56,215 nucleotides of DNA from NCBI GenBank assembly GCA_029561465.1, contig JAKQIZ010000039.1:1-56215 (forward strand), in the 5' to 3' direction. This document shows positions 1-56,215 of the stretch, piece after piece (position 1 is the first letter of the stretch; each line of letters opens with the position of its first letter). A program made the position numbers and the translations under genes. The notes below the pieces were generated by a model that did no database searches, was not told the origin of the DNA, and worked only from the letters and a program-made list of their open reading frames with translations. Source of the DNA: Deltaproteobacteria bacterium (GTDB lineage: Bacteria; Desulfobacterota; Syntrophia; Syntrophales; UBA8958).

Positions 1-51
1 CATGAACTACAAATTGATGGCATGTTCTTTGGCAGGAATTTGCAGTTCATG
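1..51. repeat. 15-bp inverted repeat at the contig edge
   Basis: Bases 1-15 (CATGAACTACAAATT) and 37-51 (AATTTGCAGTTCATG) are inverted copies with one mismatch, separated by 21 bases. The structure lies just where tatC stops looking like TatC, so it may be the terminal hairpin of a small mobile element or REP-like repeat. No second copy was noticed elsewhere in the window. Confidence 0.6.
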
Positions 52-503
52 TTGTTCCTGCGTGAAAAATATCTAAACCAGAACATGAAGAACTCGAAGG
101 CCGTGGGCAGGACGAGGAGATAGCCGAAGACCACCCCGCCGAGAAAGAGGATCGTGGATATGAGGACAAAAGGGACCACGTAACGTTTTTCCGAGTTATA
201 GAGTCCGGGGGAGACGAATTTCCACAATTGGTAAAGGGTATAGGGGCTGGTCAAAAGCAAGGAGGCGAAAAAGGCGATCTTCATATAGATGAAAAACGCC
301 TCGGGCATGCCGGTAAAAATCATGTGGCTGTTTTTCGGCAAAACCTCGGTAAGGGGCTTGGTGATAATCCGAAAGAGCCCCTCCCGGAAGTAGTAGCAGG
401 CGAAGAATCCCATTCCGACGGCAATGAGGATTCGGTAGAGACGGGTGCGCAGTTCCGCCAGGTGGCTGGTTAAAGGTAATTTTTCGTCTTCTGTTTGACC
501 CAT
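1..503 (-). CDS. tatC: Sec-independent translocase TatC, 3' end disrupted or off the contig
   Basis: TatC is the polytopic inner-membrane receptor that binds twin-arginine signal peptides. The first ~140 residues match the family: an N-terminal SHLAELRTRL motif, membrane segments near residues 24-39 and 74-92, a conserved FVSPGLYNSEKR loop near 97-108, and a membrane segment ending in PTAFEFF. After about residue 140 the reading stays open but the sequence (FRYFSRRNNMNCKF) no longer resembles TatC, and it runs into an inverted repeat at the window edge. Either an element is inserted in the gene or the contig end is chimeric. It starts 27 bases after the tatB stop, so the two form one operon. 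Identity is secure; whether a functional full-length gene exists is not. Confidence 0.85.
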   Translation of the reverse strand, partial: MGQTEDEKLPLTSHLAELRTRLYRILIAVGMGFFACYYFREGLFRIITKPLTEVLPKNSHMIFTGMPEAFFIYMKIAFFASLLLTSPYTLYQLWKFVSPGLYNSEKRYVVPFVLISTILFLGGVVFGYLLVLPTAFEFFMFWFRYFSRRNNMNCKFLPKNMPSICSS

Positions 504-530
504 GGAATAAGTTGTGTTGACGGCTGATCT

Positions 531-797
531 TCAGGATTGGTTTTTGGGGGTTGCGTCTTTGTCCCGCTCTTCCTTCCCGCCGTAAAGGAGGGAATCCTTC
601 AACCCATCGACATCCTTCTTGATTTCGTCTGGCTTTAGGGTGTCTTTGATGGACTCCGTTACATCGTCCGTGGCCCGGCGGAATTCCTGAAAGCCCTTTC
701 CCAGTGATTTGGCCAACCCGGGGAGCTTCTCCGGACCCACGACGAGGAGGGCGACGACGGCGATGACGATTAGTTCCGGCAGACCGATACCAAACAT
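531..797 (-). CDS. tatB: Twin-arginine translocase subunit TatB/TatA family
   Basis: This is a small single-pass membrane protein of the Tat export system. It begins MFGIGLPELIVI, has one hydrophobic helix to about residue 20, the GPEKLPGLAKSLGKG hinge, an amphipathic helix and a charged tail, which is the TatA/TatB fold. The FGIGLPEL start and the position directly upstream of tatC favour TatB. I chose the ATG at 797 over an upstream TTG at 824, because the AAGGAG there abuts the TTG too closely and the family starts at MFGIG. About 88 residues is short for TatB, so a TatA/B hybrid role is possible. Confidence 0.88.
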   Translation of the reverse strand: MFGIGLPELIVIAVVALLVVGPEKLPGLAKSLGKGFQEFRRATDDVTESIKDTLKPDEIKKDVDGLKDSLLYGGKEERDKDATPKNQS

Positions 798-949
798 AAT
801 AGCGGTATATATAGCGCCTCTCAACTCCTTGTCAATGGCAAATATTTTTGCACTTACAGGGGTTTTGTGGTATCAAGTCGCTGCTTTCTCCGGGTGGGAC
901 AGCGGTCCCCGCCGGAGGTGAAGGCGGGATTTTTCCCAGGAGTCGATTC

Positions 950-2005
950 ATGGCCAACAGGACAGGGGTGGTGGTTGATGAGCGGTATCTGCGGCACGGG
1001 GAAGGGTATTATCATCCCGAGTCCCCCCGCCGTCTGGAGTCCCTGTATGCCATGCTGCAACATCCTGGTATGGAAGGGAAATATACCATTATCGCCCCTC
1101 GGTATGCCACCCATGAAGAGATCGGTCTGGTTCACAGCCCTTCCTACATCGGCTTGGTGGCCAGTACGGCGGGGAAGAGTTATTATTCCCTCGATGCGGA
1201 CACTCAGACCTCCCCCGAATCCTATGACACGGCCAAACTTGCCGTCGGTGGGGTCCTGAATGCCGTCGAGGCGGTGATGAACGGGCAGGTGGACAACGCC
1301 TTCGCCTTCGTCCGCCCCCCGGGGCACCATGCCGGTAAGGAAAGGGGGGCGGGTTTCTGCCTCTTCAACAACGTGGCCGTGGGCGCCCGTTATGCCCTGG
1401 GGAAATACGGCCTGAAGCGGATCCTCATCGCCGACTGGGATCTCCATCACGGCGACGGCACCCAGGAGATCTTCTACCGGGATAAAAAAGTCCTTTATTT
1501 CTCCACTCATCAGTATCCTGCCTATCCCGGCTCCGGGACCTTCACCGAAACCGGTCAGGGGGATGGATCGGGATATACCGTCAATGTCCCCCTGAAGGCC
1601 CGGACCGACGACGCCCTCCATGTGAAGGCCTTCCGGGGGATCCTCCAGCCCGTGGCCTTGAAATTCCAGCCGGAGCTGGTCCTCCTGTCGGCGGGATTCG
1701 ACAGCTATTTCCAGGACCCCCTGGGAGATATGCGGGTTACTCCCAAAGGATATGTTTATATGATGAGGATCCTATTGGATATTACGGCGGCCTGTTGCGG
1801 GGGTCGCCTGGTCGCCGTCCTGGAGGGCGGTTATAATGTCGAGGGCCTGACGGAATCCGTCAAGCTGGTATTGAGGGAGATGCGCGGGGACACCCGGGCC
1901 TCGGAAGACGATCTCTACCGCATGGAATACGAGGCCGAGCAGGGCAAGGATCAGATTCTACGACGGGTTACGGAGCAGATCAATCCCGTCTGGCAGGTGT
2001 TTTAA
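950..2005 (+). CDS. Histone deacetylase family protein (AcuC/HDAC-like amidohydrolase)
   Basis: This is a zinc-dependent deacetylase-fold enzyme of 351 residues, probably acting on acetylated lysine or acetyl-polyamine-type substrates in the cytoplasm. It shows the family signatures in order: RPPGHHAG (the His-His charge relay, near residue 120), GFCLFNNVAVGA, the metal-binding DWDLHHGDGTQEIF, a late SAGFD metal ligand, and the LEGGYN box. The start is the ATG at 950, preceded by AGGAG. It diverges from tatB, and the next genes (gatCAB) follow about 100 bases later. The natural substrate cannot be read from the sequence. Confidence 0.92.
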   Translation: MANRTGVVVDERYLRHGEGYYHPESPRRLESLYAMLQHPGMEGKYTIIAPRYATHEEIGLVHSPSYIGLVASTAGKSYYSLDADTQTSPESYDTAKLAVGGVLNAVEAVMNGQVDNAFAFVRPPGHHAGKERGAGFCLFNNVAVGARYALGKYGLKRILIADWDLHHGDGTQEIFYRDKKVLYFSTHQYPAYPGSGTFTETGQGDGSGYTVNVPLKARTDDALHVKAFRGILQPVALKFQPELVLLSAGFDSYFQDPLGDMRVTPKGYVYMMRILLDITAACCGGRLVAVLEGGYNVEGLTESVKLVLREMRGDTRASEDDLYRMEYEAEQGKDQILRRVTEQINPVWQVF

Positions 2006-2107
2006 GAAGGCTTGATAGGCTAAATGACTCGCGGCAAATACTCGGAAACATTAAAGATTTTGACAGCTTATCAATTTTAAGGATTTAGGGATAAGGAGCG
2101 TATCGTC

Positions 2108-2395
2108 TTGAAGATAACCAGAGAAGAAGTGGCCCATGTAGCCCATCTGGCCCGGTTGACCTTCCGGGAGGAAGAGCTGGAAAAATTCACCTCCCAGTTG
2201 AATGACATCCTCCTCTACATGGAAAAGCTCAACTCCGTGGATACGACCGGAGTGACACCCATGACCCATGCCACGGTACTGTACAACGCCTTTCGGGAAG
2301 ACGTGGTGAAACCCTCCCTGACCAACGAAGAATCACTGGCCAATGCCCCGGATCCCCGGGGGGAATTCTTCCGCGTTCCCAAGGTCATCGAATGA
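2108..2395 (+). CDS. gatC: Asp/Glu-tRNA amidotransferase subunit C
   Basis: GatC is the small subunit that holds GatA and GatB together in the enzyme that converts mischarged Glu-tRNA(Gln) (and Asp-tRNA(Asn)) to the cognate aminoacyl-tRNA. The 95-residue length is normal, and the motifs VAHVAHLARL, a helical LEKFTSQLNDIL stretch and a conserved NAFREDVV segment identify it. Translation must begin at TTG: AAGGAG lies ten bases upstream and no in-frame ATG precedes the conserved N-terminus. It is followed 13 bases later by gatA, so the three subunits are co-transcribed. Confidence 0.95.
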   Translation: MKITREEVAHVAHLARLTFREEELEKFTSQLNDILLYMEKLNSVDTTGVTPMTHATVLYNAFREDVVKPSLTNEESLANAPDPRGEFFRVPKVIE

Positions 2396-2408
2396 TTGAA
2401 GAGGCATT

Positions 2409-3890
<1,482 letters not shown>

Positions 3891-3905
3891 GGAGTCGAAA
3901 CACTA

Positions 3906-5336
3906 ATGGAGTTTGAACCAGTCATCGGCCTTGAGATCCATGCCCAACTGCTTACGGATTCCAAGATCTTCTGCGGTTGTTCCACCCGGTTCGGGGCCCC
4001 TCCCAACACCCATACCTGTCCGGTCTGCCTCGGCATGCCCGGCGTCCTCCCCGTCCTCAACCGGAAGGTGGTGGAATACACCATCAAGATGGCGCTCGCC
4101 ACTAACTGCCGGATCAACCGGGAAAACGGCTTCGCCCGAAAAAACTACTTCTACCCCGATCTGCCCAAGGGCTATCAAATCTCCCAGTATGCCCATCCTC
4201 TTGCCGAGGAGGGCTGGGTGGATGTGGAGACCCAGGAGGAAAAAAAACGCATCGGGATCATCCGCATCCACATGGAGGAGGATGCGGGCAAGCTGATCCA
4301 TGACGAGCACTTTCCTTCCAGTTATGTCGATCTAAACCGCACCGGCGTACCCCTGATGGAGATCGTGAGCGCCCCGGACATACGTTCCGCCGAGGAAGCC
4401 GCCGCCTATCTCCGCCGCCTCCATGAAATCCTCGTCTATCTGGAGATCTGCGACGGCAACATGGAAGAGGGGAGTTTCCGGTGCGACGCCAACGTTTCCC
4501 TGCGTCCCCGGGGGCGGGAGGAATTCGGCATCCGGACGGAACTCAAGAACATGAACTCCTTCCGGAACGTCCAGCGGGCCCTGGAGTACGAGATCAAAAG
4601 GCAGCAGTACGTCCTGGAAGCGGGCGGCGAGGTGGTCCAGGAGACCCGCCTCTGGGATGACGCCCAGGGCGTCACTCTGCCCATGCGGAGCAAGGAGGAG
4701 GCCCATGACTACCGCTATTTTCCGGACCCCGATCTGGTCACGATTGCCGTCAGCGAGACCTGGGTGGAAGAGATCCGCCGGGGCATGCCCGAGCTGCCCC
4801 TGGAAAAGCGGGAGCGCTTCCGCCGGGAATACGGAATCCCCGTATATGACGCCGGCGTCCTGACGGCCAGCCGGGCCCTGGCGGACTATTACGAAGAGGT
4901 TGCCCGTCTTTGCGGCCTGCCGAAGATCGCCAGCAACTGGGTGATGGGCGATATCCTGCGGTTCCTCAACGAGGACAAACGGGACATCAAGGATTGTCCC
5001 ATCCCGGCCTCCTCCCTGGCCGAGATGATCCGCCTCATCGAGGAAGGGGTCATCAGCGGCAAAATGGCCAAGGAGATCAGCGAAGAGATGTACCGTACGG
5101 GTAAGACGCCGCAGGTAATTATTGAGGAAAAAGGCCTGCTCCAGATCTCCGACGCCGGGGCGTTGATTCCCCTGATCGAGAAGGTCATGGCGGACAATCC
5201 CTCCCAGCTTGGCCAATATCGGGGGGGAAAGGACAAGCTGTTCGGTTTCTTCGTCGGCCAGGTGATGAAGGCCACCCAGGGTAAGGCCAATCCCCAGTTG
5301 ATCAACGACCTCCTGAGGAAGATGCTGGCGGGATGA
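3906..5336 (+). CDS. gatB: Asp/Glu-tRNA amidotransferase subunit B
   Basis: GatB phosphorylates the misacylated tRNA-bound Glu/Asp and holds the tRNA. The protein has 476 residues, with the N-terminal [15 protein letters not shown] signature, a Cys cluster typical of the zinc site (FCGCS near residue 24 and CPVCLGMPG near 40), the [12 protein letters not shown] and [11 protein letters not shown] blocks, and the helical tRNA-binding tail. The arrangement gatC-gatA-gatB implies that glutaminyl-tRNA, and perhaps asparaginyl-tRNA, is made indirectly in this organism. Confidence 0.97.
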
Positions 5337-5394
5337 ACAAAAGAAGCTGCCTTCAGAATAATTACCGACCATGAGAGTCTCTTTACCCTGTATA

Positions 5395-5437
5395 TCCCTC
5401 CCCTTCAAGGGGAGGGACGAGGTGGGGATGGGTTAGA
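5395..5437. repeat. REP-like palindrome forming the mtnA leader
   Basis: TCCCTCCCCTT and AAGGGGAGGGA form an 11-bp perfect inverted repeat around a single base (5395-5417), followed by GACGAGGTGGGGATGGGTTAG, which runs to the mtnA ATG. CCCTCCCC/GGGGAGGG palindromes with a GGTGGGGATGGG tail are a widespread class of intergenic bacterial repeat. Here the tail lies where the ribosome-binding site should be. Confidence 0.6.
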
Positions 5438-6532
5438 ATGGCCACTTTTATCCGCACTGTTTACTGGGAAGATGACGCCGTCGTCTTTATCGATCAGCGC
5501 CTCCTCCCGGATCAAGAACGCTATGTGACCACCCGGGATTACCGGGAGGTGGCGGCGGCCATTAAGGCTCTGGCCATCCGGGGCGCCCCCGCCATCGGCG
5601 TGGCCGCCGCCCTGGGTATCGCCTTGGGCGTTGCCAACAGCCGTGCCGTTGCCCTCGCCGGGCTGCGGAGAGAATTTGACGATATCTGCCGTACCTTCGC
5701 CATGACCCGTCCCACGGCCAGGAACCTCTTCTGGGCCGTCGAAAGGATGGAGCGGTGTTTTCGGCTCATTACCGCGCCCCTTCAGAGCGGTCCGGCAGCG
5801 GGGGGAATCCGGACCGCCTTTCCCCCCTTCCTTGCTCGGGTAAAAAAAGCCCTTATCGATGAGGCCAAACTCATCGGTGCGGAAGATATCCGGATAAACA
5901 AGCAGCTCGGCACCTACGGCCAGACCCTTATCGACGACGGCGACCATATCCTTACCCACTGCAATGCCGGGGCCCTGGCCACGGCGGGTTACGGGACGGC
6001 ACTGGGGGTAGTCCGGGCGGCCGCCGAGGCGGGGAAGAAGATCCATGTCTATGTCGATGAGACGCGGCCCGTCCTCCAGGGGGCGCGGCTGACGGCCTGG
6101 GAAATGATGCGCGAGGAGATCCCGGCCACGCTCATCACTGACAATATGGCCGGTTTTCTCATGAAGCAGGGCCGGATTCAGAAGATCGTCGTCGGGGCCG
6201 ACCGGATTGCCGTCAACGGGGATACGGCCAATAAGATCGGCACTTACAGCGTGGCGGTGCTCGCCAAAGTCCATAAAATACCCTTCTATGTTGCCGCGCC
6301 CCTTTCCACCTTTGACGGCGCCGTCAAAACCGGGAAAGACATCCCCATCGAGGAGCGGTCTCCCGAAGAGGTAACCTGTTGCCGGGGGGCCATCCTGGCG
6401 CCCCGGGACATCGACGTCTATAACCCCGCTTTCGATGTGACCCCCGGCCGTTTAATCGCCGCCTTCGTGACGGAAAAAGGCCTGCTTTATCCGCCTTTCC
6501 GCAAAACCATTCCCGCCCTGCTGAGGTCATGA
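5438..6532 (+). CDS. mtnA: S-methyl-5-thioribose-1-phosphate isomerase
   Basis: MtnA isomerises methylthioribose-1-phosphate to methylthioribulose-1-phosphate in methionine salvage. The 364-residue protein has the eIF2B-like fold signatures: AIRGAPAIGVAAALG near residue 50, THCNAGALAT carrying the catalytic Cys (near 170), TDNMAGFLM, and GADRIAVNGDTANKIGTY carrying the catalytic Asp. No other salvage gene lies next to it, so in this anaerobe-like context it may serve 5'-deoxyadenosine or methylthioadenosine recycling by another route. Its leader is formed by a REP-like palindrome. Confidence 0.95.
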   Translation: MATFIRTVYWEDDAVVFIDQRLLPDQERYVTTRDYREVAAAIKALAIRGAPAIGVAAALGIALGVANSRAVALAGLRREFDDICRTFAMTRPTARNLFWAVERMERCFRLITAPLQSGPAAGGIRTAFPPFLARVKKALIDEAKLIGAEDIRINKQLGTYGQTLIDDGDHILTHCNAGALATAGYGTALGVVRAAAEAGKKIHVYVDETRPVLQGARLTAWEMMREEIPATLITDNMAGFLMKQGRIQKIVVGADRIAVNGDTANKIGTYSVAVLAKVHKIPFYVAAPLSTFDGAVKTGKDIPIEERSPEEVTCCRGAILAPRDIDVYNPAFDVTPGRLIAAFVTEKGLLYPPFRKTIPALLRS

Positions 6533-6556
6533 AGGTTAGTGGGTAGGAGCAGTCTC

Positions 6557-7183
6557 ATGGCCGGTAATCTCTTCCTTTTTGATTTCGATGGCGTCCTCGT
6601 CGATTCCCTGGAGGTCTATCATCGGGCTGTGTCTTGGTGCCTCGAAAGAATCGGCATGCCCTTCATCAGCACCCAGGAGGAATACGTCGCCCTTTTCGAG
6701 GACAACTTTTATGCCTCCCTGGCGGAGAAAGGGGTGGATCTCCATGCCTTTTCCCAGGCTTTGAACGAATATGCCCGGGATGTTGACTATTACCGTGACG
6801 TCAAACCTTTTACGACCGTACTAACGGTCTTGGAAGAACTATGCCGGGCCGACACCCTGGCGATCATCTCTTCGAATTCCGCCGCGGCCATTGGGAAGAT
6901 CATGGCCCGCCTCCACTACAACGGTTGTTTCCGGGAGATCCTGGGATCGGAGTTTCATTTGAGCAAAAAGGCCAAGATCGACCATATGGTTGCCAAATAC
7001 GGGCGAAGTCGGGAGCGAACGTTTTACGTGGGCGATACGGCGGGAGACATCAAGGAAGGCAAAGCGGCGGGGATCAAGACCATCGCCGTCGCCTGGGGAT
7101 GGCATCCCCGGGAAACCCTGGCGGCGGAAAATCCGGACTTCCTCATCGCCCGTCCGGATGAACTGCTTGCCATCGCCGGATAG
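6557..7183 (+). CDS. HAD-superfamily phosphatase (phosphoglycolate-phosphatase-like)
   Basis: This is a 208-residue haloacid-dehalogenase hydrolase. Motif I is LFDFDGVLVDS (residues 5-15), a helical cap follows, motif II is IISSNS, motif III is the Lys in LSKKAKIDH, and motif IV is FYVGDTAGDIKEGKAAG. It most resembles phosphoglycolate phosphatase or beta-phosphoglucomutase-type enzymes; the substrate is not determinable. I chose the ATG at 6557 because TAGGAG lies seven bases upstream; an in-frame GTG at 6539 is less likely. It follows mtnA by 24 bases, so co-transcription and a side-product repair role are plausible. Confidence 0.85.
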   Translation: MAGNLFLFDFDGVLVDSLEVYHRAVSWCLERIGMPFISTQEEYVALFEDNFYASLAEKGVDLHAFSQALNEYARDVDYYRDVKPFTTVLTVLEELCRADTLAIISSNSAAAIGKIMARLHYNGCFREILGSEFHLSKKAKIDHMVAKYGRSRERTFYVGDTAGDIKEGKAAGIKTIAVAWGWHPRETLAAENPDFLIARPDELLAIAG

Positions 7184-7296
7184 CCGCGGATTCGGATTCC
7201 CGGCCAGCCGTTTTCGGCGCGAATGTCCGGGCATACCTTCATCGCTTTGATGGAACGATAATGACATGTTCCAACCCGGCAAGAAAGCAATGTTGA

Positions 7297-7460
7297 TGAC
7301 ATCGTAAAAAGCGCAAACAATGTCCCATTTGGGACGGCATCGTAAAAAGATCCGCAGGCGAGGCGCGCGAATCCTGAGGAATGAGGAGTACTTGGACGTA
7401 CGTCGCAGTGACGAGGGATGAAGCGCTTTCGAAGCATCCGGACTTTTTACGATGCCGTCA
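7297..7460 (+). repeat. Dispersed repeat family, copy A (full type I)
   Basis: This 164-bp element is bounded by TGACATCGTAAAAAG and the inverted CTTTTTACGATGCCGTCA. Modules in order are the outer end, the palindrome GTCCCATTTGGGAC, an internal repeat of the end motif (GGCATCGTAAAAAG), a conserved core with GTACTTGGACGTACGTCGCAGTG, and GCGCTTTCGAAGC. Copies B and C match closely, E is degraded, D and F are a second type. It ends 91 bases before the autotransporter start. The rest of 7184-7551 holds no gene that I can see. Confidence 0.92.
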
Positions 7461-7551
7461 ATGTTGGCCGACATGAAGGCAAAGAGGAAAACGGGGAGAT
7501 GACGCGCTCATGATGGTACGCCGTTACAAAGGAGGATGAAAGCGAAGCTTA

Positions 7552-10500
7552 ATGTTCATAAGGTTGTCAAGGTATTTTCAGATGAGAAGAGACAAGCTTC
7601 ATATTTTATTGTCGGCGCTTTTTTTTGTTCTTTTCCTTTCCGGGGCGGCGACAGCCGAGGATTTGAACCCTACCTACAAAGAGTCCATTCCCCTGTCCCG
7701 CCAGCATGCTGACAGCCCCGCTGGCTGGGTTCCCGACTATCCCACCTCGGGAAGCAGGCAGATTGTCACCATCCAAGGCGATCCTGACAAGGAAAATGCC
7801 CACTTCGGACTCACATACGATACCAAAGGCTATGGCGACGGCAAGAATTACCTCATTGTCCGGACCTTAAGCAAGACTGATTATATGGGAAGTAATTACG
7901 TCAATCAACCGGGCTATAAGGTGTTCGGCAAGGCGACGGAGAGCGCCTACTGGGTGACGACGGGTAACGAGGCCACAAAATTTCTCCGGGATAACGGCGG
8001 CACCAGCGCCAATATCGTGAAGCTCATGGAGCGCGCCCTGGGCATGAATAACGACGGCTCCCATACGGCGATGGTCGAATATGCCGTCATCGCCGACAAT
8101 GACCACATCCTCCGTCCCACGAAGATTTCCGATTTCAAGACCTATGCGACCAATCCCACCAATTATGGGACGAATGCCTCCTATGGGGAGAAACCTTCCG
8201 ATATGACCCAGGCCACCTACGATAATTATGTCGGCACGGCGACCCAAACGGGCTATTACGAGTACTGGAAGAAAAAGACTTACGATTCCGACGCAGGCAG
8301 TAACGACGCCTTCCCCTGGACGCAGATCGGCTACACCTTTTTATGGGGCAATGGTCAGGAAAAACTGGCCGATATACAGGGATTGAGTGAATTTATCCTC
8401 CTGGGCGGTACGTCTTTACAGATCTACGGCCTCTACTCACCCCAGTCCTACATCTACACCCTCAACAAGGACGGTGCTTTCAGCACGGCCGCAGATGCGC
8501 AATACGGCAACGGTTTCGCCAGTTTCAAGGTTGATGGAACGTGTGATTCCCTCTGGGCGGGACACCGCTTCCAGAGGAACGTCAGCACCGGCGCCGCCAA
8601 TCAGATCAATATCACCAACACCGGTTCCATCTCCGGCGGGCAGGGGCTCTTGATCTGGTCGTTGAACTATGCCGTGAACAACCAGGGGACGATCAGCGGC
8701 GCCACGGCCAACAAGTTCGCCACGACGAACACCGGCAATATCGCTGTCCTCTTCAAAGGGGACACCACGGCTTACGGAGACATCCCTGCTCCCGCCGGTT
8801 CCAACAACCTCACCAACTCCGGGACCATCTCCAGCCCCGGGACGGCGGTCATGGTGGAAGCGGGAGATACGAACATTACCAACAAGTCCGGAGGTCTGCT
8901 TACAGGAGACACGGTTGCCATCCAAATCGGCCAGGCAAACGCTGCGCCGGCGGTAAAAGGAATTATCGACAACACCGGAACCATCAGCAGTTCCGGAACG
9001 GCCATAAAGGCGGACAGAGGAGACAATACGATCGTCAACAATTCCGGCGGCATCATCTCCGGTGGGGTTTATGCCATTCAGACCGGGGCGGGGAACGACA
9101 CCGTGACGGTCAAGGGCGGCGAGATCGCCGGCAAGGTCGATCTCGGGACGGGGCCGGACAAATTCGATGTCACCGGCGCCGACGGCGCCGCCAAGCTGAG
9201 CTTCACCATCGACAGGGACACCGCCGCCTCGGCGCAGATCCTGGTGAAGGATGGGGGCAACGGCACGGTGAGCATTGCGGACAATACCAAGCTGGCCGTA
9301 ACGGTCGGGGGCGCAAAGAATATTCAAAACAACGACCGGTTTCTGATCGCCGATGCGGGCGGAACGCTGACCGTCACCCCGGCTAATCTCGTCATCCAGA
9401 ACGACGGCTCCCTTCCCATGGTCGGTTTTTCCGCCCTGAAAGATGCCAACAAGCTCTACCTGGTGGCGGCACGGAGCAGCAGCTATTACGGAGCCAACAG
9501 CGGCAATGCCTCCCTGGGTTCCCTCCTGGACAGCCTGGCAAATACGGCAACGGGGGATATGGCCAATGTCCTGGGGAATTTGGACAAATCCGGTGATGCC
9601 GGAAACGCCTTGAAATTGCAGCCGAATGTCGATGGCGGGACCATGCAGGCCAGCTTCGGGGCGATGAATAAATACACTGGGGCCGTCGTCAACCGAATCG
9701 AACAGGTCATGACCGGCCGGGCCGCCAGGGAGGGGATGACCGGAATCGCCACGGGCGACGAGTCGGCGCGCAACGGTGCCTGGGCGCAGGGATTCGGAAG
9801 CTATCTGCACCAGGATCCCCAGGGGACGGGCAACGGTTACAGCGCCGACATCTGGGGCGTCGCCTTCGGTTTCGACCGGTATTTCTTCCCCAGTCTCATG
9901 TTGGGACTCAGTGGCGGCTATGCCCGCAACAAGATCACCACCGCCGATCCCAACACCGGCGCCGATGCCGATAGCTACCAGGCGGGCCTCTACGGCAATC
10001 TCGCCCGGGAAGCCTATTATCTCGATGGCATTTTCTCCTTTGCGTATAACAAGTATAACGCCTCGCGGCACATCGCCTTCGGGACGACAAACCGGATTGC
10101 GAAGAGCAATTACAACGGTCAGCAGTATTCAGGCTACCTGGAGGGCGGTTACGCCTTCGGCGTGAACGGTTTCACCATCACACCCCTGGCCTCGGTTCAG
10201 TACATGCACCTCCAGCTCGGCGACTATACGGAGACGGAAGCCGGGGACCTGAACCTCCATGTGGACAGCCAAGGATACAACATGCTCCAGGTCGGTGTCG
10301 GGGCAAAACTATCCTACCAACTTACCAGCCGGGACGTGCGGATCATTCCGGAACTGCACGGCAAGTTTCTCTATGACTTCATCGGCGACCAGCAGCAGGC
10401 CACCGCCACCTTTACCGGGGGTGGCGCCTCCTTTGCGACCAAAGGCTTTGACCCACCCCGGGCGAGCGGCAATCTGGGGGCCAAGCTCACCCTGATGACG

Positions 10501-10596
10501 AAAAACAATCTCTCCTTTGCCCTGAACTACGACTATGAGTGGAAGGCGGGATATTACAGTCATAACGGCTATTTCCATATCAGGTACGCCTTCTGA
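7552..10596 (+). CDS. Autotransporter (type V secretion) outer-membrane protein
   Basis: This 1014-residue secreted protein has three parts. The signal peptide spans residues 1-36 and ends ATA-ED. The passenger spans about 37-730; its middle shows repeating NTGTIS/NSGTIS turns (around residues 345-520), the mark of a parallel beta-helix. The C-terminal autotransporter beta-barrel spans about 735-1014, beginning NGAWAQGFG and ending in the C-terminal Phe of HIRYAF. The barrel inserts in the outer membrane and exports the passenger, whose first 300 residues resemble nothing I recognise. A GGAGG lies 17 bases upstream, farther than ideal; the ATG at 7582 is an alternative start. Adhesion or surface display is the likely role, by inference. 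Confidence 0.9.
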   Translation: MFIRLSRYFQMRRDKLHILLSALFFVLFLSGAATAEDLNPTYKESIPLSRQHADSPAGWVPDYPTSGSRQIVTIQGDPDKENAHFGLTYDTKGYGDGKNYLIVRTLSKTDYMGSNYVNQPGYKVFGKATESAYWVTTGNEATKFLRDNGGTSANIVKLMERALGMNNDGSHTAMVEYAVIADNDHILRPTKISDFKTYATNPTNYGTNASYGEKPSDMTQATYDNYVGTATQTGYYEYWKKKTYDSDAGSNDAFPWTQIGYTFLWGNGQEKLADIQGLSEFILLGGTSLQIYGLYSPQSYIYTLNKDGAFSTAADAQYGNGFASFKVDGTCDSLWAGHRFQRNVSTGAANQINITNTGSISGGQGLLIWSLNYAVNNQGTISGATANKFATTNTGNIAVLFKGDTTAYGDIPAPAGSNNLTNSGTISSPGTAVMVEAGDTNITNKSGGLLTGDTVAIQIGQANAAPAVKGIIDNTGTISSSGTAIKADRGDNTIVNNSGGIISGGVYAIQTGAGNDTVTVKGGEIAGKVDLGTGPDKFDVTGADGAAKLSFTIDRDTAASAQILVKDGGNGTVSIADNTKLAVTVGGAKNIQNNDRFLIADAGGTLTVTPANLVIQNDGSLPMVGFSALKDANKLYLVAARSSSYYGANSGNASLGSLLDSLANTATGDMANVLGNLDKSGDAGNALKLQPNVDGGTMQASFGAMNKYTGAVVNRIEQVMTGRAAREGMTGIATGDESARNGAWAQGFGSYLHQDPQGTGNGYSADIWGVAFGFDRYFFPSLMLGLSGGYARNKITTADPNTGADADSYQAGLYGNLAREAYYLDGIFSFAYNKYNASRHIAFGTTNRIAKSNYNGQQYSGYLEGGYAFGVNGFTITPLASVQYMHLQLGDYTETEAGDLNLHVDSQGYNMLQVGVGAKLSYQLTSRDVRIIPELHGKFLYDFIGDQQQATATFTGGGASFATKGFDPPRASGNLGAKLTLMTKNNLSFALNYDYEWKAGYYSHNGYFHIRYAF

Positions 10597-10773
10597 GTCG
10601 CCAGGCCGTAGGCCTTTGCCCACGTCCTCCCGCGCCGGCTTTTGGCAACTCGCAAACCGCTCGCTGCATCAAGTCGGAACCGGTCCGGCCGGGCCGCCGG
10701 GGATGGCGACGGTTTACGAAGTCGGGCGGCCAGTGGGATGACTGGTGAGGGAGCGTATGCAAGGTTCGCAGCT

Positions 10774-11616
10774 ATGGTTCAAAAATTTCGTGGGCTTTCC
10801 GAGGCCTTAACCGGACTCATCCTGATGCTGATCTTTGTCTGGTGCTGTTCCGGGTGTGTCGGTCCGGGTGGAGCGGTGGCCGACCGGATCGGATCGCGGG
10901 CAGGGTTTGAAAAAACCTTTCTATGGACCCGGGAATTTACGCTTACCGCTTACTGGCGGGGCCGCCGGCCGGGAGCTCCCTTGAATCTCTACCTCGAAGG
11001 GGATGGGTCCGCCTGGATTTCCCGTTCCTGGCGCTCCGACGATCCCAGCCCCCGAGATCCGGTGGCACTGGCACTGGCGGCCCGGGATCCCGGGGCGAAC
11101 GTGGCCTATCTCGCCCGGCCCGGCCAGTATGCCGCGCCGGGATCGCCCCCGGTCGATCCCGCCTTCTGGTCCGACCGCCGCTTTGCCCCCGCGGTGGTGG
11201 CAGCGCTCGGCGAGGCCGCGGACCTCCTTTTGGCGAAGACTCGGGCGAAGGGGGTCAATCTCATCGGCTATTCGGGCGGGGCCGCCCTGGCCGTGCTGAT
11301 GGCCGTCCAGCGAAACGATGTCCTGAGCCTCCGGACCGTGGCGGGGAACCTGGACCCGGAGGCGGTGAACCGCCATCATCGCGTCAGCCCCCTGGCCGGG
11401 TCCCTCAATCCTATGGATGCGGCGGCACAACTCCGTGACCTGCCCCAGCGTCATTTCGCAGGCGCCGAGGATGCCGTGGTGCCCCCCTTCGCGGCCGGGA
11501 ATTTTATCCGCCGTCAGGGCGGGGATGACCGGCGCGTCATCATCGTTCCCGGAGTGGGCCACGGCAACGGGTGGCGGGAACGATGGTGGGAACTGCTGAG
11601 CTTTCCCCTATTTTGA
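10774..11616 (+). CDS. Lipoprotein alpha/beta hydrolase
   Basis: This is a predicted membrane-anchored hydrolase of 280 residues. The N-terminus has a hydrophobic segment ending in a lipobox-like CCSGC, so it is probably lipidated and periplasm-facing. The fold is alpha/beta hydrolase: nucleophile elbow GYSGG (about residue 167), an acid in GAEDAVVPP, and a catalytic His in VPGVGHGNGW. The N-terminal strand LNLYLEGDG is typical of this group. The ATG at 10774 is favoured (AAGG ten bases upstream); an in-frame ATG at 10738 exists. The last nine bases overlap a small convergent gene. Substrate unknown. Confidence 0.78.
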   Translation: MVQKFRGLSEALTGLILMLIFVWCCSGCVGPGGAVADRIGSRAGFEKTFLWTREFTLTAYWRGRRPGAPLNLYLEGDGSAWISRSWRSDDPSPRDPVALALAARDPGANVAYLARPGQYAAPGSPPVDPAFWSDRRFAPAVVAALGEAADLLLAKTRAKGVNLIGYSGGAALAVLMAVQRNDVLSLRTVAGNLDPEAVNRHHRVSPLAGSLNPMDAAAQLRDLPQRHFAGAEDAVVPPFAAGNFIRRQGGDDRRVIIVPGVGHGNGWRERWWELLSFPLF

Positions 11617-11730
11617 TTTCTTCGCTTCTGCCGCCCGCTGTTCTCTTGCCTTGGCCCGGAGACGTTCCTTCCGCCGTTTGCGCCGGCGATCGATTTCTCT
11701 TTTCCGTTCGATCTTCTTGTGTTGTGCCAT
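11608..11730 (-). CDS. Small highly basic protein, 40 residues
   Basis: The 40-residue product starts MAQHKKIERKREIDRRRKRR and ends in KKSK; well over half of the residues are Lys, Arg or Glu, suggesting one long charged helix that could bind RNA or the ribosome. AGGGAG sits six bases upstream of the ATG, which supports real translation. It lies tail-to-tail with the lipoprotein hydrolase and overlaps its 3' end by nine bases. I recall similar short basic proteins in related genomes, but I know no function and assign none. Confidence 0.7.
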   Translation of the reverse strand: MAQHKKIERKREIDRRRKRRKERLRAKAREQRAAEAKKSK

Positions 11731-11803
11731 TCGTTTCTCCCTGTAAATTTATCAGTATTCCAAACTATTTACGAATAAAACACCGCGGGCGGATCAATGC
11801 CGT

Positions 11804-12745
11804 TCAGATTCCGATCTCCAAGCCGTCGTAGGCCAGGTATATCTCCAAGGCGCTTGTTTCGGATAGAATCTTCAGATAGGTCCGCGTGTCCGCCAGCAGC
11901 TCATCAAAGGTCTCGTCATCGTAGGTATGTTCGTGATGGAACAGACAAAGGCGTTTGACCTGAGCCTCCACGGCCATTTCCACGCCGATGACGTTGCTGG
12001 AGTGCCCCCAGTCCTCCTTGTCCCCGATGGCGTCGAGCAGGGTGTACTGGGCGTCGAAGATGAGCAGGTCCGTATCCCGGATGAAATCGAGGTAGGCGTA
12101 ATTGGAACATTCCGCCTCCTTTTTGTGTTCCGAATCCGTGGAATATACGACGCTCCGGCCGTTTTTCGTGAAACGGTACCCATAGGAGTCTCCGGGATGA
12201 TGCTGTCGCGCCCCCCGTACTTGGAAACCTGCAAACTCATAAATCTCGTCCACCCGCAGGGGGTGGAAGGAGATCTCCGCCCGCATGGCCGGCAGGGGAA
12301 TGGGAAAAAAAGGCGGGCTTTGCTGGGTCGCGAAGGCCGCTTCGAGGCCGGGATGAAAACCGTAGATTTTGATCCGGTTGCCAGGAATGTAGGCGGGAGT
12401 GAAAAACGGAAAGCCCTGGATGTGGTCCCAGTGAAGATGAGATAGGAAGATGTGGAAGACTCCTCGGGCGCCCGGCAGGCTGTTGCCGAAGTCCCGCAGG
12501 CCTGTGCCGGCATCGCAGATGACGTAATCCTCGCCGCCCCGGATCTCGATGCAGGAACTGTTGCCGCCGTAGCTTCCCCGGATGGAAAAAGGCAACTCCC
12601 GATCCACGAAGGCGGCAAGCGCGTGTTCATCGCCAAAGACTTTTCCTTGGGCCGCCCGGAGTGCTCCGATAACCTTGGCCCGGACCTGGGACGCCTTGAG
12701 GGAGGCGGGCAGGGAGCCCCGAGTTCCCCAAAAATGGACGCGCAT
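11804..12745 (-). CDS. MBL-fold metal-dependent hydrolase
   Basis: This is a 313-residue cytoplasmic metallo-beta-lactamase-fold hydrolase. It starts MRVHFWGTRGSLP, a signature of the cyclic-phosphodiesterase / RNase Z-like branch, followed by YGGNSSCIEI, CDAGTGLRDFG, the metal motif HLHWDHIQG (about residues 102-110), and later ligands in QHHPGDSYGYRF, STDSEH and FHHEHTYDDE. A phosphodiesterase or phosphoribosyl cyclic phosphate-type substrate is likely by family; the exact one is unknown. It is convergent with dacB-side genes and transcribed after the FmdB gene upstream. Confidence 0.85.
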   Translation of the reverse strand: MRVHFWGTRGSLPASLKASQVRAKVIGALRAAQGKVFGDEHALAAFVDRELPFSIRGSYGGNSSCIEIRGGEDYVICDAGTGLRDFGNSLPGARGVFHIFLSHLHWDHIQGFPFFTPAYIPGNRIKIYGFHPGLEAAFATQQSPPFFPIPLPAMRAEISFHPLRVDEIYEFAGFQVRGARQHHPGDSYGYRFTKNGRSVVYSTDSEHKKEAECSNYAYLDFIRDTDLLIFDAQYTLLDAIGDKEDWGHSSNVIGVEMAVEAQVKRLCLFHHEHTYDDETFDELLADTRTYLKILSETSALEIYLAYDGLEIGI

Positions 12746-12777
12746 GTAGTGCCCCCTCCTTTGCCGATATGTATCGT

Positions 12778-13275
12778 CTATAGATCGTAAAGGGTTTCGT
12801 CGATTTGCGGCTTCGCCTTCGCGGCCCCTTTCTTTCCTTTCGGGCCTTCGAACAGGAACGGTTCCTCCGCTTCCAGGAGCTCTCCCATTTCCGCGTCGAT
12901 CTGTTCCGGGTCCTCTCCCTTTTCCATGCGGCGCAGGGCCTCCTCCATGGCCGGGCCGAGATTCATCCCTGTAGCCTCGGTGAGTTTCCGCATGAGGTCG
13001 GCCGCCTGCCGGGGGTCGTCTTCATTGAGTTTATCGGCTTCGCCGGCCAGCATGGTCATGGCCTTTTCCATGGCCGCCTCGTCGATGGGAGGCATGCCCT
13101 CCGTTTCAGGTCCTTCTTCGCCGCCGGTCTTGATCTTGGCAAAAACGGACATCTGTCGCTTGAGCTTTATCCTTTTGCATTTCGGGCACTTAGGAATTTT
13201 ATCCGTATTTACGCCTTTGGAAAAAAAACTATAGACGGTGTTGCACTTATGACAATAAAACTCGTAAATAGGCAT
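12778..13275 (-). CDS. FmdB-family zinc-ribbon protein with acidic tail
   Basis: The 165-residue protein begins MPIYEFYCHKC and has a second CPKC about 25 residues on, a single zinc ribbon of the FmdB regulatory-protein family. A long Glu/Asp-rich helical extension follows (residues ~60-165), which is longer than the usual ~70-110 residue FmdB protein. AGGAG lies eight bases before the ATG. Members are annotated as putative regulators without firm function. It precedes the MBL hydrolase on the same strand with a 32-base gap, so they may share a transcript. Confidence 0.85.
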   Translation of the reverse strand: MPIYEFYCHKCNTVYSFFSKGVNTDKIPKCPKCKRIKLKRQMSVFAKIKTGGEEGPETEGMPPIDEAAMEKAMTMLAGEADKLNEDDPRQAADLMRKLTEATGMNLGPAMEEALRRMEKGEDPEQIDAEMGELLEAEEPFLFEGPKGKKGAAKAKPQIDETLYDL

Positions 13276-13391
13276 CCGCAATGCTCCTGAAATTTTTTTC
13301 AGCAATATAATCATCCTGTTAGGAAAAGCAAGGGAAATTTTATCTTGGTTTCCCTGACACGATACGCCGCCCCGCCCCTGATCTTCTTTCT

Positions 13392-13550
13392 CTAAAAATC
13401 GAGGTTGATCCGAACGCGTCCGAAGGGGCCGTCCTGAATGTCGAGACGGTTGAAATCCCGATCGGAATAATCCTTGCCTTCGAAATACATCCGGTCGAAG
13501 ACATACCCCCCGCGTCTGATGAAGAGCAAGGCCTTTTTGCCGTTCTAAAC
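13392..13550 (-). pseudogene. C-terminal gene remnant, unrecognised
   Basis: On the minus strand a protein-like stretch reads GKKALLFIRRGGYVFDRMYF and on to a C-terminus VRINLDF before its stop. Upstream the frame is cut by a TAG near 13546, so no start fits and it looks like the tail of a lost gene. A C-terminal Phe and alternating hydrophobics would suit an outer-membrane or repair-type protein, but I cannot name it. Repeat copy B lies about 100 bases away and may be linked to the loss. The remainder of 13276-13647 shows no gene. Confidence 0.3.
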
Positions 13551-13647
13551 CAGCCCGGCAATTGACATTGACAGGACGAGGTCTTTTTTGCATAGAAAAC
13601 GGAAGATGCAGTCATCGCCTCTTGCCAGCGAAGAGACGATCAAAATT

Positions 13648-13813
13648 TGACGACATCGTAAAAGGTCAAAAAATGTCCCATTTGGGACGGCATCTTAAAA
13701 AGATCCGCAGGCGAGGCACGCGCATCCTGAGGAATGAGGCGTACTGGGACGTACGTCGCAGTGACGAGGGATGAAGCGCTTTCGAAGCATCCGGACTTTT
13801 TACGATGCCGTCA
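13648..13813 (+). repeat. Dispersed repeat family, copy B (full type I)
   Basis: This 166-bp copy has the same module order as copy A: TGACGACATCGTAAAAG end, GTCCCATTTGGGAC palindrome, internal GGCATCTTAAAAAG, core GTACTGGGACGTACGTCGCAGTG, GCGCTTTCGAAGC, and a closing CTTTTTACGATGCCGTCA. The flanking bases CAAAATT and AATTTG extend the inverted symmetry. It ends 40 bases before the dacB start, with the same end facing the gene as in copies A, D and F. Confidence 0.92.
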
Positions 13814-13853
13814 AATTTGAAAAGATTCCCGAAAGAGATCAGGCCCGAAGGCC

Positions 13854-15482
13854 ATGAAGAATAGATCGCCACGAGCAAGTAATAAATACCGCTACCTGTG
13901 TTGCGGTCTGGCCCTCCTGCTGCTGGGCGCCGCGGTTCCCCTGGCGGCCGATACGGTCGTAATTCCGGACGAGATCCAGGCCATTGTCTCCGCTCCCCGC
14001 TACTGCCATGCCTGGTGGGGGCTGCTGGCTCAGGACGTGCATACCGGCCGGATCATCTGCGCATGGCACCCGGACCTCCTTTTCCACCCCGCTTCCGTGA
14101 CGAAACTCTTTTCTGCGGCCGCCGCCCTGGAGCAACTCGGCGGTGATTATCGTTTCCATACCCCCCTTTATATTAACGGGAACTTGGATAGCAGGGGGGT
14201 TGTCCGGGGGGATCTGATCCTCGTCGCCTCCGGTGATATTACCATGGGCGGCCGCACCCGCCCGGACGGGCGCATCGCCTACAGCGGTATTGAGCAATCC
14301 GCCGTCGGCGACAAGTCCGGAGTGCAGAACGCCCCGGCGAAAACCAACCCCCTGGCGGGGATCCGCCGGCTGGCCCGTCAGGCGACGAGCGCCGGGATCA
14401 AAGCCGTCACCGGCGAGGTCATCGTCGATGACCGCCTGTTTCCCACCAGTAGCGTTTACAGTGTCAAAAACCCCGGGATGGTGATTTTCCACCGCAGCCC
14501 CATCATGATCAACGACAATCTCTTCGATATCGTGATCTCACCCACCCGCCGGGGGATGCCGGCGGCGGTGGACTGGCGTCCCCGGCTCCTGCCGCTGCTC
14601 CAGGTCGTCTCGACGGTCCGCACCGTGGCGCCGGCCCAAACGCCCCGTCTGGAAGTGACGCCGTCGGGCTTTGGAAAATTCTTGATTTCCGGTGAGATCC
14701 CGGAAGGACATCCCCCGATTGTTCGGGAGACGGCCGTCCCCGACGCCGCCTCCTATGCCCGGGCGCTCCTCATTGCCGCCTTGCGGAAGGAGGGCATCAA
14801 GATGAAGGCCTCCCCGGCGACGCCCAATCCTTTCCGGCGGCTACCCCAAGCAGCGGCTTATCAGCGGTTCGTCAAGGTCGCCGAGCTTGTCTCGCCGCCT
14901 TTGACCGAATATCTCCGGATGATTCTCAAAGACAGCCACAATCCCGGCGCCGAGATCATCCCCCATCTACTGGCCCTGCAAGCTGGGGGAAATTCATTCG
15001 CGGAAGGCATGCAAAGGCAAAAGCTGCTGCTGTCCCGATTTAGCGCCGATCCCGGGAGCATTTCCCTGGCCGACGGCTCCGGCCTGTCCCAGGCCAATCT
15101 GGTTACCCCCCGGGCGGTTGTCGCCCTGCTGGCCCATATGACCAGGCAGCGTCATGGCCTTTTTTTCCGGGAGGCGCTGCCGTTGCTCGGAGTGGACGGC
15201 ACGCTCATGCGCAGCGGCCGGGACAGTCCCGCCCGGGGCAGAATCAGCGGTAAGACGGGCACACTGATCACCGTGGATCTGCTCCACGACAGTGCCATCA
15301 TGGACGGCAAATCCCTGGCGGGATACATGATGACGGCGGCGGGCCGGGAAGTGGCCTTTGCCTTCTTCGTCAATTTTGTCCACAGCACCGATGTACGGGG
15401 AAGGGAAGAGACCCGGAAGTTTACCGGGGAGATCGGCGCGGATCTCCTCCGGATTGCCGAGGCCATCCACCGCGCCAACTGA
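13854..15482 (+). CDS. dacB: D-alanyl-D-alanine carboxypeptidase/endopeptidase (PBP4 family)
   Basis: This is a periplasmic low-molecular-weight penicillin-binding protein that trims or cleaves peptidoglycan peptides. The 542-residue product has a signal peptide (hydrophobic core ~15-32, ending AAD), the active-site SVTK (Ser81-Lys84) within HPASVTKLFSAAAALE, the SxN-type box in DGSGLSQANL, and the KTG triad at about residues 467-469 (GKTGTL). The large insert between the first two motifs is typical of class-C PBP4. It is transcribed away from the FmdB operon, just after repeat copy B, and ends at a hairpin shared with the convergent gene. Confidence 0.93.
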   Translation: MKNRSPRASNKYRYLCCGLALLLLGAAVPLAADTVVIPDEIQAIVSAPRYCHAWWGLLAQDVHTGRIICAWHPDLLFHPASVTKLFSAAAALEQLGGDYRFHTPLYINGNLDSRGVVRGDLILVASGDITMGGRTRPDGRIAYSGIEQSAVGDKSGVQNAPAKTNPLAGIRRLARQATSAGIKAVTGEVIVDDRLFPTSSVYSVKNPGMVIFHRSPIMINDNLFDIVISPTRRGMPAAVDWRPRLLPLLQVVSTVRTVAPAQTPRLEVTPSGFGKFLISGEIPEGHPPIVRETAVPDAASYARALLIAALRKEGIKMKASPATPNPFRRLPQAAAYQRFVKVAELVSPPLTEYLRMILKDSHNPGAEIIPHLLALQAGGNSFAEGMQRQKLLLSRFSADPGSISLADGSGLSQANLVTPRAVVALLAHMTRQRHGLFFREALPLLGVDGTLMRSGRDSPARGRISGKTGTLITVDLLHDSAIMDGKSLAGYMMTAAGREVAFAFFVNFVHSTDVRGREETRKFTGEIGADLLRIAEAIHRAN

Positions 15483-15589
15483 ACTACCGGTTGCCGCTCC
15501 ACGACTGCGAACTGACTGACCCGAGTCGGTCAAGGCCGCGGTAAGCTCTTCCATGATTAACCGGCCGGTTCCCTTTTCCTTGTTTATCT

Positions 15590-15623
15590 ATCGGAGGAGG
15601 GCGACCGCTTCGCCCCCTCCGAT
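15590..15623. terminator. Bidirectional hairpin between convergent genes
   Basis: ATCGGAGGAGGGCGA pairs with TCGCCCCCTCCGAT around a five-base loop; one A is bulged. The stem is ~14 bp and GC-rich, and lies between the dacB stop and the stop of the convergent RNase H-like gene. There is no long U tract, so termination efficiency is uncertain. Confidence 0.6.
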
Positions 15624-15635
15624 CATTCCTCCTCT

Positions 15636-17054
15636 TCACGTCGCCGGCCGGTCCTGCCCGGCCAGACGCCGCTTCAGGCGGGCAATGCGGCGCCGGAGAT
15701 CATTCTCCTCCGTTGCCGTCCCCTGGGGGGGCAGCAAGTCCAGTGCCCGGCAGGCGAGCTCCAGGGCCGTCCGGTAGTCATGATCCCGGTGTTCGTTCCA
15801 CTTGGCCAGCTCCAGGAGGGGAAAGAGGGCGTCGCCGTCGGGGCCCCCCCGGTCCGGGGCGAGCATCTCCCGCCAAATCGCCACGGCCTCGTTCCAGGCC
15901 CCCGCCCGTTTGTGGATTAAAGAGAGCAAGGTGGCCGCCTGCCGGGCCGTGGTCGGGCCGGAACGTCGCCGGAGATCCGTCAGGATGCCTTCCGCCCGGG
16001 CCGTTTCGCCCCGGTGGATACAGAGCCGGGCCGCCGCCAACAGATCCGGATCGGGCGGTGGCGGGGCGGCGCCGGAGACCGGTCCGCCGATCAGCTCCGT
16101 CAGACGGGCGGCAAGGAACGCCATGGAGAGGACGTCGAGGCGGTTGTGGACGAAGATGTCCGCCACCAGCCCGCCGTCCCGATGCCGGAGCCATTGGAAG
16201 TAACGCTGGGGGATCTCCCAGCCCGGGATATCTTCCTCCCGTTCCAGCCCCAGCAAGGCCCCTTCCAGTGTTCCGAGGCGGACGTTGTCGAGGCGGCACC
16301 TCAGGAGCCGCCGGGCCGGATGCAGCAGATCCAAATGGGGAAGACCGGCCAGGGGATCGGCGAGACGATTCATGACGAACCGGGCGGCCAGCAGGTTGGC
16401 GTCGAAGGCCTTGCCGTTGAAGGTGACGAGGAACTGCCGGTCCGCCATCAGTTCCCCGAGGAAGAGGAGGGCCGCCCGTTCCTCCGCGAAGTCCCTCATG
16501 AATAGCTGTTTGACGACGAACCTTGCCCCCTCGAACCACCCCAGGCCGATGAGAAAGGCCACGGTGCCCGTCCCTCCCGCCAGTCCCGTCGTTTCCGTAT
16601 CCAGAAAGACGCCCCGGCCGGGGTCAAGACCGGCCAGCGCGGCGTCGTTGGCCAGGATGGCGGCGCCGGCCATATCCAGAGGAGGCAGGTCGCCAAGACG
16701 GCAAGCCCCGTGGCAATGGCCCATGCCCCAGGCGCTGGCGGCGCAGAAGAAGCGCCCGCCCGCCGTGGCTATCTCCATTCCGGATACAATCTCCTCCAGG
16801 GGATGTCCCGGTTCTCGCCGCCGCGGCGGGGACATGTCCGCGCCGCCGGGCCGCCGGGCCAGGACGGCGTCGAGACGCCGCCGCAGGGCGCCGATTTTTA
16901 AACTGGAAGCTTCGCTTTGTGAACAAGAAGCTTCGCTTTCCCCGGACCGGTGGGTCTCCCTCACCGGCGTCCCTTCACCGGGGGTCAAGACGGCTTTGCG
17001 GGGCGGGCTTACCGCCTCTTTCGTCAGCCGCTGCAATCTGTCTATTACCGTCAT
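15636..17054 (-). CDS. YprB-like ribonuclease H-fold exonuclease with TPR-like tail
   Basis: The 472-residue protein carries an RNase H-like 3'-5' exonuclease domain at roughly residues 140-320: exo motif I FLDTETTGLAGG (Asp-x-Glu), motif II around TFNGKAFDANLL, and a late IFVHNRLDVLSMA motif III-like block. This is the YprB / RNase_H_2 family; nucleic-acid processing is inferred. The C-terminal ~120 residues are Ala/Arg-rich helices resembling TPR repeats. Near the N-terminus a 12-base direct repeat (AAGCGAAGCTTC) encodes SEAS twice. The first ~120 residues are unusual and the true start could be further in. Confidence 0.75.
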   Translation of the reverse strand: MTVIDRLQRLTKEAVSPPRKAVLTPGEGTPVRETHRSGESEASCSQSEASSLKIGALRRRLDAVLARRPGGADMSPPRRREPGHPLEEIVSGMEIATAGGRFFCAASAWGMGHCHGACRLGDLPPLDMAGAAILANDAALAGLDPGRGVFLDTETTGLAGGTGTVAFLIGLGWFEGARFVVKQLFMRDFAEERAALLFLGELMADRQFLVTFNGKAFDANLLAARFVMNRLADPLAGLPHLDLLHPARRLLRCRLDNVRLGTLEGALLGLEREEDIPGWEIPQRYFQWLRHRDGGLVADIFVHNRLDVLSMAFLAARLTELIGGPVSGAAPPPPDPDLLAAARLCIHRGETARAEGILTDLRRRSGPTTARQAATLLSLIHKRAGAWNEAVAIWREMLAPDRGGPDGDALFPLLELAKWNEHRDHDYRTALELACRALDLLPPQGTATEENDLRRRIARLKRRLAGQDRPAT

Positions 17055-17385
17055 TTGCCAGAGACCTTCCCATTGCCGGTCCGGGCGGATGGATACATGT
17101 AAACCGTTTCGGCGTCCAGCCGCCGGGCGGTCAGAACACCGCCGTTAATGTTGAAATCTTTGAATCATTGCTTCGCGGCGCAACGTTCGTCATTCCCGCG
17201 TCGGCGGGAAGACAAAAATCAAATATTTTCCCGATACCGTCTCAAGCCCGCCATGACACCATGCCGTTTTCCAAGGTCTCGCTACGTTGATCCTAATTGT
17301 GGGCCGGATTGAATTTATGGCAATAGCCGGGGAGTGTCAAGTTTTTAAGTATTCCGGGGCGGAATCCCGATCGTCCCGTTTCATC
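17055..17385. other. Gene-free interval with a short palindrome
   Basis: I see no coding signal here. Near 17193-17210 the stretch CATTCCCGCGTCGGCGGGAAG forms a palindrome (TTCCCGC/GCGGGAA) of the kind found in dispersed intergenic repeats of related bacteria. The interval separates two minus-strand genes, so it may hold the promoter of the YprB-like gene. Confidence 0.4.
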
Positions 17386-20055
17386 TCAGCGGAGCCGCAG
17401 ACTGACCCGGGTGAGATCGTCGGGTGATTTTTCCGCGCTCATGCCGAGTTTTTCGCACAGCCGGACCATTTTCCGGTTCTGGGGTTCGATATAGCCGTAA
17501 AATTCCTCCAGACCCTTTTCGTCGGCGATGCCGATGAGGATGTCAATCAGCTTGTACGCCAGTCCCTGACCCTGGAAGTCGTCGTGGACCAGGATGGAGA
17601 ATTCGCATTTCCGGAAATCGGCCTCGATGTTGAACCCCCCCATGCCGATGAGGCGCCGGCCGTCGTTTTCCCTGAGTTCCGCCACCAGCATCATCTCCCG
17701 GTCGTAATCGATATTGCAGAAACGGACGTGCATCTCGTGGGTGATGGTCTTGATGGTCTGGTAGAAACGCTCCCGGAGGGTGGCCTCCGACAGGGTGGTG
17801 AACATGTCATGGGCCAGCGGTTCGTCTTCCGGACGGATGGGGCGCAGCACGATTTCCCGCCCGTCCCGCAACAGCCCGCGGCTGATGTAGCGGGTGGGAT
17901 AGGGGGTGATCAGGAGATGGGGGTAAGGGGTGGTCGGATCGACCTTGTCCTGGTCCAGGATGATGCGCACATCCAGGGCCAGGGCCCGACCGTCGCGCAC
18001 CGCGACGGGATTCATGTCCATGGCGAGGATCTCGGGAAAATCCATCACCAGGTTGGAAAAGCTGACGATCATCCCTTCCAGTTGTGCCAGATCCGCCGGG
18101 GCCTTGCCCCGGTATCCCCGGAGCATGGCGAAGGCCTTCGTCTCCTCCATGAGGCGCCTGGCCAGGGCCTGATTGAGAGGGGGCAGGGCGATGGAGTAAT
18201 CACGGAATATCTCCACCCCCACGCCGCCCATGCCGAAGAGGATCACGGCGCCGTAGTCTTTGTCCTTCTTCGCCCCGAGGATCAGTTCGTAATCGATGAC
18301 CTCGATCATCTTCTGGACGGCGACGCCCCGGATGGCCGCGTCGGGCCGGATGCGCGCCACCCGCTCCCGGAGGCGGGCGAAGGCGATACGCGCCGCTTCG
18401 TCGGAGTCGATACCGGTGACGACACCGCCCACATCCTGGCGGAAGATGATGTCGGGGGAGGCGATCTTCAACACCACGGGATAACCGATGTCCCGGGCGG
18501 CCGCCACGGCCTCCTCGGCGGACCGGGCGATCTGGGTTTTCACGAAGGGGATGCCGTAGTTGGCCAGAAACTTCTTCGCTTCCTCCTCGGCCAGGACATG
18601 TCTTCCCTCCCGGAGGACCCGCCGGACGATTGATTTCAGATGGTTTTTCGGCGGCGCCTCGTTTACGGACAGCTCCGCGGGGGTTTCGTGGAGGAGCCGG
18701 AGATTCCGCTCGTAGTTGTACATATAAACATAGGTCCGGGCCGCCTCTTCCGGCGTTTCGTAAGTCGGGATGCCGCTTTTCAGGAGCAGTTCCCGGCCGC
18801 CGCTTTCCCGGTCCCTTTCCAGCCACGTGGCCAGGACGGGTTTGGAGGCGTCGCGGCCGGCGGCGGCGACCATCGCGGCCAGTTCCTCGTCCCCGGCGGC
18901 GCCCTGGGGGCCGAAGATTACCAGGATGCCGTCCACATTGTCGTCCTGGAGAAAAAGGCCGAGTGCCGCTTCGTAATCGCCGACGGATGCCGACCGCGTC
19001 AGGTCCAGGGGATTGCCCACCTGGACATGGGGAGGAAGGAACTGCGCCAATCCCGACTGGGTGGCGGGAGCGAGGGCGGCCAATGAGCCGCCGGACTTTG
19101 TGAGCCGATGCGCCGCCATGAGACCGGCCCCGCCGGCGTTGCCGACCACGGCCAGGCGCGCCCCCCGGGGCAGCTTCCGGGAGTACAGGACGTCGGCGGT
19201 GTTGTAGATGTCTTGGGTCTCTTTCACCCGGACCACGCCTACCCGGCGCAGGACGGCATCGAAGATGTCCTCGGGACCGGCGAGGATGTCGGTGTGGGAG
19301 AGCTTTTCCGGGGCGTCCCTGTCCGGCCGTGCCGGCCGGAGGAGGACAATGGGTTTGTTCCTGGCGAAACCCCGGGCGGCACCGAGGAATTTCCGGAGAT
19401 GGCCGAGATCGTCTTCCATGTATATCATGATGCTCCGGGTGTGGGGGTCCGTTCCCAGATAGTCGATCATGTCTCCGAAATCGATGTCGATCGCCGAGCC
19501 CAGGGAGGCGAGCATGCTGAAACTGATATGGGCGCTGACGCCCCAGTCGAAGAGGATCTTTCCGAAGGCGTTGCTCTGGGTGATAAAGGCGATCTGTCCC
19601 GCCTCCGGGGCGCCGGGGAGGCGGGAGGCGCAGAGGCCGGCGTGGGGGCGGATGATGCCGAGGCAGTTGGGGCCGAGGATCCGCAGGGGGTATTGCTTCT
19701 TGATCCGGAGTATCTCCTGCTCCAGGCGCCGGCCCTTCTCTCCGGCTTCCCGGAACCCGGCGGAGATGATGATCATGCCGTCCACATCGGCCCGGCCGCA
19801 TGCCTCGACGATCTCCGGGACCGTCGGGGCGGGCGTGGCCACGATAGCCAAATCGACGTGTTCCGGGACGGCGCCGATATGGGGGTAGCAGGGCTCCCCG
19901 TCGATACAGGCATGGCGGGGATTGACGGAGTAGATCTTCCGTTCCCGGCAGGTCCGGAGGTTGTCCAGGATCTGTCGGCCCGGGGTGTCCGCCTGGTCAC
20001 CGGCTCCGATCAGGGCGATGATCGTGGGGTCGAACATGCGCTTCAGGTTGTCCAT
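17386..20055 (-). CDS. Pat/YfiQ-like protein acetyltransferase: acyl-CoA ligase-GNAT fusion
   Basis: The 889-residue protein joins an NDP-forming acyl-CoA synthetase to a GNAT acetyltransferase. The N-terminal CoA-binding domain (about 1-130) has RILGPNCLGIIRP; the succinyl-CoA-ligase-like part (150-300) has FITQSNAFGKILFDWG; the ATP-grasp domain (about 490-710) has GYPVVLKIASPDI and GGVVTGI; the GNAT domain (about 730-889) has VHDDFQGQGLAYKLI, the acetyl-CoA pyrophosphate loop. Length and order match Pat/YfiQ, which acetylates protein lysines such as those of acetyl-CoA synthetase. The ATG at 20055 is chosen because the conserved N-terminus starts there. A deacetylase-family gene lies 18 kb away. 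Whether the ligase half is active is unknown. Confidence 0.87.
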   Translation of the reverse strand: MDNLKRMFDPTIIALIGAGDQADTPGRQILDNLRTCRERKIYSVNPRHACIDGEPCYPHIGAVPEHVDLAIVATPAPTVPEIVEACGRADVDGMIIISAGFREAGEKGRRLEQEILRIKKQYPLRILGPNCLGIIRPHAGLCASRLPGAPEAGQIAFITQSNAFGKILFDWGVSAHISFSMLASLGSAIDIDFGDMIDYLGTDPHTRSIMIYMEDDLGHLRKFLGAARGFARNKPIVLLRPARPDRDAPEKLSHTDILAGPEDIFDAVLRRVGVVRVKETQDIYNTADVLYSRKLPRGARLAVVGNAGGAGLMAAHRLTKSGGSLAALAPATQSGLAQFLPPHVQVGNPLDLTRSASVGDYEAALGLFLQDDNVDGILVIFGPQGAAGDEELAAMVAAAGRDASKPVLATWLERDRESGGRELLLKSGIPTYETPEEAARTYVYMYNYERNLRLLHETPAELSVNEAPPKNHLKSIVRRVLREGRHVLAEEEAKKFLANYGIPFVKTQIARSAEEAVAAARDIGYPVVLKIASPDIIFRQDVGGVVTGIDSDEAARIAFARLRERVARIRPDAAIRGVAVQKMIEVIDYELILGAKKDKDYGAVILFGMGGVGVEIFRDYSIALPPLNQALARRLMEETKAFAMLRGYRGKAPADLAQLEGMIVSFSNLVMDFPEILAMDMNPVAVRDGRALALDVRIILDQDKVDPTTPYPHLLITPYPTRYISRGLLRDGREIVLRPIRPEDEPLAHDMFTTLSEATLRERFYQTIKTITHEMHVRFCNIDYDREMMLVAELRENDGRRLIGMGGFNIEADFRKCEFSILVHDDFQGQGLAYKLIDILIGIADEKGLEEFYGYIEPQNRKMVRLCEKLGMSAEKSPDDLTRVSLRLR

Positions 20056-20121
20056 AATCCCATCCTCGTCGAATATTCCTCTCATACCCCAGGGAGGGGA
20101 ATAATTCAAGACCGGGGCGGG

Positions 20122-20265
20122 CAACCGGAGAGCCTTTCGGACGAAGAGATAATCGAAAAGGCCGAGAGCACGGCGGTATTCGCCCGGGTCGCGCCGGAGC
20201 AGAAACTGCGTCTGGTCGAGGCGCTCCAGGCCCGCAAACATTTTTATACACCTATGTGCCCGTGA
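20122..20265 (+). pseudogene. P-type ATPase internal fragment
   Basis: A plus-strand stretch encodes PESLSDEEIIEKAESTAV then FARVAPEQKLRLVEALQAR, which is the segment preceding the TGDGVND hinge of calcium/cation-transporting P-type ATPases. After RKH the similarity ends abruptly and a stop follows at 20265; before PESL the similarity also ends. Only about 40 codons survive, so it is a scrap of a lost cation pump. It lies in the space between the divergent acetyltransferase and ParB-like genes. Confidence 0.7.
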
Positions 20266-20295
20266 TGAATATTGATTTTTGTTCATACATCTTTC

Positions 20296-20323
20296 TTGAC
20301 TTTTATAACGCAGCGCCTACTAT
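20296..20323 (+). promoter_or_regulatory. Sigma70-like promoter of the ParB-like gene
   Basis: TTGACT (20296-20301) and TACTAT (20318-20323) are separated by 16 bases and lie 36 bases before the ParB-like ATG, which has AAAGGAG ahead of it. By inspection only. Confidence 0.5.
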
Positions 20324-20358
20324 GGGTTATATATTATCCTCGAAAGGAGCAATCGCAA

Positions 20359-21177
20359 ATGGCCGCCAAATATGTCAAGGGACGTCTCTATAAGCTGAAG
20401 ATCGCCGAGTTGCAGGCCGATCCCGAACAGCCGCGGAAGTTCATGGACCCAATCGCCCTCAATGAACTTACGGCCTCGATCCAGAAATTCGGGGTCCTCG
20501 TCCCCATCCAGTTTCGCCAGGACGAGGCCGGGGCGCTGATCATCGTCTCTGGACATCGTCGCGTCCAGGCCGCCGGACGGGCGGGGCGGACGGAAATCAG
20601 CGGCACCTATACGGAAGGCGACACGCGTCTTCAGGGTTTCGTGGAGAATCTCCAGCGGGAAAACATGCTCCCCATCGACGAGGCGGAACAGATGCAATCC
20701 CTCATGAAGGAATACGCCCTGAACCAGTACCAATTGGCCGAGGCGATCGGCAAGAGCCAGCCCGCCGTCAACGCCTCCCTCTCCCTGAACAAGCTTCCCG
20801 AAGACATCCGCGATTCGATCCGGACGAATCCCAACATCACCAAGACAATGCTTCTTGACGTGGTGAAGATGAAGACGGAAAAGAGCATGCGCCGGAAGTT
20901 CGAGGGATTGATGGCACGGGGCGGCCAAAAGGCCTCCCAGGCCGTCAGAAAAGAGAAAGTTACGAAGCAGCGGGCCTTCCTCAACCGGACCGACGCCCTG
21001 ACCAGCGAGATCGCGTCATTGCCCTGGAGCGAATGGTCGGAAGACGACCGCATCGACCTGGCCAACGCCCTCCGGGGTCTCCGCCAATCCGCCGGCGCCC
21101 TCCTGACGGCTATGGACGAACCCCGAGATGCCGAGGAAGAAGAGCAGGAACGTCCGGCTTCCATGAACCTCTCCTGA
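20359..21177 (+). CDS. Orphan ParB/RepB/Spo0J-like protein (copy 1)
   Basis: The 272-residue protein has the ParB N-terminal domain: DPEQPRKFMDP, LTASIQKFGVLVPIQFR, SGHRRVQAAGRAG (the position of the CTP-binding GERR box, here GHRR), and FVENLQRENMLPIDEAE, followed by a helix-turn-helix (YQLAEAIGKSQPAVNASLSL). In ParB proteins the N-terminal domain binds CTP and the HTH binds parS. The C-terminal third is charged and lacks a clear dimerisation domain. No parA is adjacent and I saw no canonical parS site. It is a clear paralogue of the gene at 55230-56036, so a regulatory or plasmid-derived role is more likely than chromosome partition. The ATG at 20359 follows AAAGGAG. Confidence 0.88.
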   Translation: MAAKYVKGRLYKLKIAELQADPEQPRKFMDPIALNELTASIQKFGVLVPIQFRQDEAGALIIVSGHRRVQAAGRAGRTEISGTYTEGDTRLQGFVENLQRENMLPIDEAEQMQSLMKEYALNQYQLAEAIGKSQPAVNASLSLNKLPEDIRDSIRTNPNITKTMLLDVVKMKTEKSMRRKFEGLMARGGQKASQAVRKEKVTKQRAFLNRTDALTSEIASLPWSEWSEDDRIDLANALRGLRQSAGALLTAMDEPRDAEEEEQERPASMNLS

Positions 21178-21437
21178 TGGAAGACTAATGGAGATTGCCG
21201 ACTCTGCGGTTCATAATTAGTTGATAATATATATTTTTATTCCATTTTCGCTCCGAAAGCCACGCCGGCCCGCAACTGCCGCATTAACTATATAATATCG
21301 AATGCTTACCTTTGATCAGACGCTGATCTTTTTTGGCCGACTGCCGATATTGCATAAGCTGCCAGGCGTTTTGCGCTTACCGTGTAATTACGCGTACGCC
21401 GGGATCGAGGCCTTGCCATGATTTGTTTACGGAACCG

Positions 21438-21734
21438 GTGAAAGCGGACAAACGCGATTCATCAAAACCACGGAAGGACTTCCGTAAAAAGTTCTCCCGT
21501 CTACTCAAGGATGCCAGCAATGATACAGCCATTGAAAGTTTGCGGCGCCAGGGGTATTTTCTGGGCAGTCTGCTCCCCTGTTGGCTCGGGACGGACGGGC
21601 TGCTTATGCAAAAGATATTGAAGGAGCCCGATTGGGGAGAAATAAAGGTGGCCTCGGAGTGGGCCGCAAGGATACTGGAAATCGTCAGATCAGACTGGGA
21701 ACGGTCTGTAAGGGAGGAAAGAAATGGAAATTGA
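21438..21734 (+). pseudogene. Decayed tandem copy of the downstream GNAT gene (C-terminal part)
   Basis: The C-terminal half of this reading frame (RQGYFLGSLLPCWLGTDGLL then MQKIL, ending DWERSVR) aligns with the end of the next gene (KRGYFFGGAMPRWFDGDGLL, MQKLA, DWECAVRS). The rest of the acetyltransferase domain is missing; upstream there is only a ~35-residue charged leader that could start at GTG 21438. It overlaps the downstream ATG by 11 bases. It is best read as the tail of a duplicated gene that lost its 5' two thirds, though a short product might still be made. Confidence 0.7.
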
Positions 21735-22785
21735 CGGCATAGCCTCACAAAAGGGGCTGAATGACAGCGGTGAGGCCATTGATCGACACGAAGGCAATTT
21801 TTGCATTGATTCCTTCCGTCCCGCCGATGCGGAAGGGATCGTGAAACTTTTTCAGGCCACATATGGCGAACACTATCCCATCCGCCTTTTTTACGAGCCT
21901 GAAGAACTTATCACCGCCAACCGGGATGGCCGGTGTTTTACCGCTGTCGCCCGCAACAATGCCGGCCGTGTCATCGGCGCGAGCCATATCTATCGTTCCG
22001 CACCCTATGCGGGCCTTTACGAGAACGGCGCGGCTATCGTACTCGAGGAATACCGGAATGCAAAGATCATTACTGGCATTATGTCTTGTCTTTTCAACGA
22101 GATTACGCCGAGACGCCGGGAGGTGGAAGAGTTATGGGCGGAAACGGTGTGCAATCACCTTTTCACGCAAAAGCTGGCGCTTACCTTCCCCGGGATCGAT
22201 ACGGCTATCGAAGTGGCGCTCATGCCGGCGGAGACCTATGGCCGGGAGCGCAACGCCTTCGGGAGGGTAGCGACGGTGAATTTTTTCCGGTGCTACGTTT
22301 CAAAACCCCATCGCATCTTTTTTCCTCCGGCATACGAGGCGGTCCTGCAAGGCATCTACGGCCGGCTGGACGACCATCGGGAGCTCGCCGTCGCCTCCGC
22401 GCCCTTACCTGCCAGCAAGACCACGACGGCGGAATTGAAGGTATTCCATTCCGCCGTCGTGGCGCGCATCAACATCCCTATGACGGGCGACGATTTCGGA
22501 GCCTGTATCTCCGTCCTCGAAGCGCAGGCACGGAAGGAACAGGCCATAGTCTTTCAGGCATTCCTAAATCTCAGCGAGCCTTGGATAGGCGCGGCGGTGG
22601 ATATCCTGCGGAAACGGGGCTATTTTTTCGGCGGGGCGATGCCGCGCTGGTTTGACGGTGACGGACTGTTGATGCAGAAGCTTGCCTGTCCGCCGAATTT
22701 TGAAAATATCGCTCTCTTCCTGGATTCCTCAAAAGAGCTGTTAGCGTTTATTCAACAGGACTGGGAATGTGCCGTCAGGTCATGA
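21724..22785 (+). CDS. GNAT-like acetyltransferase, two-part protein
   Basis: The 353-residue protein opens with a GNAT-type domain (FCIDSFRPADAEGIVKLFQA, then residues ~60-130 with ARNNAGRVIGASHIYRS and a VLEEYRNAKIITGIMS helix in place of the usual Q-x-x-G-x-G loop). A C-terminal ~150-residue domain ends in the paired block FGGAMPRWFDGDGLLMQKL. The substrate is unknown. A truncated copy of the same C-terminal block lies immediately upstream, so the gene arose from or survived a tandem duplication. It follows the ParB-like gene on the same strand but with a 550-base gap. Confidence 0.7.
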   Translation: MEIDGIASQKGLNDSGEAIDRHEGNFCIDSFRPADAEGIVKLFQATYGEHYPIRLFYEPEELITANRDGRCFTAVARNNAGRVIGASHIYRSAPYAGLYENGAAIVLEEYRNAKIITGIMSCLFNEITPRRREVEELWAETVCNHLFTQKLALTFPGIDTAIEVALMPAETYGRERNAFGRVATVNFFRCYVSKPHRIFFPPAYEAVLQGIYGRLDDHRELAVASAPLPASKTTTAELKVFHSAVVARINIPMTGDDFGACISVLEAQARKEQAIVFQAFLNLSEPWIGAAVDILRKRGYFFGGAMPRWFDGDGLLMQKLACPPNFENIALFLDSSKELLAFIQQDWECAVRS

Positions 22786-22807
22786 AGGGTGCGGTTAATT
22801 TTGCAGG

Positions 22808-24406
22808 CTATCCGGCCTGCTCGTTCTCCGGTTGCCTGAGGCTGATCAGACGATTGATCAGCCAGATGATCTTCTCCATCGCCACCGTCAGGTCCAACAG
22901 GCATCCCTTGTCATGGGGCGAAACGATCCTGTCGCTGTCCATATATGCCTGTCGCAGTTGTTCCATGGTCGCGCTGTTGCCGGAACTAAGTTCCTGCAGC
23001 GTCCTTAACTGCTCAGGAGTATTTGTTTTTTCGGTATCGGCGGCATAGTTCAGCAGGAAGTCGATCGATTCCAGGCAGGCATCGGCAAGACCCGCCAGGG
23101 CAGGATATCCGCTTGCCTTCCTGATGATTCCCACCCCCGAAGCCGTACCGTCGGCAAGCTGTTCCAGCAGGGCCTGACGTGTTTGAGTATAGGCATGATC
23201 ACCGGCCGTCTCGGGTTGCATGGGCATGGCGGCAATCGCCGCCGTTGCCGCCGCAACCTCGTTCGCCAGGGCTTTGAATGCCTTGTGACGGGTGGCGAGG
23301 TTGGCGCCGCGATAATTTTTTCTGGCCGTAGAGACGAATTCCGCTATCTGTTCCAGTTCCCGCGTCTGTTCCAGACGGATCAGCCCTATTCCCGAGTCCG
23401 GCAATTCCTGTCGGAATTCCGCCAGGTATTTGGGGTGGGACAGCCCCTCCTCCGCCGAGGGCGGGAGCGATCTTGCCAGCCAGCGGGTCAGAGGTCCGTT
23501 GATGGCGAAGAAAAAGACGGCCGACGTCATATTGAACAGCAGGAAGACCCAGGCGGCCTGATCGTCCAGGTCCGGAAGGAACGAATCCAGCAGGGCCATT
23601 ACGAGTGGAACGTGGCCGTGGACCTCTAGGTAATAGAGCAGGATAAAGACCAACGCCCCGAAGAGATTGAACATATTCACAAAGCGCACGAGCTGTCGCG
23701 ACGTGCCGCGAAACGCCTGTCCGATCACCACCTTGAATATGGTCGAGCCGATCGCGGCGCCGTACATGAACAGGAATGCCTGCGGACCCGAGAGGATACT
23801 CTCCCTCGCCAGGCCGATCGCCACCAGGGCCACGGCCGTCGAGGACTGGGCGATGAATCCCAGCGCTATGCCGGCCATTACCGAAAGCAATGAATGATCA
23901 CGGCTGAATGCCATCGCCCCGGTAAACCAGGCCTCCTGCCGCAGCGGTTTGACCCCGGCCACCATCATCTGGATTCCGAAGAAGATCAACCCCAGGCCAA
24001 GCCCGATGAGAAGGTATGTGCGGTATCTATCGTCTTTTATCAGATACATGGCTATTCCGCAGAGGCCGACGAGGAACATTACGCCGATGGTGATATCGAG
24101 GGAGACGATAAAGACGAGGGCGCAGTTCCCGACACTGAATCCGGTCAGGATCGTGATCGCCTGCGAGACGGTGAGCATCCCGGCACTGATGAGGCTGGCC
24201 AGGATGACCAGGGCTGCCGAGGTGCTCTGCATGACGGCCCCGGAACCCAGGCCAAAGACCAGGGCGCGGGGCCGCGATGAGACGTAGCGGGTTGCCAGGA
24301 TCCGGAACTGCCGGCCGCCCAATTGCTGGAGACCGGAAGCGAGCATCTGGACGCCTGTGAACATCAGACCCAGGCCGAGTAGTATCTTGCCGATCACCGC
24401 GATCAT
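22808..24406 (-). CDS. Na/Pi cotransporter family protein with PhoU-like tail
   Basis: This is a membrane protein of about 532 residues. The N-terminal 310 residues hold two inverted Na/Pi cotransporter repeats, each with a QSTSA- or QSSTA-type motif (GSGAVMQSTSAALVILASL near 57-75 and GFIAQSSTAVALVAIGLA near 183-200), the sodium/phosphate site. The C-terminal 200 residues are helical and PhoU-like, probably regulatory. It would import phosphate with sodium or serve as a phosphate exporter. I prefer ATG at 24406; an in-frame GTG lies six bases upstream. No other pho gene is adjacent. Confidence 0.88.
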   Translation of the reverse strand: MIAVIGKILLGLGLMFTGVQMLASGLQQLGGRQFRILATRYVSSRPRALVFGLGSGAVMQSTSAALVILASLISAGMLTVSQAITILTGFSVGNCALVFIVSLDITIGVMFLVGLCGIAMYLIKDDRYRTYLLIGLGLGLIFFGIQMMVAGVKPLRQEAWFTGAMAFSRDHSLLSVMAGIALGFIAQSSTAVALVAIGLARESILSGPQAFLFMYGAAIGSTIFKVVIGQAFRGTSRQLVRFVNMFNLFGALVFILLYYLEVHGHVPLVMALLDSFLPDLDDQAAWVFLLFNMTSAVFFFAINGPLTRWLARSLPPSAEEGLSHPKYLAEFRQELPDSGIGLIRLEQTRELEQIAEFVSTARKNYRGANLATRHKAFKALANEVAAATAAIAAMPMQPETAGDHAYTQTRQALLEQLADGTASGVGIIRKASGYPALAGLADACLESIDFLLNYAADTEKTNTPEQLRTLQELSSGNSATMEQLRQAYMDSDRIVSPHDKGCLLDLTVAMEKIIWLINRLISLRQPENEQAG

Positions 24407-24548
24407 AATCACCCCAGATTATCCGGATAATTGCCTGGCCTTCATTCCCCCGCCGGAGCGGTTAATGTAAACAACAAGGGTAGTGCATGTCAATAAGATA
24501 ATAAACAAGTGAAAGTGCAAAATCAACGCAAGTTCGGCAAAAATGGAT

Positions 24549-24577
24549 TTGACAAAGGATGTTATCTCATCTTAATA
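24549..24577 (+). promoter_or_regulatory. Sigma70-like promoter of the small secreted protein
   Basis: TTGACA (24549-24554), a 17-base spacer and TTAATA (24572-24577), 50 bases before an ATG with a strong AAGGAGGG site. By inspection only. Confidence 0.55.
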
Positions 24578-24626
24578 TTCACCCAATGGGATGGAAAAGG
24601 CATGTTGACACTTGAAGGAGGGAATC

Positions 24627-25127
24627 ATGAAGAAGCTTGTTTTGGGTATGACATTTTTTATCTTGATGTTCACCGTGGTTTGCGGCGCCGACGAAATCAG
24701 GGGTAAAGTGACCGCCCCCGGGGGAGATGGGAAAAGCCTTCTTATCTCAGGGGTTACGATTCAGGCCGCCGAGGCATGGATCGAAGACGCCGAGGATTAT
24801 CCGCTGTCCCTGAAGTCCATTGCCAAGGGAGATTTCGTGGAGGTGGACGGGAAGTTCGTCGGTCCGGCCAAGATGAAGGCGCGGAAGATCGACCGCAGAA
24901 AGCGGGAATGCGACGCCGTCAAAGGGACCATAACCTCCATTGACGCATCGAAAAAAAAGATCGTCATCAGCGGCATTACGGTAAAACTCCGGGCCGACGC
25001 CTGGCTGGAAGGGCCGAACCACGTGAAAATACCCCTGGAGCTCTTCGCGCCGGGCTACAAGGTGAAATGCAAGGGAGATTGGACAGGTCTGGCGGAATTG
25101 ACGGCATTCAGGATGGTCGTCGATTAG
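24627..25127 (+). CDS. Small secreted protein with two OB-like (DUF5666-type) repeats
   Basis: The 166-residue product has a signal peptide (MKKLVLGMTFFILMF, cleaved near CGAD) and two similar ~60-residue beta-rich units: EIRGKVTAPGGDGKSLLISG near the front and AVKGTITSIDASKKKIVISG in the second half, each followed by an xxAEAWIED / LRADAWLEG segment and a G-D-x-V-E/K turn. This is the DUF5666-type secreted OB pattern. Its role is unknown. A related secreted protein is encoded at 45925. The ATG at 24627 is set by AAGGAGGG upstream. Confidence 0.75.
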   Translation: MKKLVLGMTFFILMFTVVCGADEIRGKVTAPGGDGKSLLISGVTIQAAEAWIEDAEDYPLSLKSIAKGDFVEVDGKFVGPAKMKARKIDRRKRECDAVKGTITSIDASKKKIVISGITVKLRADAWLEGPNHVKIPLELFAPGYKVKCKGDWTGLAELTAFRMVVD

Positions 25128-25211
25128 CAGCCGGAAAGCGGCGGCGCCGCCGCCCGCTACTCCTGCGTTTCCGAATCTCCATAGCGCCTTTTGCCCCCTC
25201 TTGGTCGGTGG

Positions 25212-25307
25212 CGCCACCGATTTAAACAGTTCCATACCTGAGATGCAATCGAAATACCCGGACAAGTCTACCTCGACAACCTCCGAGAGTCCCCACCGCG
25301 ACGGCGT
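25212..25307 (-). pseudogene. Group II intron reverse transcriptase fragment
   Basis: On the minus strand about 32 codons read SRWGLSEVVEVDLSGYFDCI then SGMELFKSVA. This corresponds to the RT motif of group II intron proteins (usually EVVDADLSGYFDSIPHAELL then KSVARR). Nothing of the remaining RT, maturase or intron RNA was recognised, so this is a short scrap. The wider gene-free interval 25128-25555 otherwise holds a GGTGGCGCCACC palindrome near 25208 and a promoter. Confidence 0.6.
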
Positions 25308-25482
25308 CTCAAACTACCCAATGGCGCCTTGAGCGCTATGGCCGGCCGGAAAGCGCAAGGTTCCCCATCGGCTTTTCGCTTTCAGCATTCAGAAGATGCC
25401 GTGCCGATACCTCCCGGACAAGCGGAAGCTGGTGTCCGATCTGAGCCGGTGCACTGGGAATCCCTGGAGATATTTAATTATA

Positions 25483-25511
25483 TTGACACAATCACTGATA
25501 AGGACTACTTT
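25483..25511 (+). promoter_or_regulatory. Sigma70-like promoter of the deiminase-like gene
   Basis: TTGACA (25483-25488), 17 bases, then TACTTT (25506-25511), 44 bases ahead of the ATG, which has GGGAGG before it. By inspection only. Confidence 0.55.
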
Positions 25512-25555
25512 CGCCTACGAAAGTTGAGTGATTATCGATAAATACGGGAGGCCAT

Positions 25556-26965
25556 ATGATGAAAAAAGAGAATGGTAAGAGATCCTCAGCGATCAAATCC
25601 TTATGCACTTACAGCCTTGGCCTTTTGCTGGCACTGCTGATCTGTGGCATAATGGGCTCGGTTAGCGAAGTAGCTGGCGAAGCACCACGAGAATGTCAGA
25701 TCGCCATAGATGGCACTTTACCCAAACCAGGCGATATTGCAGTTGGCAGTCCAGCGGAATGGCTCGCGGCGAAAACCGTGGTCGTACATACGCCTGGATA
25801 CGAGGTCTTCTTCGGATTGATCCATCCGACGGCGGCGCTGTTCGAAAGGCCCTTTGCTCTGGATGGAGCCCGCCGGGAACACCAGGCGTTCATCTGCCTG
25901 ATGGCGGACAATGGTGTCAAGGTATTGCGTCTGGAGGATATCCTGCTGGCGGGCACCATGGATGCCGCTGGAGCGATGATGCCGGGGCCGGAGCTTGACA
26001 AGCTGCGTGCGCTGGCATTGAGTTCTCTCAGTTACCGCGCCACGGCGCTTTCCAGCAAACAGGCCGCTGCCCAGGCCGCATACAAAAAGCAGGTGATAGC
26101 TACCCTGCATCCTAAAGAATTGTTGGCCATCATTCTCGAAAGGCCTCAGGTCATCCTTGCCTCCACTCATGGTCACAACACCGGACTGACGGCACGCTAC
26201 AGCCTGCAGCCGGTTATGAACCTGTATTTTATGCGAGATCAGGTTATCACCACGGCCAAGGGGCTGGTGATCGGGCATTTCAATGCCCGGCAGCGCGAGG
26301 AGGAGACGAAGATCGTCCGTTTTGCCTATCAGAAGCTGGGCATCTTCCCCGTCTATGAACTCAAGGGACGGGCCCGCATGGAAGGCGGCGACTTCATTCC
26401 CGCGGGAGATACCGCCCTGATCGGTCAGGGCCTCAGGACTAATGCCGAGGCCGTCAGACAATTGCTCGATAATCGTGTATTCGGCACACCCCGAGTGGCC
26501 GTGGTCAAGGACGGATGGAGAAATCAGGACCAGATGCACCTTGATACTTACTTCAATATTATCGACCGCAACCTGGCCGTGATCGTCGAGGAGCGCATCG
26601 ATCAACGCGATGCCAAAGGGCGTATCATCAAAGCTGCGGACCCGGCCAAGCGGTCTTTGGTCGATCTGTATGAACTGAAAGATGGCAGGTACATGAAAAC
26701 TTCGGGCAACGTGCCATTCCAGCAATTCCTGGAAAAGGATCTGGGTATGACGCTGATTCCGGTCAGCAACGCAGACCAGCTCAAATATGGAATAAACTTC
26801 CTCACGCTAAGGGCAAGGAAAATTATCGCCATCGACGGTGTGAGCAATGACTACAAAGAACGATTGAAAGCATCGGGAGTAGATGTTACGTGGGTAAACT
26901 TCTCTAACCTGACCGGTGGTTACGGAGCGGCTCATTGCACAACTCAGGTGATCCATAGGAAGTAG
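25556..26965 (+). CDS. Secreted arginine deiminase-like protein
   Basis: The 469-residue protein resembles arginine deiminase (arginine to citrulline plus ammonia) but has an N-terminal signal peptide (hydrophobic core ~16-38, ending EVAGEAPRE), so it should act outside the cytoplasm. Active-site motifs of the guanidine-modifying superfamily are present: FMRDQ (family FTRDP, about residue 224), EGGDFIPAG (about 276), MHLDTYFNI (His about 327) and a C-terminal GGYGAAHCTTQ whose Cys (about 461) would be the nucleophile. The usual GGPRCMS context differs, so the substrate may not be arginine. It stands alone, with no arcBC. Start ATG 25556 or 25559. Confidence 0.8.
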   Translation: MMKKENGKRSSAIKSLCTYSLGLLLALLICGIMGSVSEVAGEAPRECQIAIDGTLPKPGDIAVGSPAEWLAAKTVVVHTPGYEVFFGLIHPTAALFERPFALDGARREHQAFICLMADNGVKVLRLEDILLAGTMDAAGAMMPGPELDKLRALALSSLSYRATALSSKQAAAQAAYKKQVIATLHPKELLAIILERPQVILASTHGHNTGLTARYSLQPVMNLYFMRDQVITTAKGLVIGHFNARQREEETKIVRFAYQKLGIFPVYELKGRARMEGGDFIPAGDTALIGQGLRTNAEAVRQLLDNRVFGTPRVAVVKDGWRNQDQMHLDTYFNIIDRNLAVIVEERIDQRDAKGRIIKAADPAKRSLVDLYELKDGRYMKTSGNVPFQQFLEKDLGMTLIPVSNADQLKYGINFLTLRARKIIAIDGVSNDYKERLKASGVDVTWVNFSNLTGGYGAAHCTTQVIHRK

Positions 26966-27050
26966 TGGCGAACACTTACTACGTATGCGGTAGTGTTGAG
27001 AGAGGGAAGAAAAGATAATGAACATGTGATTCACATATTATCTCCCATAT

Positions 27051-27506
27051 TCAGGGCAGTACTCGGTCCATACAGACTCGCGTTTTGCCGATGTAACCTT
27101 CAGAGGTTGGATCACGATTTTGCCGGCCAGAATCGCCCGTATAGCTTCTTGAAGTCAACAAGACGGATGCGATCTTGATCTCCGAACTCTGCCACAGGAA
27201 AAGAACTACTGCCAGGACTATTCCCGAAGAAACAGAGTAAATAGCGTTGTTGTATGACTCCGGGATAAAACGCTCCATAAAGCGGCGGAAGGATTGCCTG
27301 ATCATGAGGCTGTGCTGAGCAAAGAACAAGAAGGAGATTCCCGCATCGAACAAGAGAATTTGATGCTCTTTCAGTCCAAGGTCAACGAGGTTCATACACG
27401 GACACATTGCAGCCATTTTTTCCATTCGCTGCTTCAGATTATTTCTTTCACCGTCCGAAATGCTGCTGAAGAATTCCTTCATTTTAGTTCCGAACATCTT
27501 TTCCAT
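27051..27506 (-). pseudogene. Chimeric ORF: small CPC-protein N-terminus fused to an MddA/NnrU-like fragment
   Basis: The first ~40 residues (MEKMFGTKMKEFFSSISDG then MEKMAAMCPCMN) look like a small stand-alone Cys protein. From ~residue 45 the sequence (LFDAGISFLFFAQHSLMIRQ, FRRFMERFIPESYNNAIYSV and a hydrophobic segment ending VVLFLWQ) matches the front half of MddA/NnrU-type membrane methyltransferases. After ~115 the reading becomes unstructured. This suggests a deletion fused two neighbours and removed the methyltransferase C-terminus. It is the last gene of the arsM transcript, 12 bases after the preceding stop and with its own AGAAAGGAT. Function of the fusion is doubtful. Confidence 0.55.
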
Positions 27507-27518
27507 ATCCTTTCTCCC

Positions 27519-27686
27519 TCAGTACTTTTTTCTCTTTAGACGATGACGGCATCCAAAAGGATACATGCAGATCTCATTAGACTTTCTTATCAACGGATTT
27601 GAATTCTGATTGCCGCCGATGATCTTTTCAATGATAGCCCTTATCGAACATTGCATCGCTTTGTCGCACATTTCGTCAGGTATCAT
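27519..27686 (-). CDS. Mini-protein with paired C-x5-C motifs, 55 residues
   Basis: The product starts MIPDEMCDKAMQCSIR and ends EICMYPFGCRHRLKRKKY, giving two C-x5-C pairs (Cys7/Cys13 and Cys40/Cys46) that could hold a metal or arsenite. GGAAGG lies nine bases before the ATG. It starts three bases after the arsM stop and ends 12 bases before the next start, so it is embedded in the arsM transcript. I do not recognise the family; a metalloid-related role is an inference from context and Cys spacing. Confidence 0.55.
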   Translation of the reverse strand: MIPDEMCDKAMQCSIRAIIEKIIGGNQNSNPLIRKSNEICMYPFGCRHRLKRKKY

Positions 27687-27689
27687 TTT

Positions 27690-28523
27690 TCATGATCCTT
27701 CCTTGAGCCCTGCAACTCTTACACTTAAAACAAGGTCTGCCGCATGATCAGCCAGTTCCTCGATGGAAAGATTAACGGATTCAGCGAGTCCCGCCACCAT
27801 CGGATCGGTGGTCAGGCAGTCCACAGGAAAAGGCGCCTCGCTCTGAACCGTAATGCTTTCGAAACCGGCCTCCCGCATTTCTTGCAGGTAATCCTCCCGG
27901 AGCGAAGCTCCCGCTACGCATCCGATATAAGCGGCGATGGAATTTTTGATCGCGTCCGGCAAGGGCTTCTTAAGGACGATATCGGAGACCATGAGTCTCC
28001 CGCCCGGTTTCAAAACACGGAACGCCTCCCGGAAGACCCTGCTCTTATTGGGGGACAGATTGATAACGCAGTTGGAAATGATTACATCGATGCTCCCGTC
28101 TGCGACGGGCAAGTGCTCAATGTCCCCAAGCCGGAACTCGACATTGTCAATGCTGATCTTCCTGGCGTTCTCCGTCGCTTTTTCAATCATTTCCGGCGTC
28201 ATGTCCACACCGATGACCTTCCCTTCCCGACCTACCTGGCGGGCAGCCAAGAAGCAATCGAAGCCTGCCCCGCTGCCCAGATCGAGAACCGTTTCACCTG
28301 CCTTGAGCGATGCAAGGGCAATGGGATTTCCACAGCCAAGACCAAGGTTAGCCCCCTCGGGTACGGAGCTGAGATCTTGCTCCGAATAGCCGATGCGTCG
28401 GCCAATCTGCACGAGTGAACTATCATCGCCGCAACATGACGCCGCCGAGCAGCAGGAGCCGGATGTCGCGGCAATGCTTCCATATTTTTCACGAACTACT
28501 TCCTTGATATCTTTTCCATTCAT
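27690..28523 (-). CDS. arsM: Arsenite S-adenosylmethionine methyltransferase
   Basis: ArsM methylates trivalent arsenic, giving mono-, di- and trimethylarsenicals. The 277-residue product has an N-terminal Cys cluster ([11 protein letters not shown] near residue 25), the SAM-binding motif [16 protein letters not shown] near 80, [12 protein letters not shown], a conserved Cys in ISNCVINL (about 148), and IGCVAGA (Cys about 200), the arsenite-binding cysteines of the family. The ATG at 28523 has a near-perfect GGAGGT seven bases upstream. It sits with arsR, arsP and a thioredoxin; ArsP would export the methylated products. Confidence 0.93.
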
Positions 28524-28546
28524 TTTTTTACCTCCTGTCAATTATC

Positions 28547-28799
28547 TTAACTGTTTCCGCTCATCTTCATGATGGGTTCCAGGAATCCCCTTACTTGATC
28601 CGCCAGGGCGTCGGCTCGGAAGAGGGTAAGGCAGCATATCCGGCCGTCTTTTTCCCAGCTTACCAGTGCAAGTTTATCCCCAGGCGCCAACCCGATTCGC
28701 TCCCGAACATCCTTAGGCAAAACCATCTGTCCTTTTTCGTCAACGGATATGAGTGACTCGATGCGGCAGCAATTAGCATTTCCCGATGCAGGACATCAG
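28547..28799 (-). CDS. AbrB/SpoVT-like regulator (HgcAB-associated type), start disrupted
   Basis: About 80 codons read NCCRIESLISVDEKGQMVLP, KDVRERIGLAPGDKLALVSW, then CCLTLFRADALADQV, a swapped-hairpin AbrB domain flanked by Cys pairs. I recall this type annotated as HgcAB-associated protein or AbrB regulator. No start codon lies in this frame: TGA precedes CPASGNANCC directly. An ATG in the next frame (28799) gives MSCIGKC then a stop, so a one-base frameshift near residue 8, or a sequence error, separates start from body. It lies 23 bases before arsM. No hgcA/B is present, so I read it as an arsenic-linked regulator. Confidence 0.65.
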
Positions 28800-28883
28800 G
28801 TTTCTTCCTTCAATTTTGAAACAACCGCCAAGATGAGTCCGTCAGACGGTTACGTTAGGAAAACATAATCGAAAGGAGTTGCT

Positions 28884-29084
28884 ATGTTGGAATGGTGCAG
28901 TAATGTTACATGGCCCCTCTGGAGATGGCGGCTGGTACCGCTATTCTGTATAGTTCTCTGCAAGACGATGTGCATTCTTAAATCAAGGACCTCCGGTCGG
29001 CGTTTTTGCTGCTGGGGCGGTATCAATTCATCGGATCTTGAGGAGATGAGGAAGGAAATCGCGGAACCGGAAAGAATCCCATAG
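28884..29084 (+). CDS. Small Cys/Trp-rich membrane protein, 66 residues
   Basis: The product starts MLEWCSNVTWPLWRWR, has one hydrophobic segment (LVPLFCIVLCKTMCIL), a GRRFCCWGG turn with two cysteines, and an acidic helical tail (SSDLEEMRKEIAEPERIP). AAAGGAG lies seven bases before the ATG, which favours this strand over an overlapping minus-strand reading. It is the only plus-strand gene within the arsenic island. I recall similar tiny WCxx membrane proteins near metal-resistance genes but know of no function. Confidence 0.5.
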   Translation: MLEWCSNVTWPLWRWRLVPLFCIVLCKTMCILKSRTSGRRFCCWGGINSSDLEEMRKEIAEPERIP

Positions 29085-29335
29085 GCCAGACTAAGTAAAA
29101 TCGAAAATTTAATCATTTATATCTCTCAAGATCGAATTCATCATTGCCGCTAAAAACCTTTCTGAGAAGGACTTGTTGGCCCAATATCATTTTTTAAATT
29201 GCTGTAAAGTAATATGAACAATTTTCACAAGTCGATTGAATGTCCTGTTCAACTATTGTCAATGACGTTGATGACGGAAAATTTATATGGATTGAAGATG
29301 TTGATTTTGAGATAATATTTCCCTGGACGACGATA

Positions 29336-29698
29336 CTATGCCTTGTCAAGTTTGTGCTTTTTGATGATCTGTTCGCGGGAAACATCCGGTGTCTTTCTCA
29401 TCAGTTCCTTAATCTCTTCATCATCGCCCAGCCAGTGGCGGAGGTTTCCTAATACAGTGGCGGCGTAGGGGCTCCTACTGCCGTCGGCAAGCTGGTAATT
29501 GACCCACAGACCGTCCTTCTTGAAAGTTACCAGCCCGGCGTCTTCAAGAACCTTCAGATGTTTGGAAACGGTAGGCTGGGCAATGCTCAAAAGGGCCTGG
29601 ATTTCACAGACGCACAAGATGCGGGTTTGCAGAATCTTCAACAACTTCACCCGGTTTGGGTCGGAAACGGCCTTCATGACGTTGATAAAATCCTTCAT
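29336..29698 (-). CDS. arsR: ArsR-family metalloid-responsive repressor
   Basis: The 120-residue winged-helix repressor has the ArsR layout: MKAVSDPNRVKLLKIL, the inducer-binding helix with ILCVCEIQALL (Cys-x-Cys, arsenite/antimonite site), the recognition helix AQPTVSKHLKVLEDAGLV, and the beta-wing KDGLWVNYQL. In the family As(III) binding releases DNA. It should control arsP and the arsM cluster; a palindrome overlapping the arsP -10 box is the best operator candidate. It has its own promoter upstream and follows a stress-protein fragment on the same strand. Confidence 0.92.
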   Translation of the reverse strand: MKDFINVMKAVSDPNRVKLLKILQTRILCVCEIQALLSIAQPTVSKHLKVLEDAGLVTFKKDGLWVNYQLADGSRSPYAATVLGNLRHWLGDDEEIKELMRKTPDVSREQIIKKHKLDKA

Positions 29699-29726
29699 TT
29701 AAAAATCCCATATATTCTTTTTAAGT

Positions 29727-29755
29727 AATTTAAAATGATGTGCAAAATTTGTCAA
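29727..29755 (-). promoter_or_regulatory. Promoter of arsR
   Basis: On the minus strand TTGACA (29755-29750), a 17-base spacer and TAAATT (29732-29727), 29 bases before the arsR start codon. By inspection only. Confidence 0.55.
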
Positions 29756-29761
29756 GGGGTT

Positions 29762-29944
29762 TTAAAGCCCTTTTAATCTCGGGGGATTAATCAAAACCGT
29801 CCGGATATGGTTCTGGGCGACCGCTTCTGTAACGCTACCAAGCAGAGTTTCTCTTATATTACTTTTTCCATGGGAGGCCATGGCAATCATGGTAACATCT
29901 TCCGACACCACAATTCTATTAATTTCCACGGATGGAGATGTCAA
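29762..29944 (-). pseudogene. Universal stress protein C-terminal fragment
   Basis: About 55 codons show the UspA C-terminal pattern: MIAMASHGKSNIRETLLGSV, then AVAQNHIRTVLI, matching the family G-(2x)-G-(9x)-G-(S/T) ATP-binding region (here degenerate) and the PVLvv end strand. The N-terminal two thirds of the gene are absent, and upstream reading frames are closed. It sits between the thioredoxin gene and arsR. A recent deletion during island assembly is likely. Confidence 0.65.
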
Positions 29945-30028
29945 GGGCTATTCACTTTCACGAAGGAAACTCTTCAAGATGCTTTAGATACCGTTAACTG
30001 TCGTGATATAATCTTGAACCGCAATTAT

Positions 30029-30526
30029 TCACAAAGAGCCAGCTACCGCCTGCAGCCACTTCTTAATCTCCACTTTCTGAGGTGTCGTTCCTACCGAGAC
30101 GACCTTGCCGTTGATGATCAAGGCCGGTGCTCCCATTACCCCGTAGCGGGCGATTTCCCGCAGATTGTCCACATGGATCAGCTCCCCGGGAAGTGCCAAC
30201 TCAGCAAGTGCTTCCCTAACGTCCTTTTCCAACTGAGTGCAGCGGGCGCATCCCGGACCCAGCACCATGATCTGCAATCCTGACTGCGGGGATTCTTCAA
30301 CTTCCTCGCCGAGAAAGCGGCGAAATTCTCTTACCAGGGCCAAACCATAGGCTTCTTCGACGCGACGGGGAATATAATTATGTTGCGCCGCACGGGACAA
30401 GATCTCTTCCCGGATCTCAAGATCATTCTTGTCGGCAAACGAGGTCGCCATGTCTTCCATGATCTTCTGAAGGCCAACCACACCGATCAACTTCCCATCG
30501 ATGCGGATCTGGATAATATCCGGCAT
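30029..30526 (-). CDS. Thioredoxin-fold protein with N-terminal extra domain
   Basis: The 165-residue protein has two parts. Residues ~1-75 (IQIRIDGKLIGVVGLQKIME and a helix ending AYGLALVREFRRFLG) are a small alpha/beta domain seen ahead of glutaredoxin-like domains in some arsenic clusters. Residues ~85-165 are a thioredoxin fold with the redox Cys pair GPGCARCTQL (Cys-x-x-Cys), the cis-Pro loop VMGAPALIING and VSVGTTP. It resembles the TM0996/MTH895 glutaredoxin-like family. It begins 11 bases after arsP ends, so the two are co-transcribed; it may supply thiols to arsenic handling or to the permease. Confidence 0.8.
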   Translation of the reverse strand: MPDIIQIRIDGKLIGVVGLQKIMEDMATSFADKNDLEIREEILSRAAQHNYIPRRVEEAYGLALVREFRRFLGEEVEESPQSGLQIMVLGPGCARCTQLEKDVREALAELALPGELIHVDNLREIARYGVMGAPALIINGKVVSVGTTPQKVEIKKWLQAVAGSL

Positions 30527-30537
30527 GAATCGCTCTC

Positions 30538-31587
30538 CTACATGATAAAGTTACCGAAGAACCAGCCCACCAGTGTCCCGAGAATGATTATGGAGACGAC
30601 ATACACCATCGCCTTTTTAACGCCGAAGACGCGGCCGATGGCGATCCAGTTTGGCAGGCTCAACCCCGGACCGGTTAGCAGCAGCGTCAGGGCAGGTCCC
30701 TTGCCCATTCCCAGCTTCATAAGCGTATCCACGAAAGGCGCCTCCGTCATGGTGGCGAAGTAACTGATGGCCCCGATCATCGTTGCCAGAAAAGAGGCGA
30801 TCAAACCGTTGCCACCCAACCAGCTTCTAATCCACTCCTCCGGCAGCAATTTGCCGATTATCCCCACCAGGAATACACCTAAAAGGAGAAGAGGAAATAT
30901 GATCTTGATGAACCACCATGATTCCCGCAGCCAGCTTGATATTTCATCCCTGCTTAAAGCCTTGTAGGCGTAAACAGCCAGCACCAATGTGGTCGTTCCC
31001 CAGATGGCAATCTTCTGCCAATATGGTCCCTTCTGGCCGATGTAGTTAGGCAGGAGCAAGGATAGGAGAATGATGATCATCAAGATCAAGTGCGGCCGTT
31101 TGACGATTCCTTCCGTATCCATGTCTGCCTGGTAGCCTTTGAATGTCTCCCTCTCCTCTTTGCCGAAAAAGAAGGTCATTATGCCGCCGACGATAAAGGC
31201 CATCAATAGAGCTGCGATGACACGATTGATAACCATTTCGTAGCCTAAAATATTTCCCGTATAGATCAGAGACAGGATATTGGCGGAAGGTGCCACCCAG
31301 AGGATAATGAAGGCTACGCCTACAGCTGCGCCGCTGTAATATAGACCGCTGGATACGGGAATGACCGTGCATGAACAGGCGGCAACAAAGAAACTTGCCA
31401 GCCCGGCCAGCGAAAATGACCTGAATTTGTTGGCCTTTTCTCCCAGGACAGAAAGGATGGCTTGCTGATTGATGAACGCCACCATAGCGCCGGCCAGCAG
31501 AAACGCCGGCACCAAGCAGGTCAGGACATGGGTGGCCACATAATCCTTAATGGCCAGTAATCCCGCTATTATTAATGATTCAATCAT
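30538..31587 (-). CDS. arsP: ArsP-type permease (organoarsenical/metal efflux)
   Basis: This is a 349-residue integral membrane protein with eight or more hydrophobic helices, of the DUF318/ArsP permease family that exports trivalent methylated or aromatic arsenicals. The signature Cys-rich helix FVAACSCTVIPVSSGLYYSG (about residues 66-85) lies in the N-terminal half, and the second half repeats the pattern in MTEAPFVDTLMKLGMGKGPA. AAAGGAG precedes the ATG by nine bases. Presence of arsM nearby supports export of methylarsenite. It leads an operon with the thioredoxin gene and has an operator-like palindrome on its promoter. Related permeases export other metals, so the substrate is inferred. 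Confidence 0.87.
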   Translation of the reverse strand: MIESLIIAGLLAIKDYVATHVLTCLVPAFLLAGAMVAFINQQAILSVLGEKANKFRSFSLAGLASFFVAACSCTVIPVSSGLYYSGAAVGVAFIILWVAPSANILSLIYTGNILGYEMVINRVIAALLMAFIVGGIMTFFFGKEERETFKGYQADMDTEGIVKRPHLILMIIILLSLLLPNYIGQKGPYWQKIAIWGTTTLVLAVYAYKALSRDEISSWLRESWWFIKIIFPLLLLGVFLVGIIGKLLPEEWIRSWLGGNGLIASFLATMIGAISYFATMTEAPFVDTLMKLGMGKGPALTLLLTGPGLSLPNWIAIGRVFGVKKAMVYVVSIIILGTLVGWFFGNFIM

Positions 31588-31657
31588 GATGGGTTTCTCC
31601 TTTGGATTGAATTATCTTTTTTTTAATACTCATTCTCCTTTGAAGCTTTTATTTATC

Positions 31658-31725
31658 AATATGGTGAAGCACGCCATATTATATATTGTCACTTGGCAAT
31701 ATATAGATTTATCCAATCTTGTCAA
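31658..31725 (-). promoter_or_regulatory. arsP promoter with overlapping ArsR-type operator palindrome
   Basis: On the minus strand, TTGACA (31725-31720) and TATATT (31703-31698) are 16 bases apart. The -10 box lies inside a perfect 9-bp inverted repeat: TATATATTG and CAATATATA (31680-31688 and 31697-31705). A second inverted repeat, AATATGG/CCATATT (31658-31664 and 31674-31680), lies immediately downstream. This is the classic place for an ArsR-type repressor. Confidence 0.7.
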
Positions 31726-32255
31726 GAAATAAATATTTTCATGCATGTTATTTGAAAACCAACTGGCATGTCGTCATTGGAAGATATACGATTAAGACGA
31801 TATACTATACCGACAAATAAAATTACATAAGATCTTCCGAAGCAGCAAGATCTGCTGAGAGAGGCAACAACGGACACGATTTGCACCTTGCCTCTCTCAA
31901 GGTTAAGGGTGTAGTTGAACAGACTTCGCCCTTTCTTTTTTGAATGACCACGAACCATCCTTTTCAACCTGGAACTTATGAGCACCAATGGAGAGATTAT
32001 TGCCACCATCCAGGGAACCTGGCAGGGCAGGAAACACAGTTGATCGATTGATAACTATTCCAACACTTGTGAATCATTTGCGAAATCAATGACAAAGAAA
32101 TTATGACGTAGGGTATTTTGTTATAATAAAGACTAATAGTCCGGCGGGTAATTTTTGGTGAACTTGTCCAATGTAAAAAATCCGATATTCTTCCGAAGTT
32201 CCAAGCCTTTCGGTTAGATAAGAAATTGATCGATATTAATTTCGAATTGCAAGGT
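31726..32255. other. Gene-free AT-rich interval upstream of arsP
   Basis: I find no convincing coding region in this 530-base stretch between the arsP promoter and repeat copy C. It is more AT-rich than its surroundings, with no clear homology to known genes in any frame, and may be residual insertion-sequence or plasmid DNA. Confidence 0.4.
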
Positions 32256-32421
32256 TGACGGCATCGAAAAAGTCCGGATGCTTCGAAAGCGCTTCATCCC
32301 TCGTCACTGCGACGTACGTCCAAGTACGCCTCATTCCTCAAGATTCGCGCGCCTCGCCTGCGGATCTTTTTACGATGCCGTCCCAAATGGGACATTTTTT
32401 GCGCTTTTTACGATTTCGTCA
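32256..32421 (-). repeat. Dispersed repeat family, copy C (full type I)
   Basis: This 166-bp copy runs opposite to A and B. It has TGACGGCATCGAAAAAG, GCTTCGAAAGCGC, the core GCGACGTACGTCCAAGTAC, internal CTTTTTACGATGCCGTCCC, the palindrome GTCCCAAATGGGAC and a closing CTTTTTACGATTTCGTCA. It ends four bases before the stop of the downstream minus-strand gene, so unlike A, B, D and F it sits at a gene's 3' end. Confidence 0.92.
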
Positions 32422-32424
32422 ATT

Positions 32425-32844
32425 TTAATTCTTAGTATTATTACTTTGTGTCTTTGCCGGTCCTTCCGAATCCGTCCTGAGACCCAGGCAGATCACGCAC
32501 CATACCGCAAGGACGATGTGGAGCAGAATTCCGGGCCAGAGGCCGATTCCGTCCAGTCCCAACCCCAGGCGCGCGTAGCCGAGGATAAGGATGAAGACCC
32601 CGTTGTAAATCAGTATCGCGACGACCAGCCCCCGCACTGCGGCGGACCGGACGTAGTTGCGGGCCAGCCAATAGACGGTGCCCAAGGCAATCAAGGACAC
32701 CCCCACTCCCCGGGTGACGCATATTGCCATGGGCGTCTCCGGAGCTTTTCCCAACAGCGTGTATATAGATAGTGTAGGGATCAATATCAAGGCCACCCCG
32801 ACCGCACCTTCAACGGCGGCTGATACAATAAGAAGCCTTCTCAT
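32425..32844 (-). CDS. Small four-helix membrane protein, unknown
   Basis: The 139-residue product has four hydrophobic segments (about residues 4-28, 41-62, 69-90 and 98-121), a short basic N-terminus MRRLLIV and a polar tail rich in Asn/Thr. I do not recognise the family; DUF-type small integral membrane proteins of this size are common. Its stop lies next to repeat copy C. The promoter side (32845-33000) shows no other gene. Confidence 0.6.
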   Translation of the reverse strand: MRRLLIVSAAVEGAVGVALILIPTLSIYTLLGKAPETPMAICVTRGVGVSLIALGTVYWLARNYVRSAAVRGLVVAILIYNGVFILILGYARLGLGLDGIGLWPGILLHIVLAVWCVICLGLRTDSEGPAKTQSNNTKN

Positions 32845-33004
32845 GTCTTTGATATAATTATGTTTATTCTGTTATTACGGCAAAATCGCCGTTTATGTAT
32901 AGAAAGTATCGGTAATGCTGTCAATATCGAATCCTCGCCTTGTTGATTTCATTAACCCCCATGCCCGTTACGGGCACAACGAAAGATGAAAATATCCGGC
33001 CACT

Positions 33005-33250
33005 TGTGGACATTTTCATATAAAGAATATTTTACTTTACCACAATTTTTTAACTCGTCACCGACAATCCGTTAAGGACTTCATCCGTGAACATATCCTT
33101 AGCTTTCCGATCATGATCTGCATCTTGACCAACATCCTTAAAGACGCGATCCAGGTGGAACTGAAACAGTTCTTTCAAGCCCTGGCTTTGACGCTCACCA
33201 AGAATGACCCACCAATACTCAAGAGGAATGACCCACCAATAAGCAGTTAA
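33005..33250 (+). pseudogene. IS4-like transposase N-terminal fragment
   Basis: An open plus-strand frame carries SVKDFIREHILSFPIMICIL then TNILKDAIQVELKQFFQAL, which resembles the N-terminal region of IS4-family transposases (FxRxRxLSFPxLxxFLxNLxKxSxQxELDxFF). It ends at a stop after two copies of NDPPI, encoded by a 15-base direct repeat AATGACCCACCAATA. No catalytic DDE domain follows and no inverted repeats were found. It is a short remnant. Confidence 0.55.
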
Positions 33251-33279
33251 TCGCTCGGCCTATGATCCATCCGGGTATT

Positions 33280-33302
33280 TGAATGAGCCATAGGTTCATT
33301 CA
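33280..33302. repeat. REP-like hairpin ahead of the RAYT remnant
   Basis: TGAATGAGCC and GGTTCATTCA form 10-bp arms (one G-T wobble) around ATA. A short imperfect palindrome just upstream of a REP-associated tyrosine transposase is what a cognate REP sequence would look like. A possible promoter, TTGACA (33322) then TTATAG, follows. Confidence 0.45.
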
Positions 33303-33368
33303 TTTTTCCGCCAATTCACCCTTGACATGCAGATTCCCCATGTCTTATAGTCCGACCATCGAAAAGCA

Positions 33369-33877
33369 ATGCCTTATCAATATAAAATAGTCGAATCGGA
33401 TGATGATCGGCAGCACTTCCTGCATCGTCTGGGCGAAATTATTCTCGCTACCGGCACGACCTGTTTTGCCTGGTCTTTGATTCCCAATCACTTTCATTTG
33501 CTTTGCCGCACCGGCAAAGTCCCGATCTCAGCGGTCATGAGGCGGCTCCTGACCGGCTATGCGGTCTGGTTTAACCGCCAAAAGAACAGATGAAGAAAAG
33601 CCATGCCCGGCGCGCCGCAGAAATGGACTTGGATAAGATTGCACAAAACGTATCCCGGATTATGGGATTGGAGCCGAAAGAAATCCAGATTGCCGGTAAA
33701 CAACGTACTATCGTCAATGCCCGAAGTCTTTTCTGTTACTGGGCGGTTCAGGATCTGGATGTTTCCATGTCCAGCCTGGCGGTCAGATTCGGCATATCCA
33801 TCCCCGCCATCAGCAAATCGGTTGTCCGCGGGCGTGGACTTGTTGAACAGGAAGGGTTCAGTCTGATAGAAAGTTAA
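33369..33877 (+). pseudogene. REP-associated tyrosine transposase (RAYT, Y1/HUH) with internal deletion
   Basis: The first part (33369-33593) encodes the N-terminal HUH region: ESDDDRQHFLHRLGEIILAT, the His-hydrophobic-His motif in IPNHFHLL, and MRRLLTGYAVWFNR, then stops. The second part (33590-33877) encodes a C-terminal DnaA-like helix-turn-helix tail: SRIMGLEPKEIQIAGKQRTI and VSMSSLAVRFGISIPAISKS. In intact proteins ~130 residues with the catalytic Tyr (RYIHLNP motif) lie between; here they are deleted and the two parts are in different frames, overlapping at ATGA. The N-terminal strand is also decayed. The transposase cannot be active. Confidence 0.8.
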
Positions 33878-33917
33878 AAAAGTTAACAGCATCCCCATAC
33901 CCAGGAAAGGAGCAAAA

Positions 33918-35342
33918 ATGGAGATAACAAGAAGAGATTTGTTGAAAAACTCGGCTGTAACAGTGGGCGGGTTGGCCCTGGGAAGCGCGTTGAGCATCTG
34001 TTCGACAAGTTCCGCGCAGTCTTCCGGGGATCCCGCGCAGATGAATTCCCTGCTGGCAAATTTGCCACCCTACACCCCCGGCTCGGAAACACTGGGCGCC
34101 AATGAAATGAGGATTTCATTTATGGGCACCACCTGCATTCCGATGATCAGTCAGGCGGCCGTCAGTGTTTTAGTCGAGCTGGGCAACGGCGATTGCTTTG
34201 TTTTTGACATGGGCACGGGATCCATTGTTAAATACTGGGCGATGGGCATCAATCTGGACAAGATTTACAGAATCTTTCTGACTCACCTGCATGCCGACCA
34301 TATGGGCGACTTGCCGTTTGTCTATGGTTTTGGCCCCTCCTTTGGACGATATTGGCCTCTGTATATCTGGGGGCCGTCTGATTCCAATTTTAAATATACG
34401 AATCCTATGGGAAATGTGCGCGGCCCCTTTGCTGACGGCACAAAAGCATACTGTGGCCACCTGACGGAAATGATGCGCTGGCACAATGAAAGCCAGGCCT
34501 TCCTTTTCACCAGCTTTGCGGATTATGTGATCCCCCCTTACGACCCCAATCCCGCCTTGAAACGGATTGATGCCTACGATCTGGTGCCCATCGAGCTTCC
34601 CTGGAAAAACACCGGAAAAGACGCCAGAGGAAACCCGAACAACGATAATATCGCCTATAACCAAAAAGGAGTAAAAATAACGCATTTTCCTGCCGTCCAT
34701 TGCCGGGCTGCGTCTTTGAGCTATAAACTGGAGTGGACAACTCCGTCCGGGAAAGTTTTGTCCATGATTTATTCCGGAGATACACTGCCCAATCATTACA
34801 TGATTGACAATGCCAGATCCGGAGTTGATGTTTTAATCCACGAAATCGTCATGTCCGCATCCAACTGGATTGGGAAAATGGGCAATGACCCGGCTACCCA
34901 TCCCCGCGCAGTGCAGCAAGCGCAAAATGTTCAGGACAGCTCTCACACGACGCACAAAGCCTACGGCTATATTCTGAACCAGCTCAGCAAGCAGGGAAAA
35001 GCGCCGCGGCTGGCGGTGGGCACGCATTTTCAGGCGACGGACGACACCATCAAACTGGCTTTGGAAGACATCCGCAAATGGTATCCGAACGGAGATGTCA
35101 CCATCGCCGCGGATACGATGGTTCTGAATGTGACCCCGGGCGGCGTCACCAAACGGCGGGCGGTTGTTTCCAACCATGCTTGGCCGATAATCAACACCCG
35201 AATACCTTATTCAAAGCCCCAGCCGCCCAAATATTGGCAAATTGATCCAAACACCCGCAGGCCAAACGGCAATCCAGTCGCACAGCTTGATGCGGATCAA
35301 TACAGGCAGGTTATTGACAAAAGTCTTTACAATGCAATTTGA
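33918..35342 (+). CDS. Tat-exported MBL-fold hydrolase (GntH-like)
   Basis: The 474-residue protein has a twin-arginine signal (ITRRDLLKNSAVTVGGLALG), so it should be exported folded by the Tat system. The mature part is a metallo-beta-lactamase fold: GTTCIPMISQAAVSV, DMGTGSIVKY, the metal motif THLHADHMGDLP (about residues 122-133), HCRAASLSY, SGDTLPNHY, HEIVMS and a late GTHFQAT. Overall it resembles the MBL hydrolases grouped with guanitoxin-biosynthesis GntH, but the substrate is unknown. AAAGGAG precedes the ATG. It lies between a dead RAYT and a tRNA fragment, so it may be a cargo gene. Confidence 0.82.
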   Translation: MEITRRDLLKNSAVTVGGLALGSALSICSTSSAQSSGDPAQMNSLLANLPPYTPGSETLGANEMRISFMGTTCIPMISQAAVSVLVELGNGDCFVFDMGTGSIVKYWAMGINLDKIYRIFLTHLHADHMGDLPFVYGFGPSFGRYWPLYIWGPSDSNFKYTNPMGNVRGPFADGTKAYCGHLTEMMRWHNESQAFLFTSFADYVIPPYDPNPALKRIDAYDLVPIELPWKNTGKDARGNPNNDNIAYNQKGVKITHFPAVHCRAASLSYKLEWTTPSGKVLSMIYSGDTLPNHYMIDNARSGVDVLIHEIVMSASNWIGKMGNDPATHPRAVQQAQNVQDSSHTTHKAYGYILNQLSKQGKAPRLAVGTHFQATDDTIKLALEDIRKWYPNGDVTIAADTMVLNVTPGGVTKRRAVVSNHAWPIINTRIPYSKPQPPKYWQIDPNTRRPNGNPVAQLDADQYRQVIDKSLYNAI

Positions 35343-35366
35343 GGACTTGTATTTGCTATCATTTTG

Positions 35367-35418
35367 TGCTGGAGGTCGGAATCGAACTGACACGAAGTTT
35401 CCCTCGGAGGATTTGGGG
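35367..35418 (-). tRNA. tRNA-Leu 3' fragment (possible att site)
   Basis: On the minus strand the sequence folds like the 3' half of a class II (Leu-type) tRNA: a long variable arm CGAGG-GAAA-CTTCG, a T arm GTCAG-TTCGATT-CCGAC with one A-C mismatch, and a 3' acceptor strand CTCCAGC plus A. The D and anticodon arms and the 5' acceptor strand are absent. Such 3' tRNA ends are typical of integrase attachment sites left at island borders. It fills the gap between two convergent genes. Confidence 0.5.
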
Positions 35419-36564
35419 TCATCTGCTTGTCCCGAAGATACGCCTGACAAGCGGATACCGGATGTCAATTGAGCTCTCGGGGCAGATCTCCTGGCAGCAA
35501 TAGCATCGAATGCACGTCTTATAATTGTGCGTGGGCGGTTTCTGTCGATCGCCCGCAACCCAGTCGATCGATTTGGGCTCAGTGGGACAAATCGTCACGC
35601 ACACGCCGCATCCCCCACACTTTTCCGCATTGATTACGGGACGGGGAACAAAGTGATTACTCAAGAGGCGCATAATGCCTCTATCCCGGTAGGGGGCGAG
35701 GGGGGTGCGCATAATGTCGAAGTCCGGAAGACGGAAACTATCGAGATCGTCGCCCACCAATTCAATCTCTTTGTCCAGATAAGTTCCGGAACCACTTTTG
35801 TGGCCCATCGTTATCGTTGGTACATGCCTGGGGTCCACGTCGATGATTCGGCACACGGTCGCATCCAGGGCAATCGGGTCGCTTGAAAAAAGGAGGATGT
35901 TCATTTTACGTGGTGTCCCGCCGCGCGGCCCGTTGCCCTCCATCGCCCATACCCCGTCCATTACATAGAGTGCAGGATTTACGAAATTATTCAGGTCGAC
36001 AAGCATCTGTGCAAACTGTACGGCGTTGGGGAGCTTTATGTGGTACTCGCTTTTGCGCACACCGGGAATACAACCGAATTGATTCTTCACGCACCCGGTG
36101 AACTTCTCGAAGCCATGTGTTTTCAGTTTCGGGAGACTCACGACGACATCATTGTCCAAAACGGCCTTTGCTACGATGAATTTTTTGTTCTGTACACCCT
36201 TCTCAAAAAATACCTCCACGGGTGTTTTGAAATCCGCCTCAGGAATGACGAGATCTTCCGCCTCGGCACGTATACCGCATTTTCTTGCGGCGGCGGAGGT
36301 GCTTCCAATGGCTGGGGAATCGCCGTAGCTCACCACCGCACCGGTTTCCTTAATGATTTCGGCAACAGCCCTGAACACGGCAGGGTGGGTGGTCACACAC
36401 TTTTCCGGTGCTTCGCCAACGAGCAGGTTGGGCTTCAGGAGGAGGCGCTGTCCCTTCTTGACAAATATTTCCGCACCGCCGATGAGATTGAGGCCGTGCC
36501 TAATAGCGCTTCTGACCTTTCCATATTCATAGCTTTCACATCGGATCAGTGCCACTTTCGACAT
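35419..36564 (-). CDS. DUF362 protein with C-terminal 2[4Fe-4S] ferredoxin domain
   Basis: The 381-residue protein has the DUF362 domain (~1-300: LLLKPNLLVGEAPEKCVTTH, LPKLKTHGFEKFTGCVKNQF, SDPIALDATVCRIIDVDP) and a ferredoxin tail with two cluster motifs, CGGCGVCVTICP and CIRCYCCQEICP (residues ~320-375). Such proteins are common in anaerobes; function is not established, though electron transfer or iron-sulphur handling is inferred. I chose ATG 36564, behind GGAGG; an in-frame ATG lies six bases upstream. It is convergent with the Tat-exported MBL gene. Confidence 0.85.
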   Translation of the reverse strand: MSKVALIRCESYEYGKVRSAIRHGLNLIGGAEIFVKKGQRLLLKPNLLVGEAPEKCVTTHPAVFRAVAEIIKETGAVVSYGDSPAIGSTSAAARKCGIRAEAEDLVIPEADFKTPVEVFFEKGVQNKKFIVAKAVLDNDVVVSLPKLKTHGFEKFTGCVKNQFGCIPGVRKSEYHIKLPNAVQFAQMLVDLNNFVNPALYVMDGVWAMEGNGPRGGTPRKMNILLFSSDPIALDATVCRIIDVDPRHVPTITMGHKSGSGTYLDKEIELVGDDLDSFRLPDFDIMRTPLAPYRDRGIMRLLSNHFVPRPVINAEKCGGCGVCVTICPTEPKSIDWVAGDRQKPPTHNYKTCIRCYCCQEICPESSIDIRYPLVRRIFGTSR

Positions 36565-36747
36565 CACCATCCTCCTCCTCAACCTTTACTGCATAACATC
36601 ACTGGCATGTCTACTTCCGATATCGCTTTGGATTTTCGACTATGGTCGTAGGCTTCACGAAAAATATGATTTTTTAAAACTTCCCTTGTCTCCGCGGCAT
36701 CAGGGCAAATGTCTTGGCGATGATTTGTCATGGCCCATTACCCGTCA

Positions 36748-37776
36748 CTACCAGTCCTTCACCATAACCCCCAGGCCGATTCGGTTAGTAAAGTGGTTGT
36801 AGTCTATTAGACTCTCTCCATATCCGATAAAATACTGGATGTACCCATTGAGGTACTCGATCAAAGGGAAGATCACTTCGCACTGCAAGGCGCTGCGATT
36901 CTCATCGAAACGGAGATTGTTCCTGAACATGAGTCCGAGGGAGTAATCCTTCCAGACAGTTCCGGCCCAGATCTCCCCATAGCCGAGATAGGAGGTGATA
37001 TCGGGATTGTCGTCCTGGCTTTCTCTCTCGGGGATACGTACCCAGGTCTTGAGGATGAGGTTGAAAGCGTCCCGCTCGAAACCAAAATTGGCCGTGAACC
37101 GATTCCAGCTTCGTGAAAGCGGTTCACCACGCCCATTGGATTGGTGGTTGATGCCAATCTGAACAAAACGACTTTTCAGCCCCCAGAGGTCTATATTTGT
37201 CGGGTAGGTAAGGAGGAGTTCCGGCTCGTAATTTGTCTCTCGAAAGGGGGAGGAGTGCTCGGTGTTGTAAACCTGCCAAAAGGAGACCTGGGTGTATGCA
37301 GCCCACAGGTCCATTTTTGTTCCGAAGATATCTTCCCAGAGCTTCATCTTCAGGCTGATTTGGAACTTGGCTTCGGCGTTCTGGAGCTCCGTTCCCGGTT
37401 TGGCTTTTTCATAAGTCTCCTTCTCTTGAGAGAAATTGTACGTGTAGGGGAGGATGTAGTTCTGCCGGTGTGGCATGATGGCGAACCTGCGCCGGCGACT
37501 CTCGTTGTCGAGCTGCCACATCCGGGAGAGGACGGAACTCCCGGACGTCACAACGGGTGCTTGTGACGCGGGGGGAGTCGCAAGCGCTGAAACAGGCGCG
37601 TCCGGTTGTTTTGTCTTACGGCCCGTGACCTCGTCGTAACAACGCAGCCGCAAGGCATCGTCGTTGATTTCCACGCACGATTCGTAGCTCTTGGCGGCCG
37701 CGACCGGCTCCGGACCGCCCAGCATTCCCATGATACCGGCGAGCAGGCAGCCCACGAAAAACAAGCATCGGTTCAT
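36748..37776 (-). CDS. pldA: Outer-membrane phospholipase A
   Basis: OmpPLA is a calcium-dependent outer-membrane lipase that removes misplaced phospholipids. The 342-residue product has a signal peptide (MNRCLFFVGCLLAGIMG, to PVAAAKS), a Thr/Pro-rich linker, and a beta-barrel carrying the catalytic signature INHQSNGRGEPLSRSWNR (His and Ser of the H-x-S motif, with the downstream Asn). The IMPHRQNYILPYTYN strand near residue 110 is also family-typical. The N-terminal periplasmic part contains a two-Cys ESCVEINDDALRLRCYDE motif, the small domain of some PldA-like and ATPase-inhibitor-like proteins. It stands alone. Confidence 0.92.
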   Translation of the reverse strand: MNRCLFFVGCLLAGIMGMLGGPEPVAAAKSYESCVEINDDALRLRCYDEVTGRKTKQPDAPVSALATPPASQAPVVTSGSSVLSRMWQLDNESRRRRFAIMPHRQNYILPYTYNFSQEKETYEKAKPGTELQNAEAKFQISLKMKLWEDIFGTKMDLWAAYTQVSFWQVYNTEHSSPFRETNYEPELLLTYPTNIDLWGLKSRFVQIGINHQSNGRGEPLSRSWNRFTANFGFERDAFNLILKTWVRIPERESQDDNPDITSYLGYGEIWAGTVWKDYSLGLMFRNNLRFDENRSALQCEVIFPLIEYLNGYIQYFIGYGESLIDYNHFTNRIGLGVMVKDW

Positions 37777-38004
37777 GCCACTTCCCTCTTCATATGAATT
37801 GCCATGTTTGTCCAACACCCACGAACGATGAAAATGTTCAGGGGAGATCGCGCGGATGTATTTTCATACTAAAAAATTCGGCCCCCGAAAAAATGACCGG
37901 CGGCCGGTATCCGTTGCCCTTGCATTGAACCATAGGAGGATCGGCGTATAGGTTGTCCCGGCAGCGGCGCCCGGGGCGGCCGGGTGATGGGCCCGGGAAC
38001 TTGA

Positions 38005-40422
38005 CTACCCCGCCCGGCGCCAAGCGGACAGGGCCTCCAGGAGGGTCTTCTTCTTGATCGGTTTGGTGAGATGGGCGTCGCAGCCGGCGGCGATGCTCTT
38101 CTGCTCGTCCTCTTTCAGGGCGAAGGCCGTCAGGGCGATGATGGGCGTGGCGGGTTTACCCTCCCGGGCCTCCCACTGCCGGATGGTCCGGGTGGCGGTG
38201 TAGCCGTCCATTACCGGCATGTTCATGTCCATGAGGACCAGGTCGTATTCCCCCTGTTGGAATTTTTCCACGGCGATCTCGCCGTTTTCCGCCATCTCCA
38301 GGCAGTGGGGGCTCTGCTTGAGATAGGTCTTGATCAAGAGGCGGTTGTCCTCCGAATCCTCGGCCAGGAGGATCCGCAGGGAAGGGGCCTCCTCTTCGCC
38401 CGCGCCGGTGCCGGCAACAGCGGCGGCGGAGGGGACAACCGCACCGGCAACGGCGCCGGTGCCCGGTACTCCGGCGGGTCTGGTCGCCGCCCCGGGGGGC
38501 GATCCCATGTCCGCCTCCGGTGCTATGTCCAGCAGGGCGGTGAAATAAAAGCTGCTGCCCCGTCCCGGTTCCGATTCCACCCAGATCCTTCCGCCCATGA
38601 GGTTCACCAGGCGCCGGGAGATGCTCAGACCCAGGCCGGTGCCGCCGTAGCGCCGTGTCACGGAGGAATCGGCTTGGGTGAAGTTGTCGAAGATGGCGCC
38701 GATCTTGTCGCTGGGGATGCCGATGCCCGTGTCCATGACGGCAAACCGGAAGCAAACGCGCCCCGGTTCCACATCAGGCGCGGCCTTGCCTAAGCGCGCC
38801 ACCTCGACGGTGACGCCGCCGGTTTCGGTGAACTTCACGGCGTTGCCGATGAGATTCACCAGGATCTGCCGCAGGCGCACTGGATCGCCGCGCAAGGAAA
38901 GGGGAATGTCGCCTTCCAGGCGGTGTTTCAGCTCCAGGCCCTTTTCCTGGGCCCGGAAGGCCAGGACCGCTTCCGTGGTTTCGATCAGTTCGTCCAGCCG
39001 GAAGGGGATGCTTTCCAGCTCCAGTTGCCCCGCCTCGACCTTGGAAAGGTCCAGGATGTCGTTGATCACCGTCAGGAGATTTTCGCCGGCGGAGCGGAAG
39101 ATCTTGACATACCGCCTTTGCTCCTTGGTCAGGGGGGTGTCCGCCAGGATATCGGCCATGCCGATGATGGCATTCATCGGGGTACGGATCTCGTGGCTCA
39201 TGCTGGCCAGGAAATCGCTTTTCGCTCGGTTGGCCGCCTCGGCTTCCTTCATGGTGCGCTGCAATTCCGTCAGCGATTGCTGCAGCCGTTCCTCCACCAG
39301 CTTTTTCTCTTCCAGACTTTCCAGGTAGGAATTGAACCAGGAGATGAGCTGGCCGATTTCGTCCCGGGTCTTTACCTTCAGGCGCGTTTGGAGGTTGACC
39401 GCCCCTTCCCGGAGCTGCCGAAAGAGATCGGTCAGCTCCTGGATCGGACGGACAAGGGTGCGGGAGATAATCAGGGCCGCCAGGATGGCGAGCAGCAGGC
39501 AGATCACCAAAATTATCAATGAGTTGTTACGGATATTGATGATCTTGTCCTCGATGGCGCGCACGGGGACGAAACTCAACAGCAGCCAGTTCCGGTCGCC
39601 GGAGCTGTCATGGATCACGTAGAAGGGTTTCCCCTGAACCCGGGTGGTGAACACGCCCCGCTCCGCCTTGGTCATGGCGAGAATGTCCGCGTTGGCCTTC
39701 GTTCCCAGCATCTTGCGGTCGGGATGATAGACGATCTCCCCCTCATGGTCCACGATGAGGTAATATTGCCCGGTATGACCGGCATAGTTGAATAAATTGT
39801 AGAACACGCTTAAATCGTAACTCATCAGGAGGAGGCCCAGGTATTTTTCCTTCATGCCGGCGATGTCATAGGACTTCATGACCTTGGCCGCAGTGATCAC
39901 CTTGCCGTACCGGGAGTTCAGGTTTACATTGTTCTCGATACCGAACCAGACCACCGGCGAGGCCGAAGCTTGAGCGGCCTGCTGGAGGCGCCGGACCTGG
40001 GCGTCGTTGATCTCCTCGACGTTGAGCGTTTCTCCCACATGGTAGTGGTCCCCGGACACCGAAAAGATATCGATGGAGACAAGCCCGGAGATGTTGCTGT
40101 AATTGCTGAGGATATAGCCTATCCGGGCGTGGGTGGACAGGCGGTCGTACTCATTGTCGATCTTGACGGACAAGACGTTCTTGATTTCATCCAGTCCGGC
40201 GATGTTGTTGATGAGGCTCTCTTCCTGTTTGACGAGGAGATTTATGTTGTGCTTCTGCAGGGCCATGAAATCGAGGGTGAAGGCCTTGACCTCCTCGCTG
40301 AGGGCGGTTTTGGAAAGCTGGTAGGTGGTATAGCTGAGGAAGATGACCGGCGCCACGACCACCAGCAGGAGGAAGACGATGAGTTTGTAGGTAATGCTCA
40401 GATCGGAGAATTTTTGCCACAT
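38005..40422 (-). CDS. Hybrid sensor histidine kinase/response regulator
   Basis: This 805-residue membrane kinase has an N-terminal membrane helix (about 13-33), a periplasmic Cache-like sensor (about 35-285), a second helix (about 290-310), HAMP (320-370), coiled coil, HisKA with [14 protein letters not shown] (His about 408), an HATPase domain with [21 protein letters not shown] and [11 protein letters not shown], an Ala/Gly-rich linker, and a receiver domain with [18 protein letters not shown] (Asp about 731). It should sense an extracellular ligand and pass phosphate to its own receiver; no cognate output gene is adjacent. The sugar-binding protein gene lies 280 bases upstream on the same strand. 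Confidence 0.93.
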
Positions 40423-40705
40423 GTACTGTTAAGTCCGGTCCGGATAGATTGGCGCGGCCGTCATGACGACCGCGGATGATTTTCAGTTTCCGTTTCCCGC
40501 CGTTGTCCCGTGCCGTCGCTTCCTGAACACGAGCCGTGATCCGTGGCGCCGATCCGCTGGGTTTGGGTCGTGTCGTGACCGCCGCTTCCCGATCATGACC
40601 TGAGAACAGGAGGCATGAAGATCGAGCCGTCCCGGCGAGCAGCGGCGGGTTCGGGACGGCCGGACGACACGCTTGCCGCCGACGGCGACGTCCCGGATCG
40701 GACCG

Positions 40706-41665
40706 CTACAAATGCACGGGGAGAACATCCACCATGGTGACGGGGGCGGGTTTCTTCCCCGCCAGCATCTCCACCGCCGTCCGGACGCCCAGGTATCCCT
40801 GCCGATCCGCCTGCTGGTCGATGGTGATCTGCAGGGTTCCCTGGCGGACGGCCGCCCTGGCTTCCTCCAAGGCGTCGAAGGCGGCGACGAGGACGCCGGT
40901 TTTCTTTTGCTGCTGGAGGTAATGGATGGTGCCCAGGGCCATCATGTCGTTGGCGCAGAAGATCATCCCGATGTCCGGATGTTTCTTGAAAATCCGGGCC
41001 GTAACGGCAAAGGCCTCGTCGATCTTCCAGTTGGCCGATTCCGACGCCGCGAGGCGGATATGGCGATTTTCCCGGAAGGCCCTCACGGCGCCAGCCTTCC
41101 GCTGTTCCGCGTTCTTCGCGCTCCTGATGCCCTCGAGGATCGCCGCTTTGGTGGGTTTTTTCACCTGATCGCTGATGAACTTGGCGGCGAGATAGGCCCC
41201 TTTCTCGTTATCCACGCTGATGAAGGGCACGTCAACGAGCCCCATCTTCGCGGCCGGCTCCGGGTCGATCTGATTGTCGATGTTGACGATGACGATCTTC
41301 GCGTCCTGGGCCTTCTTGAGGATGGGGATGATCTCCGTGGAACTCGCCGGGGCGATGACGATAGCGTCCACCCGGTTGCGGATCAGTTCGTCGATGATGG
41401 CGATCTGCTGTTCGATCGACGTCTCCTTGGCTCCGGTCTTGACAATCAGTTCGATATTCAGTTCCTCTTCCGCCTTCCGGGCCCCCTTCTCCATCGCCAC
41501 GAAAAAGGGGTTGGTCAGGGTCTTCATAACCAGGGCGATCCGCTTTTTTGCCGGGGCGGCCTTTTTCTCCCCCTGGTCCGTCGTGTCTTTGGAACCGGAG
41601 CCGCATCCGAAAATCAAAAAAATTGCCAGGAGGGCGGCGGTTGCGGCGGTGAAGAATCTGCTCAT
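40706..41665 (-). CDS. Periplasmic sugar-binding lipoprotein (RbsB/LacI-type)
   Basis: The 319-residue protein has a lipoprotein signal peptide (LLAIFLIFGCGSGS, lipobox FGC) and a type-I periplasmic binding fold: ALVMKTLTNPFFVAMEKGAR, IDELIRNRVDAIVIAPASS, VNIDNQIDP, and CANDMMALGTIHYL. This is the solute-binding component of ribose/galactose-type ABC importers, but no permease or ATPase gene adjoins it. It could instead feed ligand to the downstream hybrid kinase. The ATG at 41665 follows GGGAGG. Repeat copy D ends 27 bases upstream, so transcription must pass through or start in it. Confidence 0.87.
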   Translation of the reverse strand: MSRFFTAATAALLAIFLIFGCGSGSKDTTDQGEKKAAPAKKRIALVMKTLTNPFFVAMEKGARKAEEELNIELIVKTGAKETSIEQQIAIIDELIRNRVDAIVIAPASSTEIIPILKKAQDAKIVIVNIDNQIDPEPAAKMGLVDVPFISVDNEKGAYLAAKFISDQVKKPTKAAILEGIRSAKNAEQRKAGAVRAFRENRHIRLAASESANWKIDEAFAVTARIFKKHPDIGMIFCANDMMALGTIHYLQQQKKTGVLVAAFDALEEARAAVRQGTLQITIDQQADRQGYLGVRTAVEMLAGKKPAPVTMVDVLPVHL

Positions 41666-41692
41666 ATCTTTCCTCCCTATTCTCGCCATTAT

Positions 41693-41847
41693 TGACGACA
41701 TCGTAAAAAGTCCATATGCGGCGTTGCGCTTCATCCTTCGTCACTGCGACGTACGCACAAGTACGCCTCATTCCTCAGGATTCGCGCGCCTTGCCTCTGG
41801 AGCTTTTTACTTCGCCGTCTCCATCATGACTTTTTACGAATTCATCA
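41693..41847 (-). repeat. Dispersed repeat family, copy D (type II)
   Basis: This copy lacks the GTCCCATTTGGGAC module. It has TGACGACATCGTAAAAAG, the variant GTCCATATGCGGCGTTGCGC, the core GCGACGTACGCACAAGTACG, CTCATTCCTCAGGATTCGCG, a GAGCTTTTTACTTCGCCGTC inner end, and an outer CATGACTTTTTACGAATTCATCA. Its first 139 bases differ from copy F by one base as far as I can count. It lies 27 bases before the sugar-binding protein start. Confidence 0.92.
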
Positions 41848-41997
41848 TTATTTCCTGATCGGATAAATTTTCCAACTATGATGATATTTTACGGTGAGCG
41901 GGGCGGTTGTGTCAAGGAGAATCGCCAGGAATCGCCGGGATTGTCAATAGCCAATGGAACTGTCCGGTTTTGTACCAAATGATTTGTCCGCATTATC

Positions 41998-42026
41998 TTG
42001 ACAGATACGGTATTACTAAGTAATAT
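41998..42026 (+). promoter_or_regulatory. Promoter with internal palindrome, toward the znuB-type gene
   Basis: TTGACA (41998-42003), 17 bases, and TAATAT (42021-42026). The palindrome ATTACTAAGTAAT (42012-42024) overlaps the spacer and the -10 box, so a repressor could act here. Transcription would run through repeat copy E to the permease gene 340 bases downstream. Confidence 0.5.
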
Positions 42027-42099
42027 AAGCGCCGGCAAGAAACACAGACGGCAACCGGAGCGACGAAACGGATTCAGCCTGGCAACTCGCGAACAGCAT

Positions 42100-42237
42100 C
42101 GATGAGCCCGTAAAAAGCGGGCTTGGTGCTTTTAGTCCTCTGCTTCTCATTCCTCAGGATTCACGTGCCTTGCTTGCGGAGTTTATTTACCAGGCCGTCC
42201 CAAATGGGACATTTTTTGGTTTTTTACGATGTTATCA
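42100..42237 (-). repeat. Dispersed repeat family, copy E (degraded type I)
   Basis: This shortened copy keeps the outer and inner ends and the palindrome: GCCCGTAAAAAGCG, CTCATTCCTCAGGATTCACG, CCTTGCTTGCGGAG, GGCCGTCCCAAATGGGACA and TTTTTTACGATGTTATCA. The central GACGTACGTC core and GCTTCGAAAGC block are lost. The tract 41848-42099 otherwise contains only a promoter. Confidence 0.8.
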
Positions 42238-42369
42238 ATGTTCAACGGGGAGACTTTTTGGAGATTCGTCATTGGGATCATAGGGAAGGCGATGGGCCAC
42301 TTCTTTACAAACGTCATGAATGGTTCCGGTTTCAGACAAGGTCTTGCGAGGGCGACGAGGAAAAGATGA
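42238..42369 (+). CDS. Possible 43-residue leader peptide or gene tail
   Basis: An open frame starts at ATG 42238, just outside repeat copy E, and stops at the TGA overlapping the permease start (ATGA). It reads MFNGETFWRFVIGIIGKAMG and ends in GFRQGLARATRKR. The stop-start overlap suggests translational coupling, so this may be a leader or the tail of a lost upstream ABC gene. I do not recognise it and no good ribosome site precedes it. Confidence 0.25.
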   Translation: MFNGETFWRFVIGIIGKAMGHFFTNVMNGSGFRQGLARATRKR

Positions 42370-43226
42370 GTGCCTTTTTGACCGATCTGCCCCGGTATCC
42401 CTTTCTCCAGTATGCCCTCCTCACGGGGCTGCTGGTAAGCGTCGCCTGCGGGATCATCGGGAGTTATGTGGTTACCAAGCGGATCACCTATCTCGCCGGC
42501 AGCATCGCCCATACTGTCCTGGGCGGGCTCGGGGCCGCCCGGTACTTTCAGACTGCTTATGGCTGGGAGTGGCTCCATCCCCTTTACGGGGCCGTTTTCG
42601 CGGCGCTGCTGGCCGCGGTGATCATCGGTCTGGTGAGCATGGGGGCCCGCCAGCGGGAAGATACGGTCATCGGGGCCCTCTGGGCCATCGGCATGGCCGT
42701 GGGGATCCTCTTCATCTCCCGGACCCCCGGCTACAACGAAGATCTGATGGGTTATCTCTTCGGGAACATCCTGATGGTCTCCCCTGGAGAGCTCTGGATG
42801 ATCGCCGGCCTCGACATTGTGGTCGTGGCGGCCGGGACGCTATTCTACAACCACTTCCTGGCCCTGTGCTTCGATGAGGAATTCGCCCGCCTCCGGGGCG
42901 TCCGGGTGGAGATCTACTATCTTGGGCTTCTCTGCCTCACCGCCCTGACCGTGGTCCTCCTGGTCTCCGTGGTAGGCATCGTCATGGTCATCGCCCTCCT
43001 CACCCTGCCCGCGGCGGTGGCCGGGGAACTGACGAAACGTTTGTGGCACATGATGGCCCTGGCCACCGTTTTGACCGTCCTATTCACCACCGCCGGTCTG
43101 GCGTTCAGCTACGGGCCTGATCTGCCCGCCGGGGCCGTGACCGTTGTTTTTGCCGGTCTCGCCTACCTGCTGGCGGCTTCAGGGTTGCAAATCATCCGGC
43201 GCCATGGCAGGGCGAAACAGCCGTAA
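42366..43226 (+). CDS. ABC-3 type metal permease (ZnuB/MntB-like), orphan
   Basis: The 286-residue protein has eight or nine hydrophobic helices and ABC-3 family motifs: GIIGSYVVTKRITYLAGSIA, HTVLGGLGAARYF, GNILMVSPGELWMI, and FDEEFARLRGVRVEIYYLGL (the EAA-like cytoplasmic loop contacting the ATPase). It would form the membrane channel of a zinc, manganese or iron importer. The ATPase (ZnuC) and binding protein (ZnuA) that normally precede it are missing; repeat copy E and a promoter take their place. ATG 42366 follows GAGG. The cupin gene downstream is convergent. Confidence 0.9.
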   Translation: MSAFLTDLPRYPFLQYALLTGLLVSVACGIIGSYVVTKRITYLAGSIAHTVLGGLGAARYFQTAYGWEWLHPLYGAVFAALLAAVIIGLVSMGARQREDTVIGALWAIGMAVGILFISRTPGYNEDLMGYLFGNILMVSPGELWMIAGLDIVVVAAGTLFYNHFLALCFDEEFARLRGVRVEIYYLGLLCLTALTVVLLVSVVGIVMVIALLTLPAAVAGELTKRLWHMMALATVLTVLFTTAGLAFSYGPDLPAGAVTVVFAGLAYLLAASGLQIIRRHGRAKQP

Positions 43227-43273
43227 CCCCCGCCTTCCAGACGTCCTCCATAAATATATGAATCCATTCGGGA

Positions 43274-43969
43274 TCAGGGCGTTGCTTTCTTGATGACGTT
43301 GGGAGTTCCCTTCACCCCCAGGTAAAACACCACGAGGCGTACCTTCTCCTTGCCGGTGTTGCGGCCGTTGTGGAAGGTGTCAACCACCTCGATGATCGCA
43401 TCCCCGGTCTTGAAGGGTAGCTTCCGGCCGCCCTCCAACTCCACCGCCAGCTCGCCGGCCAAGACATAGGCATAAACCGGGATCGGATGCTTGTGCCAGC
43501 CCGTTTCGGCGCCGGGGGCGATATCGACGCTCATGGCCGTGACTTCGGCCTGGCCGGCGGCCGGATAGACGATCTGCCGCCCATTGCCGGTCACGCTGGT
43601 TTGGGTGAGTACCCGGGACGTTACGCCGGTGTCGTATGCCGCCTCCGTCGCCGGCCGGCCCTCGAACACCAGCCTGTCCCCGACAAAATAACGGCCGGTT
43701 CCCTGATGTTCCCAGAAGGTTTCCCGGCCGTTGCTGTACCTGGCCCCCGAAGCCGATACCGCCGCCGGCAGGGTGACGATCCGGCCGTCGGGCAGTTGGA
43801 GGGCGACGTTTTTCGCCTTCAGGTCGAAGCAGGCCGCGAGCTTTTCTCCCCCCGCCGCGGCATAGGCGGTGGGCGCCTGCTGGGTTCCCGGACCGCCGCA
43901 GGTCAGACCGGCGGCTTGAACCGGCAGCAATACCAGCAATACTATAAGGGCCGACAATTTCCTGTACAT
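43274..43969 (-). CDS. Secreted MliC-like plus cupin fusion
   Basis: The 231-residue product has a signal peptide (MYRKLSALIVLLVLLPVQA) and two domains. Residues ~45-105 match MliC/C-type lysozyme inhibitor: ACFDLKAKNVALQLPDGRIV, SGARYSNGRETFWEHQG. Residues ~130-225 form a cupin: DIAPGAETGWHKHPIPVYAY, GELAVELEGG, GDAIIEVVDTFHNGRNTG, with two His and a Glu-type metal site. I know MliC and cupin as separate families; their fusion here is unusual. ATG 43969 is favoured, ten bases after AAGGAGG. Role unknown; a periplasmic metal- or ligand-binding envelope protein is a guess. Confidence 0.75.
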   Translation of the reverse strand: MYRKLSALIVLLVLLPVQAAGLTCGGPGTQQAPTAYAAAGGEKLAACFDLKAKNVALQLPDGRIVTLPAAVSASGARYSNGRETFWEHQGTGRYFVGDRLVFEGRPATEAAYDTGVTSRVLTQTSVTGNGRQIVYPAAGQAEVTAMSVDIAPGAETGWHKHPIPVYAYVLAGELAVELEGGRKLPFKTGDAIIEVVDTFHNGRNTGKEKVRLVVFYLGVKGTPNVIKKATP

Positions 43970-44015
43970 TTTCAAGATTCCTCCTTCGTCTATGGAATAT
44001 GCCTTTTGGGTTTCT

Positions 44016-45071
44016 TCACAGCGCTTCCCGGATGATGCCGCCGCCCGCGACGAGATCGCCGTCGTAGATCACCACGGATTGGCCCGGGGTGACGGCCTCC
44101 TGCGGGGCATCGAAACGGACGGTGAGGCCGTCCTTTTCCCAGGCGACGGTGCAAGGTGCCGCCCGGTGGGCGTAACGGATCTTCGCCGCCGCCCGGACCG
44201 GCGGCGCGTCCATGAGGATATTGAGGGAATCGGCTCTGAGACCCGCCGCCCGGACTTCCTCCTTTTCCCCGACGATCAGACGGTTGCCCGGAACATCCAG
44301 GGCCAGGACGTACAGGGGGACCCGATGGCTGATCCCCAGGCCGCCCCGCTGTCCCACGGTGTAGAAGGGGAGGCCTCGGTGACGGCCCAGGATCTTTCCC
44401 TGGCGGGTGACGATGTCGCCGGCCCAGTATTCTTCTCGGCCGTATCGCCGCAGCAGAGAAGCAAGGTCGCCGTCGGGAAGGAAACAGACATCCTGGCTTT
44501 CCGGTCTTTCCGCCCCGGGCAGACCGGCCTTTGCGGCCAGTTCCCGCACCTCCTCCTTGCGGTACGGGGCCAGGGGGAACAGGACATATCCGAGGGCTTT
44601 CCGGTCGATGGCGTAGAGAAAATAGGTCTGATCCTTCCGGAGGTCCCGAGGCTTCAGAAGTCGGGCCCCACCGGAGGTATACTCCACCCGGGCGTAATGG
44701 CCGGTGGCGAGGAAGTCGCAGCCCAGATCCCGGACCCGGCGGAGGAGCGAGCCGAACTTGAGGGACCGGTTGCACTCCACGCAGGGATTAGGCGTCCGGC
44801 CCTGAAGGTAGGCGGAGAGGAAGGGCTGGATCACCAAACCTTCCAGATCGGCGGCCACGTCCAGGGTGTAAAGAGGAATGTCAAGAATTTCGCAAACCGT
44901 TTTCGCGGCCACGCCCGTCGGGGGGCCGCCCGGGGCGGCCTCTTCCCCCGCCGCCGGGATGCCCAGGCGCATAGTGACGCCGCAAACCTCATACCCCGCT
45001 TCCCTGAGGAGCCAGGCGGCCACGGAGGAGTCCACGCCGCCGCTGATGGCGATGGCGACCTTGTTGTTCAT
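44016..45071 (-). CDS. mnmA: tRNA-specific 2-thiouridylase
   Basis: MnmA makes the 2-thiouridine at position 34 of Lys, Glu and Gln tRNAs. The 351-residue protein has the PP-loop SGGVDSSVAAWLL at the N-terminus, NPCVECNRSLKFG with a conserved Cys (about residue 98), the GHYARVEY block, SQDVCFLPDGD with the second catalytic Cys (about 194), and TVGQRGGLGIS. It is slightly shorter than average but complete. Gln-tRNA processing also depends on the gatCAB operon in this window. It lies 19 bases after ychJ on the same strand, forming a small operon. Confidence 0.96.
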   Translation of the reverse strand: MNNKVAIAISGGVDSSVAAWLLREAGYEVCGVTMRLGIPAAGEEAAPGGPPTGVAAKTVCEILDIPLYTLDVAADLEGLVIQPFLSAYLQGRTPNPCVECNRSLKFGSLLRRVRDLGCDFLATGHYARVEYTSGGARLLKPRDLRKDQTYFLYAIDRKALGYVLFPLAPYRKEEVRELAAKAGLPGAERPESQDVCFLPDGDLASLLRRYGREEYWAGDIVTRQGKILGRHRGLPFYTVGQRGGLGISHRVPLYVLALDVPGNRLIVGEKEEVRAAGLRADSLNILMDAPPVRAAAKIRYAHRAAPCTVAWEKDGLTVRFDAPQEAVTPGQSVVIYDGDLVAGGGIIREAL

Positions 45072-45090
45072 GATCCGGATTTGCGGTTCT

Positions 45091-45576
45091 CTATGCCCCG
45101 CAGCATTTTTTGAATTTCCTGCCGCTCCCGCAGGGACAGGGGTCGTTGCGGCCGATCTTGGGGGTTTCCCTCCGGACCTGTTTCGGTTTTACCAACTCGC
45201 CGTCCTTGAAATACCAGCGGCCGTCCTTCCTTTCAAAAACCGCTCGTTCGTGGTGCTTAAGAGCGGTGTCCTTGAGGGTGAAACTGGCGATAAATTCGAC
45301 TGCTCCCTCCTCATCCCGAGGGCCGCCCCCTTCGGTATGAACGATTTCCAGTCCCTGCCAAACGGAGTTTCTCGACCAGTCCCCGGCCCCCTTTTCATCC
45401 CAGTCCTCCCGGTGATCGGGGTGCAGAGTGTCCGTAATGTAGGGTATCTCCTGCAAGGTGTAGGCGCTGTAGCGGGAGCGCATCAACTGCTCCGCCGTTT
45501 CCGGAAACGCCTTTCCCCTGATGAACGGTTCACAGCATTCGTCGTAAGTTTTTCCCGAACCGCATGGACAATCCAT
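45091..45576 (-). CDS. ychJ: YchJ family (UPF0225) zinc-binding protein with SEC-C motifs
   Basis: The 161-residue protein has a SEC-C motif at each end ([13 protein letters not shown] near residue 3 and [14 protein letters not shown] at the C-terminus), with an NTF2-like middle ([25 protein letters not shown]). SEC-C zinc motifs are found in SecA and in many small proteins; the molecular role of YchJ is not known. The start ATG follows AAGG. It precedes mnmA with a 19-base gap, so they share a transcript. Confidence 0.92.
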
Positions 45577-45843
45577 ATTTCCTTATCCTCCCGTGTAGAT
45601 GATCTCGAAAAATCGGTATGTTATGTAATTTGCTTCTGCCTTGAGAATTGTTTGTTTCATCAGGGGCAATGTTCGCGGGAAAGATCGCGGACGGGTTTTT
45701 TCATACACCCCGGAACAGGATAATGCAAGGTATTATCAAGAGATTTTCTGAAAGACCCCGCCGCTTGAGGGCGGGAGGGTGTCGTCCCGTAAGGAAGGGC
45801 GGATCATCATTCCTGTCCCGGGCACCGCTGGCGATAATGGCGG

Positions 45844-45873
45844 TTGACATCCGGCCTTTCCCGGCCTTATACT
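45844..45873 (+). promoter_or_regulatory. Sigma70-like promoter of the secreted duplicated-domain protein
   Basis: TTGACA (45844-45849), 18 bases and TATACT (45868-45873). The ATG lies 51 bases downstream, after GAGGAGG. The rest of the 45577-45924 interval shows no gene. Confidence 0.65.
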
Positions 45874-45924
45874 CCCGAGGTCCGCAAGGGGGCGGATCAC
45901 CATTTAGAATCTGAGGAGGCTTTG

Positions 45925-46506
45925 ATGAAAAAGAGACATTGGTTGTGGTTGCTGACGGTGGCATTGATTTTTGCGTTCGTTCAGACCGGAATGGCGGCGG
46001 AGGCGAAGAAAGACGCGCAGGCGGATGGGATCGTTCTTACGGAAACGGCCCAGATCAAGGCGAAGGTGGAGGATATCGACACGGCGAAGCGCACCGTGAC
46101 CCTCAAGGGACCCCGAGGCAACACCGTCACCCTCAAGGCGGATCCGTCCATGGAAAACTTCGACCAGATCAAAAAGGGTGATCAAATAGTGGCGACCTAT
46201 ATTGAGTCCATGGCCGTCTTCGTCGCCAAGGCGGGCGAAAAGCCGGTCACGGGAGAGGTGGAGGTAGTGAAGGCCGCCCCCAAGGGAGACAAACCGTCCA
46301 TCATTGCCGTGGATACGGTCCAGGAAACCCTGGCGGTCGTCGGCATCGATTACAAGCAAAGGAAGATCACCCTGAAGTGGCCCGACGGCAAGACCAAAAC
46401 GGTGAAGATTCACAAAAACGTCAAGGGATTCAAGAAGATCAAGAAGGGTGATTCCATCGTGGTGCGCCTGACGGAGGCCGTGGCCGTGGCGGTGAAAACA
46501 CCCTGA
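45925..46506 (+). CDS. Secreted protein with two OB-like repeats
   Basis: The 193-residue product has a signal peptide (WLWLLTVALIFAFVQTGMAA) and two similar beta-rich units: IKAKVEDIDTAKRTVTLKGP with SMENFDQIKKGDQIVATYIE, and LAVVGIDYKQRKITLKWPDG with NVKGFKKIKKGDSIVVRLTE. This duplicated pattern (turn, strand pair, F-x-x-I-K-K-G-D) resembles the DUF5666-type protein at 24627, though I cannot assign a function. It has its own promoter and a strong terminator. Periplasmic location is likely. Confidence 0.75.
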   Translation: MKKRHWLWLLTVALIFAFVQTGMAAEAKKDAQADGIVLTETAQIKAKVEDIDTAKRTVTLKGPRGNTVTLKADPSMENFDQIKKGDQIVATYIESMAVFVAKAGEKPVTGEVEVVKAAPKGDKPSIIAVDTVQETLAVVGIDYKQRKITLKWPDGKTKTVKIHKNVKGFKKIKKGDSIVVRLTEAVAVAVKTP

Positions 46507-46550
46507 TCCCGGCCGGGGACAAGAGAAAAACGATGATTTCCGATTGCTTA

Positions 46551-46601
46551 CGGCCGCCCCGCCGTCCTGGATACGGCGGGGCGGCCGGGGAAATTTTTTT
46601 T
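46551..46601 (+). terminator. Intrinsic terminator after the secreted protein
   Basis: CGGCCGCCCCGCCGT pairs perfectly with ACGGCGGGGCGGCCG (15 bp) around CCTGGAT, followed by GGGGAAATTTTTTTT. The strong GC stem and eight-T tract make a textbook Rho-independent terminator. Confidence 0.92.
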
Positions 46602-46614
46602 GATAGGTAGCCCT

Positions 46615-47634
46615 TTGGAAAAGCAGGCCGGCGGAAAATCCAAGGACGTGCAGATCCGCAAGGAACGGGTCGCGATGCTTTCCGTTGCCTCCAATGCGAC
46701 GTTGGTCCTGGCGAAGCTGGCCGTCGGCTTCGTCATCGGCTCCGTCTCCGTCATCTCCGAGGCGATCCACTCGGCCGTTGACCTGCTGGCGGCGGCCATT
46801 GCCCTATTTTCCGTGAAGACCTCCGGCATCCCCGCCGACAGCCGGCACCCTTTCGGTCACGGCAAGATCGAGAACCTCTCCGGAACCATCGAGGCCCTCC
46901 TGATCTTTGCCGCCGCCTTGTGGATCATTGTCGAGGCGGTGAAAAAAATCATCACCCCCGAGCCGATCACGGCCATCGGCTGGGGGGTGGGGGTGATGCT
47001 GATTTCCGCGGCGGTTAATTTCGGTGTCTCACAAATGCTCTTCAAGGTTGGACGGGCGACGGATTCCATCGCCCTCCAGGCCGACGCCTGGCACCTCCGC
47101 ACCGACGTCTATACCTCCGCCGGCGTCATGGGGGGCCTGGCCCTGATCTGGGTTGCGGAGCGCCTCTGCCCCGGCCGGGATTTTTACCTGCTGGACCCGG
47201 TGGTGGCATTGGGAGTGGCCCTGCTCATCATGAAGGCGGCCTATGACCTTACCTCCCAGGCGGCCCGGGATCTCCTGGACGTCCATCTGCCCCGGGTGGA
47301 GGTCGAGTGGATCCGCAAGGCAATCCGTGCTCAAGGGGCGGTCGTTCATGGTTATCACGACCTGCGCACCCGAAAGGCGGGACATTTCCGTTTCGTGGAG
47401 TTTCATCTGAAGGTGGAGTCCTTGATGACGGTTCAGGATTCCCACGCCATCGCCGAGGATCTCTCGGAGAAGATCAAGACGCAATTTCCCAACACGACGG
47501 TGACGATTCACGTCGAACCCTGTGACGGCGAGTGCCAGGAAAAGTGCGTCGCCGGATGTTTGCTTTCCGAGGATAGGCGCCAAAATATCCGCGCGGCGCG
47601 GGCCGAAGCGTCCGCAAGGACAAAAGGAGGTTAA
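46615..47634 (+). CDS. Cation diffusion facilitator (CDF) metal exporter
   Basis: This proton-coupled divalent-metal exporter of ~339 residues has six hydrophobic helices and CDF motifs: SVSVISEAIHSAVDLLAAAI (helix II), DSRHPFGHGKIENLSG, QADAWHLRTDVYTSAGV (helix V, His-Asp metal site), then a cytoplasmic domain with HDLRTRKAGHFRFVEFHL and a Cys-rich end (EPCDGECQEKCVAGCLL) that could bind metal. There is no ATG before helix I, so a TTG start is needed: 46615 is chosen because the earlier TTG at 46600 lies in the terminator's T tract. Zinc or iron is the probable substrate. Confidence 0.88.
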   Translation: MEKQAGGKSKDVQIRKERVAMLSVASNATLVLAKLAVGFVIGSVSVISEAIHSAVDLLAAAIALFSVKTSGIPADSRHPFGHGKIENLSGTIEALLIFAAALWIIVEAVKKIITPEPITAIGWGVGVMLISAAVNFGVSQMLFKVGRATDSIALQADAWHLRTDVYTSAGVMGGLALIWVAERLCPGRDFYLLDPVVALGVALLIMKAAYDLTSQAARDLLDVHLPRVEVEWIRKAIRAQGAVVHGYHDLRTRKAGHFRFVEFHLKVESLMTVQDSHAIAEDLSEKIKTQFPNTTVTIHVEPCDGECQEKCVAGCLLSEDRRQNIRAARAEASARTKGG

Positions 47635-47782
47635 CGGTCTGCCCAATGGCGGCATGCCGATGCCGTTCGTAGGATAATAACTGAAAGTATTAAAGAAAAC
47701 AAGGATTTTAAGTAATTGCTTTTATGCAACAGCTTGGAAGAGGTTTATTATCACCAGAAAATATCGATTTGGGAGGCATGAT

Positions 47783-48448
47783 ATGGAACTGAAAGAGGCA
47801 GTCAAGGGGCGACGCAGCATCAGGAAATTCAAACCCGACGCGGTGTCCCGGACGGTAATCGAAGAAATCATGGCGGATGCCCGCTGGTCGCCATCGTGGG
47901 GCAATACCCAGCCCTGGGAATTCTACGTCCTTACCGGCCGGCCCCTGGCGGAATTCAAACGTCGGAATTATGAACAATCTCTGAGCGGCGCCTTGCCATC
48001 CCCCGATGTCCCCATGCCGGAAAAATGGCCGGCGGCGATGAAGGAGCGCTACGGCGCCCTGGGCCGGATAGTCCTGGAATCCCTGGGGATTCCCCGGGAG
48101 GACAAGGAAGCCCGTAACCGCTACTATCTGGGGATGACGGGTCTCTTTGACGCCCCCTGCCTCCTGGTAGCGTGCCTGCCCCGGGAACTGCGGGTGGAGT
48201 ATGGCATGCTCGATATCGGTCTCATCACCCAGACAATTTGTCTCCTGGCCTACGACCGGGGGCTGGGATCCTGCATCATGGCGGCCGCGGTCGTCTATGC
48301 GGACCTCCTTCGGGACATCGCCGGCATTCCCGATGACCGGCGGGTGGTCGTGGGGGTGGCCCTGGGCTATCCGGATGAGACCTATCCCCTCAATCACTTT
48401 GCGCGGCCCCGGGCGTCATGGGAAGAGTTCACCCATTGGGTGGAATAG
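47783..48448 (+). CDS. Nitroreductase family protein
   Basis: The 221-residue flavoprotein has nitroreductase signatures: KGRRSIRKFKPDAVSRTVIE (FMN-binding Arg motif near residue 10), MADARWSPSWGNTQPWEFYV and the C-terminal VVVGVALGYPDETYPLN with the FMN phosphate-binding region. Such enzymes use NAD(P)H to reduce nitro-, quinone- or related substrates; the physiological one is unknown. GGAGGC lies before the ATG. It lies between the CDF gene and a convergent SYLF gene. Confidence 0.9.
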   Translation: MELKEAVKGRRSIRKFKPDAVSRTVIEEIMADARWSPSWGNTQPWEFYVLTGRPLAEFKRRNYEQSLSGALPSPDVPMPEKWPAAMKERYGALGRIVLESLGIPREDKEARNRYYLGMTGLFDAPCLLVACLPRELRVEYGMLDIGLITQTICLLAYDRGLGSCIMAAAVVYADLLRDIAGIPDDRRVVVGVALGYPDETYPLNHFARPRASWEEFTHWVE

Positions 48449-48490
48449 CCTATATGCAGAAGAGGTCAGCCGCCGGGCCGGGGACCGACA

Positions 48491-49228
48491 TCATTTGCCG
48501 CCGCTGCCGCCGGCAGCCTTGGCAACGGTTTTCAACAGTTCCTTAGCTTGAGGGTTGGCGACGTTTTTCCTCACCAGGATGTCCGTGGGCGTGGCCGGCT
48601 TGCCGTAATAGGCGGCGTTGAGCCCGGCGCGGATTTTCACTACCGCCCCCTTCAGGGACACCCCCCCGTAGAGACCTTTGGACCGGGCGAAGGTCAAGAT
48701 GTCCGCGCTGAGATTGGCCGTCGAGGCATCCGCACCGGCCCCCACGGGACCCACCGCCACTGTGACATCCGCCCCCAGTTTCACACTGCTGTTGAGGAGG
48801 GCGTTGGCGCCCCTTTCCGTCATGGCCAGGAGAATTATTTCCGAAGCCTCGCCACCGGCCTGAAGCCCGAAGCTGACCTCGCCGATGGTATAGAAAGCCG
48901 GTCCCAGCCAGGTATCAGTCTGCGGCTCCCGTACCACGAAGACCCCCGTGCCTCCCGAAGCACCGATCACAAAGGCCCCGCGGATCATCTGCGGGCAGAT
49001 ATAGATCCCTTTGGCCTTCTTCACGAGATCCCGGAACGGTTTCCCGTCCTTGCCGGCGGTGAAGTTCTGGAAGGTGTACCGGGCCTTCCCCACCAACTGG
49101 GCCGCTTCCCGGGCATCGTCCGCCCACGCGTTGCCCGGGAGGAAGGCGCCGGCGCTCCAGAAGCCGCAAGCCGCCGTCACAACAATCAACATCTTGAGCA
49201 GGGTGCAACCGAAATGGTCTTTCTTCAT
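48491..49228 (-). CDS. Exported SYLF/YSC84-domain lipid-binding protein
   Basis: The 245-residue protein has a signal peptide (LIVVTAACGFWSAGAFLPG, then AWADDA) followed by a SYLF/YSC84 domain: FQNFTAGKDGKPFRDLVKKA, GIYICPQMIRGAFVIGASGG, GEVSFGLQAGGEASEII, and VTVAVGPVGAGADASTAN. The family binds phosphoinositides or other anionic lipids in eukaryotes; bacterial members are exported and uncharacterised. ATG 49228 follows GGAGG by about a dozen bases. It is convergent with the nitroreductase gene and preceded by an MFS scrap. Confidence 0.85.
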   Translation of the reverse strand: MKKDHFGCTLLKMLIVVTAACGFWSAGAFLPGNAWADDAREAAQLVGKARYTFQNFTAGKDGKPFRDLVKKAKGIYICPQMIRGAFVIGASGGTGVFVVREPQTDTWLGPAFYTIGEVSFGLQAGGEASEIILLAMTERGANALLNSSVKLGADVTVAVGPVGAGADASTANLSADILTFARSKGLYGGVSLKGAVVKIRAGLNAAYYGKPATPTDILVRKNVANPQAKELLKTVAKAAGGSGGK

Positions 49229-49256
49229 GATATTCTTAACCTCCGGAAAAATTATT

Positions 49257-49493
49257 TTATGCCTTATGCGGATCTCGATTGGCAAAGTTGTCCATAGGGG
49301 TGGCGCCGGCGATGAGGCCCAGAATAATCAGGACCCAGTAGCTTACCGACGTCGATAGCTTAAAGTGTCTTGAAATCGGTATGATGGAAGTATTGACCAG
49401 GGAACAATCCAGGTTGACGGCGCCGGCCAGGGAGGCGGCGAGAACGATGAGGGTGATCCGGCTTTTCTTGTTGGTCGTTAACGGAGCATTCAT
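49257..49493 (-). pseudogene. MFS transporter N-terminal fragment
   Basis: The product MNAPLTTNKKSRITLIVLAA continues with the first membrane helix SLAGAVNLDCSLVNTSIIPI and SRHFKLSTSVSYWVLII, as in DHA2-type major-facilitator drug exporters. It then joins ILGLIAGATPMDNF, which resembles a much later MFS segment, and ends after NRDPHKA. About 78 residues remain of ~450, so a large internal deletion is likely. The gene is not functional. Confidence 0.65.
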
Positions 49494-49638
49494 ACAAATA
49501 TATGGTAATCTTGCATAATAATCAAAATCAGTCAATCATAGAAAACCAGATCGGTTTCGGTGTCGCGCCAGCGGCAGCAGCCCTTGACTTTCCGGCGATA
49601 ATAATTAATCTTTACAGTAAATAAAACCGAGGAGGCGG

Positions 49639-50187
49639 ATGATGGCAAACAAAGGCAAGGAGGCGCGGAGGACAAAAGTCATCGAGGTGTTGAACAAGGC
49701 TCGGGCCATGGAACTGCAGGCGATTCATCAGTATATGAACCAGCACTACAACCTCGATGATATGGATTACGGAGAATTGGCGGCCAACGTCAAGCTCATC
49801 GCCATCGACGAGATGCGTCATGCGGAGATGTTTGCCGAACGAATCAAGGAACTGGGTGGGGAGCCCACTACGGAGCCTGCTGACAAGGTCCGCAAGGGGC
49901 AGAAGGTGGAGGAGATCTTTTCCTTCGATGCCGTCCTGGAGGACGACACCATGGACATTTACAACCAGTTCGTCCTTGTCTGCCGGGAAAACGGCGACAG
50001 CGCCACGATGAAGCTTTTTGAAACGATAATAGAGGAAGAGCAGTCCCATTTCAACTACTTCGACAATGTGGACGAGCACCTGGCCAAACTGGGCGCCTCT
50101 TTCCTCGCCCGGATCGCCGGCACCCCTGCGGATACCGGCCCCGCCTCCAAGGGATTTGTTACCGGTGGCGCCGGCGGGGCAGCTTAA
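49639..50187 (+). CDS. Bacterioferritin/ferritin-like iron storage protein
   Basis: The 182-residue four-helix protein carries the diiron ligands of bacterioferritin: RAMELQAIHQYMNQHY (helix A Glu, about residue 25), AIDEMRHAEMFAERIKELGG (Glu-x-x-His, about 58-61), and IIEEEQSHFNYFDNVDEHLA (Glu-x-x-His in helix D). It oxidises and stores iron and protects against peroxide. The C-terminal tail is Gly/Ala-rich and longer than usual. The second ATG (49642) has better spacing from GAGGAGG. No bacterioferritin-associated ferredoxin is adjacent. Confidence 0.9.
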   Translation: MMANKGKEARRTKVIEVLNKARAMELQAIHQYMNQHYNLDDMDYGELAANVKLIAIDEMRHAEMFAERIKELGGEPTTEPADKVRKGQKVEEIFSFDAVLEDDTMDIYNQFVLVCRENGDSATMKLFETIIEEEQSHFNYFDNVDEHLAKLGASFLARIAGTPADTGPASKGFVTGGAGGAA

Positions 50188-50237
50188 TTCCCCGGATTTG
50201 TTCAGGTTTGGTGCCGGTTCATGAGGAGTATCGCTGC

Positions 50238-51782
50238 TTATGATCTGAATTGAAAAGATTTTTCTTGGAATAATCTCAAACAGGCATCCACGACATCCGA
50301 ATCATACAGTTTGCCTTTATTGCGATTAATTTCCTCCAGCGCTGCTTCCAATCCCAGGGCCGGCCGGTAGGGACGATGGGATGCCATGGATTCCACCACA
50401 TCTGCCACGGCTAGGATGCGGGCCTCGATGATAATCTCATTTCCCTTTAGGTTTCTCGGATAACCGGAACCATCCAATCGCTCGTGATGCTGATATATTA
50501 TCTCTGACAAAGGCCAAGGCGAATCAATATCTTTAAGTATTTCGTATCCTTTTTGAGAATGTTGTCTGACAAAGGACATTTCCATTTCTGAAAGTTCTTT
50601 TGGCTTGACCAATATTTCTATGGGTACGCATAATTTCCCTATGTCATGAATCCTTCCCGCGATATGGATGCCTTCAATTTTATCCAAAGGCAACCCCATC
50701 TCCTTGGCAATATCTCCGGCAAGTGCGGCTGAGCGGATGTGGTGACCGGCCGTATATGGATCTCTTGCTTCCACGGTGGATGCCATAGCTTTGATAGTTA
50801 CATAAACAGCTTTCCTCAGTCGGTCAAGGGCATTTTGGAGCTTTTGCTCCGCCAGCCTACGTTCGGTGAAGTCTTGGTAAACGAATTGAAAATGCCTAGT
50901 GCCGTCCCAAAGTATGTCCTTGCGGAAGACCTGCAGATGGCGGATTTCACCATTTTTTCCGATGATGCTTTTTTCATATTCTGTAGGGATATAATCATCA
51001 TTTGTTATTTCAAACTCGGCACAGATTCCCGACGTACAGTGATTTTCTGCAGGGGTAGTTTTCAATTCCTCGACACTGTCATAACCATACATTTTCAAGA
51101 GCGCCCGATTGACATAAACGGTTTCACCTTCTTCGGTTAAAATACGCACACCCATGGGGAAATTATCAAGAGAACGGCGGAAATTCTCTTCGGTACGACA
51201 CAGCCGATCTTCGACATTTTTTCGCCTGGTGATGTCACGGACAGTGGTAATGAACGTTCCTTGGCTATCAATCTCTTCTACGTGATCTATATTCAACATA
51301 GCATAGTAAACGCTTCCATCTTTCCGCTTTAGCCGGATTTCGTAGTCGCGCACTTGGCCGGATTTGCGCAGAAGATCACATATTATAAAGCGTTCATTTG
51401 GATCAGCAATGCCATGACCGATTTTGAAAGCTTTTAACTCGTTCAAAGAATAACCGGTTATTTCTTGCATGCTCCGGTTGGCGGCCCGCACGGTTTTTTC
51501 CCGGTCCGCAATGCCAATTCCGATTGGAAGAGTATTAAAAAGCAGCTGATATATTTCTTCACTCCACCTTAATGAATCTTCAATCTGTTTATGATCAGCA
51601 ATGTTACCGGATGAGGTGAGATCTGCCTGCAGTCCGGGATCGTTATGTGACCTGTCTATCCGCATGCGGTCCGCGTCTGTTTGTTCCAAATTGTGGGGCA
51701 GCCGGTTTGGACATTCCATCTTTTCCGCCGAAGATTGTCTGCTGTCGGATAAATCTCCCCTATCGTGGATATTACGGTTCAT
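50238..51782 (-). CDS. PAS-PAS-HD-GYP cyclic di-GMP phosphodiesterase
   Basis: The 514-residue protein has a polar N-terminus (1-65), two PAS/PAC units (about 70-195 and 196-315, each ending in an RDITRRKNVE or QDFTERRLAEQKL coupler), and an HD-GYP domain (about 325-510). The HD pair is HDIGKLCVP (about 377) and the family box is HHERLDGSGYPRNL (about 428). The domain cleaves cyclic di-GMP. It overlaps the upstream PAS-GGDEF gene by 11 bases, so the two are translationally coupled and form a cyclic di-GMP make/break pair. No membrane helix is visible. Confidence 0.93.
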   Translation of the reverse strand: MNRNIHDRGDLSDSRQSSAEKMECPNRLPHNLEQTDADRMRIDRSHNDPGLQADLTSSGNIADHKQIEDSLRWSEEIYQLLFNTLPIGIGIADREKTVRAANRSMQEITGYSLNELKAFKIGHGIADPNERFIICDLLRKSGQVRDYEIRLKRKDGSVYYAMLNIDHVEEIDSQGTFITTVRDITRRKNVEDRLCRTEENFRRSLDNFPMGVRILTEEGETVYVNRALLKMYGYDSVEELKTTPAENHCTSGICAEFEITNDDYIPTEYEKSIIGKNGEIRHLQVFRKDILWDGTRHFQFVYQDFTERRLAEQKLQNALDRLRKAVYVTIKAMASTVEARDPYTAGHHIRSAALAGDIAKEMGLPLDKIEGIHIAGRIHDIGKLCVPIEILVKPKELSEMEMSFVRQHSQKGYEILKDIDSPWPLSEIIYQHHERLDGSGYPRNLKGNEIIIEARILAVADVVESMASHRPYRPALGLEAALEEINRNKGKLYDSDVVDACLRLFQEKSFQFRS

Positions 51783-53484
51783 AACATATCTTGTCTTTCC
51801 CGCCCTTTTTCGCTTGATACATGAGTTGATCTACCCGATGCACGAAAGCTTTAATGCCTTCATGAAGTTTAAACTGCGCAAGTCCGATGCTCATCGTCAC
51901 ATGCACGCCTTTGCCGGGCATGGGTGAAAAAATTTCTTTCTTAAATTCATTTTTTATCCTTTCTGCCGTAATGACGGCATTCTTGCTTTCCGTCATGGGG
52001 AGAATAACGCTAAATTCCTCGCCACCATATCGATAAGCGGAATCCGTTTTGCGCAAGCATTTTTTAATCACCTGACCTAGGCGCATTAAAACCTTATCGC
52101 CCTCGACATGACCATAAGCGTCGTTGAACTTCTTAAAATCATCGAGATCAAGGAAAAGAAGCGTTATTGCTTCTCCATACCTATTGGCACGATCGCATTC
52201 CATCTCCAGTTGATGGTAAAAACACCTGGAATTGTATAGTTTAGTGAGATCATCGGTAATACTGAGTTCACGGTATTTATTTTCATTGTTCCGCAAGATC
52301 TTTTCCATTTCCTTCCTTTTGGTAATATCGCGGCCAACACCGAATCTACCCGTTACTCGATCCTTGTCGTCATAAATATTGGAAGTCAGAAACTCTACGA
52401 CAACATGACTCCCTTCTTTTCTAATTAATTTCGCTTCATAGGGACGAGAGTCGGGGCTCTTTACGCCTTGCTTGAATTTCTCCGTGATCGTTTTCCTTTC
52501 CTCGGGGGCAATGACCATGGTAAAAGGACGACCTTCAAGCTCGGATAGTGCATAGCCGGTTACCCTTTCAAAATTCGGATTGACATAGGTGACGAGCCCC
52601 TGCCGATCCACGATGAAGACAAAATCATTCGTGGTTTCCACCAGGGTCCGATATCTGAATTCGCTCTCCCGCAACGCTTTTTCCGCCTGCTTGCGGTCAG
52701 TGATGTCACGGGCCATTGCATGGAAACCGACTATATGGCCGCCTTCTCTGATTAACCGGACATTCTGCCCGAACCACAGTTCGCGACCGTCTTTGGTACA
52801 AACAGGATATTCCGAGTACGTGCATTCAATTTCCCTCACGAATTGTAGTTCAAAAAACTTAATCGCGGCGTCAACCATATCCGTACGGATCAACATCCTG
52901 TAATGCTTGCCAATGATTTCTTCTTTTTTGTAACCTGAGATACGGAGCAAGGCGGGGTTTACGAGCGTAAAATGTCCGTTGTTGTCTGTACAGAAGATGA
53001 TGTCACTGGCATTTTCCACAAATGAACGGTAACGATCCTCACTCTCATGCAAGGCTTGCTCCATATGTCGCTTTTCGGTGATATCCCGCAAAGATTCGAC
53101 GGCACCCACGATATTACCTGCATGGTCGAGAAGGGGTGCGGCAATTCCCCACAAGTATGCACCGTTGCCTTTCCGCAGCCTGGGGACGAAACCCTCTCCA
53201 TAGGTTGTAACTTCTTTCCTGACTATAGTGGCATAATATTTTCTCAATATCTCTTCGGGCTCATACACGAGATCTATGAGAAGCGGCCTTTTTTCCCCAT
53301 AAAACGGGAGGGAATAATCATCCCTCCCCAGCATATATTCTTTCTTGATCCCGGTCATCTCTACGATGGCCCGATTCCAGGCAATGATCCGTTTTTCATT
53401 GTCGATGGCAAAGGTGGCGTCAGGCAAGTATTCCACAATGTTTGTTTGATGATGCGGCACTTTTTGATAATGGATGTTTTTCAC
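51772..53484 (-). CDS. PAS-PAS-PAS-GGDEF diguanylate cyclase
   Basis: The 570-residue cytoplasmic protein contains three PAS/PAC units (about 13-140, 141-265, 266-390: RDITEKRHMEQAL, RDITDRKQAEKAL, RDITKRKEMEK couplers), then a GGDEF domain (about 400-565) with the active site RYGGEEFSVILPM (about residue 484). GGEEF is a functional variant for cyclic di-GMP synthesis. The first PAS resembles that of the next gene upstream (54 kb: WNRAIVEMTGIK, LPFYGEKRP), indicating duplication. It overlaps the HD-GYP gene downstream by 11 bases. The ligand is unknown. Confidence 0.93.
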   Translation of the reverse strand: MKNIHYQKVPHHQTNIVEYLPDATFAIDNEKRIIAWNRAIVEMTGIKKEYMLGRDDYSLPFYGEKRPLLIDLVYEPEEILRKYYATIVRKEVTTYGEGFVPRLRKGNGAYLWGIAAPLLDHAGNIVGAVESLRDITEKRHMEQALHESEDRYRSFVENASDIIFCTDNNGHFTLVNPALLRISGYKKEEIIGKHYRMLIRTDMVDAAIKFFELQFVREIECTYSEYPVCTKDGRELWFGQNVRLIREGGHIVGFHAMARDITDRKQAEKALRESEFRYRTLVETTNDFVFIVDRQGLVTYVNPNFERVTGYALSELEGRPFTMVIAPEERKTITEKFKQGVKSPDSRPYEAKLIRKEGSHVVVEFLTSNIYDDKDRVTGRFGVGRDITKRKEMEKILRNNENKYRELSITDDLTKLYNSRCFYHQLEMECDRANRYGEAITLLFLDLDDFKKFNDAYGHVEGDKVLMRLGQVIKKCLRKTDSAYRYGGEEFSVILPMTESKNAVITAERIKNEFKKEIFSPMPGKGVHVTMSIGLAQFKLHEGIKAFVHRVDQLMYQAKKGGKDKICYEP

Positions 53485-53793
53485 CTGAAAATACTCGCCT
53501 ATATGCTTGCATTCATTGAGATTGCTGAATATAATTCCCCAAAATTACCCGGTAGGAACAGTTTCGGATACTTTTTTCCCCTTTGTGACGTGACACCGTT
53601 ATGGGCGTTTCGCCAATCAATAAAGGAATAAAGATAAAATCTTTCCGCTTCTTTATTTGCATATTGAAAATCAACGAAAAGACAATGCTGAAATGTTTAT
53701 TAGAAATCTTAAGATATATTAACGGTACGGATTGGTGGAGGCGGACTGAAATGATCTTCCGGATTCAGGATCTCCGAGACGCCAGCGAGTGAA
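53485..53793. other. AT-rich intergenic stretch between PAS genes
   Basis: This 309-base stretch lies upstream of the PAS-GGDEF gene and downstream of the PAS-LuxR gene. It is richer in A and T than the surroundings and contains no gene that I can recognise. It most likely holds the promoter of the cyclase operon. Confidence 0.4.
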
Positions 53794-55104
53794 TCAGCTT
53801 AGGGACGAGAGGTAAAACCTCAGGTTTTGGGTGTTCGTCAACCCGAGTTTCTTCCGGATATGATAGCGATGGACATTGATGGAACTTTCCGAAATATTGA
53901 GAATTTCGGAAATCTCCTTGGTGGTTTTCTCTTCCTTGATCAAATTTGCTATCTGCATCTCTTTGTTGGTCAGGTTCAGACACTTGAGGGATAATTTCTG
54001 GATAAACGGCGATACGATGTCGTTGAGATTCGATTCCAAGATGTCAACATAAGCAAGTCCCTTGGAATTGGTATGATGTTTCAGCTTGTCAATGTACGGC
54101 TGGATCAGTAATTTGACATTGGACACAATGGTTCCTTCCAGTTCTTTCCGGTCGTCTTCTTTCTGTCTCAACAATACCCGCAAGGCGGCATTCAAGTCTT
54201 GAAGCTCTTCAGTTTTCAATGCCAGCTCTTTCTCTCTGCTCTTCAGGATCGTATCCTGCCGCCTCCGGGCGGTAATGTCGATGAGCGATTCAATGGCGCC
54301 GACGATGTTGCCGGTACTATCGTTAAGAGGGCTTGCCTTCCCCCAGAGAAATGCCCTTTCACCTTTCAAAAATGGGACTTCCGACTCTGCAACCAGTAAG
54401 TCATTTTGCTTCTGAATAATGATTCCATATTGTCGTTCATATTCCTTGTCTGGTTTTAGGATCAAATCCAGCATTATCGGCCTCCGTTTTCCATAGAACG
54501 GCAGGGCATACTCATAGTCACCTTTGCCCATCATATCTTTTGCCTTCACGCCCGTCATTTCTTCCATGGCGCGGTTCCAGGCGATAATACTCCCCTTCCG
54601 GTCAATGGCCATGGTCGCTATGGGGAGAAAATCGATAATCTCCATCAACCTTTGTTCTGATGCCCGTAATGCCTCCTCGATCCGTTTACGGTCCGTTATG
54701 TCCAAAAGCAATGATAGCATCACATCTTCATTGTTGAGTTGAATGATTTCACATGACCATAGAGTTTCCTTTAGCTCCCCGTTCTTGTTGCGGATTGTTA
54801 TCAGTTCATCCTTTATTGATCCTTCTTTTATCAATCTCGCCACGAGAGGCGCTCGATCATCATAATTCTCCCAGATAGACAGTTCATCTACCGTATGATT
54901 AAGCATCTCCTCCCTGGTATATCCCAGAAGCGTCAACGCGCTATTGTTAACATCCAGATAGCATCCATCCGTAATCGTGCTGATCAATGTCGGCGCGGGG
55001 CTGGCCCGAAATGCTTTGTTAAAGCGCTCTCTACTGGAAATCAAGGCTGTTTCGACTTTTTTTCGTTGGGTAATATCACGTACCATGTTTGACGATATTT
55101 TCAT
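53794..55104 (-). CDS. PAS-PAS-LuxR-type regulator, 5' truncated
   Basis: The 436-residue protein begins at the tail of a PAC motif (NMVRDITQRKKVE), so its first PAS domain has been lost or lies in another frame. Two PAS/PAC units follow (about 18-145 and 150-275), then a helical linker (280-365) and a LuxR/GerE helix-turn-helix (about 370-436) with LTNKEMQIANLIKEEKTTKEI, SEILNISESSINVHRYHIRK. It would bind DNA and respond to a small signal; it may control the downstream cyclase pair. ATG 55104 is the first start; an upstream palindrome (55136) lies where the missing exon-like part should be. Confidence 0.82.
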   Translation of the reverse strand: MKISSNMVRDITQRKKVETALISSRERFNKAFRASPAPTLISTITDGCYLDVNNSALTLLGYTREEMLNHTVDELSIWENYDDRAPLVARLIKEGSIKDELITIRNKNGELKETLWSCEIIQLNNEDVMLSLLLDITDRKRIEEALRASEQRLMEIIDFLPIATMAIDRKGSIIAWNRAMEEMTGVKAKDMMGKGDYEYALPFYGKRRPIMLDLILKPDKEYERQYGIIIQKQNDLLVAESEVPFLKGERAFLWGKASPLNDSTGNIVGAIESLIDITARRRQDTILKSREKELALKTEELQDLNAALRVLLRQKEDDRKELEGTIVSNVKLLIQPYIDKLKHHTNSKGLAYVDILESNLNDIVSPFIQKLSLKCLNLTNKEMQIANLIKEEKTTKEISEILNISESSINVHRYHIRKKLGLTNTQNLRFYLSSLS

Positions 55105-55135
55105 TGCGCCTGATGATAATCCGGCGGGGGGAAAT

Positions 55136-55157
55136 CTCTGCCGGAGCTCCGGCAGAG
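55136..55157. repeat. 22-bp perfect palindrome
   Basis: CTCTGCCGGAGCTCCGGCAG plus AG reads the same on both strands. It lies between the second ParB-like gene and the truncated LuxR-type gene. It could be a hairpin terminator for the former (no T tract) or a regulator site. Confidence 0.5.
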
Positions 55158-55229
55158 GTTAAATGTATGATATTAATGGCGAATTGACGACACTGCGCGC
55201 CGTTTTTTATGATTCTTTCCGCGCCGCCG

Positions 55230-56036
55230 TCAGGCCAATCGGCGGGGCTGCAACCGGGAAAGGATCTCGTTGAGACGGGCTGACAATTCCGCGCTGAATT
55301 GGTCGATTTCACCGGTGAGGCGGGTCTTCTCCTCCTCGCCCAAGGCGGCAAGTTCCAGCTTGGAGATCCTGGTCTTCACGGCGTTGAGATTCCTTACCGC
55401 CCCCTGGACGACCTCCAGTTCCGACGGCGCTTCGTGAATCCGGCGCTCCTTGCGGAGCTCGCCGCTCGTCAGGCCGCGCTCCTTATACTTCTTGTAGAGG
55501 CTGAGCATGGAGCGGGCCTGCTTCTTCCGGGCGATCTCGATGAGGATCTGCCGGAGACATTTGGGGTTGTTGCGGCAGTCGTCGCGAATCTCCTGAGGCA
55601 GGTTGTTCAGGGTCAGGATATCCGTAACCGCCTGGCGGCTCTTGCCGATGACCCCCGCCGCCTGCTCATGGGTGTATTTCATATTGTCGACCAGACGCCC
55701 CAGGGCCTCCGCCTCCTCGATAACCGTCAGGTCCTGGCGTTGGAGGTTTTCCACCAGGGCGATCTCGGCGGGCGAACTATCCACGTACAGACCCGGGATG
55801 GAGAGGAGACCGGCCTTCTTGGCCGCGGCAAATCGCCGTTCCCCCGCCACGAGCAGCACGTAGCCCGAGTCGCCCGGACGGAAAAGGACGGGCTGCAAAA
55901 CACCAAGTTGCTTTATGGACGCCGCCAGCTCATCCAGGGCTTGCGGGTCCATGTATTTACGGGGTTGATCGGGGTCCGGTTTGATGTCGATGATCGGCAG
56001 TTGGTAGAGTTTACCTTTTTCAAAAACAGCAGCCAT
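55230..56036 (-). CDS. Orphan ParB/RepB/Spo0J-like protein (copy 2)
   Basis: The 268-residue protein has the ParB domain: DPDQPRKYMDP, LAASIKQLGVLQPVLFR, AGERRFAAAKKAG (a canonical CTP-binding GERR box, unlike copy 1), VENLQRQDLTVIEEAEALG, and a helix-turn-helix (HEQAAGVIGKSRQAVTDILT). The C-terminal 70 residues are charged. It shares the KGxLYxL start, the DPxQPRK box and the HTH with the gene at 20359, so the two are paralogues. No parA adjoins either. ATG 56036 follows AAGGAGG. Repeat copy F ends 40 bases upstream. Confidence 0.9.
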   Translation of the reverse strand: MAAVFEKGKLYQLPIIDIKPDPDQPRKYMDPQALDELAASIKQLGVLQPVLFRPGDSGYVLLVAGERRFAAAKKAGLLSIPGLYVDSSPAEIALVENLQRQDLTVIEEAEALGRLVDNMKYTHEQAAGVIGKSRQAVTDILTLNNLPQEIRDDCRNNPKCLRQILIEIARKKQARSMLSLYKKYKERGLTSGELRKERRIHEAPSELEVVQGAVRNLNAVKTRISKLELAALGEEEKTRLTGEIDQFSAELSARLNEILSRLQPRRLA

Positions 56037-56076
56037 TGGTTCCTCCTTCCATGCTTCGTAATGACCGCGATAACAT

Positions 56077-56215
56077 TGACGACATCGTAAAAAGTCCATA
56101 TGCGGCGTTGCGCTTCATCCTTCGTCACTGCGACGTACGCACAAGTACGCCTCATTCCTCAGGATTCGCGCGCCTTGCCTCTGGAGCTTTTTACTTCGTC
56201 GTCTCCATCATGACT
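56077..56215 (-). repeat. Dispersed repeat family, copy F (type II, cut by the contig end)
   Basis: This 139-base stretch is almost identical to copy D over its whole length; I count one difference (CGTCGTC against CGCCGTC). It runs in the same orientation as D and off the end of the window. It lies 40 bases before the second ParB-like start. Confidence 0.93.

Follow-up and report, generated by a model that had tools for sequence, protein, structure and literature searches.

A dispersed repeat family in a 56-kb contig is very probably a MITE with a 4-bp target duplication and a lineage-specific orientation toward genes

We analysed a dispersed repeat family, six copies of which lie in a DNA stretch of 56,215 nucleotides (the whole of this stretch is called the window below). 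The repeats are very probably a MITE moved by a DDE-type transposase encoded elsewhere, with an orientation bias toward genes that is lineage-specific and not a conserved regulatory device. The family displays terminal inverted repeats (TIRs), a fixed 4-bp target duplication and many dispersed copies, features by which MITEs are recognized, and its copies of 127-171 bp leave no room to encode a transposase.

Introduction

Short dispersed repeats with inverted ends have been described in several bacteria. Geobacter uraniireducens harbors the MITE Chunjie, for which the review PMC10969869 lists TIRs, direct repeats, tens of mostly intergenic copies and lengths of 178-235 bp; the same review portrays the Correia elements of Neisseria as short TIR elements with many copies, often located upstream of genes and able to affect their expression. 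In Geobacter metallireducens, dispersed multicopy nucleotide sequence families, one set of which has inverted-repeat ends, are described in PMC2700814.

The host draft genome (2.62 Mb, 194 contigs) includes the window as its contig 69. An earlier note, made from the letters of the window, had pointed out the six copies, labelled A to F, and had proposed that they represent a mobile miniature element whose placement before start codons reflects avoidance of promoters, preference for them, or regulation. Here, we report the boundaries, target sites, anatomy, distribution and gene context of this element in the window, in the remainder of the host genome (the own genome hereafter) and in related genomes, and we weigh the explanations that could account for them.

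Results

Copies in the window

All six copies were recovered where the earlier note had placed them, with small corrections to A, E and F (Table 1). For copy A, the end at 7460 was retained while the start was moved from 7297 to 7294; copy E results from an internal deletion combined with decayed ends, and copy F is truncated by the contig end. The copies show all the parts described previously: ends in inverted orientation, an end repeated internally, the GACGTACGTCGCAGTG core and the GTCCCATTTGGGAC palindrome. The distances to the start codon given for A, B, D and F (91, 40, 27 and 40 bases, respectively), together with their orientation, were also correct. TIR-like sites, counted with up to 3 mismatches, amount to 19 in the window, against 1.0 expected and a highest value of 4 in 100 shuffles, and the six copies contain 16 of them. 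The first reading had missed the 4-bp target duplications that border A, B and D (sequences in Table 1); inspection of the window flanks revealed no exact duplication at C, E being decayed and F truncated. By eye, a GGAGG stretch resembling a ribosome site is found at normal spacing in D and F, while copy A has GGAGG 16 bases upstream of the start and copy B has GAAGG only.

Table 1. Positions of the element copies and associated features in the window.
Feature	Position	Strand	Remark
Copy A, type I	7294..7460	+	Full length (167 bp)
Target duplication of A, left copy	7290..7293		ATGT
Target duplication of A, right copy	7461..7464		ATGT
Inner-left end-like site of A	7332..7349	+	
Copy B, type I	13648..13813	+	Full length (166 bp)
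Target duplication of B, left copy	13644..13647		AATT
Target duplication of B, right copy	13814..13817		AATT
Inner-left end-like site of B	13685..13702	+	
Copy C, type I	32256..32421	-	Full length (166 bp), without target duplication; inner-left site 32366-32383
Copy D, type II	41693..41847	-	Full length (155 bp); inner-left site 41803-41820
Promoter-like site upstream of D	41915-41886	-	Order: promoter-like site, copy D, start of periplasmic binding protein gene
Target duplication of D, gene-proximal copy	41689..41692		ATAA on minus strand
Target duplication of D, distal copy	41848..41851		ATAA on minus strand
Copy E, type I	42100..42237	-	Internally deleted and decayed; upstream of a conserved gene starting near 42366
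Copy F, type II	56077..56215	-	Truncated by contig end

Copy number and distribution

Searching the genome and its relatives with the element, as the earlier note had advised, uncovered dispersed copies in both. Genome-wide, 165 TIR matches with at most 2 mismatches were counted, against 0 for a reversed-pattern control; 61 distinct core-type copies possess a right end in the stretches analysed, and right-end matches with at most 3 mismatches likewise number 61. Several contigs of this draft genome terminate at the repeats.

Besides the own genome, 27 of 59 relatives taken from its genus, family and order contain the TIR within 1 mismatch (reversed control, 0). The element part of the query was matched in seven of seven congeners; matches ranged from 4 to 41 per genome, including a few that fall outside the element, with scoring limited to 40 candidates in each genome. 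In one scan of named genome contigs, the exact 21-base end was encountered in 18 stretches. The contigs carry labels of Deltaproteobacteria, Thermodesulfobacteriota, Desulfobacteraceae, Desulfosarcina, Syntrophaceae, Syntrophus or Syntrophobacterales in 16 cases, the remaining two being labelled Pseudomonadota and Nitrospirae, respectively; the copy on the Nitrospirae-labelled contig is flanked by a 4-bp duplication. Neither a plasmid collection, queried with two copies, nor a phage collection, queried with one, yielded a match at E 1.

Target duplication

Both ends were located in 44 own-genome copies, 41 of which had two readable flanks. The search for target duplications, suggested in the earlier note, returned exact 4-bp duplications in 26 of these 41 copies and none in the other 15; 1000 rounds of shuffled flanks averaged 1.4 and never exceeded 6. 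Among other lengths, a slight excess was visible at 5 bp (3 vs 0.5) and 7 bp (2 vs 0.05). Candidate end pairs, whose denominators are inflated by the inclusion of inner-outer end combinations, gave 4-bp duplications in 36 of 107 cases in the own genome (shuffled 2.2), 24 of 58 in G051, a genome from another genus of the same order (shuffled 0.8), and 16 of 73 at other loci (shuffled 1.2); 5-bp matches numbered 6 in G051 and 7 at other loci. The proposal of a mobile miniature element is thus supported by 4-bp duplications in three data sets. The 76 duplicated sites reveal a palindromic target, YCA-ANNT-TGR, with A just before the duplication in 83% of cases and T just after it in 86%, ANNT inside, and G and A preferred thereafter.

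Only 10 of 66 congener copies, analysed with a rougher end finder, display a duplication, which implies either that most of these copies are old or that the outer end was missed. A comparison of 75 joined flanks with the available loci identified no clean empty site, the other junction-spanning matches inspected being self matches or element copies. The pair L052 and L189, which represents a paralogous promoter region, was rejected as an empty site owing to an unclean junction with a 15-base gap.

Anatomy of the element

Most full copies carry two end-like sites on the left, an outer and an inner one, and a third on the right. With the inner-left site searched for at distances of 20-49 bp from its outer counterpart, the starts of the two sites were separated by 27 bp (14 copies) or 35-38 bp (29 copies) in 43 of 47 own-genome copies. 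An inner site was found in 26 of 28 other copies, 22 of which have a spacing of 27 bp (7) or 36-38 bp (15), and the spacing is 35-37 bp for 30 of 38 in G051 (from 52 copies). The sequence of the spacer varies by lineage, and its length falls into two classes that differ by about one helical turn. We read this as two probable protein-binding sites in phase, the second of which would be a further site for the transposase. Common descent could also preserve spacer length, copies within one genome being related. Some 128-bp copies begin at the inner site, and two of them read by eye (L185 and L187) have their own 4-bp duplication.

Unrelated interiors were observed between the same ends, together with a 4-bp duplication, in other genomes (L062, L068, L096, L104 and L108), hence the mobilised group is defined by its ends and not by its interior. 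Both ends present stops on entry, namely TGA and then TAA 11 bases further in, and the TIR stops close two of three entering frames (four consensus ends), so that insertion near the 3' end of a gene should be tolerable. Where a right end faces the end of a gene, its TGA is itself the neighbour's stop in 22 of 40 cases in congeners, a proportion above the one third given by frame alone for insertion inside a gene (one-sided p = 0.004); G051 gives 13 of 36 and the own genome 2 of 18.

Interior hairpin

Copies A and D fold far more stably than their shuffled versions, with z scores of -5.2 and -5.3 (200 shuffles each). Covariation was evaluated on 28 representatives at less than 88% identity, drawn from 132 cores (overlapping loci included) after removal of one of the 29 initial clusters, which had a different interior. 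Pairing cells reached 95.7%, vs 87.9% in shuffles, and double-sided changes amounted to 67, against a shuffled mean of 19.0 and a maximum of 31 of 500, scores that are favoured by the structure having been derived from the same sequences. In the pairs that the two strands share, G-U outnumbers A-C by 27 to 7, and by 35 to 28 when the antisense-derived structure is used; the sense strand folds with lower energy than the antisense in 26 of the 28 sequences. These sequence comparisons point, weakly, to preservation as RNA of the strand that reads toward the right end; the interior hairpin is maintained, possibly in that form. The sequences are related to one another, and palindromes can also stay matched by template switching, selection being unneeded. 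The conservation of the hairpin across genera exceeds the needs of a plain MITE.

Orientation toward genes

Orientation was assessed on gene models from a hexamer predictor, with approximate start positions, and right ends were counted with a core-orientation filter, lest reversed inner ends pass as right ends. Between co-directional genes of the own genome, 20 copies point their right end at the start and 6 their left end, within 300 or 400 bp (p = 0.009); the comparison within 200 bp gives 15 vs 6 (p = 0.08), and all faces within 400 bp give a Fisher value of 0.003. A BLAST-based orientation led to 19 vs 5 (66 copies), a first pass had led to 16 vs 5 (52 elements), and both subtypes lean to the right end (13:5 and 7:1). 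Orientation elsewhere in the genome is thus not random, in keeping with the bias that the earlier note had seen in the window. No lean exists for non-adjacent genes (21 vs 17), which rules out a replication-strand cause of the own-genome bias.

The relatives behave differently. The right-to-left ratio at starts in G051 is 9:14 (62 copies) or, with BLAST-based orientation, 9:17 (65 copies), after 3 vs 8 in a first pass (25 elements). In the congeners G003, G006 and G007 it is 5:15, 3:9 and 1:8 (25, 22 and 16 copies, respectively), and merging these 63 copies into 51 clusters, with 12 shared between genomes, leaves 9:24 (p = 0.013); the first pass on congeners had given 10 vs 33 (66 elements). 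The own genome and the congeners, whose copies come from better-matching places and are not a random sample, differ at p = 0.00015. Congener non-adjacent genes lean like the adjacent ones (19 vs 37), and a strand effect may consequently operate there. The reversal of the bias between sister species makes a fixed regulatory role unlikely: the orientation bias originally noticed is genuine in the own genome, and the regulation in a fixed arrangement suggested along with it is not borne out, the bias being reversed in congeners and absent in G051. Selection against one of the two orientations in leaders may underlie the own-genome bias.

Search for the mobilising transposase

The initial remark that no transposase with matching ends is present held at 67 transposase loci, in a search that was not exhaustive. 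An autonomous element with the same ends is usual for a MITE, though not essential. The loci were obtained with three profiles: PF01609 was applied to 9 and later to 18 genomes, both sets including G051, PF00665 to 11 genomes and PF13701 to 18. They derive from draft genomes, were considered with a 1.5 kb flank and include some places counted twice; 13 of 43 matches of one search came without a locus and were left out. At none of the 67 loci, across the three Pfam families, were both ends found at 15 or more of 18 positions. Single-ended matches (15-16 of 18) occur at eight transposase loci; the one at L306 (the same place as L298) was discarded, as it falls within the transposase gene. Of ten ORFs adjoining single ends, none appeared transposase-like by eye.

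No end pair 0.4-4.5 kb apart with a 4-bp duplication was seen in 173 loci, among them 24 viral stretches. G051 and G029 contain end pairs at a distance of about 2.9 kb, which were dismissed as autonomous elements, since they belong to separate MITEs with ordinary genes in between. In these two genomes, both rich in element ends, a search for rve gave no match at E 0.001, and the 11 PF00665 loci (11 genomes) contained no IS21-type matching end pair. The single rve locus of the own genome has one end about 1.5 kb from the ORFs, without a partner end. Draft assemblies lose multicopy elements and the search covered three Pfam families at 67 loci, so the missing transposase is weak evidence of absence.

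Discussion

In the mechanism that we favor, a DDE-type transposase, absent or unbinned, would cut at the TGA...TCA ends of a non-autonomous element of about 127-171 bp, which would insert into YCA-ANNT-TGR and duplicate exactly 4 bp. Surviving copies would sit where they are least harmful, in leaders and at gene ends, and in two of three frames the stops of the element would immediately close a gene hit near its 3' end. The orientation toward start codons in the own genome would then be a lineage-specific outcome of insertion or selection.

The stable and covarying hairpin, the excess of G-U over A-C, the lower energy of the sense strand and the 20 vs 6 orientation in the own genome are also what would be expected of a structured, conserved RNA or a riboswitch-like leader that recurs through its shared control of many genes. 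This explanation is nonetheless very improbable in view of the target duplications at the element boundaries, which exclude a non-repetitive conserved RNA, evoked in the earlier note, as the cause of the similarity even though the interior hairpin is conserved. Moreover, congeners show the opposite orientation bias and G051 shows none, many copies are situated at stop codons or in the gaps of convergent gene pairs, the window has no Rfam match at the gathering score, the G-U excess is nearly gone on the other-strand structure, and template switching, an established idea, could keep the palindromes matched without selection. An origin as REP/BIME-type repeats, moved as single-stranded hairpins by a Y1 (RAYT) transposase, would fit the hairpin shape, the high copy number and the intergenic position; we regard it as the least credible of the explanations, as it is contradicted by the exact 4-bp duplications (Y1 enzymes are not known to make target duplications) and the TIRs are long.

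It is unlikely, to a lesser degree, that the MITE was domesticated in the own genome as a 5'-leader or promoter module and faces start codons for that reason. The 20 vs 6 orientation with unbiased non-adjacent genes would agree with such a role, as would the location of copy D between an 11-of-12 promoter match and a start codon. However, congeners are oppositely biased (9 vs 24), the region of copy A has no promoter-like match, and the modest bias, being present in both subtypes, is not attributable to a subtype-specific signal. The type I palindrome and the T's after it are terminator-like only toward the left, with about a chance number near A. Returning to a MITE moved in trans, we tentatively extend it, as a doubtful but conceivable whole, to one end pair (TGAYGRNNTCGTAAAAAG) and transposase that would serve a large variety of unrelated interiors in Desulfobacterota and Nitrospirota. 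The principal class would have a three-site, helically phased end and an RNA-selected hairpin; inserted at gene ends, where its terminal TGA would provide the stop codon, it would act as a mobile gene-end or leader module, with an orientation preference that flips between sister species.

Among known systems, IS21-family elements have TG...CA ends, duplications of 4-8 bp and repeated binding sites at an end. The element shares with them TG...CA ends, a short duplication and repeated end sites, but G051 and G029 lack an rve match at E 0.001. Correia elements duplicate TA, whereas the present element duplicates 4 bp in YCA-ANNT-TGR and has no promoter-like match in the copy A region. Like our element, Chunjie is a MITE with TIRs, from a deltaproteobacterial host, and according to the description in PMC10969869, on which the comparison is based, it is longer (178-235 bp vs 127-171 bp). 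The multicopy sequences of G. metallireducens are likewise dispersed and belong to a related group, again compared by their description in PMC2700814. Among the matches listed for end and core sequence strings in the open-access literature, the titles concern unrelated subjects. Judged by this literature, with Chunjie compared by description only, the element is a new MITE family, ordinary in mechanism and unusual in anatomy. The features that deserve the attention of specialists are the phased double left site, the shared ends with swapped interiors, and the stop-codon sharing combined with a lineage-dependent orientation.

The element is widespread as a source of dispersed repeats in lineages that bear labels such as Syntrophus, Desulfosarcina and Desulfobacteraceae. 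Its in-frame terminal TGA and phased double left site are concrete and testable, and the opposite orientation in sister species offers a natural comparison between MITEs kept for regulation and MITEs kept where they are least harmful.

Elements sharing the MITE ends

Elements with the ends of the MITE and with interiors that differ were observed at L062, L068, L096, L104, L105, L108 and L282-L287, one such differing interior being that with the GTCATTCC...GGAATGAC palindromes; at the first six of these loci, the elements are flanked by 4-bp duplications. The own draft genome harbors an additional short family of this kind, represented at L278, and ends similar to those of its 122-bp element occur at L279 and L280. 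The locus of IS21-like layout in L279, in which an open reading frame matching rve (PF00665) is overlapped by a second one, has no pair of MITE ends.

Features located in this part of the analysis
Feature	Location	Description
Degenerate copy E region	window 41998-42380	copy E flanked on one side by a promoter-like site containing TTACTAAGTAATA and on the other by the start of a conserved gene, near 42366
Copy F	window 56077-56215	cut by the contig end
Additional short family, own genome	L278:6586-6707	122 bp; MITE ends, AAAA duplication, different interior
IS21-like layout	L279:3862-6016 (own genome, contig 75)	rve-matching ORF and overlapping second ORF

Regions with and without a copy

The promoter-like stretch found at copy E also stands upstream of the conserved gene in the congener G002, where a match to copy E was not found; in five other congeners, the gene is preceded by different sequence. 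L052 and L189 are paralogous promoter regions located upstream of a small gene whose start is lipoprotein-like. A type II copy is present in one of them and absent from the other, which shows a 15-base gap at the junction.

Copy number, arrangement and age

Contigs of the own genome often terminate within the repeat, as at copy F, and the MITE copy number is therefore a lower bound. Copies in G051, a genome of another genus of the order, are tandem or close together at L254, L258 and L271, some with a common end. Insertions common to two congeners occur at the same gene ends (L360/L370, L361/L384, L406/L383 and nine further clusters), and some MITE copies are therefore old and have been retained.
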